Source: Plazaster borealis
Lineage: Eukaryota; Echinodermata; Asteroidea; Forcipulatida; Labidiasteridae
Assembly (NCBI GenBank): GCA_021014325.1
Contig: CM037462.1
Coordinates: 6,356,318 to 6,420,317, forward strand
Reading direction: 5' to 3'
Length of the DNA: 64,000 nt
Shown piece after piece: positions 1-64,000 of the stretch (position 1 is the first letter of the stretch; every line of letters starts with the position of its first letter). Made by a program: the position numbers and the translations under genes. The notes below the pieces were generated by a model. It ran no database searches and was not told the origin of the DNA. It saw nothing but the letters and a program-made list of their open reading frames with translations.

Positions 1-117
1 GGAAAAGGTCCAGACTGCACAATTTTACAGGGGTAAATTTATTCAAATCCTCTAGTTTTCAAAAACATTTGAAAGTCGTAATTATAAAAAACTGAACATT
101 TTGTTAAAATGTAGGAG

Positions 118-155
118 GGGCCTTACAGGCCTAAATGGGCCTTACAGGCCTAAAT
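118..155. repeat. 19-bp perfect tandem duplication
   Basis: GGGCCTTACAGGCCTAAAT occurs at 118-136 and again at 137-155. The unit contains a short GGCCTTACAGGCC palindrome. Confidence 0.8.
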
Positions 156-1120
156 TGTAACTGTTAATTGCCTGGCCTGGCAATTTAATTGAAAATGGAT
201 CCAAACTCAAATATCTGAGTATTTCAGTTGAGTTTAGAGACTATAATCTGCATTCTGAGTACCATTACCAACTTTACAAAAGGTCCATACCTATACAACC
301 TGTAAAGGGCTTGTTCAATATGCCCATTCAGTATTTGTTTTACCAAGAGTTTCGAGAACAACACCCTTTGAATTATGTATTGTTGAATTGACAAACTAAA
401 GTGTTAAAGAGGAATTTTTTGGTTTGTATTTTTTTAAACTGTATATAATACCGAGTACTGTGTTTTTGTGTAAAGTGTAAAGAATTTGTATATAAGTATG
501 TAAACAAAAATATTAAAATTATAATAGGCCTACATGTACACGTAAGGTTGTGGTTAAAAGTGTAGCATTTTTGGTCATCCCACCTTTTGTAATAAGCAGG
601 AGTTTAAGAACAATCCAAACTTGTTTAAGTTCCAAATCTAGTCAAAAATGTTTAAAGTTCTAGAAGTAAGTTTCCACTGTAAATACTAAAATTAAAAGGT
701 TGTAACCACTATGTCTTTATTTTCTTTGAGGATTTTACAGGTTAAACAGTACTTGCATGACATAATTCACAAAATTAAATTATTAATGTATGCCTCAGTC
801 CACACTGTGTTATCTAAAGTATCGTTGATTTGTACAACCTCTTTTAGAATTCCAAAATTTGAAATGAGGTTTTGTGTTAACTGTGAAAAGAATCTTCTTT
901 TTGCAAATCAGAAGCAATGAAAGTATAGCAATGTCACTTTATGTTAACAATAAAATGCATGGCATATACACATATCTAGACCCATTGCATATGACGTCAC
1001 ACTCTCAAAAAGGAGACAGATCATTGGACGACAGCTGTTCTCTGTGCGTAAAAACGTGCGCGTGACCTCAGCGTACCTGTAGCGTTTCGCGTTATGCAAG
1101 AGAGATCTATTGATTTCTAT
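156..1120. other. No gene seen
   Basis: AT-rich noncoding DNA, CPLANE1 intron or flank. The small open frames at 711-1065 show no conserved motif. A CRE-type TGACGTCA lies at 992-999. Confidence 0.5.
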
Positions 1121-1277
1121 AGACCCCTTACACAACGCGGAACGCGCCTCAGAACAATGCGCGTCATTTTGGGTGTAAACTCTCTTTTGTGCATGTTTGT
1201 ATATGATTTTGACACCCAAAATGACACCCAGGATAGGCGCCGGCATGTGAGTACGCTGCGCATTGTGCAAAGGGTCT
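1121..1277. mobile_element. Short inverted-repeat element (MITE)
   Basis: AGACCCCTTACACAACGCG at the left is inverted as CGCATTGTGCAAAGGGTCT at the right, with a second inner inverted pair around CATTTTGGGTGT. About 157 bp. Confidence 0.5.
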
Positions 1278-1479
1278 GTACACCCGTGTCATTTTCCTCA
1301 ATTATTTTTTTTTACACATGTCGTTCCAATTTTAGCTTTTCGTAACAACTAAAGAAGTATGTCCACCACTTTTTGAATAAAAGTATAGTTCAGCCTTATT
1401 GTACACTTTCATTAAATAACTGTAAATACATGTAAGACAATGGCATCTCAAGACTTGCTAAAAGTAACAACTTGAGGGT

Positions 1480-1515
1480 GGTTTTTTTTGGGGGGGGGGG
1501 TTTGGGGGGTGTAAA
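1480..1515 (+). repeat. G-run tract, quadruplex-prone
   Basis: A T-run is followed by about twelve G, TTT, six G. It could form a G-quadruplex; length is likely polymorphic. Confidence 0.5.
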
Positions 1516-1826
1516 TCGTCGGTTGATACAGGGTTTTGTCCTGCCGCAAAAAAACCTTTCACCATTTCCAAACTTCAAACCTGTCAGGAATGAAAGATAA
1601 AAGAAATCAACTCTATGTAATTTTGAAGTCATGTTGCCAAACTATGTTGCCAGGCATCAGTTTAACATGTATATAATACATGTAATCTTATGTATAGGCC
1701 TATATCTCACATTTAGAATAGCAAGCTGCATTAGAATGTCTGTCAAAACCAATTGATATTACTCTATTAATAATTGGCAAGTTTGGAATCCCTTCCTAAG
1801 ATATCTTTTCTGCCAAGGAAATAATC

Positions 1827-1975
1827 ATGTTCAAAATTCTTCTGTTCGTGTATAAATCCTTCCAAGTTACATTTCTGACAATCTCACGTTATATAATACA
1901 TATGAGCCTGGAGGTCGCAGGGGGCTTTGCTCCTCTTCTGATGTCACTCGGCTGACTCAAAAATCACCTATTTGC
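1827..1975 (+). pseudogene. LINE reverse-transcriptase C-terminal relic
   Basis: MFKILLFVYKSFQ is followed, after a frame change near 1862, by PSYISDNLTLYNTYEPGGRR and GLCSSSDVTRLTQ. This is the order seen at the C-terminus of CR1/L2-type RTs (YKxL...PxYLxDLL...R.LRSS...RL). A decayed fragment. Confidence 0.5.
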
Positions 1976-1979
1976 CAGC

Positions 1980-3180
1980 TTATGATCTGTTGGTTTTAAT
2001 GCATTTTCTTCATTTCTTTGTATTTATGCTGTTAATTGTGAGGCGCTGTGTCCTTTGTAGAACGCCATATACATGTAAATGCCTTGTATTATTATTATTA
2101 TTATGTTCACTTCCTATTGATGTGTTTTTATGTTTGTATTTTGTGTGCACCTCCGATGAAGGTCCAGTTTGGATCAAAGCTAAGGCCACTCTTCCCATTT
2201 AAATTTATGCATAATGTAAATTAGATGTATGTAAAAGACAGATTTGTATCCGACTTAATAAAAATTGAAAAAGCAAAAACAAAATTGTTTTTGTGTTGAA
2301 GTAATTTCTCACACATACAGTTGTTACTGTATCTACTTATTGTGTCATGTCTGTATGAGACACAAGACAAAGAGGAATAGCTTTGAATGGCTAAAGGCAA
2401 AAAACCACTGGTGAGGATATTGATTGGGTTTATACATGTATTTCTTGGGTCCAGTTTTAGTTTCATATATTAATCATCAAACTTTTGAAACTAGAATGTT
2501 TTGAATTATTTACTTTGAAAAGCCCTGCAGCTGCAAATCAGCATTTAGGAACTACTACAGTTTTAGAGAGATTATCTCAGAGATATTCAGACCTAAATTC
2601 TGCAAAGGACAAAACTTAACGCACTTAAAATCCTACCCGCCACTACAGTTTATGGGTGGGGTTGATTACGACGTCCTGGTATCAAGATCTGGCCGTCCAT
2701 TGTCGTCCCAGCCGAGGTTTGGTCTTATCATGGGTTATTTCCAGTCCCACTTGGTCCAAATAATATGGTCAGACTCGTCACTTCACCATTCCAATTTTAG
2801 TGTTAGATTTTGTAATACACTTTCACAGCAAAAATCATAGTACTAGGTATCTATTATCGGGCAGTTTCGTCCACCAACAAATTTACCCACTCAAAGTAAA
2901 CAACTTTACATACTCGTACTCAAAATGAATAACCAGCATTGTATTAACTTGTATGTCCACCAACGGAATGTTTTCATAAACTAAAAGATTCCTTCTGGTG
3001 TGAAATTTAACCATAACAAAAAATAAAATAAGAGTTCAACTAACCGTTTTAACTGGCTTCCTATACATAAACAAGGGAGACTCCAGGCTCAATAATTCCC
3101 CCTTCACAGACTTCACCAATCACGACTACTCTCACTGTAAGCTACTGCTGAAAAACTACTGGCCATTACATTGCTTAAAA
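1980..3180. other. No gene seen
   Basis: AT-rich sequence with only short, motif-free frames. A short ATT microsatellite lies at about 2089-2104. Confidence 0.45.
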
Positions 3181-3560
3181 TGGGCTTTATTTGTTTGGTA
3201 ATGACTCTGATAATTAATGAATAAAAACTTACTGGGTGAGAAGTACAGCAGCTTTGGACAGTATAATGCATTTTGAGAAACTTATCACTTCGAAGTACCG
3301 CGGTTATGGAAAAAGATATCACTTTTTATCCTCAAAAAATTTGAATCTGAGATTGTGTATTCCAATTGCAGATTATCCTTCCTGGGTGGACATAACGGCT
3401 CCAGATTTTCGGCAATACCTCAAAAACGCTACCTCTTTTTGAAATGAAATTTTCACAGATTAGTTTTATAAAATTATGGTATATATCTACAACTATATAG
3501 GATTGTAACAAACAGTGGGTTCCAATTACCAAACGTATACAGACCCTTTAATCATCTACT
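3180..3560. mobile_element. Divergent copy of the GGTAATTACT dispersed element
   Basis: TTGGTAATGACT, AAAAACTTACT, the TTTGGACAGTATAATGCATT region and a terminal TACCAAACGTATACA follow the same order as in better copies at 10024-10392 and 54934-55318. Confidence 0.4.
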
Positions 3561-4705
3561 CGATCTTTAAAGTTCACCAGGCTATCGCCCAACTTTCTGG
3601 GAAATTAAATGTATATAGGCCCTAACCAAACTTAAGTTCTTTTTCTATGCGCAAGGAGTGTCTTTCTGACAGATATGGCACACTACAAATGTCCATTATT
3701 ATTTGTTATTATTATTGTATTCTTGATCACTATTTAAAACAGAGTTACGGCTCACTCTTGATGCTAAGGCTCCCTTCAAAACATACATATCGGTCTCCTT
3801 CACGCTCTTAGCGAGTCCCTTTGGAATTTTCTTTCTCCATCCTTGTAAGAAAAAAACACCTTTCTATTAAGAAAAATCAACTGTCTAAAATGAAGCAAAA
3901 ACAAAAAGGAAATAAACTGGTAGGACCTGTGACATATGTCAACACCCTAGAAATTTTCATTATGTTGGAATTTTGTTAAAACGTACAGTTAACGTACAGT
4001 TAACGTTGACAAAAATATTTCCTTCTTGTGGCAATCAGCATCATTCATCATAGACTGCTGTTTGTTGATCAAACAATCACTCATCCAACTTGCAGGAAAG
4101 TTGAATTTTTTTGTTTTTGTTGGGTTTTTTCTTGTGTATGCATAAAACAGCACAAGGGAACATTGTTACACTGACCATTGCAAAGACTGATAACAATTTT
4201 GTCAGCACCTGTACTTGGGGTCATTGTGCTATGTGTCTGTTATCACCATTTCCTCATTGCAGGATAGAATTTAACCTTCACTAACTAAGGACAGATACTG
4301 TGCATGTAGAACAGTGTCTCCTAAAAAGTATAAAAATAATAATGAGTGATGTAGATGTACATATCAAGATTCGTTACGTGTTATACATGCAGTCAGAAAT
4401 TAGAAATGTTCACTGTGGAAAGAGAATGTGAGTCTATGACTGAGCTATCTCATTGGGTTCATTTACGAAGGCTCCCTGGTTGTATTATTATTCAGCAGAA
4501 GCCCAAACAAATAACAAGACAAAACTTTGCGCAATAAATCAACAAAACTGGCATTAGATATTACTGCGTAACCGTGTTTGATGACTTGATTGTAACGGCG
4601 TATTTCAAAATAATGTGAAATTTCCAATAAAGGCCTTGTAACAGGCAGCCCCATACTAACTGTACCCGTCTAGTTGTAAGTTGTATGCATTTTCTTCCTT
4701 CTTAG

Positions 4706-4876
4706 GCATTGTTTAGGTTGTGTGCACTCCGGAATGTCATATCAGAATGGACAGTTTCTCAAAATTTGACCAGATGTGACCCATACAGAACGCTTTTTTG
4801 TGTCAACCAGGAAGAGTATCATGATTTCAACAGAGGATTTCTCAACTATAGCAGACGAAGAGGGAGATGTTTCTAA
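4706..4876 (+). CDS. Unrecognised candidate terminal exon
   Basis: A pyrimidine tract and acceptor (tttcttccttcttag) precede a 56-codon open frame ending TAA at 4876. It encodes ALFRLCALRNVISEWTVSQN, DPYRTLFCVNQEEYHDF and NYSRRRGRCF. No upstream exon was found and no family recognised. It would sit opposite the CPLANE1 intron or downstream region. An overlapping frame from 4821 (MISTEDFSTIADEEGD) is also open to a GTATGT donor. Either reading could be chance. Confidence 0.25.
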   Translation, partial: ALFRLCALRNVISEWTVSQNLTRCDPYRTLFCVNQEEYHDFNRGFLNYSRRRGRCF

Positions 4877-5627
4877 TTTATTTCTTCAGAAAAAGGTCTC
4901 AAATGTATGTCAATAGCATCCTTTGACTTATTATGTGTTTTGTTTGTTTTTTGGGAGACACTGAACTTTGAGTGTTTTCGTAACATTTTTCTTGCATTAC
5001 TACTAATTACTTTTCTACTAATTCTCCATTTTGTTCTAAATAAGGTGGGTTGTTAAATACAGATAAAGTTAGTTTAAAGTGTTTGGGAGACTGTTACACA
5101 CATCTACTTTGATTAAAAAAATTTTTTTACATGGGTGAGAATACCGCTATTTGCCAGCAGTCACCAAGTATAGTTTAGTTGCATTGGTCCATGTCCTATA
5201 ACGTAAATTTTGCTGTTTTTACATTTTTACATTACTGCCTGAACTATTGTTATGTTATCCAGCAGCCACGGGGGTGAACCATGTTTTGTTGGATATTATT
5301 AAAATGCTTTTTTGCAGATTCCACACAAGGATGCCACACTGTTTAAGAATCCGAGTGATGACCCCTCCTCAGGGTTGGGCAATTTATAATATTGATTATT
5401 TAATGTTTTATTGATATTTCTCAATACCTATGGTGTAAACACAACCGATACAAGCTTATAAACCCATAAATGACATAAAAGCATACAATTAGCCTGCATA
5501 AATTAGTATAATGTATAACAAAAATGAAAAAATGTGCGAAAGAGGGTGTAGGGTGCTGAAGGGGGCGTGGCTAGTGGGATATATGCTAGTGGGATGGAGG
5601 TAGTAAAATACACTTTGCAACATTAAT

Positions 5628-6118
5628 ACTAATAATAATAAACCGTATTTGTATAGTGCATATCACTGCAAAGTCTCTATGGGCTTTATAGGAGTAAAGG
5701 AAACAACAAGATACAAATAACATACCAACGAAAGAACAACATTACTGATAGACGGTGAATAGATGTGTCTTAAGGCGAATTTTGAATTGCTCAACCATGA
5801 CTGCCTCCTTAACAAACTCAGGTATGCCATTCCACAGTTCAGCTGCAGCTACTTGGAATGACCGAGCTCCGTATGATTTTGTAACATGGGTGGAAGTGAC
5901 AACAAGGGACTTTGATTTGGAACGTAAATTTCTAGAAGGAGTACATTTGTGAACTAGGTACTGGAGATAAACTAGGGCTGTGCCTTGTAAAAAATTAAAT
6001 GTAAGGAGGAGAATTTTAAACTTAATTCTAACTTGAACAGGGAGCCACTGTAGATTCAGTAGGATGGGAGTTATATGATCACGTGGGCGAGTGCGTGTGA
6101 CTAGTCTCGCAGCTGAAT
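5628..6118 (-). mobile_element. Truncated LINE 3' end (antisense)
   Basis: Starts with AATAATAATAAACC and a TATGGGCTTTATAGGAG segment. It carries ATTCCACAGTTCAGCTGCAG and AACAGGGAGCCACTGTAGA motifs shared with the element at 16050-16720. It reads as the 3' part of a minus-strand non-LTR element. Confidence 0.4.
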
Positions 6119-6722
6119 CTTGAGAAAATAACGATTTTCAGGCTGTTAAAGGTATTTCCTTTGTTGGGTTTTTTATTATTCTCGTTACAAAAGGGTTGAA
6201 AAGAAAACTATGTTTTGCTCGTAACGGGCCGACAAAACTACCTCGTTGTAACCGTGTTCTCGCTACTACCGTGCTCGTATAATCCATATTTAAATGCATT
6301 GAAACATGCACAGGGCTCGTAATAACGGGAGTCGACTGTACTTAAAATGTGTGTATTTCAGAGAAAGAGAGTATAGCGACATGATCTGACAGTCATTTGA
6401 CAACCGAGATTAGACTGGTACCTTTAAGGTTAATAGCAGGCATTTCGATGTTCTCACTTTCATCATGGTGAACCTAGAACAGATTATTTTAAACATTCTG
6501 GGATTCCTACTGGGATCCCGTTTGGGTATAGTTAAAGTTTTTCATTAGTTGGATGGTTATCACCCATTCAAATTGTTTGTTATTAATGCCAATGTTCTAT
6601 CATTTCTTTCTTTCAGTTTGAATTTGTTGCAAAATTTCCTCTGCTAAGTTACACTGAAATATAAAGAAACAAAATAATAAAGTGATCAAGAAATGAGAGT
6701 GATTGATGGTCAGGGATCTAAC

Positions 6723-7877
6723 CTTTTGGCTGGTGTGTGTCTGACAGCTATGACAACACAGTCCACTTCCTGTTGGTCCATCCTCAACTCACTACTTCCT
6801 CTTGGTAACCTTGTCATCCCACTGTCCAGTGACCCTCTCATCCTGACACTATCCTGACACATGAGGGAGCTTTCTACAATGTCTGCCTTGTGATAAGGGA
6901 GCTGTCGATAACTGACTGTTGGTTGATGAGATTTGGTGAAGCTGTAGATATTAGTCAAGAGTTTCTCACTGTACTGTAGAATACTAATACACCATCTAGG
7001 TGCTGTAGTTAGGTGAGTGTAGCCAGAATGCCTGAGTAGAGATTTGACTGTACCACTGATGAGCTTCAAGGCTGTAGGTAAGCTATGGTGAGATTGGGAA
7101 TCCCAGTACAGGGTGGTAGTAGCTGCCTTGAATAGATTCAGAACAATATACACTGCGGATAGATCCTGCAAAGTACGCTGATGATGACTAGCTTTCAGAA
7201 TAACTACAAACAGATTGATTAAGGATCTTGCTGTATACTGAATCAGGTCTTCAGTTTCATTTGTCCATTGTCCTGTATGAGACACAACCAGTCCCCATGC
7301 ACTCATCAGCGACCTTTGTGCTTTATCAGTAATAACTGCCTGGCCATCTGCATTTGATAAGTTCACTACTTGAGTATTTTGCAACTGGGTGGAATCACTA
7401 AACACAAACTGCCCTTCCTCCATCTGGCTAAACCGATCAGCATAATCTGCAAAGTCACTGCCTGCTGTGCTCATCAGGCCATCTTTGCTGAGAGTATCTG
7501 TTCTTACTTCATCTAGAGATAATGTCCTCTTAGATAAGCCTTTATCCAACCCTGGCTTCCCTGAGATGCTTGCCTGTAAGGTTGATAAACCCCTCAGTCT
7601 GCTCCCTTCAATTCCTTGCTTCTCCAGCAATAGATTGACTGCAGTCCGTCCCTCACTCAGGAACTCTCGTACTATCCCTGTACAGGATAGACCTGTAGGT
7701 AACTCCATGACTGTTACAAGGTAACCATCTGATATTAAGAGTATAGGGAGACTATGGTGAGTTGCTAGTGAGTATCTTTGGCGTTTCTCATCAGCTTCAG
7801 ATCGGAGAGAACTAGAAGGAGACACAGACTCCTGATTGCTGCTCATGAATGAAGAACTTCTCTGCTTTGAACTTGGT
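6723..7877 (-). CDS. CPLANE1: CPLANE1 exon 8 (large exon, 1155 nt)
   Basis: The open frame extends 5' of the in-frame ATG at 7846 to an acceptor (cacgatag) before 7877. Codons complete from exon 7, so 7846 is not a start. Encodes a serine-rich linker, EKRQRYSLATHHSLPILLIS, a long variable segment and helical stretches such as LINLFVVILKAS and ALKLISGTVKSLLR. Donor AG|GTTAGA at 6722, phase 2. The next exon is not found in 1-6722. Confidence 0.92.
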
Positions 7878-10800
7878 CTATCGTGAAGAAATAAAAAATG
7901 TCAAAGTTTCATTATACACCTAAAAAGTAACCGTACATGAGGAACCTCCCCTTGAAACAATTACAAAGAACATAAAATGTGAATGTTATATATGCACCAT
8001 GAGCACGGCATCAACAACAAAAAGCATATCTTATCTGTGTCGTCATGATCAAAGCAAGCCTGTGGTTGTGCATGGAATTATGAACTCTCACCCAATTACC
8101 GTACGCAAGCGCTCTCTCCATATTCATGTATATGATACGGAGGGAAGGTTTATTCATCTTGATTCATCCATGAAAAAAGACAAATCAAATGTGCCAATAT
8201 CTAAGCATTTGTCAAAACCATACCCATAGTACTTTTTGTCTTACTTTTATCAAATCAAAGTAACTACCTACATCTTATTTTCCAACTTAAATCTAGTCAA
8301 GGTGGCTATAGACTGTGCAAGTCTCGCGCATATCGAAAACGAGAAAAAAAACTCGAAAAGACTATATTTTTCTATAAATCAAATCTCCTTTTTAAATTAT
8401 ATTTATACAAAAATCTTGAAAATAAAAATACCCATAGCAAGTTGTTATAAATAAAGTTTCAATTTTTGTGTATTACAAATAATTTGTTCAAATTAACACT
8501 GAAATAAAATTAAAACTTGGCGCGAGGATGCTTATTGTTAGAAACCCCATTTGCCAATCACGCCCGAATGTGTGCGTCTATCACATAGGTATAATGATAA
8601 CATGACCGCAAGTTGGGCAGCATTCTAAAAAAATTAAAATTACAGGAAATGGGGGTCAAGTCTTATTCTCAGGTTTTCTTCATTATTCTGTTGAATTGGT
8701 TTTACTTTCATATTGTTCATCACTTATTATCAAATTTTCATGGCCATAAACTATGTTAAAAACTTAAATAATTGACGAAACAAAATCCCGCCCGCGTAAA
8801 ACTCCATATAGTTGGGACCACAATGAAGTTTGAATATGCGCGAGACTTGCACTGTCTACTGTCAGAAAAACACTTACATGAAGGTCACAAGCGGGTGGAA
8901 TGGTAGGAAGTAGCTAGGTTCAAGCTCCGTAGAGCAACCATAACTCTGGATCAGCACTGGTTCACCAAGACGTGATAATAACGATAGACAACCCTGTTTG
9001 GTAAGACAGGCTAAGAATAAGTCATCAACCGTCCAAGCTATATCAGCCAACCAGTAAGACCTGCCAACAACAAAAAACATTCATTCCAAAATTGGCATTT
9101 TCACATCAACCAATTAATCAGTTTTTATCACCAGAGTGTGTTTAGTGGATTTAATCATTTCTACTGTATTAAGTGTTCACTGTAATTGAATAACAGTAAG
9201 ACAGGCAAACAGACAGACATGCAGGAGACAAAGGAACTTGAACAATAAGTTTATGTGATTGACAAACCATCCAGTGCACAGGAATGCAAAATACTAATTA
9301 CATCAGTTTGCTTTGAGTGATAATTGTTTGATTCAGTGTTGTGGCTAGTGTGGACATTCATAAGAGACATGAGAGGTGAGCTTTCTGCAACATGTAAAGT
9401 CACTCCAATTATTCAAAGACAATGTAATAATGGTAGAGGATCAAAGAGCTCAGTAGGGTCACAGAATACAAACACCTGGGCTAAACAGTACAAACACAAG
9501 AAAACACAACAGATAAAATGTCAAGAAGGATCCGATTCAGCGGATAGGAATGAAGTAGCTTTTGCTAATATGGAGGATTACATGTGCTCTATGATTAGAA
9601 CATACCACAGCTCTCCATGGGTAATTGATTGCTGTGCTACTAACAGTGACATATAAAACACAACTCTGTATAGCTAGTCAAAAATGAAACATGCTTCGCA
9701 GCTCAATCAGTGACAGGGTCAGATGCATGGGAAGATGCTGGAGTTAGAGACATCATAAGCCAATAGAGATGGGTTGAACATGTCATCCAAAGAAAATACA
9801 ACACATGGACAACAATACTAATGGAGTAGCAATCAAGGACAAGGAAAGGGAGAAGGTAGACAAAGAAGAAGATGGACGGACGACATTAAATCATACGCAG
9901 CAAAACATACACAAGAACAAATATGTATGCCACATAAGGAGGGCTATATCTTACACCGGAACACAGCTTTGGTGACGATAATGATAATGATGGTGTGTAC
10001 CATCTGGGTGTAGCAGAACAGTTGCAAAGCTTTAAAAGCACTGAACACGTTTAAAAATTGTCAAAGACCAGTGTTCTCACTTGGTGTATCCCAACAATGT
10101 CTCTCAAAGTGTCTCTCAATTGGTCATCGAAGTTGCAAGAAAATGATGAAAGAAAAAACACCCTTGTTGTACAAATTTCTGTGCTTTCAGATAGGAATAA
10201 AAACTTCTTGCAAGAAGTTTTTTTTATTTTAGTGAGAAATTACCTCTTTCTTAAAAACTACGTTACTTCAGAGGGAGTCGTTTCTTACAATGTTTTATAC
10301 TATCAACAGCTCAATGTTGCTTGTTACCAAGTAAGTTTTTATGCTAATATTTGTTTTGAGTCATTACCAAACGTGTATACCTTTAAATGAATGACCATTG
10401 CCTTAAATACAATCAACTGTTAATGGCCTCATGTTTTGACCCCGTTTTGAACAATTTTAATAACTTTTTGTCTTTTCCTTCTTCTTTTTCCACAAATGTC
10501 CCCAATTTAAGTATGTCTCATTTACTTTTTCTCTCTCTTCCCACTTTTGATTTGTCTTTGTCTTTCCACCCTCTTGTGGTCAAACTAGCCCCTTCCCTCT
10601 ACTACCCCCTCCCCTTGTCTCCTTTTTTCTTTGTTCATCCCTTGCTCTTTCTGAATGCATTCTGCCTCTATTTTCGCTTCTTTGTACTAAACTACTTCTG
10701 TCCACATATTATGTGTGTGTTGTGTTGTCACTTAGCCTTTGAGAAAGACTCTGCTTGGGTCGAAATATCCAGCCATTAACACAAAAAAATTCATTTATAC

Positions 10801-13800
10801 CATAGATCACTTTGGTTGGTAAGCAGTTTGCAATCTATAGCTAATTCTATTTTCTAATTAAATGAAACAAACCAGATTAAAATCCTTACATTTATTTCAC
10901 TGTGCATGTATTTAAGCACAGCTGATGATATCAACCAGACGAGACTAAAGACAGATCCTTGTCATTTGATCGTGAGTTTGTCAATTGTCATACAATATTC
11001 CTGCCATATATCCAAGCTTTTTCTCTTTAATAGATGTTAAGCCGAGTCCTTCTCAAGCCTAAATGACAACACAAGTTTGATACAATGCATGCATAATACC
11101 AATGCATGCATGTATTAACAAGCAGCGACTGCATCCATCACTTGCTGACACTAGAGGGCAGTCTAATGGTATTTCATCCACAAGTCTGTAGGCTGATACT
11201 GAATGGATGATTTGATAGGTCCGATTAAAATAACACAATAGACAAGGTATACTCTTTGAATAATATTAAACATACAAAGATGATATCAAATTCATATTTA
11301 GTGACTTTCAAAATCTAGACTGTTTCATTTTTCATGCAGTTCCATCTTTTGAAATGTCCAGCTGATATCATCTTAGGATACTTCTATTTATCTTGTTCCA
11401 CTTGCAGAAACTCGTATTTGTATAATATTTACCTGATCTTATTGGTCCTGATGTTATCTTTCCTACAACCACATCCTTTCATATCTACACTGACTGCTAC
11501 TGTACTCACTACAGACATGAATAACACACGTGTGTCTGCTGGGGACCTTTGATTGACTGCAATAGCCAAAGATTGACCACTATGTGAGTGACTGATGAGG
11601 TAAGCTCCATGATGCCTGACCGGCTCACAGGATTCAGATAGATCAGAGAGAGGATAGGACAATGTGGACCACTTAGCATTGAAATGTGATTGGCTGCAAA
11701 ACAAAAACAACATTTAAATCGGTCATTCTTAAAGTTTGACACAAACACATCCAAACACATCCTGCACTATGATGCCTACTAAACAATGCAAACTACGCAC
11801 AATCTTATCGCATCAGTTGAGCATTATGATTGACAAATCATGATTTGTGTGGGGACATTGTTTTGTTTTTTTCACAATCACTGTATTTGTTTTAAATAAA
11901 CTTCTCCAAGTTGGTTTTGGTTATTACTTCCAAACGTTGAAATCAGCCTTCACAAACTATTTCCTATTGGATTTAATAATGAGCAAGGGGAAATAACAGT
12001 ATTCTGTCAAAATCCAGGAACAATCTTGTAAAAATGTGATGTCATCAAGCACAACTAATTACCCTTTGATGGTATTTGCATTATACTGACCACATTATAC
12101 AAAGCCATTTTTTATTTCCCACCAAAGTAATGAATATAAGTTATCATCTACAAAAAATGATGGATTTTTTTCTGAGGAACAAGACATTATATTAACCCTT
12201 TAGCACTCGCACAATATTAAACAAAGCGTCAAAAAATCCTCACCGCGCCACTGAATTTCACATGATTTTCGGCCGTATCTAGAAATCCTCAAATAACTTT
12301 CGTTGTGATTATTTTCTTGTGACAAGTTGAGTTTATTTTGTAGAGGACGAAATTATCTTTTGAATGATTTTCACAGTTGTTTTGTTTGCTTTACCAAATT
12401 GAAACTTTGAGGTTGGAAACATAAGACACATCAACAAAAATTAGAAAACATTGCTTGTGTATGAAGTAAACGTTTGTTACGTGAAAAGTTGTGCACACAA
12501 GTTTTCTCAACTCTACTGTCTTCTCAAAGGAAAACAAAGTCACAAAAGTGATTGATAATAAGTGATCACAACATACCTTTAGAAATAAAAACAAATGCCT
12601 CTGTTACCAACAGATACTTTCTGTTCCTAAAACCCTTTGTAAAATCCTTTCAAATCACGGTATTCCATGTGTAAAAACACCAATAAGTTTATCACAAAAC
12701 AAGCGGAAGGTCACCATTACTGTGTACATTGCACGTGTGATACGTGGTACGTACAATATGGTCTGTACACACACTGAGAAAAAACAGCTACTTGTTTTGC
12801 CTCACATGCGTTGGCGGTAGGATTTCCGTTGTTTGAACCTTTGGCGGTGGACAGCGTCAATTTTTCTTAGGGTGACCATGTGCTATTTTTAGACTATTGT
12901 TATCTTGAGATTGCGCTCTATCTACAGCTGTTTGCTGTGTTTTAATCTTATGTGTAAAACTCAAATACAACTTGTCAAACTTCGAGGGTGGTTACGGGCG
13001 GTATGCGGAGTAATAGGTAGGCGGCTGCAGCGGTATGCATGCTAAAGGGTTAACCACCTGTTAATCTGGGATGATATGTAAACACTCATGAGTTTTCAAG
13101 GATACACATGGGAGGCATGTAAACACATTATAATTATTAAAATGTTCATGTTCGTGTGGCGGTTGAGGTGATAACCCACCCAGAACACTGTGTGAGGGAC
13201 AAGTTCAAAACCGGTGAAAGTGTTAACCCACTCAGAAAAAGCTCCCTGTTCAGCATGCACCATGCATGCACTCACAGTGCTCACAATGCTCCCTTGGCCT
13301 GGTACAGACAGGGTCAAAAAGTGCAGAATCAAAAAATGAAATCACTTTTTGTGTTATCCCCAATTTCAGTCTTTCATTCTTTAGTCTGACAAACCCAGAC
13401 ATAGATAGGCTGTTGCTTATTGTCACAATTGCTTCCCATTGTTCTCAGATCTCAGGTATTAAGTGCGATATTCCTGTATAAAGTGTCTTTGCACAGTGCT
13501 TTTTCTTCCACCTTTAGGCTGTTGTTATGAAAATAAAGAATGTATAATTCATTTGGTTGTTATTACTACTGAAGCTCTAAGCCAATACCAGACACATCTG
13601 TGCCTACAAGTACAATGCCCATACCTTTGCTGACTACTGACTAATGGCACTTATGTTCAAACTGGCACACAGGGTACCAGCTAAAGATTGGTAATGAAGA
13701 AATGCTCACTTTGTTGTGTATAAATGATAAGGTTCCAAGCAGCGTAGAAAGACTGATGAAATCTGGATGTTAGATCGATGGTTGAATACAAAGGAGCATA

Positions 13801-16800
13801 TACAACATGAACCTAGAACCTATGGGAAAAAACACACAATGTCAAACTATTGAGAGTTAATTTGGTTCTCCTTGTAAAGTAAGTTCAACTCAACAGCCTT
13901 AAATGAAAACAAAATCATTGAAAAGACCATATTTGCTGAACAAACATGACTAAGATAACTCAAGTATTACAAGCTACAGGTCACACCTATTCAACTACAA
14001 AAACAATTTAGTTAGTGAACTTACCACAACAAACCTTGTTGAAACTTTCAAACTTCTCCCCAAAAGGTTTGTTACAACAAGTTGTTTCAGTAGTGAAGTA
14101 AAAAAAAATACAAACGCTGAATGAAAGTACTTACTGAATCCTGAAAGAAGATTGCTTTTACGGAAGTCTCTTTGCAATCTACACTTGGCAATGTTGCACC
14201 CTCACAATCAATACGAGACCACGTGCCAGTTAAAATATGTTGCTTGGCAGAAGAAAGTAGCAGTGATTGGTCGATTTCCCACATGTAGAGTTGCCTCTGG
14301 CCAATCACAACCAGGATGTAATTGGCATCACTTGACATGAATACAAGGGGTGCTGAGGTACCTGATTGGCATTGATTGTGATCAAAAAATAAAATGCATA
14401 CATCATTCAACAATTCAAGGTACAGCATAAAATAAAGCTGCATTCACATCCAACCATTTGGTACAGTTACATGTACAAAACTTTCTAGTGTTTGTCATTT
14501 AGATAAAAAAAATCACAGGAAGGCCACATGCCTGAGTTGTTTGTGTTGAGTATGAGATATAAGAATACACTCTTAAAACAACAAAATAGGAAAGAAAGGT
14601 CAACAAAGTAACATAAAAATGTTCCTTGATTTGCAACAGCAAGTCAAGAATAACAATTTGTAAAGAAATAATAACTTGACCCACTCCTCATGTCCATGAT
14701 GAGGGACATGTTTGACAATAAAACACTCAATAAATGATATATTGTTTCTTAGTCACCTGTAGATGTCTTGTCTGCAGCTTTGGTTGTCTTATGAGTGACA
14801 AGTTGGTCAATTCCTGGCACTGTCTTCAATGAGTCTTTGTCTTTGTTATAAATGAGTAAATTGCCACTCTCAAGAAGACATAGCAAATAAGCACCTACCA
14901 AACAAATCATAAAGACACAGTTTAACTTGAGTGAATCAAGAGAAACAATACTATGGATAATATGGTAAAATATGAGGAATAGTCTGCATCAACTGTTTAA
15001 TGCTTACTGATACCAAACATTCTGGAATATATTTAAATTTAAAATGCTGAAGAAAACAATAACAAAACATTGTATGCCAGTTTCTGTAAAACTACTTCAC
15101 TAACATCATCAAAATTGTAGAGCGCTCAATCCGTGTTAAATCCTGCTAGTACTAAAGATAGGTTGAAGTTTCTTTAACGAAATGGCCAAATTTTGAAACA
15201 TGTTGAATGCAACAGTGTAATTATAAGCCTTCAATCTGTGTTTAGCTCAGCTGCCTAATGAGCAACCAGCAGCAATGCATGTTCTTAACACAAGTATATG
15301 TAGGTATATGTAGATATATATGTGGCGTGTCGTGGCCGAGCGGATAAGAACACCGAACTCAAGCTCTGGTGTTTCTGATCAGCAGAGTGTGGGTTCGAAT
15401 CCCAGTCGTGACACCTGTGTCCTTAAGCAAGATACTTAACCACATGCTTCGTCCTTCGGATGGGACGTTAAGCCATAGGTCCCGTGTGTTGTGTTATGCA
15501 CGTAAAAGAACCCAGTGCACTTATCGAAAAGAGAAGGGGTTCGCCCCGGTGTTCCTGGTTTGATCGGCAGCATATTGCGCCACAGCACCTTGTAAACCAT
15601 TACATGGTGCTATGTAAAGGACTTGGTCTCATACTTCAAAACGTAGCTCCACAATACCTTGCAGGAAAATAATGAACTTTAAAAGCGCCTTGAGCGTCAC
15701 TGAGTGACGGATATGTGCGCTATATAAAAAGACACTATTATTATTATTAGACCTCAATCATTTAGTGATTAAGACCTGCAGCTGATTTCATGAAACTTTA
15801 CGCAACTGCGTAAGTCCACTTGCGCAACATTTATTGCGTAAGTTGTGCACCACTACTACAAGAAATCGTGCACATGTGGATATACGCAGTTGCGTAAAGT
15901 TTCGTGAAATCGGCTGCAGGAGACACACGCACACACGTATTCATGTAATGGCAAGTGCAAAGTGTGGACCCTGGGTCAAAATTTGATTTTGGATACATGG
16001 GCTTTTCTTTTCACGATGTATTAATCTACGCAATGTGAAATTACAAGAATAATAATCCTCCAAGCACTTATATAGCATTCTTATGCAAAAGGTATCACAA
16101 CCCTTTACAATAAATAATACAACAATTCAACACTACAAAAAAAACAAGAATGAAATGAATAGCCTAAGCTGAACAATAAGTCTTAAAAAAGGTGAGTTTT
16201 GAGTGATGCTTTGAATTCAGTAAGAGAGAGATGGCATGACGGATTGGTTAAGGAAGATTATTCCAAAGGTTTGGAGCAGCTGCATAAAACCTTTGGCAAA
16301 TGAAGAAACCTAGTTTCAGGTTTTGTGAGGGTACAGTAGGCTGGTATGGGTTGATTTAAGTTCAGTAATGCTTTCAATCAAACATTTATACATGATGGTT
16401 AACAACTTGAAGATGATACGTTCGTAAACAGGAAGCCAGTGGAGTTATTGAAGGAGGGGTGAGATGTGGTCAGTTTTTTTTGCCATAAAGATTAATTTGG
16501 CTGCCCTGTTCTGGAGTTGTTGAATACGTTTAGTGTCTTTGCTGGACCATCCATGGAGAAGAGAGTTCCCATTGTCTAAACGAGATGTGACAAGAGCACG
16601 AACTGAGTGGTGACATGTTGTTTCATCTATCAGGCTAAGAACACGTGACATGTTTCTCAGATGAAAATTGACAGTTTTACAGATTGAGGAAACATGGTGT
16701 GACACAGTCAAGGCCAAATCAAAAACAATACCAAGGTTTCTTATTGTGGAGGATGGTTTGATTATGGTATTTCCAACAGAAAGAGAAATGATGGATACAA

Positions 16801-17809
16801 GTTTTTGAATTCTCAGTTGAGCTTAATTTAAGATTTGCAGGTCATTAAAATGAAAAGGGCTTTATCTTTAATGTACAACTGAATGTCGTCTGTGTAAAAA
16901 TTGAAACTGAGATCAGGTTAATGCTAAATCATATCAGCAGTTGGCGAGTAAAAAAACCACAACAATTACATCACATATTGGACATTACTACATTAGTAGC
17001 AAAGAAGATCATGCTAATTTTGCTATAAGTTGCATTTTTAAACAGTGTTGATTGGATATGTGTAGACTTTACATATGTGCAGATTTTGAAAAAGGTCAAA
17101 AATACAAAGTATGACATTGATAAGATCTTAATACATTGATATCCCTTATTGAGTGATAAGTAAAAAAAAAACACTTCATTAGTAAAAGGGTATTTGTTAC
17201 CATTTGGTGAGACACAAGATGACACAAGATGAGTAAGATGTGATTGTAATTTCACAATCTTCTTCTTGTTGGTATTCTTCCCACTCTGACATAGCACCTT
17301 AATACGATGAGAGTCTACCAGTAACAGGTCATTTACCTGCAAATCAATGCATATAGTTAGTGTTTAGTATCACAATGGTTTGCTATTAAGCATAATTGTC
17401 CTTCTCGCTACATTACTCTGGGACATATTTTGTTTGTTCTAATCACAAACACATAGTATTCTTACAGAAACTTCAAAAGTTTTTGATGCATTCTCACAGA
17501 TTGAGTTTCACAAAAACACAGTGGTTCCTGAGAAATTCTATGCAATTTTCTGTTCCTGTTTTTCTAATCAAGTTTGTCTTGATTTATATTGACCATGATG
17601 CTGAAAGTTTTGAAATCTTCTCATTAGCAAAGCATGGTTTAATCTCACAAGATATCTACCATAATAAAAGGACTTTTAAAGCCTTTGGTCACAGACATTA
17701 AAGTGTTTTTTCCAATCTATTTTACCTGACTACCGAGCCATGTTAACCTAGGCCAAGGTTTCTTGGATTTAATATCCGGAATATGAGTGACAGTCAGATC
17801 CAGACGCAT
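6723..17809 (-). CDS. CPLANE1: CPLANE1 orthologue, N-terminal 764 residues (8 exons, 3' incomplete)
   Basis: Exons in order of translation: 17809-17726, 17336-17201, 14894-14757, 14361-14135, 13819-13710, 11693-11433, 9060-8878 and 7877-6723. All junctions are GT/AG and phases join. The predicted protein aligns by eye with vertebrate CPLANE1 from residue 1 (KKPWPRLTWLG against KKPWPRVSWLG) through SYWLADIAWTVDDLFLACL, FHPLVTF and KRQRYSLATHHSLPILLISD. This covers the N-terminal beta-propeller-like region and the start of the following helical region. Vertebrate CPLANE1 is about 3,200 residues, so roughly three quarters lies past the left edge. In vertebrates it works with INTU, FUZ and WDPCP at the ciliary base to recruit intraflagellar transport proteins, and its loss causes Joubert and orofaciodigital syndromes. 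The last exon ends at AAAAG|GTTAGA. Confidence 0.92.
8309..8858. mobile_element. DNA-transposon MITE with 25-bp TIRs, copy 1
   Basis: The left end TAGACTGTGCAAGTCTCGCG and right end CGCGAGACTTGCACTGTCTA are inverted repeats (8309-8333 and 8834-8858). About 550 bp, AT-rich and noncoding, inside a CPLANE1 intron. A second copy lies at 62541-63207. Confidence 0.65.
8878..9060 (-). CDS. CPLANE1: CPLANE1 exon 7
   Basis: Encodes SYWLADIAWTVDDLFLACL, then GCLSLLSRLGEPVLIQSYG and YFLPFHPLVTF. This is the best conserved block. Donor AT|GTAAGT, phase 2. Confidence 0.92.
9324..9656 (+). pseudogene. Possible retroelement gag/protease relic
   Basis: An open frame of 110 codons includes a lysine-rich stretch and ends PWVIDCCATNSDI, weakly like the WVIDSGATxHM protease motif of Ty1/copia elements. 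The DSGA core is altered. It lies in a CPLANE1 intron beside another retroelement relic. Weak evidence. Confidence 0.2.
9720..9985 (+). pseudogene. LINE 3' tail relic (endonuclease/RT family)
   Basis: The plus-strand reading RWVEHVIQRKYNTWTT with several stops, then a TRKGRR and KKKMDGRH stretch, follows the RWxGHVxRR...W...R-x-RGR-x-x-RW-x-DDI pattern at the end of many LINE ORFs. It contains at least four stops, so it is dead. Confidence 0.45.
10024..10392 (-). mobile_element. GGTAATTACT dispersed element, copy
   Basis: Contains GTCAAAGACCAGTGTTCTCA, CATCGAAGTTGCAAG, ACTACGTTACTTCAGAGGGA and a TACCAAACGTGTATA end. These are shared, in the same order, with 47583-47915, and inverted with 54934-55318. 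Confidence 0.6.
11433..11693 (-). CDS. CPLANE1: CPLANE1 exon 6
   Basis: Encodes SHFNAKWSTLSYPLSDL, GAYLISHSHSGQSLAIAVNQ and DMKGCGCRKDNIRTNKI. It matches the vertebrate GALISAFSRDGLTLAVTLNQ segment. Donor AG|GTAAAT, phase 2. Confidence 0.9.
12196..13049. mobile_element. piggyBac-like nonautonomous element
   Basis: TTAA at 12192-12195 and 13050-13053 bounds termini CCCTTTAGCA and TGCTAAAGGG. TTAA target duplication with CCYTTT termini is diagnostic of the piggyBac superfamily. It is 854 bp with no transposase. It lies in the CPLANE1 intron between exons 6 and 5. Confidence 0.65.
13710..13819 (-). CDS. CPLANE1: CPLANE1 exon 5
   Basis: Encodes VLGSCCICSFVFNHRSNIQI through EPYHLYTT. It matches the vertebrate DCCLCSFTF segment. 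Donor AA|GTGAGC, phase 2. Confidence 0.88.
14135..14361 (-). CDS. CPLANE1: CPLANE1 exon 4
   Basis: Encodes TSAPLVFMSSDANYILVVIG, QRQLYMWEIDQSLLLSS and LTGTWSRIDCEGATLPS. Donor TCA|GTAAGT, phase 0. Propeller-like strands end in the LYMWE motif. Confidence 0.9.
14757..14894 (-). CDS. CPLANE1: CPLANE1 exon 3
   Basis: Encodes AYLLCLLESGNLLIYNKDKD then SLKTVPGID, matching the vertebrate LWNKDQDCLKTIP region. Both boundaries are phase 1. Confidence 0.9.
15328..15749 (+). mobile_element. tRNA-derived SINE
   Basis: The head (15328-15414) has an A box TGGCCGAGCGG and a B box GGTTCGAATCCC with a leucine/serine-type long variable region. A conserved-looking core CCTTAAGCAAGATACTTAAC follows, then an (ATT)n tail. 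A degenerate antisense copy is at 52571-52672. It lies in a CPLANE1 intron. Confidence 0.7.
15775..15920. mobile_element. Palindromic MITE (146 bp)
   Basis: CCTGCAGCTGATTTCATGAA is inverted at the right end as TTCGTGAAATCGGCTGCAGG, and inner arms ACTTTACGCAACTGCG pair with CGCAGTTGCGTAAAGT. Confidence 0.65.
16050..16720 (-). pseudogene. 5'-truncated LINE, RT C-terminal fragment
   Basis: The minus-strand frame 16717-16445 encodes VNFHLRNMSRVLSLID, HSVRALVTSRLDNGNSLLHG and IQQLQNRAAKLI. This matches the conserved HLRNI...LVxSRLDYCNSLLxG...LQxxQNxAARLI block of CR1/L2-like reverse transcriptases. The 3' end extends to about 16050. Typical 5' truncation. Confidence 0.65.
17201..17336 (-). CDS. 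CPLANE1: CPLANE1 exon 2
   Basis: Encodes VNDLLLVDSHRIKVL, a lysine-rich NTNKKKIVKL stretch and SSCVSPNG. Acceptor gatttgcag, donor G|GTAACA, phase 1. Equivalent to the first propeller blade of vertebrate CPLANE1. Confidence 0.88.
17726..17809 (-). CDS. CPLANE1: CPLANE1 exon with start codon
   Basis: Encodes 28 residues from MRLDLTVTHIPD to LTWLGSQ; donor CAG|GTAAAA, phase 0. The ATG matches the vertebrate start in position. No convincing acceptor lies just upstream, so the 5' UTR may be contiguous. Confidence 0.88.
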
Positions 17810-17899
17810 GATGAAGGTATGTTGAACACAACTACTTTTACATCAGTAGTGCACACGATGTATTGGCAACTCTGTCATTTTCAAATCATAACAACAATG

Positions 17900-19520
17900 T
17901 CAAATAAAAAATATATATATACAAGACTACTGACTTAATTAGAAATTTAATGTACATTTTGATAATGCATTAAATTTCTAGCTAAACTCTTATCAGGTTT
18001 TAAATTAGTACCTGAACAAAGTATCAACAACTAGAAAAACTTGATCATCATTAGAATGTTCACACTTTTCATGTTTCTTGTAGACTAGAAGTTGGAAACT
18101 ATGAATAATTGATTGTATAAAATAGAGTTTGTCTGTTTAAACGGTAAACAATGGTGAAATCCGTTTTCAAATTTCCTAAACAATTAAAGGAAACCAACAG
18201 TAACAGCTTGCCTGTAGAAAATTATTTCACTGAGCACTTTTTTTTGCAACAATCAGTAAGAATGCTAATAATTCTTTTAAAGCAAATGTACTTACATTGA
18301 AAACCCCCATTATATATTTTCACTGTTTTATTTTATATATTTTCACTGTTTTCAAACATCCGATTTTAAGAGAAGTTTTCCACCATGACCATCTTTATAC
18401 CATGTAAGTTATGTGCAAATCTGTGAGCATTTATATTTTCAACCTTACTAATGTTGTACACACCCTTTAAGCGACCATCTGTCAGCGCACTCCCACACAA
18501 AAGCAGAGTGATACTTTATTTCCTTTTTTTTTTAAAATATAGTTAGCCCCAGAGACTATCCAGGTAGAATAATTGACATCCCTTTTGTTTGTTGGGAATG
18601 TGTCTTTTCCTTATCCCCTATAATACATATTTTGCTTTGTATGCCGAAAACACACCAAGCACGCAAGGGATGTGCAGCCACACTGTGGGTTGGTGACTAT
18701 CAAGACTGGGTATCTGGAAAGTGCAATGACATCTGCTCTTCCTGTACAGGTCAGCTTCACAGGTACCTGCACCGTAGTTCCAATTTTTAATTTGGATTAG
18801 AGTTGCTAGAATTAAAAACGCTGTTCAAAACGGTTTAACATAAGTCACAAGTGCCATTAACACAGTTAGGAAAATAAAAATTAATATCCTTTTGATGGCA
18901 ACAAAATAAAAAGCCTGGACTCTGGAGTGGTAGGGAGTATAGTGGTTTTCCAATTTCCAGAATTTCTCCCGGTTACAGATTGTTGGGAAATGGGAATTAA
19001 TTGTTTTATTTATATCCCTGAGCAAAGATAGATTTGAAAATGGGTACTGTGGCTGTGGGAATAGATGAAAGAACAGAATAAAAAGAACATTTGTGGGGGT
19101 TTTTAAGAAAAGATGCCATATGCTTGGCTCCATCGTCATTGATGCGTTAAGCCGTTACGTTGGCTATAATTTTATTTTTAAAAATTATAGCCTGGGTTGG
19201 ACTCCTCTAACCAGGGCTAAAATATAAAGTATAAGGTTACTGGAATACTGTATGAAGGCCCATCCCTGACTCATCAGGCACATTCATATCACTGTAATAT
19301 ATCAGTATTGTCATGATTGCGACACTGACAGTGACACAGCAGACACCCGGCCACACCGTACACTACACACTGCGCACACACTGACACTACACCATACAGA
19401 ACTCCAACTGACACTGTTGAGTGCTAGCTAGCCCCACTGTGGCCGTGGGGCTAATTTGGATAGTCAATCAAACAGGTTTTCATCATTCCCAACAACATGT
19501 CATCTCAACTCTGGTCGTGT
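17900..19520. other. CPLANE1 upstream flank, no gene seen
   Basis: Low-GC sequence with a TTTTATATATTTTCACTG duplication at about 18310-18355. A small hairpin near 19170-19195 (AATTTTTAAAAATT) and a CAC-rich stretch at 19320-19400 are the only structures noted. Confidence 0.4.
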
Positions 19521-19523
19521 GAT

Positions 19524-19740
19524 GGTAATTGACTTACGTACTAATACTACTACCCCATTAATAGTGCCAATACTCTGGACTTCCAAGGATCGGAGGAAGT
19601 CGTAGGAGGTCCTGTATTCGGGGTGCCCCTGAAATCGGGGCAAATCTTTTACCTCTCTGCGCGCGATGTAAACAGTCCCTAGATACAATTTTTGTCCTTT
19701 GACTTGCCAAGCAAAGAGTCTCCTCTCCTTCGACCAAAAC
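19524..19740 (-). other. Possible 5' UTR exon of CPLANE1
   Basis: A strong minus-strand donor (GTAC|GTAAGTC) ends a CpG-containing stretch 1.7 kb upstream of the CPLANE1 ATG. The 62-codon open frame here does not resemble known proteins. A noncoding first exon is possible but unproven. Confidence 0.2.
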
Positions 19741-20535
19741 TTAGAAACATGTAAGGCTCAGCTGGTTAGTTGCACTTGAAAATGCAAAAAGTTGTGGTAT
19801 TTTAGGTATTTCTACAAGGTACAAAAATATGTCGTACTGTCGGGGCCATAACAAAAAAATTGCCCACCGAAAAAGTTTCATCAAACACTTTTTCAATTCA
19901 CAATTCACGATGATCAAATCATGTGACTGAACATTCTGCTGAGCATTTTGGGGGAAAAAATACAGAGGCTTAAAGAAGCCATGTGCCTTATATCATTTTC
20001 TAATAGTCTGGAGAATTTTTTTTGTAACCCTCATGAGTCATGTCATTATTATTATTAATATCAAAATTTAAACATCGGTTTGGTGATTCAATTATCACTG
20101 TTTATTTGTATGCTTTATTATAAATGTTAAGAAACATAAAAAGACACAAAAATAAATACAAATCAGATTTGAAAGCCAAGAATTATTTACACTTTTTTTT
20201 TTCTTTTGCAAATTACCATGGTAATTTTTAAAATTAAATTAAAAATGTTTTGAATAAAATGAAGACAACTGCTGGCTATAGAGTCATACACAAAGTCTCA
20301 CAGAAAACTTGTAGTCACTGCAGACGTTTCTTCCACGTATGGCTTCACCGGACACCATACTTTCTTGTTTGCCTTTAAAACAGGTAAAACTCAAAACAAA
20401 TGGGACGCTATTGAACTTTGAAGTCATTGAAGATCGGTGCATGGTGTGAAAGTTTCAATGTCCATTAAGTTTTAATATATGTTTGCATACTTCTTATAAA
20501 CAAAGGAAGCCAGTTAGGGCATCAGTTGATATATG

Positions 20536-22386
20536 CATGGAGGAAGGAAATATGGCATCATTTTTTTTTTTTTTTAATTCAAAGAAAAGGCTATAGTACC
20601 CCGAAAACCGGCGACTGTGTAGGATATATCATGGATATATATTACAATTACAAATGAGCGTGATCCAAAACTGGTAAACATTTGATGAAAATTTGAGAAT
20701 TTCTCAAATTAATCAAAACAGTACTTCAAATAGCAGAGAAAGGTCCATATTTTACTAAACTAAAAAAAAATAATAATAATAATAATTTGGTTAGGCACAC
20801 CGTGTCGTCGAAATTGCATGTACGTTTTTACACCGTGAGGGACGGACAAAAGGAACATAAAATATAATTAACTTTTGAATGTGAAAAGTTATCTATGCAC
20901 CCTTGATGGTTTCCACATACTTTACGCATTGAAAGTATAAACCCCTTTAATATTTTATAATATTCTCATTCAATGTCATTTTTACAACAGGGGTCTTGAA
21001 ACCCAAAATGGTGTAATTTTGTCCATCCCTCACGGACCAAATAAAACTTTTTTTTCTCCAAGTTACTCATCTCATTTTTTTTTTTAAAGAAGTAACCTAT
21101 CTATCGACAGACTACATCAACTTTCCAGAAATGAATATCACAAGTCACTGATACCTTGTGGGTCCTAGTTATTTCACTTTCCTCACGTTACCCAAAAATA
21201 GATATAAACAGGGTCTTACATCTCAAATTTATCAAATTTATAATTTATTTTGCTATAATCTTGTTACTTAGAGGATAAAGATTATATCCCAATTGACTCC
21301 AATTATTTTCATGAAATGTTGAACATGTTTTATGACAATATGCAGTTCAGCATGTAATGTGATGGTAAGCACTTGTCCATCCCTCACGTCCGTCCCTCAC
21401 TTAAAAAAAGGGGTCATACATCTCAAACAAACCTGTTTTTACACCTTTTTTTTCTCAAATCATATTATTTACACATGTAAATTTCAAAAATTATGTTTAA
21501 AGATAAGCTTTATAAATATTGTTGATTTTAAGAATTAGTCTCAATGTGTCCGTCCCTCACAGGATATTTTGTCCGTCTATCACACATTTTTGAAGAGCTC
21601 CCTCCACTTTTCTGAGTGTAACCGACTTGTAATTTTTGACAATTCATGAAGCGTTGCTATTTATTGTTCATAATTACTGAGAAAACTTGATGACATTTTT
21701 CAAGTTTCAATAAAATATTTGAAATTGTATAGAATGGTAGTGTTCGTCAATTCTATTGATGTCCGTCCCTCACGCATGAAAAACGACCCCTGCTTAAAAT
21801 CTTAAAGTGAATTTCACTAAATAATACATTGAGAATGTGTATTAACATTAGCAAGTAAACATATAGGTTCAGTTCAGTTTTAATCTGCTATATTCAATAG
21901 GGTAAGGCATTTGTCTATTGATTTCCGTCCCTCACGTGAGGGACGGAATTGGATCACGCTCAAATACAATATCGATATTTCTTAATCTTGGCTTTTGTTG
22001 ATGCAAATACGTTCTTTTTACTCTGATAAAACTTCCAACTTACCATTTAATCTGGATCATGCTGATCAAACTTACAGTCTAAACTGACGAGACTATTTTA
22101 TTGTTGTTACTAAAAACCTTCACTTCATCATATTTAGTGATAGACCATACGGGAGTTGTGACAGTGTAGCGGTGCTGTGCGCAGCCATTTTAAAAACAGT
22201 GTTTACTAGACTTGATTCAGTCGCTCAAACAAAAAACCGACACATTTGAAATTACAAAACTTTTTTGCAACCTCTGTTTGAGTTTCAATACGTGAGACTA
22301 AATTTGCGTTATTTAAAATGTGTATAGGTCCTAAGCAACCAATGAAATAAATTTTGAAAAAATTACTTTGTCCATGGAGGAAGGAA
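20536..22386. mobile_element. Repeat unit bounded by CATGGAGGAAGGAA and holding GTCCGTCCCTCAC motifs
   Basis: CATGGAGGAAGGAA occurs at 20536-20549 and 22373-22386 in direct orientation. Within it, GAGCGTGATCCAA (20656-20668) is inverted as TTGGATCACGCTC (21949-21961). Between those, GTCCGTCCCTCAC-like words recur near 20833 (inverted), 21024, 21373, 21388, 21547, 21758 and 21924. No coding potential was recognised. Confidence 0.5.
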
Positions 22387-22521
22387 TTCCATGTTTTGCA
22401 AGGGCTAAATGACTGATCCAGGATTTTTGGTAACGGGCGGATATTTATAACAATGAAACGATCACACGACCGCAGGCCAACAAAGCGTGGGGTTTACTTT
22501 AAGCCTCCTAAGTAGCTCATA

Positions 22522-23003
22522 GCTAGCTCAAGGCAGTCGCATTACTCCGAAAAAGACGAGACCATGTGACCTTTGTTTACAATAAGTGTGACCTTGTACA
22601 TTCTTTGGATTTTCTGGCAGGCAAGATGCTGCACTGGTCATGGAAAGGTGACATTTTGTGTCATAATTTCCACATTAATCCAAGAGTTATGAAAGTAAAA
22701 GCTGGACTCGTTTTGAGATGTGCCCCCTTTCATCATATCAAAAGTTGATAAGAATTAGACAGTGCAATCTCCATAAAATATAAGATTTTATGTTTTCTTC
22801 CATTACTTGGCTGTGTACGCCTGCAGGAAGTCCAGCTCTGTGGCTCTTTTGTAAACATGTGATGTCACACTGGTCACATGTCTTCACCGTGCACACCACA
22901 CAGCTCGGGCGCCCTGTTGCTCGGGCGAGTGGCGCGGCGCAATAAAATAAAAATAAAAATAAAAATGCAAACAAAACTCCTCCAACGCCTTGATCAAGGC
23001 TAG
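22522..23003. mobile_element. CCTTGATCAAGGC-ended element, copy 1
   Basis: Left end CTCAAGGCAGTCGCATTACT. The right end has GGCGCGGCGCAATAAAATAA, then AACGCCTTGATCAAGGCTA. The same left and right segments bound a longer copy at 35008-36678. Confidence 0.5.
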
Positions 23004-23293
23004 TGTTTTACTACCCTACTCCTAGAACTATGAGGTTCGTTCCGCTATCGTCTCCACAGTGTGGAACGGAACGAACCTCATATTTCTAGGCAGCGGCGTC
23101 ACTAGGGTAAAATTTCAGTGCAGCATTTTTTCTAGGGGGGGGGGGGGCACTTCTGGCCAAGTTTCCGTTTGCCTTTTTCTTTAAAACAAGCCCATGCCCG
23201 TAATCGGGGGGGGGGGTCGGACGGGCCACCTTAAAAAAAACTATATTAAAAATAAAAATAAATAAAAAAAAGTCTGCAAAAAGTAACTTAATT

Positions 23294-24390
23294 AAAGGAA
23301 CATTACATAATTGTTTTTTGCTAACAAACCAGTTGCTGGCAGTGTAAGCACTTTATATAATCCACCATTTACATAAACTGACAAACCTGTAGAAGTTTGA
23401 GATCGATCGGCCATCTGGGTCACGAGAAAATAGTGAAAAACCGATTACACATTTGCATATGTTATACAATGCATGAATAAAACGCTCATGAATGAGCGAT
23501 AAACTCCAATCGGAAATTAGTTTTATTTATTTCTCATCAAATATGGCATTTCAGACAAATATTTCTAGGGATGTTTTCTACTGTCGTCATCATTAGACCA
23601 TGTAAGTTTTATGTAAATATGATCTTAAAGGAACGTTACAGAACTGGTAATTAAAATTTTCTTTAAGATCACAAATTTACATAAAACTTACACGGTCTAA
23701 TGATGATGATAGTAGAAAACATCCCGAGAAATATTTCTGTCTGAAATGCCATATTTGATGAGAAATAAATAAAACTAATTTCCGATTGGAGTTTATCGCT
23801 CATGAGCGTTTTATTCATGCATTGATAACACATGCAAATGTTTAATCGGTTTTTCACTATTTTCTCGTGACCCAGATGACCGATCGATCTCAAACTTCTA
23901 CGGGTTTGTCAGGTTATGTATATGGTAGATTATATAAAGTGCTTAAAGGAACATTACAGAATTGGTTTTTGCTAACTGGCAGTGTAAGCACTTTATATAA
24001 TCTACCATATACATAAACTGACAAACCCGTAGAAGTTTGAGATCGATCGGCCATCTGGGTCACGAGAAAATAGTGAAAAACCGATTAAACATTTGCATGT
24101 GTTATACAATGCATGAATAAAACGCTCATGAGCGATAAACTCCAATCGGAAATTAGTTTTATTTGTTTCTCATCAAATATGGCATTTCAGACAGAAATAT
24201 TTCTCGGGATGTTTTCTACTATCATCATCATTAGACCGTGTAAGTTTTATGTAAATTTGTGATCTTAAAGAAAATTTTAATTACCAGTTCTGTAACGTTC
24301 CTTTAACTGTTTTGTTAGCAAAAACCAATTCTGTAATGTTCCTTTAAAGAAAATTTTAATTAGGCTACCAGTTCGGTAACGTTCCTTTAA
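23294..24390. mobile_element. Head-to-head array of inverted copies of a ~330-bp element
   Basis: One unit (AAAGGAACATTACA... ACAAACCTGTAGAAGTTTGA... ACGAGAAAATAGTGAAAAAC... TCAGACAAATATTTCT...) appears forward at 23294-23635, inverted at 23640-23960 and forward again at 23945-24260. Shorter arms extend to 24390. Copies are closely similar, so duplication is recent or gene-converted. Confidence 0.65.
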
Positions 24391-24771
24391 AGAGTAAATA
24401 AAACGAGTAGTAGGAATCTGCTTTATACTTTGGAAATATACTCAGTCATTGTCCATTGTGACATCAACTCAGTTTAATACTGAACGGTCTTTCGATTCAC
24501 TCCTGAAAGCGAATTTTCTGCGCTGTGTTCACGGGCGTCTGCACGGTGAATTCGGAAAAATTTCTAGTGAATGGAGTCGTCAGCATGCTCATTATAAATG
24601 CAAGACCAAGCGCGTGACGTCACACCGTGCATACACACATCGAGGTCTATACGTGACCCCGTTGACCTGAGCATTATATACACACGTTAATGCATGGAGG
24701 AAGGAAAAGGTCTGCGTTTATTCTCTTCGCTTACTCTTGCAAATAATACTCCAAAACTGTAAAAATAATGG

Positions 24772-26361
24772 ATGTGTGAAGCACACAGCATTCCTGAGGA
24801 GATACTGGCCCCATCTACTGACAGTGGAGCTGATTCGAGCGATTTCAGCTCTCCCGAAGATGACGACCATCAGCAGAGGATCGAGAGGATCAACCCGACC
24901 AGGACGTGCGTGTGGCTGAACCGTATCGTAAATACCGACTGGTGAGTTTTATAACGCAAAACACATTGTATAATTAGTACATTAGCAGTGGCAAGTGGGG
25001 GTAAATGTCTTCGTGATCGGGACTGTGATTGAATGTAGACCGGCACTAGTGTGTCTCGATTCGATCTTTTTTTTAAATATCGTGTCTCGCTCCGAGTATG
25101 TAATACCATGGAGGTAGCCACCGCTTGTTTCTTCCTTCCTCCATGGTTTGACATGGTTTGGTTTTTCCTGTTGGTAGGCCTATGTGTGGTAAACATATTC
25201 ATATCCTTTCCAGTTCAATGTGAGTTGGTTAGTATCATGATGCTAGTAATTGTAAAGTTGTCCACGTTTAAAATGTGGCTTGTTTTTATAATGCAAAACA
25301 ATCTACTGCAAATAAAATGATAAACAAGGTTTTAATTATGGAAATTGGGCAAGAATACACATGTTTTGCAATGAATGGCAATAGTGACCATGATGACTCC
25401 TCGGTTAATTACTGCAATTGTTAGTGTTTAAGCTGTAAATGTGTTTGCAAAATTATTCACTGGCAACTTATTTATGTTTTAATCTTTTTTTTTTTGACAG
25501 GTGCACCTGTGGGAAGTGTGAGAACTGCAAGTGCTGTAAGTGTAAGGAGATCGACGCCATCTCAAACAAGATGTTAGAGCTTCAAATAAACTATTGATGA
25601 TCAGGAGCAATGTTTAACCCAGCACAATTGGTTTGAGGCATGTTGTTTACACCCGGCTGTTCTTCACACTGCATAAATGCAGTACCAAACGCAGTATGGG
25701 AGACGCACAGTTCAGGGGACAATTGACCAGTAAGTCAGTTATTATTGCTAAAAGAATTATTCAATTTTTTTTATTGCTATTTAACTCTAGTGTGGTTTTG
25801 AAAAGACCAACAGGTATCCGTGCAAAATGAGGCCATGGTTGAATATGCCTATTGTTTCACTGTAAACATAATACAAATGTTTACCAAGTGTTCAGGCCTC
25901 GAATTAACCCACAGCAATTGTCGTGGTGCCCTGTGCTTTTGCTGCGGTGCCCTTTGCAAGGTTTCAATACAAATTTACATTATCCTCATTGAAGTGCCCC
26001 TTACCAGACAATGCCAGAGGAAAACTGCTGTGCCCCTTCAAGAGGGAAGTTCAAGGCCTGACAGTGTTGATACATGTAATCTGTGTTTTTTTTAATTTTA
26101 TTTCTTTATATGTTGATAGATTAAAATTGACATGGTTTATTTTTCTATATCCTTCCTAGGAAGTTTCGTCATGTTGCGTATCGCCAGGTCGTGAGATGGT
26201 GCTTGGGATATTTGGGCCGATTTAATCGTGTTCCACTACCATCATGTGTTATGGAAATTATTATAACAACATACCCTAATCCTGAGGGCGAGTATAATAA
26301 AAGGGCTTTAAATATCCCGATTTGGATCAATTTCTTGTTGGACCAGCAGCAACATTTTTAA
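24772..26361 (+). pseudogene. P2X7 C-terminal-domain-like gene, disrupted
   Basis: Exon 1 (24772-24941) encodes an acidic leader with DSGADSSDFSSPEDDD then NRIVNTDW. Exon 2 (25501-25729) continues CTCGKCENCKCCKCKEIDAI. Exon 3 (26160-26361) encodes KFRHVAYRQVVRWCLGYLGR, NRVPLPSCVM, ITTTYPNPEGEY and a stop. WCxCGxC with a following CC-x-C-KEI, then CLTQH, AYRQxxRW and LPSCV is the order of the P2X7 cytoplasmic ballast-type domain, common as a stand-alone domain in fish and invertebrate proteins. In exon 2 the frame shifts by one near 25577-25598, and the restored frame meets TAA at 25674 where the family has an aromatic residue. Both splice junctions remain intact (TG|G and CA|G). It is most likely a recently decayed copy; assembly error is the alternative. 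Confidence 0.7.
25893..26060. mobile_element. hAT-like MITE in the P2X7-like pseudogene intron
   Basis: Termini CAGGCCTCGAA and TTCAAGGCCTG are imperfect inverted repeats. Flanking 8-mers caagtgtt and acagtgtt match at 6 of 8 positions, consistent with the 8-bp target duplication of hAT elements. About 168 bp, noncoding. Confidence 0.45.
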
Positions 26362-27109
26362 AGGGTTTCATGTTTTGTTAGGTCATTCAGCTGTTTTGTA
26401 TGCTTGAATTTAATTATTTACTACATATCGCAGTCAAAAATAAATTCTGAAGCTGAAACAAAACACATGTAATTATGGAAAGTACTCTTTTCATTTCATA
26501 AGTAACAGACTCCAGCAGAAGTGTGTAGGAAAGACCACTTGGCTTTTATTAACACAATTGTCTCATCATGTACTCTTTGTCTGAGCATTCTTTTAGGACA
26601 ATTCACATGGCATGAATAAAAGTAATACATTACACCATAGAGGAAGGACCATGGAAGGAGTTGCAACTTTCTTAGAAGTAAACATAATCAGCGCTGCTAA
26701 TAGATTGCTTATTGCATTGTGACCACTAAACAACTGGTTCTATGATTTTACTGTACACGAGGTATTTTTGTCAAGATCTTTGATTTTTTAACATGACTTT
26801 AAGCAAAACTTGGGCACCTAATTTGCCATGTTAACCAGCAGGGGCATGCATTGTAGGTTTACATTACTGAACTGCTCAAGTAGTTAAATCGTACATACAG
26901 AGTGCATCTTTTGTTCATATTTCTTTGTGCAAACTTTCATCTTGAATTCATCAAGTACACAGGGTTCTCCCTTTAACAGTGGCCTGCTGGCCAAATGCCA
27001 GTTAAAACACCGGAGGACCAGTCAAAATTCACTGCAAGTGGTTCAGCTGGCTAGTTCAGTGTTAAAAATCCCTATTTGATATGAAATGTGCACCAGTGAA
27101 ATAACAAAT

Positions 27110-27265
27110 CTGTGAAAATTTGGGCTCAGGTCATCAAAGTTTCAAGAAAATAATGAACAAAACAAACACCCTTGTTGCATAGAAATGTGTTCTTTCAGAT
27201 GCCTGAAGCCTTTCTCCGATTCGAATATTGGGGTGAAAAATTACCTTTTTCTCTAAAACTACGTT
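27110..27265 (-). mobile_element. Partial copy of the GGTAATTACT element
   Basis: Carries the TGAAAATTTGGGCTCAGGTC, CACCCTTGTTGCAT and CTCTAAAACTACGTTAC segments, then stops where the next palindrome begins. The other half-like segment is inside 27310-27420. Confidence 0.4.
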
Positions 27266-27276
27266 ACAGCCAGAAA

Positions 27277-27497
27277 TGTTTTAATGACAAGCCAGCAGGA
27301 ACAGTTACAGGGAGGGTATATCTTTGGTAATTACTCCAAAAATTAATTACCATAAAAACGTACTTGGTTAAGAGCGGTGGAGACCTGTTGATATTGTAAA
27401 GCATCTTTAGAAACGACCCCCATTGAAGTACTTCATTGAGCAATTACCAAAGATATACCCTCCCTGTAACTGTTCCTGCTGGCTTGTCATTAAAACA
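27277..27497. mobile_element. Palindromic element 1 of 3
   Basis: TGTTTTAATGACAAGCCAGC and its inverse GCTGGCTTGTCATTAAAACA end the element, with arms of about 65 bp including GGGAGGGTATATCTTTGGTA. The loop holds a piece of the GGTAATTACT family. Confidence 0.65.
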
Positions 27498-27768
27498 TTT
27501 CAGGCCAAATCCTTGTACATGTATGACATGAACGTGAACAAAGGTAATGGAATGCACATTTGCCATGTCATCAAGTAGGGTTTTATGATGTAGTGCGATA
27601 TTGTACAAATATGTATAACCTAATCCTGAATTAAAGTGACATTTGAGCAAATGTTTTTGTTTTTAACAACTTTAAACATATAGCGTTTGTTTTTGTTCAT
27701 ATTTTGAGTACATACTCTAATCTTGAATTCTAATGCACTTCATGTCAATGTCATCCTGCAGGTCCAAG

Positions 27769-28094
27769 AGAACCCAAACTGAAATAAAAATTTTCAACCC
27801 AGTGAACAAAGGTAACATTTATTAACAACCTTTTAAATTTGATAACAAATGTTATCATTTTGTAGGTTTCGGTTTTCTGTACAGCTTGTGGGCATTCTCA
27901 CTGTCACATAATTTGATTTATCAGATGTTATTATATCTAAATCAAATTCTGTGACAGTGAGAATGCCCACAAGCTGTACAGAAAACTGAAACCTACAAAA
28001 GGATAACAATATCAAATTTGAATGTTGTTATTAAATGTTACCTTAGTTCACTGGGTTCAACATTTTGTTTTCAGTTTGGGTTATCTTGGACCTG
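27769..28094. mobile_element. Palindromic element 2 of 3
   Basis: CAGGTCCAAGAGAACCCAAA at the left is inverted as TTTGGGTTATCTTGGACCTG at the right. Inner arms around CTGTACAGCTTGTGGGCATT pair over more than 60 bp. Almost the whole element is one hairpin. Confidence 0.7.
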
Positions 28095-28335
28095 GGCCCA
28101 ATTTCATAGAGCTGCTAAGCACAAAAATTTGCTTAGCATGAAATTTCTTCCTTGATAAAAACAGGATTACCAACCAAATTTCCATGTGTTGCATATTGCT
28201 TGTTACTGGTATTCAGCTGTTGTTTGCTTATCCTGAAAATCACATGGAAATTTGGTTGGTAATCCTGTTTTTATCAAGGAAGAAATTTCATGCTAAGCAA
28301 TTTTTTGTGCTTAGCAGCTCTATGAAATTGGGCCC
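28094..28335. mobile_element. Palindromic element 3 of 3
   Basis: GGGCCCAATTTCATAGAGCT and its inverse AGCTCTATGAAATTGGGCCC end arms of about 100 bp (CCTTGATAAAAACAGGATTA and complement). It abuts element 2 and supplies the stop of the minus-strand gene model. Confidence 0.7.
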
Positions 28336-29293
28336 TGATAATAGGTTGTCTTGGGTGAAGTTGTGGGCCAGATGTTCTCTCCCGTAGCTTGGTTTTGGTG
28401 CATCTCCATCTTTGAATAGTTTGCGTAGCTTGTTCCCGTACCTGATGAGAAACCAATAACTGAGCGATAACAAACACAACAGAATAATAATTAGGGACTG
28501 CGTTTGGACAGGTTGGGATCATGTCAATGCAAATCATTGGTTGTATCTACCAAAACAAAATTCATACAACAATCTTTGGTTGATGAGAAACAAACATGTG
28601 TTTTTATTTTTTTGGATTTGGTAAACAATTCCAATCCATTACAAACCTCTTCTGACGACACACTGTGGAAGACAGCTACACTTGATGTGCCAGCCTGTTC
28701 GCCATGGCTGTTAGTACTAGTAGTAGAAGTGCTTTCCTTGATGAGGCTTTGTTCGATTACCTAATGGATAAAACAAATTAAATGCAAAATTGTACAAGGA
28801 CGTTGTGCACAAAAAATTAAAATTATAAAAACATTACCCAGCCCAAGTCTTAAATCCCCCAATGGAACAATATCCTATTTTTATTTGCATATCAAGGGTT
28901 CTATTTCATCATGACGACTTCAGTTTACCAGTCTTGAAAACCCGTATCATTTTCAGTGGGTTCATGTGTGCAATCATTACTGACGTATGCCCAATTTCCG
29001 GACATCATTTTCATGTCGACTCGTACCGTACGTACACTTTGTTACAAAATATTGATTTGGACTTTCAAAACACACGGTGAATTCCAACACAAATCCTTAT
29101 GAAAAGGAAAAAGTTTAGAGAGCACTTTCATGACTGATTTGTAACTTTCTATTCGAGTACTTTCTTCACGATAAGATTTTTCGGAAGGCGATTCACGGAC
29201 GGACGGGTTATTCTTGTGGAGCTATTCTCAGACTGACCGTAATTCTGGTGGCATTCTGGTTACACTTACCGGTCTCCGCTCCTTTTCCTTCAT
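28274..29293 (-). CDS. Unrecognised three-exon minus-strand gene model
   Basis: ATG at 29293 gives MKEKERRP up to donor CCG|GTAAGT (exon end 29270). Exon 28760-28647 encodes VIEQSLIKESTSTT to FHSVSSEE between a good acceptor and GAG|GTTTGT. Exon from 28441 encodes VREQATQTIQRWRCTKTKLR, a basic amphipathic stretch with an IQ-like look. Phases are all 0 and compatible. The last exon has no donor before it enters the palindromic element at 28335-28094, which supplies a stop at 28274. No family was recognised. It may be a gene truncated by the insertion, or chance. Confidence 0.3.
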
Positions 29294-29303
29294 CCGGTTG
29301 TCT

Positions 29304-29619
29304 CTAGACTATGTTAGGTGACTTCCGTGTAGGAATCGATCCCCCTTTTAGTCTGAACTTGGACGGTATCCCAAAGCAGGCCATCAATTTAGACGATGTT
29401 TCCTGGCAGTCGTCCGAGAAGTGGGCACTACAATACAAATGTGCGACCACTCGACCACTTCCCAACTCGAAAGTTTGATCGAGTTTTGTTTACGAATCTC
29501 AACCATTCTCGACAAACGTTTGGCTCACTGGGAAATTGACAAAATCTAACAGAAGAATATTTGTCTGTTCCGAATGCAACCTCCAACGGTGCACGATTTA
29601 GGCATTTCACAACAAAAAC
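29304..29619 (-). pseudogene. THAP-like zinc finger split over two frames
   Basis: Minus-strand frame 1 (about 29619-29428) gives VKCLNRAP then SVRFCQFPSEPNVCREWLRF, like the C-x-NR and F-x-x-FP...W motifs of THAP domains. The C-terminal THAP signature YCSAHFSDDC and a GGSIPT motif follow in the next frame (about 29435-29304), after a one-base shift near 29432-29450. The first zinc cysteine is not seen and spacing is long. THAP domains are DNA-binding and occur in host factors and P-type transposases. This looks decayed. Confidence 0.4.
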
Positions 29620-29710
29620 CTAAGATCAGTCACTGATTTAGCTGAAGAATGACTATCCCAGTCATGAAGATCATCAGAACGCACAGTGCACGGGTGAATG
29701 TAAACAAAGA

Positions 29711-29769
29711 TGACGTCATTATCATGACTCTGAATGCACGGTGTGTCGTCATGAAATTGTTCAACCAAT
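29711..29769 (-). promoter_or_regulatory. CRE and CCAAT motifs, possible promoter
   Basis: TGACGTCA at 29711-29718 and CCAAT at 29765-29769 lie just upstream of the THAP-like exon and the minus-strand gene model. They suggest a promoter firing leftward. Function is inferred. Confidence 0.3.
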
Positions 29770-29849
29770 CAAAAACGCCTTGCGTCCGAGCGCGCCCTCA
29801 GCGGCGAAATATACGTAAATTTTCGGAAAATCCACAAAGTACCTTTTTT

Positions 29850-31960
29850 TTTCATTTCACATTTTCGAAAAAACTGTAAACCACAATTAATGGAAAAACT
29901 CATTAAACAATAGGTATATGCCCTAAAGAAGTGCAGAATAGTGTTTGGACGATTGAAATATCCGTTTTATTTACTCTTTAAAAAAGTCTGCATCGTAACT
30001 GTGACTTATTATCGTTAAATTATGACAATCATAACAATAGGCCCCCTAACATAATATACAAAGATGTAAACAGAGGACGCAATGGGTGGCGTACGCCGTC
30101 TGAGCATTAAATATGCAGAAATAATATTGATACAAAGCTGTAATTGAGTTGTTTTCAGATATAATAACCAAGATCATAGCGCAAAAATGGTGCACCAAAT
30201 GGCTTGAATTGGGCATTCTTTTTTACAACATTTCGAACTTCTGAGGGGGCACAGCCACATCCTCCTCCCACTCCCCCCTGCGTCGCTACGTAACGGGCGC
30301 CGATGTACATTTTCTTTCATATTTGCCCCCCCCCCCCCAAAAAAAAGTTTAAACAAATCCTGGTTACGGGCCTGAAAAAGCCCCTTTTTCATCGCCTTTT
30401 TTATGTTACTAACTATTTTTTTATAAGATAGTCTGGCGTGACTGTAAAAAGAAGCGTATAAAATGTAACATTTTACTCTGGAAATTTCCAGTCACAAAAG
30501 TCCAGATTTCAAAAGGGGGCACCCGGGGGGGGCACGGACATCAATTTAGGGGGGCACGTGGTTCCCCCCTTAGTTATGTCACTGGTTCTAGAGTAATACT
30601 ACCCCTCCCCCTCACAATTCCCCGGGATTTAGGCCTCAGCGATCAATAGCTCACATTTACTATTTAGCGATTCAAATGGATTGTCAAGTTATTCTTTTTC
30701 TTTTTTATGTCCTCTACAGTGATAATATACCGCCCCCATTGACTGAAATCAACTATAGAGTAAGTATATAATCTGACACCCCTATACGTCAAGCCAATTA
30801 TCTGGTTTATTACTTGATGTATTTATAAAAATCGTCTAACTTTCGTTTTTTTAGGATACTAGGCCTTATAGTCTTAGCCTCCCCTACATACTAACGACAG
30901 AACGAGGCGTCGGAACGCGGTAAACAAAAAATGGCCGAAGCTATAAGGGGAGAATTGTTTTTTATAAAACAGAAAACAAAAATGTAAATATTGTAGTAGT
31001 ATTGTAGTAATAACCATGCAACAACCGACCATTTCTGGATTTTTTCTGACCTTCTTTTATGTTTATTGTTTAAGTGTCAAATTGAGCCGGCCACCGCTGC
31101 GGACAGACTAGAGGCTGCCTCTGATGGCCAGCTACACTGTCGGAAAATACTGAGAGGACCAATTCTGAGTAGGCCTACAAATAGTATTCGGAACTTATGT
31201 GTGTCGGAATAATAACCAATCCTCGGGAACTTAGCTGATGTGCCCCTTTAATTTCAACATAAAGCCACTAGAGACGGACACCACCAGTGGTGCAGTCCAA
31301 AGTTTTTTACATTTTTCCTAAAACCGTGAGGTAGGCCTACCGGTATTCAGCGACTATCCGGTGCTGAAATAACCCATTTGTTTTAGTTAAATAGCATGCG
31401 CAGCGCTTTCATCTTGTCACCGTCTCCAATTTAAGTGACTGCCTACACAAAGGCATGTCTTGGCAAAGGCTTGCATAGCCTATATAATTGCCTATATTCC
31501 ATGGCCGTAAACCGAATTCGCCAATAAAACTATCTAAAAAGACGCTGCACGCTGACCACAGTTGTCAAAACTTGTTCCTGTTTGGTGAATGGGGCTACCG
31601 GGTGTCAAATATCACTGAAACCATACTTACTAGGCAGCCTGTTTCGCATGAATGACTGTGCGGCTCGGGTTAATACTAAAGCCCGTTAGTGACAATGTGC
31701 GTCAATCCGGAGGGGGGAGGGGGGGCAGGGGGACACGTGCCCCACCCCCTCCCCACCCCCACCTTTTAAAGGTTTGAGGACATGTATCAATACCCCCCCC
31801 CCACTCAGCCCCTCAGGGTTTTTTTAAACTTGTGTATCTCATGGCACAATTAATTTAATGTGCCATTTCCAGACTATTAGTTCTATACTCTTGTAGCTAG
31901 CTCCTCAAGTTGCAAGCAAGGAGGACTTAAAAAGGCTACTGATGGTTGTTACTGTGATGC
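29850..31960. other. Intergenic, no gene seen
   Basis: Contains C/G homopolymer tracts at about 30330-30345, 30520-30560 and 31710-31810 (quadruplex-prone). A GCACCCGGGGGGGGCAC-type repeat piece near 30518 resembles a relic at 23110-23220. Confidence 0.4.
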
Positions 31961-31972
31961 GCTGTCTATAAA

Positions 31973-32919
31973 GGCCCTGTCACACCTTGGCGTATCGCCT
32001 GAACGTATGCCGACGTATACACAAAATAGTTCGAAAATTGTCAAAGTCCAAGAACGTCCAACTTCACAACGAATTGCATCGGAAAAGTCGACATCGGTGT
32101 TGGACAGGACGTATCCATAGCGTAGGCTATGGCGTATTGAACGTATACATAGCGTATGACTATGTATTAATAGAGTATCACTAACTTTGTTATAAGTTAT
32201 AACAAAGTTATGACAGCGTATCACAGCGTATGCGAGCGTATGAGTAACGTATGCTTAACGCATTCTAGCATTTGTCTGCCGTGTTCAACGCATCCTCAGC
32301 GTATCCTCGGCGTACAACGAACACGTGACCTAGAAATTTTGAACATGCTCAATAACTTATATAATCAAACCCCCCATAAGTTCCCAAAACGCCGAATGCT
32401 CGCTAGCTGTACGGCACAAACGCTAGCTGTACTGTAAACAGGCATAAGTTGTACTTAAGGTGGGTACGTCAGAATACGTCGAGACTCGTTGGAGATACGT
32501 CAGGCATAGACATACTGCACCAGGCCTACGGCACATAATCATCTGGTTATCACTACGTTGGCTGTACGTTTCCCCGTCAGCCGACGTACATCAACGTATA
32601 CCAACCTACGAGTAACGTTCCTCTTACGTATGTCAGCGTATGTCAACGTATGTCAACGTATGTCTAACGTACCACGAACTTATGGGTAGCTTATGCAGAA
32701 CGTACGAAGCACACGTTCAGTAAGCCGAGAAATTTTGAACATGCTCAATAATTTTTCGCGGGCTCGACGTGCGTATCACAGCGTGCTCTTCACGTAAACG
32801 ACGTATCCCCAACTTACCCCAAACTTATATCAGCGTACACCAACGCACACCAACGTATTTTTTCGATATTTCGCATACGTTGGCATACGTTCAGGGATAC
32901 GCCATGGTGTGACAGGGCC
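31973..32919. mobile_element. Inverted-repeat element with internal GCGTATG/AACGTATG words
   Basis: GGCCCTGTCACACCTTGGCG (31973) is inverted as GCCATGGTGTGACAGGGCC (end 32919). The interior carries many copies of (A/G)(A/C)GTATG or its complement, for example a run TCAGCGTATGTCAACGTATG near 32633. Flanks share ATAA. 947 bp, no conserved ORF. Confidence 0.65.
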
Positions 32920-33590
32920 ATAAGTACTGTGCCGTCCGAAACTGCTCGGCCATGTAGGCCTACTCAATGGGCATGGACCGCCCGCACCGATAGAGCGGCC
33001 CGTACAATACTACACCAGCGACGATGTTTCTCTGTGTGGTGCAGACCGTTATTTATTGTACATGCTGTATAGGCCTATGCACTATGGATACTACAGCAGC
33101 GACGATGCTATAGGCTTTCGCTGGGCTTTCGCACGTTATTTTCCCGAAGTTTCAATTGTCAATGATATATATAGTTTCATAATTTACTATAATAAGCACA
33201 ATGACCATGATAACATTTTCATGCCCAAGTTTAACTTTTAATTTCATTTTTAAACAGTAATCTGATGTAGGCTTAGATATGAATTATTGTGTGACGCCAC
33301 TTTCGCAAAATAAAGGATTATTGGTATAGGAGTGGGTTTATTGCCGCCAACTTATTCAAGGTTACGTCCATATGCATCGTGGTCTAGTTGATTTTTTGGA
33401 GTAAAATTTCATTTGAGCCCGTTGATGTTACAGAAATATTTTCAGTAAAATTATATGATCTATATAGATCAAAAGTGCTTAAAAGTGTGTCTATTTCTCT
33501 GTTTTTAGGCGTATGGAGGCTTGATTTTACACCCGAAAAACGCCAAAGCTCAGAGTAATAATACTTGTATTGTATTATTCTGCATGGTTA

Positions 33591-34875
33591 TTCTGAAAAC
33601 AATAATACATGTATATCTGCAGCTTCATTCTGAAAACAATAATACATGTATATCTGCAGCTTCATGAAAACAATAATACATGTAGGCCTATATCTGCAGC
33701 TTCATTCTGAAAACAATAATACATGTATATCTGCAGCTTCATTCTGAAAACAATAATACATGTATATCTGCAGCTTCATTCTGAAAACAATAATACATGT
33801 AGGCCTATATCTGCAGCTTCATTCTGAAAACAATAATACATGTAGGCCTATATCTGCAGCTTCATTCTGAAAACAATAATACATGTATATCTGCAGCTTC
33901 ATTCTGAAAACAATAATACATGTATATCTGCAGCTTCATTCTGAAAACAATAATACATGTATATCTGCAGCTTCATGAAAACAATAATACATGTAGGCCT
34001 ATATCTGCAGCTTCATTCTGAAAACAATAATACATGTATATCTGCAGCTTCATTCTGAAAACAATAATACATGTATATCTGCAGCTTCATTCTGAAAACA
34101 ATAATACATGTATATCTGCAGCTTCATTCTGAAAACAATAATACATGTATATCTGCAGCTTCATTCTGAAAACAATAATACATGTAGGCCTATATCTGCA
34201 GCTTCATTCTGAAAACAATAATACATGTATATCTGCAGCTTCATTCTGAAAACAATAATACATGTAGGCCTATATCTGCAGCTTCATTCTGAAAACAATA
34301 ATACATGTATATCTGCAGCTTCATTCTAAAAACAATAATACATGTAGGCCTATCTCTGCAGTTTCATTCTGAAAACAATAATACATGTATATCTGCAGCT
34401 TCATTCTGAAAACAATAATAAATATCTGCAGCTTCATTCTGAAAACAATAATACATGTATATCTGCAGCTTCATTCTGAAAACAATAATACATGTAGGCC
34501 TATATCTGCAGCTTCATTCTGAAAACAATAATACATGTATATCTGCAGCTTCATTCTGAAAACAATAATACATGTAGGCCTATATCTGCAGCTTCATTCT
34601 GAAAACAATAATACATGTATATCTGCAGCTTCATTCTAAAAACAATAATACATGTAGGCCTATCTCTGCAGCTTCATTCTGAAAACAATAATACATGTAT
34701 ATCTGCAGCTTCATTCTGAAAACAATAATAAATATCTGCAGCTTCATTCTGAAAACAATAATACATGTATATCTGCAGCTTCATTCTGAAAACAATAATA
34801 CATGTATATCTGCAGCTTCATTCTGAAAACAATAATGAAAAATCAATGTTTATCTGCAGCTTCATTCTAAAAACC
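33591..34875. repeat. 37/43-bp minisatellite with higher-order structure
   Basis: The unit TTCTGAAAACAATAATACAT plus GTATATCTGCAGCTTCA (37 bp) alternates with a 43-bp form carrying an extra AGGCCT. About 33 units. A block with CATTCTAAAAACA, TATCTCTGCAG and a shortened AATAATAAATATC unit appears twice about 310 bp apart (near 34323-34435 and 34633-34740), indicating higher-order duplication. Confidence 0.9.
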
Positions 34876-35007
34876 ACTATTTTTGTAAAGTAAGAACCAA
34901 TCCTGCAGAGTTTGTTTTTGTTTGTAATAGCCAAGAATCATTAGTTTTAATGCGGTTGCCGTATAACTGCAAAGGAAATATTGACTTGCACATAACAGTC
35001 ATAATCC

Positions 35008-36678
35008 TAGCCTTGATCAAGGCAGTCGCATTTTTCACTCGAAAAAAGACGCCGTAAACACATGTATCAATTTTTTGCTATCAATGTGAGGACTTTCTTT
35101 TGTCCCTCTAGTTAACACTCTCCATAGACTAAGCGCACGAAAAATGTGAGTATTCGCTGTGCGTAAGGTGTGTATCACATCGCACGACCCACCCGTATAC
35201 ACTGTCCGTAATGTGTGTATCACGTCGCACGACGCCCGTACACACACTGTGCGCAGGTCATCCGCACTCGTACCACTCTCCGCATGCGGAGGCCGTCAGG
35301 CCGACAGCCTTGACGGGTCTGTAACTTCCGGGTTTAATGTGTTTCTTGATATTTTCGTCCAATATTGGACGAAAATGGGGGGGGGCTCTCGGATATGCTA
35401 GTATGCAGCTCATGAATATTTAAATCTTTCGTCAGACCTATTGCAGACAACACAGGATGGGAAGCAAATGAATTATTCATTTTGACGTCCAATCACGAGC
35501 TTCTCTCACTATGACCTTTGTACCATATCATGCTTGCTGTGTGATGCGATGTGAGTAGTTACCGACTTAATGGCGTTTGTGTGTAGCATTGTCTCAGCCA
35601 TTTTGGACCGGTAATCTACGTGATTGTCGCCCAGGCCGGTCAGTCAGCTACAAGTGCTGAACCCGGGCGCGGCCCTGGAGCTTTATGCGCTGCTGATCAT
35701 TCGCCATTCTTTTGGTTATTAAGTTCTGGAGTTGATGTAGTTTCTGCATCTGTGTTTTCCTGACATGTCCTCTCGAAGTCCGACTCTGTGCAGCCACACT
35801 GTCTTCATACTTTTGAATTGTTCTCAGACAGGGTCTTTTAAGAATTTACTGCTAAACAAAAATTGACAGGATACAGCCACACATGATACATGTGAAATAG
35901 ATTTTTAGCTACCCTATTCTAGTGAGTGTACTTGGGAAATTTGGTGTATAGGCAGCTCTTTTTTAGTGGGGCGGCCCAAATGATATAAAAGTTGCAATGA
36001 GCTATATGCCTTCATGGTGAAACAATCAATAATGGTAGTTTATTGAGGTCTTTGTTTTGTATACTTTACCTCCAATGAATGCACCAACAATGATTAAATC
36101 ACTGTTTAATGATGCAAAATGGAGACAGGAGATGGTCAATCGGGCCTTACGTCATTACAAAAAACACATCAGAAAAGCGTCTTCCTGCTGGAAAATGGTG
36201 TATGTAATGTATGTAACAATCGATCCACTCAACCTCATTGTTTAATTCCTGCCATGCCCTCATTGTCTCGCTCAGCTGAGGAGAATACGCAACATTTTCA
36301 GATATATACTATTATAACCGTAAAGTATTCCCAAATTCAAACCGGCGCGCCAGTGCAGTAGCCACATCTGGATACTGCATGCATATTCATAAGAACGAGT
36401 AAACAAGACTTCCGCCATTGACCAATGGGGTCTCGCCTTTCGTGCTCATTATAGTAATGAGTCATCGGCGGGGAGACAGAACCGTCAAGGCGTTGTTTCG
36501 GTGAGACACGCATACAGCTCACACGAGCACGCGCATACCGTACTGCACACACAGACACCATGCACACAGCTCGGGCGGGTTGATACGCAGCCCGGGTGGT
36601 GTAGCGCGGCGCAATAAAATAAAATGAAAACAATAAAATAAAATTTAGAAAAAATCTCAAACGCCTTGATCAAGGCTA
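35008..36678. mobile_element. CCTTGATCAAGGC-ended element, copy 2 (1.67 kb)
   Basis: Left end TAGCCTTGATCAAGGCAGTC and right end GCCTTGATCAAGGCTA are inverted and palindromic. Near the right end GCGCGGCGCAATAAAATAAA matches copy 1. Small frames inside (35159-35401, 36337-36660) have no recognised domain. Confidence 0.5.
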
Positions 36679-36883
36679 CATGGGGTGTGGGATGTTCTGT
36701 GCGGAGGGGAGCTTATGCCCCCCCCCGAACTTCAAAATGAGATACCAGTCTGTGCCGTAATGTCTGTGACGTATGACGATTGTGCTTCATGCAACTTGTC
36801 AAGTCATACCTTCTGTGTTTGCGCGCCCTTTATGTCACGTAATTAAGTGTACATACAGGTGACTACCTGCGTGGTCGTGTAAG

Positions 36884-36903
36884 CCAATCAGGCGCGGTCC
36901 AAT
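36884..36903 (+). promoter_or_regulatory. Paired CCAAT boxes upstream of the LPMO-like/DOMON gene
   Basis: CCAAT occurs at 36884-36888 and again at 36899-36903, about 205-225 bp before the ATG. No TATA box was found. The 5' UTR probably lies between here and 37106. Promoter assignment is inference from position. Confidence 0.4.
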
Positions 36904-37106
36904 CAATAACACAGTGTAACACAACAGCTCCTGCTGCTGCTTCGTCTCCATCTACTCAGTCAAAAACTAGTGCAGCGTCGCATAGTCAATCATACAAAAG
37001 CAGTCATTGTAGATTCACTTACCGGTCGGAAAACTACATATTTTGAAGATCGAGCAAACCTGTACGCAAGTTTCTATATCTTAGTTTACTGTGGAAGTGA
37101 GCGAAG

Positions 37107-37254
37107 ATGATGCAGTTGGTGAGGTGGGCCGTTTTCGCTGGAGTTATCGGCATCGTCACTGCACACGTTCGGCTGTCATTTCCTCCAGCGAGAACCTACG
37201 CCTTTGATTTCCTTGACAATCTCAGAACGCAAGGTCCTTGTGGTATGCCGTCAT
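37107..37254 (+). CDS. Exon 1: signal peptide and N-terminal histidine of the LPMO-like domain
   Basis: Starts MMQLVRWAVFAG, a hydrophobic leader. Predicted cleavage after IVTA leaves His20 as the mature N-terminus, followed by HVRLSFPPART and a PCGMPS cysteine motif. An N-terminal His after signal removal is the hallmark of the LPMO histidine brace. The first of two tandem ATGs at 37107 was chosen; the donor is T|GTAAGT and the phase is 1. The next intron is 9.3 kb. Confidence 0.88.
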
Positions 37255-40200
37255 GTAAGTATAGTCAATTTGTACACGTTACATTTGCTAGTTGATTTTA
37301 TTGAAGATTTAACATGTGGTCAAATTAATTGTCATGGTATATGAATTACAGCAACAGCTTTGCGAAATTTACTTCCATGTCTGTGTTTCACGCCTATTCT
37401 GTTTCCGAACATTTCTCAGACTAGTCATTACCTTATGGTCAAACTTTCCAAACTTTTTAAGAACAGAAGTGATATTGCGTACACATGTTTTTACTATGAT
37501 TGGAAATGAGTTGATTGTATTTGTAATAAATCATTAATAAAACGGATCGATTAAATACCATTACTGTATAAACTTGAGTTTTAAAATGGTATATTTAAAA
37601 TTGATATGCATAAAGATTTAAATAATTACGACCTTAGAGTAAAACAAAAAAAGGTATGACTGTTTTTGTACAAAGTTTTGTAAAAGAAGAATGAGTTTGC
37701 TAATTCTAATAAATTAATAAGCAATGTTTGTTAATTGATTTGAATTATGCAGTATTGGCAAAGTCACTGCAATTGTGTTATTCATCAACTATTCATATAC
37801 CAATGCTTGCAGAAAGATTTCTTGGATGCCCAGTAAGGTTGAAAAAATATATGTTGACAGATTTGCACATAACTTGAACAACGTATAAAGATTGTCATAG
37901 TGGAAAACTTTCCAGATGTATTTTTGCTTGAAATGTTTTATTTTTTTATTTAAAAATGAGTAAAACAATTAGTTTTATCTTGTGAGACCTAAACTCACCT
38001 TTTTCTTGTGACTCCGATGAACATGAGCTTAAACTTTTACAGGTTTGATATTGAATATATTGGGTCACATAAAGTCTTTATTAGTTTTTCTCAAGTCATT
38101 TAAAGTGTTGCAGTTCTTAGAAAATTTGGCATACAGTATGTTTCAATAAAAAAGGACATAATTACCATTGTAATGCAAAGGATGTAACGATAAGCTTTTC
38201 AAAAGTAAAATATTCATTTTTGGATTTTGGTTTCTCTATAATCAATTTTAGCTTGCGATATCAGATTTGATCTTTTAGGAAAGAAATATACTTTGTTCTA
38301 AAGATAAGTATTGACAAAATTATGGTAACTTAATTTTCGTAGACTGCTGTTAAATCCTATTGGCAGTAGTTTTCATCAAAAAAAATCCTCCGATACAATT
38401 GTGTGAAGGAACAGAAGTTATGGGTAAATCAATGACACGGCACATTATGTGGTCTGAGAATGTACTTATTGAAATGATGGGAATCACCTTGAGTTGCCTG
38501 TGATCACTTCATTGTCATAGTAAGCTCCTTTAGTAGAACCCGAGTAGCATTTATCTAGACATTATGGCAAGTCTTTATGTTGTAATGACTGAGTATAGCC
38601 CTTTTTCTTTTGAGTACAACATAAACAGCAAAACAACAAATTTCAAACTGAACTGTTGCCCATCAAACCATTGAGCAAGGAATAGAACCAAGCAGCTGAT
38701 GAGACTATTAACACAGGCCTATTTGATATAGATGAATGCAGGGAATAAGTCACTCACAGGCCTGGAATTTCATTTTGCAAAAGCCACTTGCATTGGAAAT
38801 CTTGAAACTAATCTATGGGAACTTTTTAATGGGGCACCTAGGCCAAGATTGGGGCAATGGAGGCCATGTGTGGCCTCCGAGTAATTCCAGGCCTGAAATC
38901 GTGCCTCCCTAATGGGTTATGGGATATAAGGTCTGCGTTATGTATGAAGCTATTATGAATCAAACTGGGCTGACTATGTACCCTCCTGGTACCTGTGTAG
39001 CAAACGACCCTGCAGAAAACACCTTTCAGCAGATCACTATGCTGAAAACAGCAACGGCACACTGAGTTCTGTTCAATATCAGGAACAAGACATCCTGAAC
39101 AGGATTTTGAATACTATCGGCTACGAATAGTTTTAGATTTAGCATTTATAATTGAAACGTGTTTACCACTTACTAAATGAGACAAAACAAATTCAGCCAA
39201 AGCTGCATCGGTATTTTTCTCTATATGGCACAGCCTAAGTGTCGAGGGCTCGATTTCACACAGCGCTAAGATTCATAAGTTGAGTTTCCAATATCACCAT
39301 AGTGATTTTTATTGTGAAGTCACAATTTGCTTAGCAATTATGATTGATTCACACCTAAGATTAACCTTAGCTCTTTGTAAAATCGACCTCAGCTGATAGC
39401 ATTGAAGGATGGGCGTGTCACTGTTTGTTAAACAGCTTTTGTTGCATTGTTAGAGACATGGACAAATTGGATCATCTGACCCAATCACTGTGTTGACCTT
39501 GGGCTACAAGAGGTAGTGTTTTCAAGGACAGGCTATCACTCTAGTAAGTAATCATGCCAACTTTATAATAGTCGTTCAAGTTTTTTCATGTCATCGGGTG
39601 AGACTGTGATATGACTGAAGAAAAAACCCTTTAACATAATCTCAATGTTGTTGCTGTTATTGTAAAAACTCAGAATAAAGGTATGATGGATATGGATTAA
39701 ATAACTTACTTTAAATACACATTTTATGTCATATTTATTTTCTCAGCAAATGGTTTCCTTATCCTACATGTAAATATAAAGCAAATCCTGTAGCAGGTAC
39801 AATGGGTCAACAAAAGGATCCTGGGTAGGAGGTGGGCAATAAGGGCAGCCGTGGCAGCTGTGAACTGCTGCAAAAACCACCCAAAACCCATCCAAAACAA
39901 CAACAAACAACAAAAACAATGATTTGGGATATACTATAACAAAAACATTGTACAGAGTTTGTGTATAGGCCATAAAACTGAAAAAATCATAATAAAAAAT
40001 TTTGTAAACTATTCACTTAATGAAAATTTAAACTTTGGTACTTTGAGAACATTACATTCCCATTAATTGCCTAATAAAACTATTTCTTATTATGAAACTG
40101 CACTAGATATAGATTCAATGAAGTGTTTCTGAACAATGTCACCATAATATGTCCCTTACATTCTGCGTGTAACAGGTGTAAAATCCATGATTTTGTTTCC

Positions 40201-43200
40201 CCCTGCTCAGTTTTTGTATGCTTGAAGCCCAGAATGGCAGTGCAAGCTTCCTGTGGGTCTTTTTCTAATAGTAAAAGAAATTCTCAGTTGTTCTGAAGAC
40301 GTCTAACCAATTTGTCAAAAAGTTCTAGTAACTGTATATTTGTACAGCGCTGGCTGCGTGCAGTTTCCACTGTGGAAACAAATAAATAATAAACACAGGC
40401 ATCTTACTTACATCTTAATGCTGTTTTCTGACATGATGTTTTTGAGCCTGTCACATGGGCATGACGTCACAATGATGAGAATAGTGTAAAAAGGCATTAG
40501 ACACTAACTGTTGTCCTGAAAACACCATAACATACAGATGTTCATGGGCCTGAGACCTCATGTCCTGCAAGGCTTCATGCTTTGTGCTCCTTCCAATTGC
40601 CTTTACATAAAAATCCACTTTTGTGTATTTGAACACAATTTTATGACACACTTTAGTAGAGCTTGATTACCCCGTACCTTGTAAAATTTAAGTCAGGGAT
40701 AGTTGTAACAAAAGAGCTTTTAATGGATTTCATCAGCAAACAATTTCTGTGTTTGCATTGTAAGGTCTATACATTGTAGGGGTAATTGGTTACAAACTCT
40801 TACTATCAATTAGAAAATACATGGAACTTGTGGATGTTTTTACTTTTCAGGTGTAACTCTTACCATTTAATCAATTTAACAAAGCTTGACTCGGTATGGT
40901 GGAGGACAAGTTCCATAAGCAAAATTCAACCTCATTAAAAAAGTGAGCATCAACCTTTTCCTTTGACTGTACTAAGATTAAATTCATTAGTGACATTTTG
41001 AATAGCTGTTATTGTAGTTTCAGAAACCTTCGAGTATGCAACACTCCAGATCTTGCAATCTTGTTGCCAACAATGATCCAAAAAATAATTGACTGAACAC
41101 TTAAACCTGCAACAAAGAACAGCGCAGTATAAACAGCATGTCATTTTATCATAAAAGTCCATTCCTCATTATTTTCTCAAACATAATTGCTGAACAATAT
41201 GACTGGATAATGAAAACCATATAGTTAGCTGAACTCTAAATAATTAAATGAGCCGTGAATCCTTTAAGTTTAATGAAGGGTGTGTTACCATGGAAACTAG
41301 ACAACTTGATCACAATGCAGCGCCAGAAAATTTTTCCCTTGCAATCCAAAGGCTGGTTTGAATGCCTATTTATAATATCTTAGTACAAGCACCGGGTAAG
41401 GAACTTTGAAGAACCAATTTTATTTTGTAATGGAGATTGAACACAATCAGCCAATGCTTTGTGTTTCTAACTGCAATCATGTCAATGGAGAATATGAAAT
41501 TATAATGATGCTAATTAAGCTGGTATGAGTATTGCATTTGCATTTTTCTTCGCTATGTTTTTGAAGTCAGACCGGATCATCATGCACAGCCATGCATTTC
41601 AAACTCATTTATGGGTCTGTCCAAACTAACCATTCCAAAATGTTGCCATTTTGAAAGAGAATAACATGATGATATCATAACAAAAATATTTTCTCAGAAA
41701 ATATTAATATACACATTTAAAAAACCCTTGAAGAACGTACTTTAAAAGAATTTTTAAGTCATAGTTTTTAAGCAATTGCAGGGGATCCCCTCCTATAAAA
41801 TTATTTTCATAACAAGTTCAAATAGTTTGTAATTAACCTGGTAGTATTACAATGAATTGAGAACACAAAATGATAACTATTTTAAATGATGACTATTTTA
41901 ACAGAGCCAAAACTAAAAACTAATCCATTAAGTAATTGGGAAAACATATTCATAACGGGACAGATCTTTGTCTCAAAATGTCTGTTCCTGATATGAATAG
42001 GAGCAATTTCAGCTTTCCATAAAAGAAATGTCTGAGTTTTGTCCATGCTGAATCATTTAGAGATATGTATCTCAATCAATATTTTGTTAACTATTTGTTC
42101 AGTTTAAATGATTCTGTCTATCCTGTCTATCTCTCATATAAACATTAGGACGTGTTTATAAATGACCATGCCATTTTTTAAATACTTTGGGGTTTTTATT
42201 TAACAAAAAGGCTCAGAAATACAGATAGAACTGAGATGAAAAAGTAGCCTATACCTTTCCTATGCATCTCACACAAAGTTATCAGTTGTGCCCATTGTGT
42301 GGACAGACCAACATTATAATATATGACTGTGAAGTGAAATCATACAGCGTAGACACCATGCAGCTGTATGAACATCATTATGACTGCAGTATTGTGTACG
42401 TCAGAGTGTTGACATGGAGACCAGTTTTGCTAGTTTCAGTCTAAATAAAGTATTGTTAGTGTAAATGTAGGTGTTAAAAAAAATTCTTCAATGTGAGATG
42501 TTACTTGATTTCCAAACCAAACGTAAACATATTTTATCCAATGACATTTTGAAAGAGGACATTGGTGTGCTCTCCCCACCCATTTATTTGCCAAGGTTTT
42601 TGTACAAATTCTTGACATAATGCCGTTCAAATTTTCAGCAAGTGGCAGGCAGGACCTAACATAACATAATAGTTTTGTATTTACACTAATTACCATGATC
42701 GACGAATCACTGGATTTGCCATTTTGCATTTGATTCGCAACCTTATCCACTGAAATACGTACATTTAGTGCTAGCACAGTATGACTTGCGCGTTTACATA
42801 AACTGAAAACTTTGCTTTGACCTACTTAAGTTTTGCGTTTTTGCAAAACTCCATATACATTGGTTTGTACAAAGCGTTTTGCTTAAATGGTTTTTTCTTT
42901 TCATTTTCACAAAGTGAAGAATGTTTTTAGGAATTTTTAACTCATCAAGACAGTTGCAAGATTCAAAACATATTAAGAGTTCTGTATGAACGAAAAATTC
43001 TGCTTTATTTTGGTAGTAACATTTAAAAGAAAATATAGTGAGCAGTCTCCAAAACAGCAGTTTGAAAAAAGAGGTAAACTTCAAACAAGATCATGCAGAA
43101 TTTTGGCTGTGGTACAGATTTGTCACTTCATGAAAATGGTGAAGATATAAAATACATGATCCGAAATGAAAAAGTGATCACATTTAGTACTAAAAGATGC

Positions 43201-46200
43201 AGAGGAACTGAAGAGCAAAGAAAAGTAAATAAAAAGACCACACCATTCAAAGTATGTTAGTTGAAAAAATACAATCTCTCCCAGAGTCCATCATAACCAA
43301 GACTCATATCCTACTCATTTCTCAAGGATAATATATTCCTGTGTCGTTGGAAACATCTAGTATTCAATTCCTTCTGATGTTGACGTGTTCAGAATTCTGA
43401 AAACTGTTGTCATAGAGACTCTTTCATTCAATGCCATTTTGTGTCTTCCATGTTTCATTGACAGATACAATTGTCAAGTAGTCGTTATCTGTCTTTCTGT
43501 GAGTCACATTGTCCATTACTTATCAAGGTAAATTGGTAACCTTGAAGTTTCCTAATGATAGAGGACAGAATAGTATTAGTAATTGTCACTAATTAGATCT
43601 GTGTTGAAAAGTGAAGGGGGAGTATTATGAAATTTGCATGCACTAACAACGTGAAACAATTTTTGAGTGAAATTACATATGTCCTACCAACTTTATTGTG
43701 AAGGCTGAGTCCAAGATTTATTTTAATGAAGGAGCGAATATTCATAACAATGCAATAGGTGTAGACATGTTTGAATGATGAGCCTCATTGGAAATGGTTC
43801 TTTAAAAAAAAAAAGTGCTTTACTCGCATCACTTGCATCAGGTTCCCGTATATTCATCCACACGTCTTCAAAAGCCCAAAGCACTGTTTTGCAGATTGTC
43901 CATTCCACAATGGGTGCGTTCAATTAGCTTCCCCAGGTCGACCCCGGTGTGCTCATCCGGGTGAGCCCCTAAAATGAGCTAATCGAAAGCCAACTTCCCC
44001 CAGCATTCACACCAATGCATCTTGGGACAGGCGACCGGAACTATTTCACAGGTTAGCATGGAATTTCTGTTTGTGCGCGTGCGTAGTCAACATTACTAGG
44101 TATTCTTCGCTTACACATCTAGCGCAGAAACTTGGTGCTTGCTCTGTAAGCGAAGAATGGTGATCACTATCACACTCGGCAGTAAGCAGCTCGAGCCGTG
44201 AAATTGGGACCAGGTTACTTTGGTGTTACTCAGGTGAACCTTAATAATGACTGAGGTCAAAGCTACTCGAAAAGCACTGGGGTCAGACCTGGGTCCACCC
44301 AGGAAGCTAATAAAAAGGAATTGATTCAATTTGTTATGAAGCTGTTTCAACTTAACATGCTACACATACATGTAATAATGATGTCATGATGCTATATACA
44401 GATCAAAGGACACACAACAGTAAGTTTCGCATGATGGCTAGTTATACATTTTCCAGTATATTTCACCATAGTCACACCATGGCCATTGAAACAAACGCTC
44501 ACTTTGGCTTCATCACTTCTTTAAAGCTTGCCTTTATGAACAATAATGCATTTTTTTCACTTCTTAATTTGTAATCAATTTAGCAAATTAAAACAAAAAC
44601 AATGTTGAAATCTTCTTCTTTGAAAACACAAATTGAGGTCATGCAGAATCCCATTGCAAAGTGTGTTCAGTACATGTAGGCCACTAAATCCACAATGATT
44701 TTGACAATTTAAACAGTTTCAATTATAGTTGCAATCCATCAAAAGTCCAAAATGAAATAAAAAATGATTTGGATCCCTACTGTGATTGAGAGATTCTTGA
44801 AAATGAATGTCCTTGGTTACAGATCATGCTGAAAAAATCTCCTTAACTGTGTTTTTGCTTGACAAAATAAATTAGCAATTTATTGTTATTGTTGTTATTA
44901 CCATGCTGTGCCTGAGGATGCAAATCCTCCTTGTTGTTGAGCTGTTTCTATGGTGAAAGGTTGGGATTTCTGTCAAGTATGTATTATTATCAATAGGCCT
45001 ACCAACACGGTAAATTTTCCTTTTTTTAAAGAATAGTCAATCCGTCAATAATAATAATAAAATACATAATCGATGCTTCCATTGGCTAAAATTATGTTAA
45101 AATATTGAAACTATGCAGACAAGAATACATTCAAGTTTTTAAGTTTGTACAATTTGCTATTAAAAACACAACCATCAAACCTAAAAAAAATCCTCCTTCT
45201 CAAAAAGAAAGGGGGCGGGAAAAGAGAGAAAAAAGACAGGAAAAACAGCAAATTACGTTAAATTGAAGATTCAAAACATTGTTGGATGAGTACATTCATT
45301 TAAATAATTTTTTTTTATTTTTTAAATAAAACAAATAATCTTGAAGACGTGCAGATGAACACTTTCAAAACAATTCCTCGTAAAAAATTGTAGATGATGT
45401 CAGATGATGTGTTTTTAACTTATCTTTCATTGTAAATATAAAACAAGGAACATCAGGTGGCAACTTTTGGGGAAATAAGTGAATCAGAGTTGTACAACTT
45501 ATAATATTTGAAATATTATAAGTCTGGGCATTCATTACCAAACAACTGTGCAGACAAGCTTTATAAGTTGACCGGCAGACCTAGCCCACTCTCCTTTAAT
45601 GACAAAGGAATATGCCATATTCTCTTATAACTTGTGATGATTGATAAACTCATCTATGTTTACTCATAATCTCCCCTAATCAAGTTAGCAAAGATTTAGT
45701 AGATTGTCAGTCTTATCACAAATTCAAATTCACTTGAAAGGTAATTTTAACCCATACAAGCAGGTATTTTGCGTTGCTTGGTATAGCGCTATGTTCATTA
45801 TTTCTTTAAATAAACATCTTGAACAAAAGTACTGTTCCTCATCAGTGATCATGGGAAATATTCAAGGACTTTAACTTGAAAAGCAATAAGGGCAACTTTA
45901 TGCATAGAGCAAGGACCATTGCTCTATGCTTTATGTCAACACTAATGTTGATTTTATGAAAAATAAGAGTTTCATGTATTGTGATGCTGCTTATGAAAGC
46001 ATGGGGTTTAAATGGATAGTTGAATGGCAGATTGAACATGCAAACCGCAAGAGAAAAATGACTATTGATATTTCAGCGTGTAGTGGGAAAAAAAACTATA
46101 TCAAATTTATGGTAATCTATTTGTTCAAAAATTATAGTAATGTTTAATTCAGAGAGTAAGTATATGTATTATAGGCCCTAAGCTCAGATTTTAAGTGTCT

Positions 46201-49200
46201 GGGTTCATTTAGGGTACCCTGTTCAAAACTGTGTTTCTTGCCTTGAAATAAATGAAGTGAATTTACAATTGATTATATCATTGTGTAGGCCTATACACTT
46301 CAGCTAATGTCGCAAAACATACTCCCATGTCAGATGTCAAAGAATAGATGCCTTGCAGTTGGCCATTGCTTGTAAATACTGCATTATTAATGATTGAGCA
46401 CAATACTACATTATTAATGATTGAGCACAATAGCATTATTCAGCACCATATCCATAAAACAGCTTATAATATTTAAAGCTGGCTTTTGAGTACTTTGATT
46501 ATCCAGTCAGATATTCATATTAATTTAGTATCAAATAATGTAATTGTAAGGTTTGTTTATCTTTTTGTCTAGCTCCTGGAGGTCCAGTGACTACTTTATC
46601 ACCAGGGGACACCATCAATGTGACATGGCATCTTGCATATGCACATAGGGTAAGCTCTTGTGTATTGTGTCATATAGAGGGCCAGAGAATGGCTCAGCCC
46701 ACTTCAAATAATGCTCTTCTATAGTTGGAGCTGGAAGGATGAAAGGTTATGCTTACACACAGGGCCAGATTTCATTTTCCGTGGACACTAGGAACCAGTG
46801 TTCCGTAGGCCCTACATTGTATATATACCAGTGCTCTGTAAGCCATATAGGCTCCAATCCTAACTTCATAAAAGTTTCTATATGGATTGTACATGTACTT
46901 AGATACTGAATAATAAAACCTAAGAGAAGAATTTATCATAGTGGTTGACCCACACTAGAATAGCAAGCACACATTCTACTAATTGCACTCACTATAAAAG
47001 TGTTCTCAAATCGATACAAGTACATGTATACTACAACAATCTGTGTCAATAAAGTACATCAGCTAGAATCACTACACTACACATCACCACTTATTGATTT
47101 ATTTCCTAATTTCCCTGGAGTGTGGTGACTCCTCTACCATCATGTACATACTTGTAATAAAACCTGCATTACTATTCAGATTAGTGGAAAATGGGCCCCA
47201 CTTTTTCTATGCCTGACTTAACGGCAGTACAATAATATTTTGTTTAGCTTAAAAACATTCGATCTCAATAGAAAGTTCATACCAAAGAAATTTGTCCCTC
47301 TAAGAACACAGTCAAAGTCAAGAAAAAAATGTTTAAAGATCCAAAAATTCATAATTGCTTATTTTGATTGTTGCTGAAACTCATGACAATAATTGTTTAA
47401 TTTTTACTAGAACGGGAAAACTAAATTGATGAAATTTCCACAGGTTGGTTTGATGCTGTGTCCATTAAAAGTAATTCTGAGTTCACCATCAAAAATAGTT
47501 ACCTATGATTCTGTTGGACTGATGAAAAATTAAAACCAAACTGGAGAATTTGTTTTAATTAGACTAATTAGCTTAAAAGCAGGGTATACTTTTGGTAATA
47601 ATTGTCAAAGACCGGTATCCTCACTTGGTGTTTCCCAACATATGCATAAAACAACTAACCTGTTAAAGTTTGGGCTAAATTGGTCATTGAAGTTGCAAGA
47701 AATTAATAAAAGAAATAAACACCATTGTTGCATAAAATTGTGTGCTTTCCGATGCCTGTGAAAAATTACCTCTTTCTCTAAAACTACATTACTTCAAAGG
47801 GTGTCATTTTTAACAATGGTTTATAATATCAACAGCTCTTTGGTGCTCTTTACCAAGTAAGTTTTTATGGTCATTAATTTGGAGTAATTACCAAAGGTAT
47901 ACTCTCCCTTTAAGAACTAATATGCTAATTACACTCACTCAAAAGTAAACACATGAAACTGATGGGAAATGAGAGCAAAGCACATATAGAAAAATATCAT
48001 CCACCTTAAAAGTGCTTTTTAAGCTTGTCAGCAGTTCACATCCAACCTTGTCGGTTTCAAACTACAACTATGAATAATTGATGTACATTAAGTTATGAAG
48101 CCTTCATTGTACAGCTGGTGACCTCCATCAGTGTCAATCAGTCAAAGGTGTAATAGGCCTACTCTTAATTTATTATTCCCCCCCCCTTTTTTTCAATTGA
48201 CACATACAATAATTAAACACATACAACAAAAATGTGAAAGTTGCATCAAATTAAATGGTCTCGATAAATTTTGTTAAAAGCCGGCAAGTGTCTTTTCCAG
48301 ATCATGTCAATAGTCGATGGAACTAGTTCTCAAGGTAAATTAAAGTATAGTATAGTTAAACAAAACATTTTCATTTAAGGTAGAAACAACAATTTAAACA
48401 AATTGTAACTAATCATTTAAGCCAACTAACAAAAGTAACGAGTTTCGACTTTTAAAAGGCTAGACAAATTCTTAGGCAAAAATAAACCAATGAAATTTCG
48501 GATTTCCCCCTTTTTTTGTTTTTCTTTTTTTTGTGTTTTTTTTTTAAATAGTAAATAGTTTTTAAAAAGGAGGCGGCGGCCAAAAAGGAGGCGAGCGAGG
48601 ACGAGAAACTCTTTTTTTTTGTTACTTGGTGTTTGATTTAGTGTTCCACATGAATTACCATCTCGGGTCAAAATTGTCTTTTAAGTTTCTCAAAAACCTG
48701 AAGTTGCCAACTGAACTCTTTAAGATGACCAAGAAAGATTGAGGTTATGTCCATGAAAACCTACTTCAATTATCGTACCACAGAACACTTTCAGATTTAT
48801 AACAAATAATAAAGTTAAGAGATATAATTAAATTCTTGCTGTGTGTATTTAACACTTACTTGTCAGTTAATACAGTAACTTTGGAGGTCAATTTTGTCAA
48901 ACATTATTTATTATTTGTATATGAATTATTTTAAAAGAAACACTTCATTAATCAGGTTATGTCCATGAAAACATTCTTCAATTACCACAGAACATCCAGA
49001 TAATATAACAAATAATAAAGTTAAGAGATATAATTAAACTCATTAATTTTCATTTGCTTAAATTTTTTTTCCCCAATCATGATGACTCTGCAGATATTCT
49101 GCCACAAGCTGAATTGATAAGGTCACAGGTTTTTTTTAATCAATTTGTTGCATTCCAATGAGTTGTAAAGATGCATTGTACTCTCTTTCATGGGGGTTCA

Positions 49201-52200
49201 TAATAGACTATTGAGGGGTAATGTAGTGTTAAAGAGCACAACTTATACAGTTGTTGTATTGATTTCATGCTTGTTTAGGTTATACACCAGCCAAGATTTG
49301 AGGCTATGCTCATTGCTCAGATCATCTGGTCAATTTCATTATTTCTTGCATTTTATGCCTGTTTGAATTCTTGTTAGAAAATAAATCTTTTTGATGCAAA
49401 ATGTAAATTTAGTTTCATGGAATTTGTTTTATTGAACTGATTTAGAGACTTTTCTGAGCCTGACCACTCACCTCTAACCTGTTGACATTTGACCAGCCTC
49501 ATGTCTTAAAGAGTCTACTGGTCTGCAGATGCTCTAATGCCCACATCTTTTGCTGCCCATTATTTAAGCCCATTTCTTACTGTATAATGTAGTTGGTATT
49601 TTCTTGTTGGTATAATAAGTTCATTTTGTTCTCTGAATCTAAGAGAAGATTTTTAGTATTTTCTTTTTGATGGAATATTATAAGAATTGAATGAGTACCA
49701 TCCGTGCCCTCAGCTTGATTGCAAATGACCTTTTGTTTAGAATAGGAGGATATTTGAATTAGTAAAGAGTTTTTCTTAGGATGTATGGCAAATTTTAAAC
49801 ATGGCCTGCTGTATAAACTCAGTCTGCTACAAGTCAAACAGACAACCCATCCACATCACTCATAGAACCCTCTGGGATAACGTGTAATGATGACTACTTG
49901 ATGTATTTTGTTGTTTTTAGGGTGGATACAAGTTGTTCATTATCCCTCGTAATGGCACTGAGGTCTTAGCTAATTTAACAACACCCGAAGGTTGGATAGG
50001 AGGTAATGATACCACGTAAGTATTAATCAATCTACAAGGTATTCAAGCAATCAGTGCAGTCATCTCCAAGTCTGTAAAACAGGAGTTTAACATCACCAAC
50101 ACATAATTATGTCAATTTAATTTTCATGCATACAGTTTCAAATTAAGAAACACAATGTTCAATGTTCTGATGAAAATTACAGGTACGAAAATATTTCCAG
50201 AGTTTTGATCAAAAGTTTAACATTAAAATGTTTCATGTTTTCTTGTTTGACCTTAATTGATTTTCTGACCTGATTTTATAGGACCATTATGCATGAAGTA
50301 CAGATACCTATTGATATGATGGAGGGTGATTATAGTTTAGTCTTAAATCGTCATGCTGCTGAATGGATCACGGGTAACCCTGACCTGCAATATATATTCC
50401 ATAGCTGTGCTGATATCACAATTACCGGTAAGCTCATATTAGTCAAACAGTCAGAACTTAATAATCTTTAATATAAAACTTGGGATACATGTTCCTGATA
50501 CAAACAATTATTTAGAAATAATAACATGCTTGGTATTATAGAGTAAAGTAAAAAATCTGTAAAACAAAACAAAAACAAACAAACAAACCAACCAACCAAC
50601 AAACAAACAATAACTTACCACCAGACAAAAAATGAAAAAGTAGAAACATTTGTAAAGAAACGTGCCGGCGCTCTACCAACTGAGCTATCTAGCCCGATGG
50701 TCTCCCTATTTTAATAAAATAGGGAGTCCCTCAACATATCGTCACCGACGCCACGAAGTAGCACACAGTGTACAAAACCACTTTTTTTTCTCTTCAGATT
50801 TCAGTTTTTTACATATTTAAACAATGTTAACCGAGGCCTATACAACTTCATGAAGTGTCAATGCTTGATGAGCTTTACTTTTTAATTACGGTAGTTGGCT
50901 TTGCAACTTTGCACCGAACCTGACATTTTTTGACACCACGAAGTAGCACTGAGATTCAATTTACCATTGAAACACTTGGTGCACACCAACCTCAAAAGTG
51001 AAAAAACGTTTTTACGAACTAGATTGTGCAGGTCACAAACAGGCATAGTAATACATTGCTGTGCTACTTCGTGAAAATGGTAAATGTCCATTTTCGCTAA
51101 TTTTCACATCACGAAGTAACACGCAGCTTTCTTACTTTATTGCTTATTAATTTAGGACGAAAGCATTAAAAAGCACCGTATATAGTTCAATGCATCAAGT
51201 CTCCGCTGTAAGAAAACTAGTTGAAAATACCCTTAAATTTTGTAGGAAAGCTTGATTTTAAAAAGCGTTCAACTTTAAATGTTGTTTTCTCAGATTGTTA
51301 CTTTTTACTGGTATCTACCTCTGGGCTACTTCGTGGCGTCGGTGATGATATGGCTAGACAGCTCAGTTGGTAGAGCGCTGGCATGTTTATCCAGAGGTCA
51401 TTGGTTCAAATCCTGTTCTAGTCAATTTGTCTTTGTTCAACCCGTAATTATTGTTATTTGATTTCATTCAAAGTGACATACATGTATTCCAATCGATAAT
51501 GAACAACAATGTACTCATTTATAAACAATAAATGATTGAGTTAACAGGCTCAAGGGGGAATAACGTTATAAATTGAACGAAATAAAAATAATGTAAACGA
51601 GTCACATTGTTTAAGTCCAGTGTACACAAAATGCTTCCTTAAAAACCTGTTACACTACAGTAGCGCGATTAGATTTTCAAAATATGATCAATGTAGAGAA
51701 AAATGACTCACTTGATTCTTCCCTCATTGGGTAACATTTTGCAGTGGTACATGACTTGGAACCTGATTAATCACCTTGACAAGTTGACATGTGTCAAACA
51801 GTTTTGTTTTTAATGCTGACTTATCATGTTATTTGCAGCTGATGCTGTGTGCAACACTGCCGAGGGTTGCTCTGGTAATGGAGTTTGCGGTGTGGACAAT
51901 AAGTGTGAATGTAATGCCCTCGCCAGAGGAGAATATTGTCAATATCTCGGTAAGCATTATCAGCTTTCAAAACTCAAAGTGTAACGGTGAGAATAAGTGA
52001 ACACAAAAGCAAAGCAACAGGAATTCAATGGTGCAGATCACAAAAATCAAAGTGTCCAGTCGGCAGTTGATACACCGGGCAGGTTGGAGTAAACATGGAT
52101 AGGCTTGAAAAACATAAAATAATGCAATTTGCTTACTCTATGTTTATGTATGTTACTGTATATTATTTTCCTATGAATTGCCAATGGTGTTAAAATTTTG

Positions 52201-55200
52201 ATATTTTCAATTTAAAGTTGAGTTCTTTTTGAATGACATAGATGACTGCGAGAATGAAGAAGGCTGTAATATGCATGGTGTATGTACAGTAGTATCAGAT
52301 GTTACCTACTCTTTCCCTCGTGCTGTCTGCTTCTGTAATAATGGATTCTATGGAAGATATTGTAACAAAGGTGGGTCAAATATTATGTCCAAATTCAAAT
52401 ATTTACATAAATTTATTAAATATCAGTTTAGATAGCAGCTTGCAAACATAAAAAGAAACTATGTCACAGTTTGCATCCACTTCCAGAAACAGACTCCTTT
52501 TTCCCCGTGTTCTTTTACTTGGAATGCACAACACACACGGTACCTACGGCCAGAAGAAGAAAAAAAATTATGGTGAAGTATCTTGCTCAAAGACACAAGT
52601 GTGACTAGTAGGACTTAAACCCACTCTCTGACATCACCAGAACTTGAGTACTGATCGCTCAGCTTTGACACAATTAAGACTTTCCTTTGCCAAATAAGTG
52701 TATGTTTTACAAATAAATAACATGGCTGTAAACTAGCAACGTTGTTCACAGTTCAAGCTTGTTATGTATGCTGGTTTAACTTAATTAGTTGGTGGTTTTT
52801 ACTTTTATATTGCTGTACATGAAGCTTTTGAAGATATTACTCAAATAAAGAAATGAAATATGAAGGGCAAGATATTAATATTAACAAAAACTCTTCTTTG
52901 TTCCATTGTAGAAAATCCAACAGATTTCAAAGTTGACATGACTGCTGCTGAAATGGAGACTTACTTCCATAGAGAGCTATCAGAGTCAATGGAGGTGTAC
53001 TACAAAGTCCTTACAGTAAGTACTGACCAATTACTCTGCATGGAGATGGAATGACATTAAAATACACTCACGTAGTTATATAATCGATGTTGAAGTCACA
53101 CTGTCTGTGCATTGTAAATCCAGCTTGGAGAATTGTGATTCGAAGCATTGGAAAAAAAGCTTTAAGAACTTTAGTTGCATATGTTATATTGGACCCCTAA
53201 ATCTTGTCTTCATCAACTGTCAACTCAAAGCAAATGCAACGTGGAAATTACATACCTCCCTACAGCCCTACCCTATGCGGATGTTGAACTCAGTTAAAAA
53301 ACAATGGTTTATTACAAAAACAATTTGTTTCTTATAAACACAAATGGTTTCTTACAAACACAAATGGTTTCTTACAAACATGTTTCACAGTTTATAAGAA
53401 CTGAATTGCACATGTTATCATCAAACATTTTATATTGATACCAAACATCAACAATTAGATAACTAACAGTATAAATGGGTTAATTTCTGTACTGATACAT
53501 AATTATTGGAATTTAAAACTTCGCTCACAAGAAATTCCTTTTAAATTACATTACTATGATTTTATATTTGGAAGTTTCATTTTAAAATGATGTCAGATGA
53601 TTTGTATCATTAAACCATGTTGGAAGGATATAGGGCTTATGATCAATACTAAAAAAGATCTGAATGGAGAAAGGCTTGGTAAAAGTGGAACCTGTATTGT
53701 AGTAGACTGCCCACAGCCTGTTTATTATTCAACATATTCAACATAAAAAATCAAGCATTTTCAAAAAATATACACAAGATTTAAAAGACCAAAAGTATAC
53801 TCATTATTCTTTGTAACTTAAAGACCAGCTTGAATGAAAACGGCAACAATTGATTTTTGCTGAAATCCATTTAAAATGTTTTCAATCAATAAGGACATTG
53901 AGTTCACAGCAGAGTAAACAGATTATAAATGTAAAAAAATAGCCTTCTCTGGTGCTTTTCAGAAAGATTCGCGAAAAGCCCCGTTACGTCATCACCCATG
54001 TTTTCTCATTGTGGGAGCTCCATTAAAAGGGTTTTATCAAAAGATAAAGAGCACAACAACATTAGCATTTTTTCATATTTCCATGTTGCAAACATACCAG
54101 TAGCATTAACTTTGACAACTTGCTCTATATTGTCTATGATACCATACTTTGGATTTTTACTCTGACAGAGTTCAAATGAAGTTGAAGTAGTTGTCAAATC
54201 CACTGGGAAGAGCTGGATAGCTTTCGGCTGGCGGCCTCAAGGTACAGTAAATATCCATCATCATCATTATACTCTTTTAGCTTGCCACAATTATTAATAT
54301 CACAATGCTTTTATAGCTTTCAACAAACCCTTCCCTAAGGGAAAGGGCCACCATTTAGTTCCACACCATCACTAATTAAGTCATTTCTCCAAAGTGTAAT
54401 GACTGGGGGAGTCAAATTCCTTGATATCCTAGAATGACCATTCCATATATCTACACAGGGGGGGGGGGAGGTCAGGTCCCAGAGGTTTTTTGTTGTAGTT
54501 TTTTTTTCTTTTCTTTTTTCAAAATATATATTGAATGGTGTGGTAGTAATTGGCCCTTTCTCTCTCGAGATACAGTCTGGGGTGTTGCCACACACTTAAA
54601 TAATTAGAGAAATATGTCAATTACTGGGTAGCTAAAAGATTCAAATAGAAAATGCACATATTTATTTTTAAAATATATAATTTGGTTATGTGGTTGTAAG
54701 TATTGGCCCTTTTGCTCGTCTGGGTAAAGTCGGGGCATTTCCACGCCCCCAAGGATTCGCTAATGAATCGATTACTGGGTAGCTAAAGGACTCAAATAAT
54801 GTAAAGAAGTCACTTAGATGTAAAAATTATTTGGAAATGCATAGAAAATATTAGTTAACACCTTGTAATTGGCATGGAATCAAACATTGGCCATTTCAAG
54901 CATTTGAGTGTAGTCAATGGAGTTAACAGACTTAAAGGCACTGGACACGTTTGGTAATTACTCAAAATATATATTAGCATAAAAACTTACTTGGTAACGA
55001 GCAATGGAGAGCTGTTGATAGTATAAAACATTGTGAGAAATGACTCCCTCTGAAGTAACGTAGTTTTTGAGAAAGAGGTAATTTCTCACTAAAATATTTG
55101 AATCTGAAAAAAGACTTCAAACCTGAAGCCTTGTTCAGGCATCTGAAAGCTCACAAATTTGTGCAACTGATGTTTTTTCTTTCATTACTTTCTTGCAACT

Positions 55201-58200
55201 TCGATGACCAATTGAGCCCAAATTTTCACAGGCTTGTTATTTTATGCTTATGTTGGGATTCACCAAATGAGAACACTGGTCTTTGACAATTACCAAACGT
55301 GTCCAGTGCATTTAAGGGTTAAAATCATAAGTGGTGGATAGCTGTGTTAGTCAGGTAATTGCAGAAAATAAAATAAATTGTAGCACTTTAATGACTAACT
55401 AGTAAGAAGTATCTGCATAAGCTTTCGTAACGATAACTACTTCATCAGATGCAAATAGTTGTTGCAGATATTTCTGATAAGTTAGTCATTAAAAATACTA
55501 CAATTTATTTTTCTTTCTACATTATCATGAAATTCTTTAGCTTTCTAATTTTTGGAGACCAACTCACTAAAGATTACATAATAATTATGACTATTTTTAT
55601 ATCATTCAATAGTGTCATTAATTTTTGCCCCAAAAGGTAAACAGATTTGGTTTAACTATTAATCAAAATGTTAATCACAAACTTAAAAAAAAAAAACCAC
55701 ATAAATTAAAGTAGAAGTAGTAGTGGTCACATTTGTAAGGCGGAAACTGACGTATTCCTTTAGCTAGAGATGCTGTCAGTGCTTTATTTCATCTGTTATA
55801 CAAGACAGTAGGCATACACAACAATATTGTTCCATGTTTAACCAACCCTATGAAATTGTAAAAAAGACGACCCACAAAACTCTGGCACATCTTATCTTTA
55901 TTCGATTATCAAGAGGAACACTATTTTTTATCAAGTAAATTGAAGATATATATAAAGAGCATGTTTCTTGTTATCTTAATCATGTTTTTCTAAAACCTTC
56001 CTAAATACAAAACAATACTGACAGCAAAAACATGACCTTAAAGGCATTTTGTGATCTTGGGAAAATTCATGAAATGGTTAGCTTTTTAAGCAATTTAATT
56101 TTAATGTAAGCATTGATGAGATATATTATGTGGCAAGTCTTAAACCACATTATGCAGGGCTCGAAATTAACACTGGACCGCAGGCCCGAGGCCAGTGATT
56201 TTAGCGTCGGTCCAGTAAACTTTATACCGAACAAGTCCGGCGGTCTTGTGTTTTTTACATACTAAAAGTATTATTATTACCTGAAATGAATAATCTTTCA
56301 TTAAATAAATGTATTTAAATCTCAGTTTGAATTTTTTTGGTTATATTTGTTGTCGTCAAATTATTTCCGAGCGCGGAACATCCAACGTGGCCGCAACCCG
56401 GCCGACCGTTCTTCGTGCTTCAAAGTTCCCTATCTAGTTTGCTCATGCCCAGGACCACTGCACTGGGCTCAAACCATGCTTTACGTGCCCAGGGGGACGA
56501 GCGAACGGCACCCTCCTTGCATGCGTGATGTTTGTACTGTGCCTGGCGGAACACCACAGTACAACGCTTCGTTCGTTTACCACTGACCATGTGCATGGCA
56601 TGATGTCACTTTAAAGTCTGATACCTTGCACCAACGAATTATACAGTGTTGAAATCGTATTAATGACGTATAGGTTGTGTTCTTTCAACACCACACATCC
56701 CTGTGTTGCATAGATTAAAAGTAACGTCTTGTTTCCACACGTCTTTTCATGCTTCATATGTTAAAATTTTAAACGTTGTTGTCCTGTCAAAACGATCGTC
56801 AAAACTTATTTCATTTTTTCTATGGCAGCAAACGTTGTGTAAAAAGAAGGTATGTGGAAATTTCTCGAAGGGGTTTCAAAGCCAAAACTGCCTGTTAAGC
56901 AATCTGCAAGTGAAAAACTTGCACAGGCGCAGAAGTATGAAAAAACAAGTTAACTTTTGGCAAAAGAAGTTTTGGTGTGTTTTTGTTGCGTTTTGGATTT
57001 TTTCTTCTCATATGACTTCGGTCTTGTAAAAAATGTTCCGGTCCAGTAAAAATTCTGAACAACAAGCCCTGCGGTCTTGTGGATTTTTTCCCCAAATTCG
57101 AGCCCTGTTATGCCTTAAGTCAGCTTTACAGAAGGCTAATTTGTGAATGAACATCTATTGGTGAAATATATTTTTAATTTATTTCTAAATTATCAAAGTT
57201 TATTAATGATTTCAGTGCTATAAGACACGCTAACAATACTAGTGATGTTTATCCTTTGAAGGTATAAATGGTACATGCCGTAACTTCCCAGTAGCTTACT
57301 GGTCAGGTGGATCTCCAGAAGGTGAACCAGAGACAGAGCCACCAGCCACACCAGCAACCATGGTACATCAATATACAACTTTAATTAGTCTAGGCTTATT
57401 GCCTAAAAGTTCAGAGAAAAGATTTATCTGGTGTCCTATTAAAAATACTAACATTAATTAGTTCAGTTGAAATAAATTGTTTTATTATTACAACTTATGA
57501 TAAGTGCAATGCATTTGAGTAAAAATGAAAGCTTAGTTGACAATTTCTGAAGGCTGTAGTCGCTGAATTCTCATGAAGAATTGCAAATATGAAAACCATG
57601 CAATAGAAATTTATTTGTGAGAGGAATTGCTTCAAAGAATGAATTACCACTGATATACCATCACAAATATTTTCCTTACTATATTACATGGTTGTAAGAG
57701 CCTGTTTATTTCGCATACTTTTTAAGCATACGATAATGTTAGCATCTCACTTGATATGTTGTTATTGTTCATACTTTGCATTTGTCTGTAGGGAAATCGT
57801 CGGCGTCGATCTGTTCGATCTCTGCGTGTCATTCGTGACTCTCATGACATGGATGATGTGTGTATCCCTGGAGGTCCAGGTGGGAGTGCAGAACCAGAAC
57901 CAGGTGCAGAACCAGAACCCGGTGCTACACCAGAACCCGGTGCTACACCAGAACCAGGTGCTACACCAGAACCAGAGGGTACGTTTCAAGAGTCAGGAGT
58001 GTGCACTATAGATGGAATAGGAAACCTGTGGTACTTACTCTACACCCTGTTCCTTGACTGTATTGTATTATAAGCTGCTAACTGTTCCAGTGTATAACAG
58101 CATATTTATGTATTGTTTTTAGTTTACCTGGACACATTATATATCCCCTTCACAGTTGAGTTGAGCCTCAACCAATGAGACAATGAGAGACTGCTAAAAC

Positions 58201-61200
58201 TGGTGATACATGCACACTTGAAAGTATAAATTCCATTCAATAACACAATTATACATACTAAAAATAAAATGTGGAGGCACAGATCTTATGAGCCAAGACT
58301 TGTAAACCAACATGGTGAGGTTGAATATTGAAAGAGACAATTTAAGTAATTTTATGAAAACAGTGCAATATAAGTATTAAATTTGTCAACTTTTACTGAA
58401 TGAAGACACAAAAAGGGCCAGAGTGAAGTTCATGCAATGGAACCATTATTGTGAGACCTTTGTAATAGTTCAAGTGTATTGCTGGTAACTCATTACTTTT
58501 GACATCCATTGAATGCTTAGGCCTACATAGCAAATATTTATGAATTTTACCAACTTTGCCAACTGGGGGGCCCAGTAGGTTCACCAAATAGTCTCTGTGA
58601 ATGATTTCCTTGCTCACATTAGCTTTATCGAAGCATTAAACATAACCCTTTGTGGTATTTCTCTTTGTCTTGAGGAGATGATATTAACTGTTTATCTCGT
58701 CATTATTTTCTAATCCATAGGTGAGCCAGAAGGACCAGCTTTAGGTAAGTGTTACATAAAAGCATACACAAAATGAGCTAATAAAAACAACAAATAGTGA
58801 TGAGAAAAGCAGAGGAAAATGCAGATAAGGAATATAGATAAACATTTCAATTACTACATGACCCAAGAACACAAGTAAATACAGTGAAATTACAAATGAA
58901 TCCACAAGAAGCTTACACATGTAGGTGCAGTCATCTAATAACAATTTAAAAAGACAATAATTATGTCTGTCAAGGGTCAAAAAAGTAAAATAAATGAGCA
59001 TTTGCCAGCAGGTATAGCCCTACAAAAGTACATAACTCATATTTAACATTGCAGTCAATGGTAGACTGTTGTATCAATCATGCCTATAGACTATCAGGCA
59101 CCTAATCATACAGAGAACAGTTTAGTTGCCCCTTTCAGCCCCAATGGCGACTTTAGTGGACTTACTATACCCTGCTTGAGCCCCAATGGCGACTTTAGTC
59201 GCCCAAGTTAACACTCAATAAAGCACTCAAGCCTGAGCACAAAGGCCATTTGTTAAAAAGCTGTAGTTTTGTCCATGTTCACCTTCCATACCCAAGCTTA
59301 CCATCATTGGAAAGAGAAAGATTGGATATTTCCAATGGTGGTTAAATATAATAGGGTTGCTATTATGCAATCACTTCAAATTGAAGTGGAAAGATCCGAA
59401 ATGCCAAGTACCTACGGAGCTTCATGGCTGTGTTTGGGTTTACAGAACACACTGGGAAACAAAGACCAAGAACTTGGACATTTGGCTGATTTCAATGATT
59501 TGTTAATTATATGAAAGGATATTTAATAAGTAAGACAATTTTGTATTACTTATTATGCTCTAAAATGAAATCTTCAAGGTAATAATAGATATAGTGAAAT
59601 CTTATTCTGTGTACTTGGAAAAAGAATATTAAATAGAAATTCGTTATACTCATAATGTTGAATTCATAAAGTCTACCAGCAGAAAAAAAAAGATCTTCAA
59701 TTTGCCCTGGGAATATGTTAAGTGTAGTTGAAAAATACTGAAGTCCACAAATGTGTTTTCATCATATTTGACCAGAAAACAATATTTAGGAAAACAATCT
59801 TGTCTTTGTTTTTCAAATTTATTGTATTCTTTAAACCCTTTTCTGTGCGGGAACAACTTGTCAGTTAAAAAATTTACTTCACTCTTTGACAGGAAAATAA
59901 TGAAAATTAAATGAGAATTATGTGTTTTTCTAGTTGTCTGTCATACTTTCTCAAATTATTTTGTTTTTGTTTTTTGAAACTAAATATTTGGAATAAGCAT
60001 CCTATGTATGACTATTTGCCAATAGGTCCCTTGCATCCTATGGATTGTGTAGATGTAGTGATTGGTATGGTTGATGGTGAAAGATCTCGTGTTGGTGATT
60101 ACTACACTAGAGATCGTTCTACTCCTCGCTATGACAGCTTCTATGGAGGTACCGAGGATCTCACTGCTGCAGGAGGAAAACAATACGCCAATTATACCAT
60201 TATAAAGTTCCGCAAAAATCTTACTTGTGAGTTGCTGCAGAATTCTGCTGTAATTTTGTAGATGTAAAAACCATTTCATGTAACGAGCGGGAAAAAGGGA
60301 TTGTTTAACAAGAAAGGTTCTTTTACTTTTGACATTTGTAAAAAGTTGCATCTGTAATTTTTGCAATCACTGGGATTATGATTTTACCTGACATACATTT
60401 ATCCATGGAGGTGTAACACAGATCAAGGGTTGTCTATAATAATGTCTCTTCATTTTGGGTGACCCAACAAGCTAACGAATAATTCAGTTGTTGTTGTTGA
60501 ATTGTTTGTTTGTTTTTTGCAACCCACCCGACTTTTACAGTTAAATAAAAAACAAATCAAGTAATTAACTTTGATTCTGTGCAAGACACACTTATCAATA
60601 AAATTTATGAAATTAAGCAGAAAGTTGGTTATTTCAACCTATTCACAATGTGCAACTGATTTATTTTTGGGTAAGAACTGTTTGTAAGAATGGTGTACTT
60701 CTGCTGTAGTGCAAATTATGACCACTAGTTCAGTACAGTTACACATTGGTTTTATTCTATATGAGGACACTAAGCTATGAACTTGCCTTTCACACATCAA
60801 AGACATCAATAATAATTTTGATTTTAAGTGAAAATAACACCCAAAGTATGGCATTTTTGTGCTATGCGTTCAACCGATGCATTACCGAGATGATAAATAA
60901 AGATTGGTAAATTATAAGAGGTAACTAATAAATAGTAAACTTGCAGTTACAACCATGTGTAAAAACTCTTTTGTAGGAGTGTTGGCTCTGAAAAGAGCCG
61001 GTGGGGTCTCGACGTCCCTACTGGTAGACCATCATTCTCCTGAAGACGAGCAGAGTATACTGTATACCGGCTCTTTTCAGAGCCAACACTCCCACAAAAG
61101 AGTTTTTCCCACATGGTTTTACCCGCAAGTTTACTATTTATTTTAGTTACCTCTTATTTGTCCACACCATGCAAAGCTTCAAACAACACTTATTGGTAAA

Positions 61201-63487
61201 TTATGTTTAAGACTACACAAAACATGTTGGTGCAGTATTAATAATGATTATTTTGTTGATTTGCATACAGCCACAGAGATGTCAGATCATGGTATTTCCA
61301 GTGGACCAATGCATATAATCTTTGCACGAGGCCAGGAGGCAGGACATTATGTGCATAATCCACCTAGTGGTATTGAATTATGCACTGGTGACCAACACTT
61401 CTATAAGCGTTTTGAGTTGAAGTATCATGGTACACATCAAGAACAACGTGGCCAAGTCCCTAGTTTTGACTTTTTTGGTAAGTGTCTATTAGACCTACAA
61501 AAACTAAATTAAAAATGAAAAAGCACAATTTTGCTCCATTTAAACTTTGAGACCACTTTACTTACATACTGATTAATTTAATTCCAGTATCAGAATAATT
61601 TGAAGGTTAATACAATGTAGTGGATCATCGATGATTGATTTAGGAAGATTGTCAACACTATTTGCATTGTCTCCTGGTTGTAAGTTGATTGAGTGATTTG
61701 ATTCTGATTGAAATTGTGATTCTAAAATGAATTAATAGTGAGTTGATGTTTGTTTGTTTACAGTGGATCCTAATGTAAAGCCACCTACTGCAGGTCCATG
61801 CTCTGGGTCTTATCAACAACCTATGAATTGTGAAGGAGATGCATGTGACTACAGGATGAAATGGACTTATGATGCTGTCAGTGATAAGATTCAATTTGAA
61901 ATTTCTGCAAAGACTGAAATTAATAAATGGACTGGAGTGGGCTTTTCAAAGCAAGGTCAAATGGTACGTCACATGACTTACAATGATTGCTGTCCATTAT
62001 TTCTATTCATTTGTATTCAAATACAGAGTTGAAGCATGGATACTACATGTTATAGATGTCACAATATTCAGTTAATATCAACTGAGTCAATTTTAATCTT
62101 TTCAAGATAACAAATAACATGAACACCAATTGATGTCCTAATTTTAAAAAAATTATGTGCGGTTAATTATTATGATATTTATATTTTTATTCAAACAGTG
62201 TGTAGATTAATTTTGTTTAAAAAATGACAAATGGAACAGTGTTACATCAGTTAGCTGTTATGATGTGTGTACTTTCACATAGCCTCTGTATAGTGGACTG
62301 ATTTTTGTATTTAACTTTCTGACTACAGATTGGATCTGATGCAATTATTGCATATACTAAGGCAAATGGTGAAGTAGTTGTTGAAGATCGTTTCCTAGGT
62401 GGTAAGAGTGGACCTGGTGTTGTTGTTGATGCCACCAATAATCTAGAAGAGGTTTCTGCTTCATATGATAATGGCTTAATGACCATTGCATTCAGTCGAG
62501 CCAGAGACACTCAAGATATGCAGGTTAGTTTATCCTCTCTTAACACAGTCAAGTCATTTATCTATTGTCGCGCGTATCGGAACGAGAAAACACGTCAAAC
62601 GGAGAACATTTTTTTCTCTGAAATCAAATCTTACAACAAAAATACTCATTACATGTTTATAATAAATACACAAATAATGTGTTAATTATTACTGAAGCAA
62701 AATTTAAACTCTGGGACAAGGATGCTTATTTGATCTTAACTTTTCAGAAACCACTTACGTGGATTCGCGATGGTCACACGGGCGTACAATTAATGCTTGA
62801 CGCAGTTTATAGAGGACGCCGACGCCTCAACAACCATAGACTGCTATAAAAAGGTTTCGCGTTGCAATTACAGCATCTGGCGATTATCATCGCGCATCCA
62901 AAACAAGCATTAATATAAGTTTTGTGATCGGAGTTGATCACAAAATTCTTATTTTTTTTGCAGCAACCGGAAGCTGAGGTCAAGTTTAATTCTCGGGTTT
63001 TCTTTGTTTTATTGTTGAATTGATTTTACTTTCCTATTTTGTATCACTTAGTATTACATTCCCAACAACATATATATTTTTCATGGTCATAAACCACGCT
63101 AAACTAAACTAATTGACAAAAAAAAAACTTCCCCCATGTAAATCTCCATATGGTTGGGACCACAATGGTCCCGGAAGTTCAAATATGCGCGAGACTTGCA
63201 CAGTCTATTACCTTGTGAATTTGAATTTTACAAAGTTGCTACTTTTTGCTCGTTGATGATAAATGTTTGTTCATGTACATATCTCATAATGGGATTAACT
63301 ATTAATCCTCATTTTTTCTTTCTAATTGGCCCACAGGATTTAGCATTTACTGATAATGATTGCTTACATATGTTGATACCTACTAATGGAGGATCATTTA
63401 ATGAGGCAGCTAATACTCTGGGCTACCATGGGCAAACTCCAACAGTGACTGGTAAAATCTGCATCAAGGCTTGCAGTGTCCAACCAG
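37107..63487 (+). CDS. Secreted LPMO-like / EGF / tandem DOMON protein (16 exons, 3' incomplete)
   Basis: Exons are 37107-37254, 46573-46649, 49921-50015, 50282-50427, 51839-51949, 52242-52370, 52912-53015, 54169-54241, 57262-57362, 57792-57978, 58721-58744, 60026-60226, 61271-61477, 61764-61963, 62329-62523 and 63337-63487. Every junction is AG/GT, and phases join without a stop to give 716 codons plus one base; the gene runs off the right edge. Domains in order: signal peptide 1-19 ending IVTA; LPMO-like domain 20-155; two EGF-like modules about 160-190 and 195-234; DOMON 1 about 250-530, split by an insert at 295-399; DOMON 2 about 560-705. Sequons at N65, N93, N104 and N297, plus NYT and NLT late in DOMON 1, fit secretion. 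By family knowledge DOMON domains bind heme or sugar, and LPMO-like domains bind one copper ion through an N-terminal histidine. The redox role is inference. Downstream exons could add further DOMON copies or a cytochrome b561 membrane region. Confidence 0.9.
38757..38895. mobile_element. CAGGCCTGGAATT MITE
   Basis: Termini CAGGCCTGGAATT and AATTCCAGGCCTG are perfect inverted repeats, 139 bp apart end to end. The CAGG...CCTG ends are hAT-like; no clear 8-bp duplication was seen. Confidence 0.5.
43923..44311. mobile_element. Inverted-repeat element in intron 1
   Basis: ATTAGCTTCCCCAGGTCGAC is inverted as CCTGGGTCCACCCAGGAAGCTAAT (imperfect) at the right. About 389 bp. Both ends hold a GACCCC/GGGGTC pair. 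Confidence 0.5.
46573..46649 (+). CDS. Exon 2: LPMO-like domain strand with candidate second copper His
   Basis: Encodes SPGGPVTTLSPGDTINVTW then HLAYAHR. Codon Ser50 is completed across the junction. His74 (or His69) sits just before GGYKLFII, the position where LPMOs carry the second brace histidine. Donor AGG|GTAAGC, phase 0. Confidence 0.88.
47583..47915 (-). mobile_element. GGTAATTACT dispersed element, copy in intron 2
   Basis: Contains TTTTGGTAATAATTGTCAAA, CCTGTTAAAGTTTGGGC, AACACCATTGTTGCAT, AAACTACATTACTTCAAAGG and a TAATTACCAAAGGTATACTC end, in the same order as 10024-10392. Confidence 0.6.
49921..50015 (+). CDS. Exon 3: LPMO-like domain core
   Basis: Begins GGYKLFIIPRNGTEVLANLT and contains two N-glycosylation sequons (NLT, NDT). 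Acceptor ttgtttttag, donor AC|GTAAGT, phase 2. Confidence 0.88.
50282..50427 (+). CDS. Exon 4: C-terminal strand of the LPMO-like domain
   Basis: Contains GDYSLVLNRHAAEW and ends IFHSCADITI. Phe146 followed by SCADI resembles the terminal F-Y-x-C-A-D-I/V strand of AA10, AA15 and X325 domains, where an aromatic residue lies axial to the copper. Cys149 could pair with Cys45 of exon 1. Donor G|GTAAGC, phase 1. Confidence 0.88.
50663..51424. mobile_element. Composite inverted element with tRNA-like ends
   Basis: The right end (51352-51424) folds as a complete 73-nt tRNA-like cloverleaf with B box GGTTCAAATCC. The left end (50663-50695, minus strand) is a truncated copy (GGCTAGATAGCTCAGTTGGT). 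Inside, GACGCCACGAAGTAGC near 50748 is inverted as GCTACTTCGTGGCGTC near 51326, and ACGAAGTAG-like words recur near 50938, 51063 and 51111. It lies in intron 4 of the LPMO-like/DOMON gene. Confidence 0.55.
51352..51424 (+). tRNA. tRNA-like sequence (GTT anticodon position), probably repeat-derived
   Basis: The acceptor stem GGCTAGA/TCTAGTC pairs at 7 of 7 (one G-T). The D stem GCTC/GAGC is perfect. The anticodon loop ATGTTTA places GTT, and the T loop is TTCAAAT. There is one mismatch each in the anticodon and T stems. The sequence does not resemble animal tRNA-Asn and a truncated inverted copy flanks the element, so a SINE head is more likely than a working tRNA gene. Confidence 0.3.
51839..52370 (+). 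CDS. Exons 5 and 6: two EGF-like modules
   Basis: Exon 5 (51839-51949) has six cysteines in the order C-x5-C-x5-C-x5-C-x-C-x8-C, including GCSGNGVCG. Exon 6 (52242-52370) has the same plan with DDCENEEGCNMHGVC and CFCNNGFYGRYC. Both exons are phase 1-1, the usual arrangement of shuffled EGF modules. They probably act as an extracellular spacer between the LPMO-like and DOMON parts. Confidence 0.88.
52571..52672 (-). mobile_element. Degenerate SINE copy
   Basis: On the minus strand, ACTCAAGTTCTGGTGATGTC, GTGGGTTTAAGTCC and TTTGAGCAAGATACTTCACC follow the order of the SINE at 15328-15749. It lies in intron 6. Confidence 0.5.
52912..54241 (+). CDS. Exons 7 and 8: N-terminal part of DOMON 1
   Basis: Exon 7 (52912-53015) encodes NPTDFKVDMTAAEM and SMEVYYKVLT. 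Exon 8 (54169-54241) encodes SSNEVEVVVKSTGKSWIAFG then WRPQ. The W-I-A-F-G strand is a DOMON hallmark (generic x-W-x-A-x-G-F/W). Exon 7 ends in phase 0 and exon 8 in phase 1. Confidence 0.85.
53016..54168 (+). other. Intron 7, no further feature
   Basis: AT-rich. It contains a short threefold tandem of AATGGTTTCTTACAAACACA-type units at about 53325-53380. Confidence 0.5.
54934..55318 (+). mobile_element. GGTAATTACT dispersed element, best copy
   Basis: GGCACTGGACACGTTTGGTA at the left and TTACCAAACGTGTCCAGTGC at the right form 20-bp inverted ends, so this is a TIR-bounded MITE of about 385 bp. It shares its interior with copies at 3180, 10024, 27110 and 47583. Confidence 0.65.
56155..57107. 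mobile_element. hAT-like nonautonomous element
   Basis: Termini CAGGGCTCGAAATT and AAATTCGAGCCCTG are inverted repeats. The words CGGTCTTGTG and CGGTCCAGTAAA recur near both ends. TTATG flanks both sides. About 953 bp in intron 8; internal frames show no transposase motif. Confidence 0.55.
57262..58744 (+). CDS. Exons 9-11: insert cassette inside DOMON 1
   Basis: Exon 9 (57262-57362), exon 10 (57792-57978) and microexon 11 (58721-58744, 24 nt) total 312 nt and are phase 1 at both outer boundaries, so skipping them keeps frame (exon 8 PQG joins PLHPM of exon 12). They encode residues 296-398: a GSPEGEPETEPPATPATM stretch, GNRRRRSVRSLRV, a CIPGGPGGS segment and PEPGAT/PEPGAE repeats. The RRRR-S site fits a furin-type protease. 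Cys300 and Cys352 could close a loop. Confidence 0.82.
58745..60025 (+). other. Intron 11, no further feature recognised
   Basis: Holds an 81-codon open frame at 59269-59514 with no recognised motif. A short direct repeat CCCCAATGGCGACTTTAGT lies near 59140 and 59182. Confidence 0.45.
60026..61477 (+). CDS. Exons 12 and 13: heme-ligand part of DOMON 1
   Basis: Exon 12 (60026-60226) encodes PLHPMDCVDVVIGMVDG, a DYYTRD strand and IIKFRKNLT. Exon 13 (61271-61477) encodes MSDHGISSGPMHIIFARG and GHYVHNPPSG. By alignment with DOMON 2, Met404 and His494 are the candidate axial heme ligands, 90 residues apart. Confidence 0.87.
60915..61156. mobile_element. Palindromic MITE in intron 12
   Basis: TAAGAGGTAACTAATAAATA at the left is inverted as the right end (TTTAGTTACCTCTTA), with long inner arms AAAAACTCTTTTGTAGGAGT and GTTGGCTCTGAAAAGAGCCG. 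It ends about 115 bp before exon 13. Confidence 0.65.
61764..63487 (+). CDS. Exons 14-16: DOMON 2
   Basis: Exons 61764-61963, 62329-62523 and 63337-63487. The core reads WTGVGFSKQGQM|IGSDAIIAY with a phase-0 intron directly after Met601, then VVVEDRFLGG, LMTIAFSRA and LGYHGQTP with His697. Met601 and His697 are 96 residues apart, like the Met/His pair of cytochrome-type DOMONs. The last exon ends at donor G|GTATGT and the gene continues beyond the window. Confidence 0.88.
62541..63207. mobile_element. DNA-transposon MITE, copy 2
   Basis: The right end ATATGCGCGAGACTTGCACA plus GTCTA matches the 8309-8858 copy. The left end is degraded (ACAGTCAAGTC, then GTCGCGCGTATCGG). Shared interior words include ACAAGGATGCTTATT and TATGGTTGGGACCACAATG. 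It fills most of intron 15. Confidence 0.6.
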
Positions 63488-64000
63488 GTATGTTCTAATA
63501 TCAACATTTAGAAATGACAATGTCATTTTGATTCATCAAATACTTTTTATTTAAAAAAATCTTGATTTCCTTGAATTACAAGTTTCTAAGCATAACGAGT
63601 TATTGTCAAGTTTGCTTTGAGAGTGGCATTTCCTACATTAGTGAGAACCAAAGTAAAAAGTTCCTCAAATTAGCGGCATACGCAAAGAGAAATCTGAGAG
63701 GAGGTTTTATGTGTGCACAATGAAAGAGGATTTTGTTGCAAACCCAATAAACTGTTCAATAACTTTAGTACGCTCCAACTATCACGCTCTGGCTACTGGG
63801 TAAAACGTGTTTACGCTTCCTTTATGGCCTATACAAGTTTTCTTTGAACTTGTGAATCCGTCAGGTATTTATAGTTACCTGAAGCTTCCAGCAGTGAAAG
63901 GATTAAGCTAACTCATTCAAATACAAAGGGACTGAGAAATATTGCAATTTAATATTGATTTAACAAAGGACAAAGGACCAAGTAGATTCCACATTGATCC

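What the first reader, a model, noticed from the sequence alone, without database searches (positions are those of the whole stretch)
37107..63487. One animal polypeptide with a predicted copper LPMO-like domain, EGF modules and two DOMON cytochrome-type domains
Seen: after signal cleavage the protein would start with His20 (HVRLSFPPAR), with a second His at 74 before GGYKLFII and an aromatic/cysteine terminal strand (IFHSCADITI), then EGF modules and two DOMONs with Met/His pairs. Known: in fungi AA8 DOMON cytochromes such as that of cellobiose dehydrogenase reduce separate LPMOs, and LPMO-like X325/BIM1 domains bind copper without oxidase activity. Inference: this protein could be a self-contained copper/heme redox unit, either an internally fuelled polysaccharide oxidase or a copper-handling surface reductase. 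I do not know of a described animal family with this order.
Basis: partly seen in the sequence, partly recalled or inferred. Interest (0 to 1): 0.88.

Follow-up and report, generated by a model that had tools for sequence, protein, structure and literature searches.

The report
Animal LPMO-like, EGF and DOMON protein
An animal gene encodes one protein, probably held on the cell surface, that joins a domain related to copper-dependent sugar-cutting enzymes to two domains of a heme-carrying type; this combination of domains has been mentioned once in print that I found, without any account of what it does.

Summary
Fifteen window exons plus a last exon beyond the window join in one frame with AG/GT borders at all 15 introns. 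The 739-residue protein has a signal peptide, an LPMO-like domain from His20, two EGF-like modules, two DOMONs and a GPI-type tail. No cytochrome b561 hit lies near it.

The LPMO-like domain is real by sequence: a profile of eight bacterial relatives scores it 33.9 bits, best of 10,000 shuffles 10.0. That profile's first PDB hits are AA10, AA15 and AA13 LPMOs. His74, Cys45, Cys149 and Asp151 are invariant; Phe146 sits where LPMOs have the axial aromatic.

Against a glycan-cutting enzyme: the domain is compact (137 residues, CBP21 170), the N/Q/E-x-F/Y motif is not met, and it passes no curated cut-off. I favour a surface copper-binding, heme-linked redox protein, closer to fungal Bim1 than to a digestive LPMO. 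That function is inference: copper binding, heme binding and electron transfer are untested, and no structure was predicted. One sentence in print mentions the domain combination (PMC6950343).

The parts
37107..37254 (+). exon 1: signal peptide (1-19) and start of LPMO-like domain; His20 codon 37164-37166, Cys45 codon 37239-37241
46573..46649 (+). exon 2: LPMO-like domain; His74 codon 46644-46646
49921..50015 (+). exon 3: LPMO-like domain (GGYKLFII...); Asp105 codon 50008-50010
50282..50427 (+). exon 4: end of LPMO-like domain, IFHSCADITIT; Phe146 codon 50397-50399
51839..51949 (+). exon 5: EGF-like module 1, phase 1-1 exon
   Evidence: exon constraint
52242..52370 (+). exon 6: EGF-like module 2, phase 1-1 exon
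   Evidence: exon constraint
52912..53015 (+). exon 7: start of DOMON1
   Evidence: exon constraint
54169..54241 (+). exon 8: DOMON1
57262..57362 (+). exon 9: DOMON1, start of inserted loop
57792..57978 (+). exon 10: inserted loop in DOMON1 with RRRRS (331-335) and Pro/Glu-rich repeats
60026..60226 (+). exon 11: DOMON1; Met396 codon 60040-60042
61271..61477 (+). exon 12: end of DOMON1; His510 codon 61426-61428
61764..61963 (+). exon 13: DOMON2; Met593 codon 61961-61963
62329..62523 (+). exon 14: DOMON2
63337..63487 (+). exon 15: end of DOMON2; His689 codon 63427-63429; splices in phase 1 to a last exon outside the window (64726-64820 in window numbering, GPI-type tail)

Best explanation
The gene encodes a secreted, modular redox protein of an animal cell surface, held by a GPI anchor. 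Its N-terminal domain belongs to the LPMO superfamily and most likely binds one copper ion through the amino group and side chain of His20 and the side chain of His74, with Phe146 in the axial place. Two EGF-like modules act as spacers. Two DOMON domains of the heme-b type (M396/H510 and M593/H689) lie between them and the anchor. The most likely working: the hemes exchange electrons with extracellular reductants or a partner reductase and set the redox state of the copper, so that copper is held, reduced or passed on at the cell surface, in a Bim1-like rather than a digestive role. Supported by calls: the gene model, the homology of the LPMO-like and DOMON domains, the matching residues, no b561 hit nearby. 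Judged from sequence by eye: signal peptide, GPI anchor, EGF pattern. Inferred: copper and heme binding, electron transfer, copper handling.
For: Gene model: AG/GT at all 15 introns and one open frame of 739 codons. Homology of the domain: NF043005 E 6.4e-7; BLASTP with bacterial L098 E 9e-9 for that single comparison; 33.9 bits versus 10.0 for the best of 10,000 shuffles. The 9-sequence profile lists 14 PDB sequences at E<=10: 11 are LPMOs by their names or by the AA10 profile ('Endoglucanase, putative') I recall as AA9 LPMOs, 1 is not. The bacterial-only profile lists 11, the top 7 of them LPMOs. Residues: H55, C26, C130 and D132 of the mature domain are invariant in 9 of 9. Bim1 leaning: 4 of the 6 bacterial relatives scanned (L098, L105, L106, L107) pass both the BIM1-like and LPMO_10 cut-offs; the domain is compact; a Gly-rich stretch carries Asp105 (EGWIGGND). 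DOMONs: cut-off passed in both regions; DOMON2 also touches CDH-cyt at E 0.0036, below cut-off. The Met/His pair is reported conserved in CYBDOM DOMONs and not in sugar-binding ones or dopamine beta-hydroxylase (PMC10691727, passages). Bim1 binds copper, is said to lack a recognisable polysaccharide site and released no soluble cello-oligosaccharides (PMC7529816, passages, abstract text included). None of the 6 b561 matches lies on contig C8.
Against: The animal domain passes no curated cut-off (LPMO_10 18.4 of 23, BIM1-like 14.5 of 27, NF043005 29.5 of 75). Its single-sequence PDB search found no LPMO; 4 of its 5 hits are Ig or FnIII proteins. AA10-only profiles match it weakly (0.9 bits; hhalign probability about 1%; the 9-sequence alignment against AA10 likewise about 1%). 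MAFFT put Phe146 and Cys149 opposite gaps and Cys45 opposite Lys36 of CBP21; the profile alignments put the end strand in register. The invariance of the first His is partly my choice, since I cut each bacterial protein by eye at the His after its signal-like stretch. Two of 6 bacterial relatives scanned fail one or both cut-offs (L097, L094); L095 and L096 were not scanned. No DOMON appeared in the Pfam scans of those six. Bim1 is described as not redox active, which sits badly with a heme-fed copper site. EGF models are below cut-off. No structure prediction, expression data or animal orthologues were available.
Confidence: 0.45

Rival explanations
1. A true polysaccharide monooxygenase: the copper domain cuts a surface or matrix glycan, and the two heme DOMONs feed it electrons in cis, as the separate AA8 cytochrome of cellobiose dehydrogenase does for fungal LPMOs (the fungal case is recalled).
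For: Second brace His and an axial-type Phe; the animal AA15 enzyme 5msz is the second PDB hit (E 9.5e-5); DOMON2 weakly matches CDH-cyt (E 0.0036).
Against: Compact domain: 32 of CBP21 residues 20-80 face a gap in the animal sequence; N/Q/E-x-F/Y motif not met (Y144-I145-F146); no carbohydrate-binding module in the Pfam scans; four N-glycosylation sequons on the domain.
Confidence: 0.22
2. A structural glycan-binding and matrix-organising protein like insect Knickkopf, where the copper and heme sites are silent or serve only stability.
For: DOMON plus GPI anchor as in Knickkopf, which binds and protects chitin (PMC4140639, passages); EGF-like modules suit matrix contacts.
Against: No DM13 domains found; the metal-site residues are kept, which a silent fold need not do.
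Confidence: 0.2
3. Exons 1-4 are a separate small secreted LPMO-like gene that ends in intron 4, and the EGF-DOMON part is another gene.
For: In frame, a stop codon stands at 50469, 42 bases past the end of exon 4; introns 1 and 2 are about 9.3 and 3.3 kb.
Against: A consensus donor and a phase-matched acceptor join exon 4 to the phase 1-1 EGF-like exons; [quoted passage not shown]
Confidence: 0.07
4. The N-terminal domain is an unrelated Ig or fibronectin-like sandwich whose likeness to LPMOs is chance.
For: The single-sequence PDB search gives Ig and FnIII proteins at E 0.012 to 0.44 in 4 of its 5 hits, and no LPMO.
Against: Profile and shuffle tests, PDB profile hits, invariant second His, PCG and CxD.
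Confidence: 0.04

Closest known systems
SCE4755 family polysaccharide monooxygenase-like proteins of bacteria (NCBIfam NF043005)
   Same: Nearest relatives seen: His after a signal-like stretch, PCG, second His, CxD end strand; L098, a relative of the family below its cut-off, is 28% identical to the animal domain by BLASTP
   Different: No EGF or DOMON in the six scanned; L105 and L106 carry FnIII-like and L107 PKD-like modules, below cut-off; animal domain scores 29.5 bits, cut-off 75
X325/Bim1 fungal copper proteins (Pfam PF20238)
   Same: His brace and GPI anchor reported for Bim1 (PMC10952591, passages); 4 of 6 bacterial relatives scanned pass the Pfam cut-off
   Different: Animal domain below cut-off; an Asp ligand is not established; no heme domains mentioned for Bim1 in the passages seen
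AA10, AA13 and AA15 LPMOs
   Same: Lead the PDB profile hits; second His and end strand align
   Different: Animal domain compact, N/Q/E-x-F/Y not met, activity unknown
CYBDOM proteins (DOMON plus cytochrome b561; insect CG8399, plant HYP1)
   Same: DOMON with a Met/His pair
   Different: No b561 hit here; GPI-type tail instead
Knickkopf family
   Same: DOMON and GPI anchor
   Different: No DM13 domains found; LPMO-like and EGF-like modules present
[quoted passage not shown]
   Same: Same combination of domains, placed at an early branch of the LPMO tree
   Different: Named in one sentence; order of domains, anchor and residues not described in the text seen

Membership tests
LPMO (AA families) | mature N-terminal His after signal cleavage | tested here: inconclusive
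   VTA|H motif read by eye; no cleavage predictor was run; the relatives were cut by eye at the same His
LPMO (AA families) | second brace His | tested here: met
   His74 aligns with the AA10 His of the WKLTAxH strand and with the PDB LPMOs
LPMO (AA families) | axial Phe/Tyr | tested here: met
   Phe146 is three before Cys149, as Phe or Tyr in 4oy7, 5msz, 4opb and 4b5q; that this is the axial residue is recalled; MAFFT placed it at a gap
LPMO (AA families) | N/Q/E-x-F/Y motif (PMC6950343) | tested here: not met
   Y144-I145-F146; Gln143 is one place off
LPMO (AA families) | long loop region before the Trp-His strand, as in chitin-active AA10 | tested here: not met
   32 of CBP21 residues 20-80 face a gap; that this region forms the substrate surface is recalled
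LPMO (AA families) | curated LPMO_10 score | tested here: not met
   18.4 bits, cut-off 23
LPMO (AA families) | oxidative cleavage of a glycan | not testable with these tools
   needs purified protein
X325/Bim1 | curated BIM1-like score | tested here: not met
   14.5 bits, cut-off 27; 4 of 6 bacterial relatives scanned pass
X325/Bim1 | Asp copper ligand on a Gly-rich loop | tested here: inconclusive
   Asp105 in GWIGGND is a candidate; no structure
X325/Bim1 | GPI anchor | tested here: inconclusive
   last exon ends GPTDGGNSGNMMSLCLTTLLTTLILTFLHIM; judged by eye, no predictor run
SCE4755 (NF043005) | curated score | tested here: not met
   29.5 bits, cut-off 75
EGF | curated Pfam score | tested here: not met
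   EGF_2 18.8 of 22.1, EGF_Teneurin 17.5 of 24.3
EGF | six cysteines per module | tested here: met
   six at 160-189, six at 195-233
DOMON | curated Pfam score | tested here: met
   57 and 101.7 bits for the two regions, cut-off 32.7
heme-type DOMON | Met and His ligands | tested here: inconclusive
   M396/H510 and M593/H689 are there; the LxYHG His aligns between the two; the Met residues were paired by eye and not aligned by MAFFT; no comparison with a heme-bound structure
CYBDOM | cytochrome b561 region | tested here: not met
   6 matches in the genome, none on contig C8
AA8 (CDH-cyt) | curated Pfam score | tested here: not met
   DOMON2 17.5 bits, cut-off 27
Knickkopf | two DM13 domains | tested here: not met
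   none listed in the Pfam scan at E<=10

The most novel reading that the evidence does not exclude
A self-contained animal copper/heme oxidase: the surface-anchored protein reduces its own N-terminal copper through two DOMON hemes and oxidises a glycan of the animal's own surface or matrix, with an LPMO-type site and its electron donors in one animal polypeptide. I know of no described case.
Probability: 0.18. Interest if true: 0.88.

Novelty: new variant of a known kind. Interest (0 to 1): 0.62.

Why it matters
Histidine-brace copper proteins and heme DOMONs are known separately, and in fungi as partners (recalled). Both kinds of domain in one probably anchored animal protein would give a single construct in which heme-to-copper electron transfer can be tested. 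It also links an animal domain to a little-described bacterial family and to fungal copper-uptake proteins, so one structure would inform three groups.

Tried and rejected
A b561 region downstream was looked for and not found (6 matches, none on C8; the search is exon by exon). A chance Ig-like match was considered and rejected on profile evidence. A separate gene for exons 1-4 was judged unlikely. Direct comparison with AA10 alone was weak. Scans with the animal domain found no relative: 2 pattern matches in viral contigs, 22 in prokaryotic contigs, none confirmed. PHROGs gave only E 0.07. A search of this genome with the domain gave its own four exons and one piece of the inverted copy. NF043005 and LPMO_10 in this genome gave one chance-level match and none; they missed this gene too, so they do not show that other LPMOs are absent. 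Four bacterial genomes reached by handle gave one weak match, E 0.305. Bacterial gene neighbourhoods, read by eye for 2 of 5 regions fetched, told nothing clear. PDB searches with the DOMONs found no DOMON protein. Papers seen in passages and not used further: PMC3204972 (coral DOMON proteins), PMC5823890 (its 'Domon' hits are an author's name), PMC4633127, PMC7924993. A search for animal orthologues could not be made: the protein database is switched off. I judged both outside its rule and sent neither.

Full report
What is there. The window is G000:C8:6356318-6420317 of a genome of 560.6 Mb. Fifteen exons between 37107 and 63487 join in one frame (one search printed the last end one base short). 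Downstream DNA supplies a last exon at 64726-64820 in window numbering, found among candidates, with acceptor CTGCAG after a pyrimidine-rich stretch and ending GPTDGGNSGNMMSLCLTTLLTTLILTFLHIM and a stop. I read that tail by eye as a GPI signal. A re-derivation gives AG/GT at all 15 introns and 739 codons. Cysteines per part are even: 2 in the LPMO-like domain, 6 and 6 in the EGF-like modules, 4 in the DOMON1 part, 6 in the DOMON2 part. The two EGF-like exons are phase 1-1, the class used in exon shuffling (general knowledge). The EGF models of Pfam stay below their cut-offs.

LPMO-like domain. Alone, the 137-residue domain gives Pfam LPMO_10 E 0.0036 and BIM1-like E 0.051, both below cut-off, and NCBIfam NF043005, an SCE4755 family polysaccharide monooxygenase-like protein, E 6.4e-7 over residues 20-67, below its cut-off. 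I sought relatives of that family: 1 match in 398 genomes drawn from the phylum of G001; 5 in 397 of the order of G035, that first one included, 4 over the cut-off; and with L098 as query 4 in 369 genomes of its class, its own included. Eight bacterial sequences were used, each cut by eye at the His that follows a signal-like stretch. Six were scanned with Pfam: L098, L105, L106 and L107 pass both the BIM1-like and LPMO_10 cut-offs, L097 passes LPMO_10 only, L094 neither. L098 against the animal domain: BLASTP E 9e-9 for that one comparison, 39 of 138 positions identical. A five-sequence profile gives 28.0 bits, best of 5,000 shuffles 9.3. The eight-sequence profile gives 33.9 bits, best of 10,000 shuffles 10.0, over residues 22-136. 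The nine-sequence profile, animal sequence included, lists 14 PDB sequences at E<=10: 4oy7 (4e-5), AA15 5msz (9.5e-5), AA13 4opb (6.6e-4) and others. Eleven are LPMOs by name or by an AA10 profile, which finds 4oy7, 5fjq, 7okr and 7zjb; two 'Endoglucanase, putative' I recall as AA9 LPMOs; one is not an LPMO. Without the animal sequence the first three are the same and the top 7 of 11 are LPMOs.

Residues. His20, Pro44-Cys45-Gly46, Gly61, His74, Cys149 and Asp151 are invariant in 9 of 9; for His20 this is partly by my choice of start. Phe146 stands three before Cys149, where the PDB alignments have Phe or Tyr; that these are the axial residues is recalled. Results against: MAFFT with four AA10 sequences pairs His74 and Trp68 with the AA10 His and Trp, but puts Phe146 and Cys149 at gaps and Cys45 opposite Lys36 of CBP21; AA10-only comparisons were weak; the single-sequence PDB search found no LPMO. 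In that MAFFT alignment 32 of CBP21 residues 20-80 face a gap, and the whole domain has 137 residues to CBP21's 170; I recall this region as the substrate surface. The N/Q/E-x-F/Y motif named in PMC6950343 reads Y-I-F here.

DOMONs. Pfam gives 57 bits for DOMON1, matched after its long inserted loop, and 101.7 for DOMON2; DOMON2 also touches CDH-cyt at E 0.0036, below cut-off. Each has a Met four before an Asp and a late YHG His. With the loop left out, MAFFT aligns the YHG of both but offsets the Met residues; I paired those by eye. PMC10691727 (passages) reports the Met/His pair as conserved in the animal CYBDOM DOMONs it aligned and absent in sugar-binding DOMONs and in dopamine beta-hydroxylase. 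PMC10784544 (passages) proposes such a pair from a model of a plant protein. PDB sequence searches with these DOMONs found no DOMON protein. The genome-wide DOMON search lists 10 matches, 3 of them exons of this gene.

Membrane link. The genome has six b561 matches, on contigs C13 and C20, none on C8. So the protein does not look like a DOMON-b561 fusion, unless exons were missed by an exon-wise search.

Function. Bim1 is said to bind copper through a His brace and, by a homology model, an Asp on a Gly-rich loop; to lack a recognisable polysaccharide site; to release no soluble cello-oligosaccharides; and to be not redox active (PMC7529816, passages, abstract text included). The animal domain shares the candidate brace and has a Gly-rich stretch with Asp105. 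I therefore favour copper holding or reduction at the cell surface with help from the hemes (0.45), over glycan oxidation (0.22) and matrix organisation like Knickkopf (0.20; PMC4140639, passages). Bim1's lack of redox activity speaks against simple transfer of its role to a heme-linked protein; that is the weakest point.

Literature. Ten searches of the paper library were made; I looked into ten papers by passages, and into one section of one of them. [quoted passage not shown] Most subscription papers are not held, so this does not show absence from print.

Noticed in passing
beyond the window, 69380-76002 in window numbering, minus strand (L002-L003): Inverted partial copy of the gene with exons 5, 6, 7 and part of exon 3, DNA blocks 87-96% identical; no copy of exon 4 was found. 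Exons 5-7 differ at 3 of 344 aligned sites, intron sequence at 95 of 1732.
   Followed up: partly
57792-57978: DOMON1 carries an inserted loop with RRRRS, like a furin site, and TPEPGA-type repeats; it might be cut (furin motif recalled).
   Followed up: no
L105, L106, L107: Bacterial relatives with FnIII-like or PKD-like modules (below cut-off) and hydrophobic C-terminal tails like surface sorting signals (tail type recalled).
   Followed up: partly
G000:C13:9115575-9129879: Cytochrome b561 matches on opposite strands about 11 kb apart, as if two genes.
   Followed up: no
about 99074-104018 in window numbering (L005-L006): Retroelement-like open frames with a reverse-transcriptase look, read by eye.
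   Followed up: no
6713-7900, minus strand: Open frame of 396 codons; a 352-residue piece matched no Pfam family at E<=1.
   Followed up: partly
80434-81037 in window numbering (L003): Tandem repeat read as VTQWLPSGYP units in three frames.
   Followed up: no
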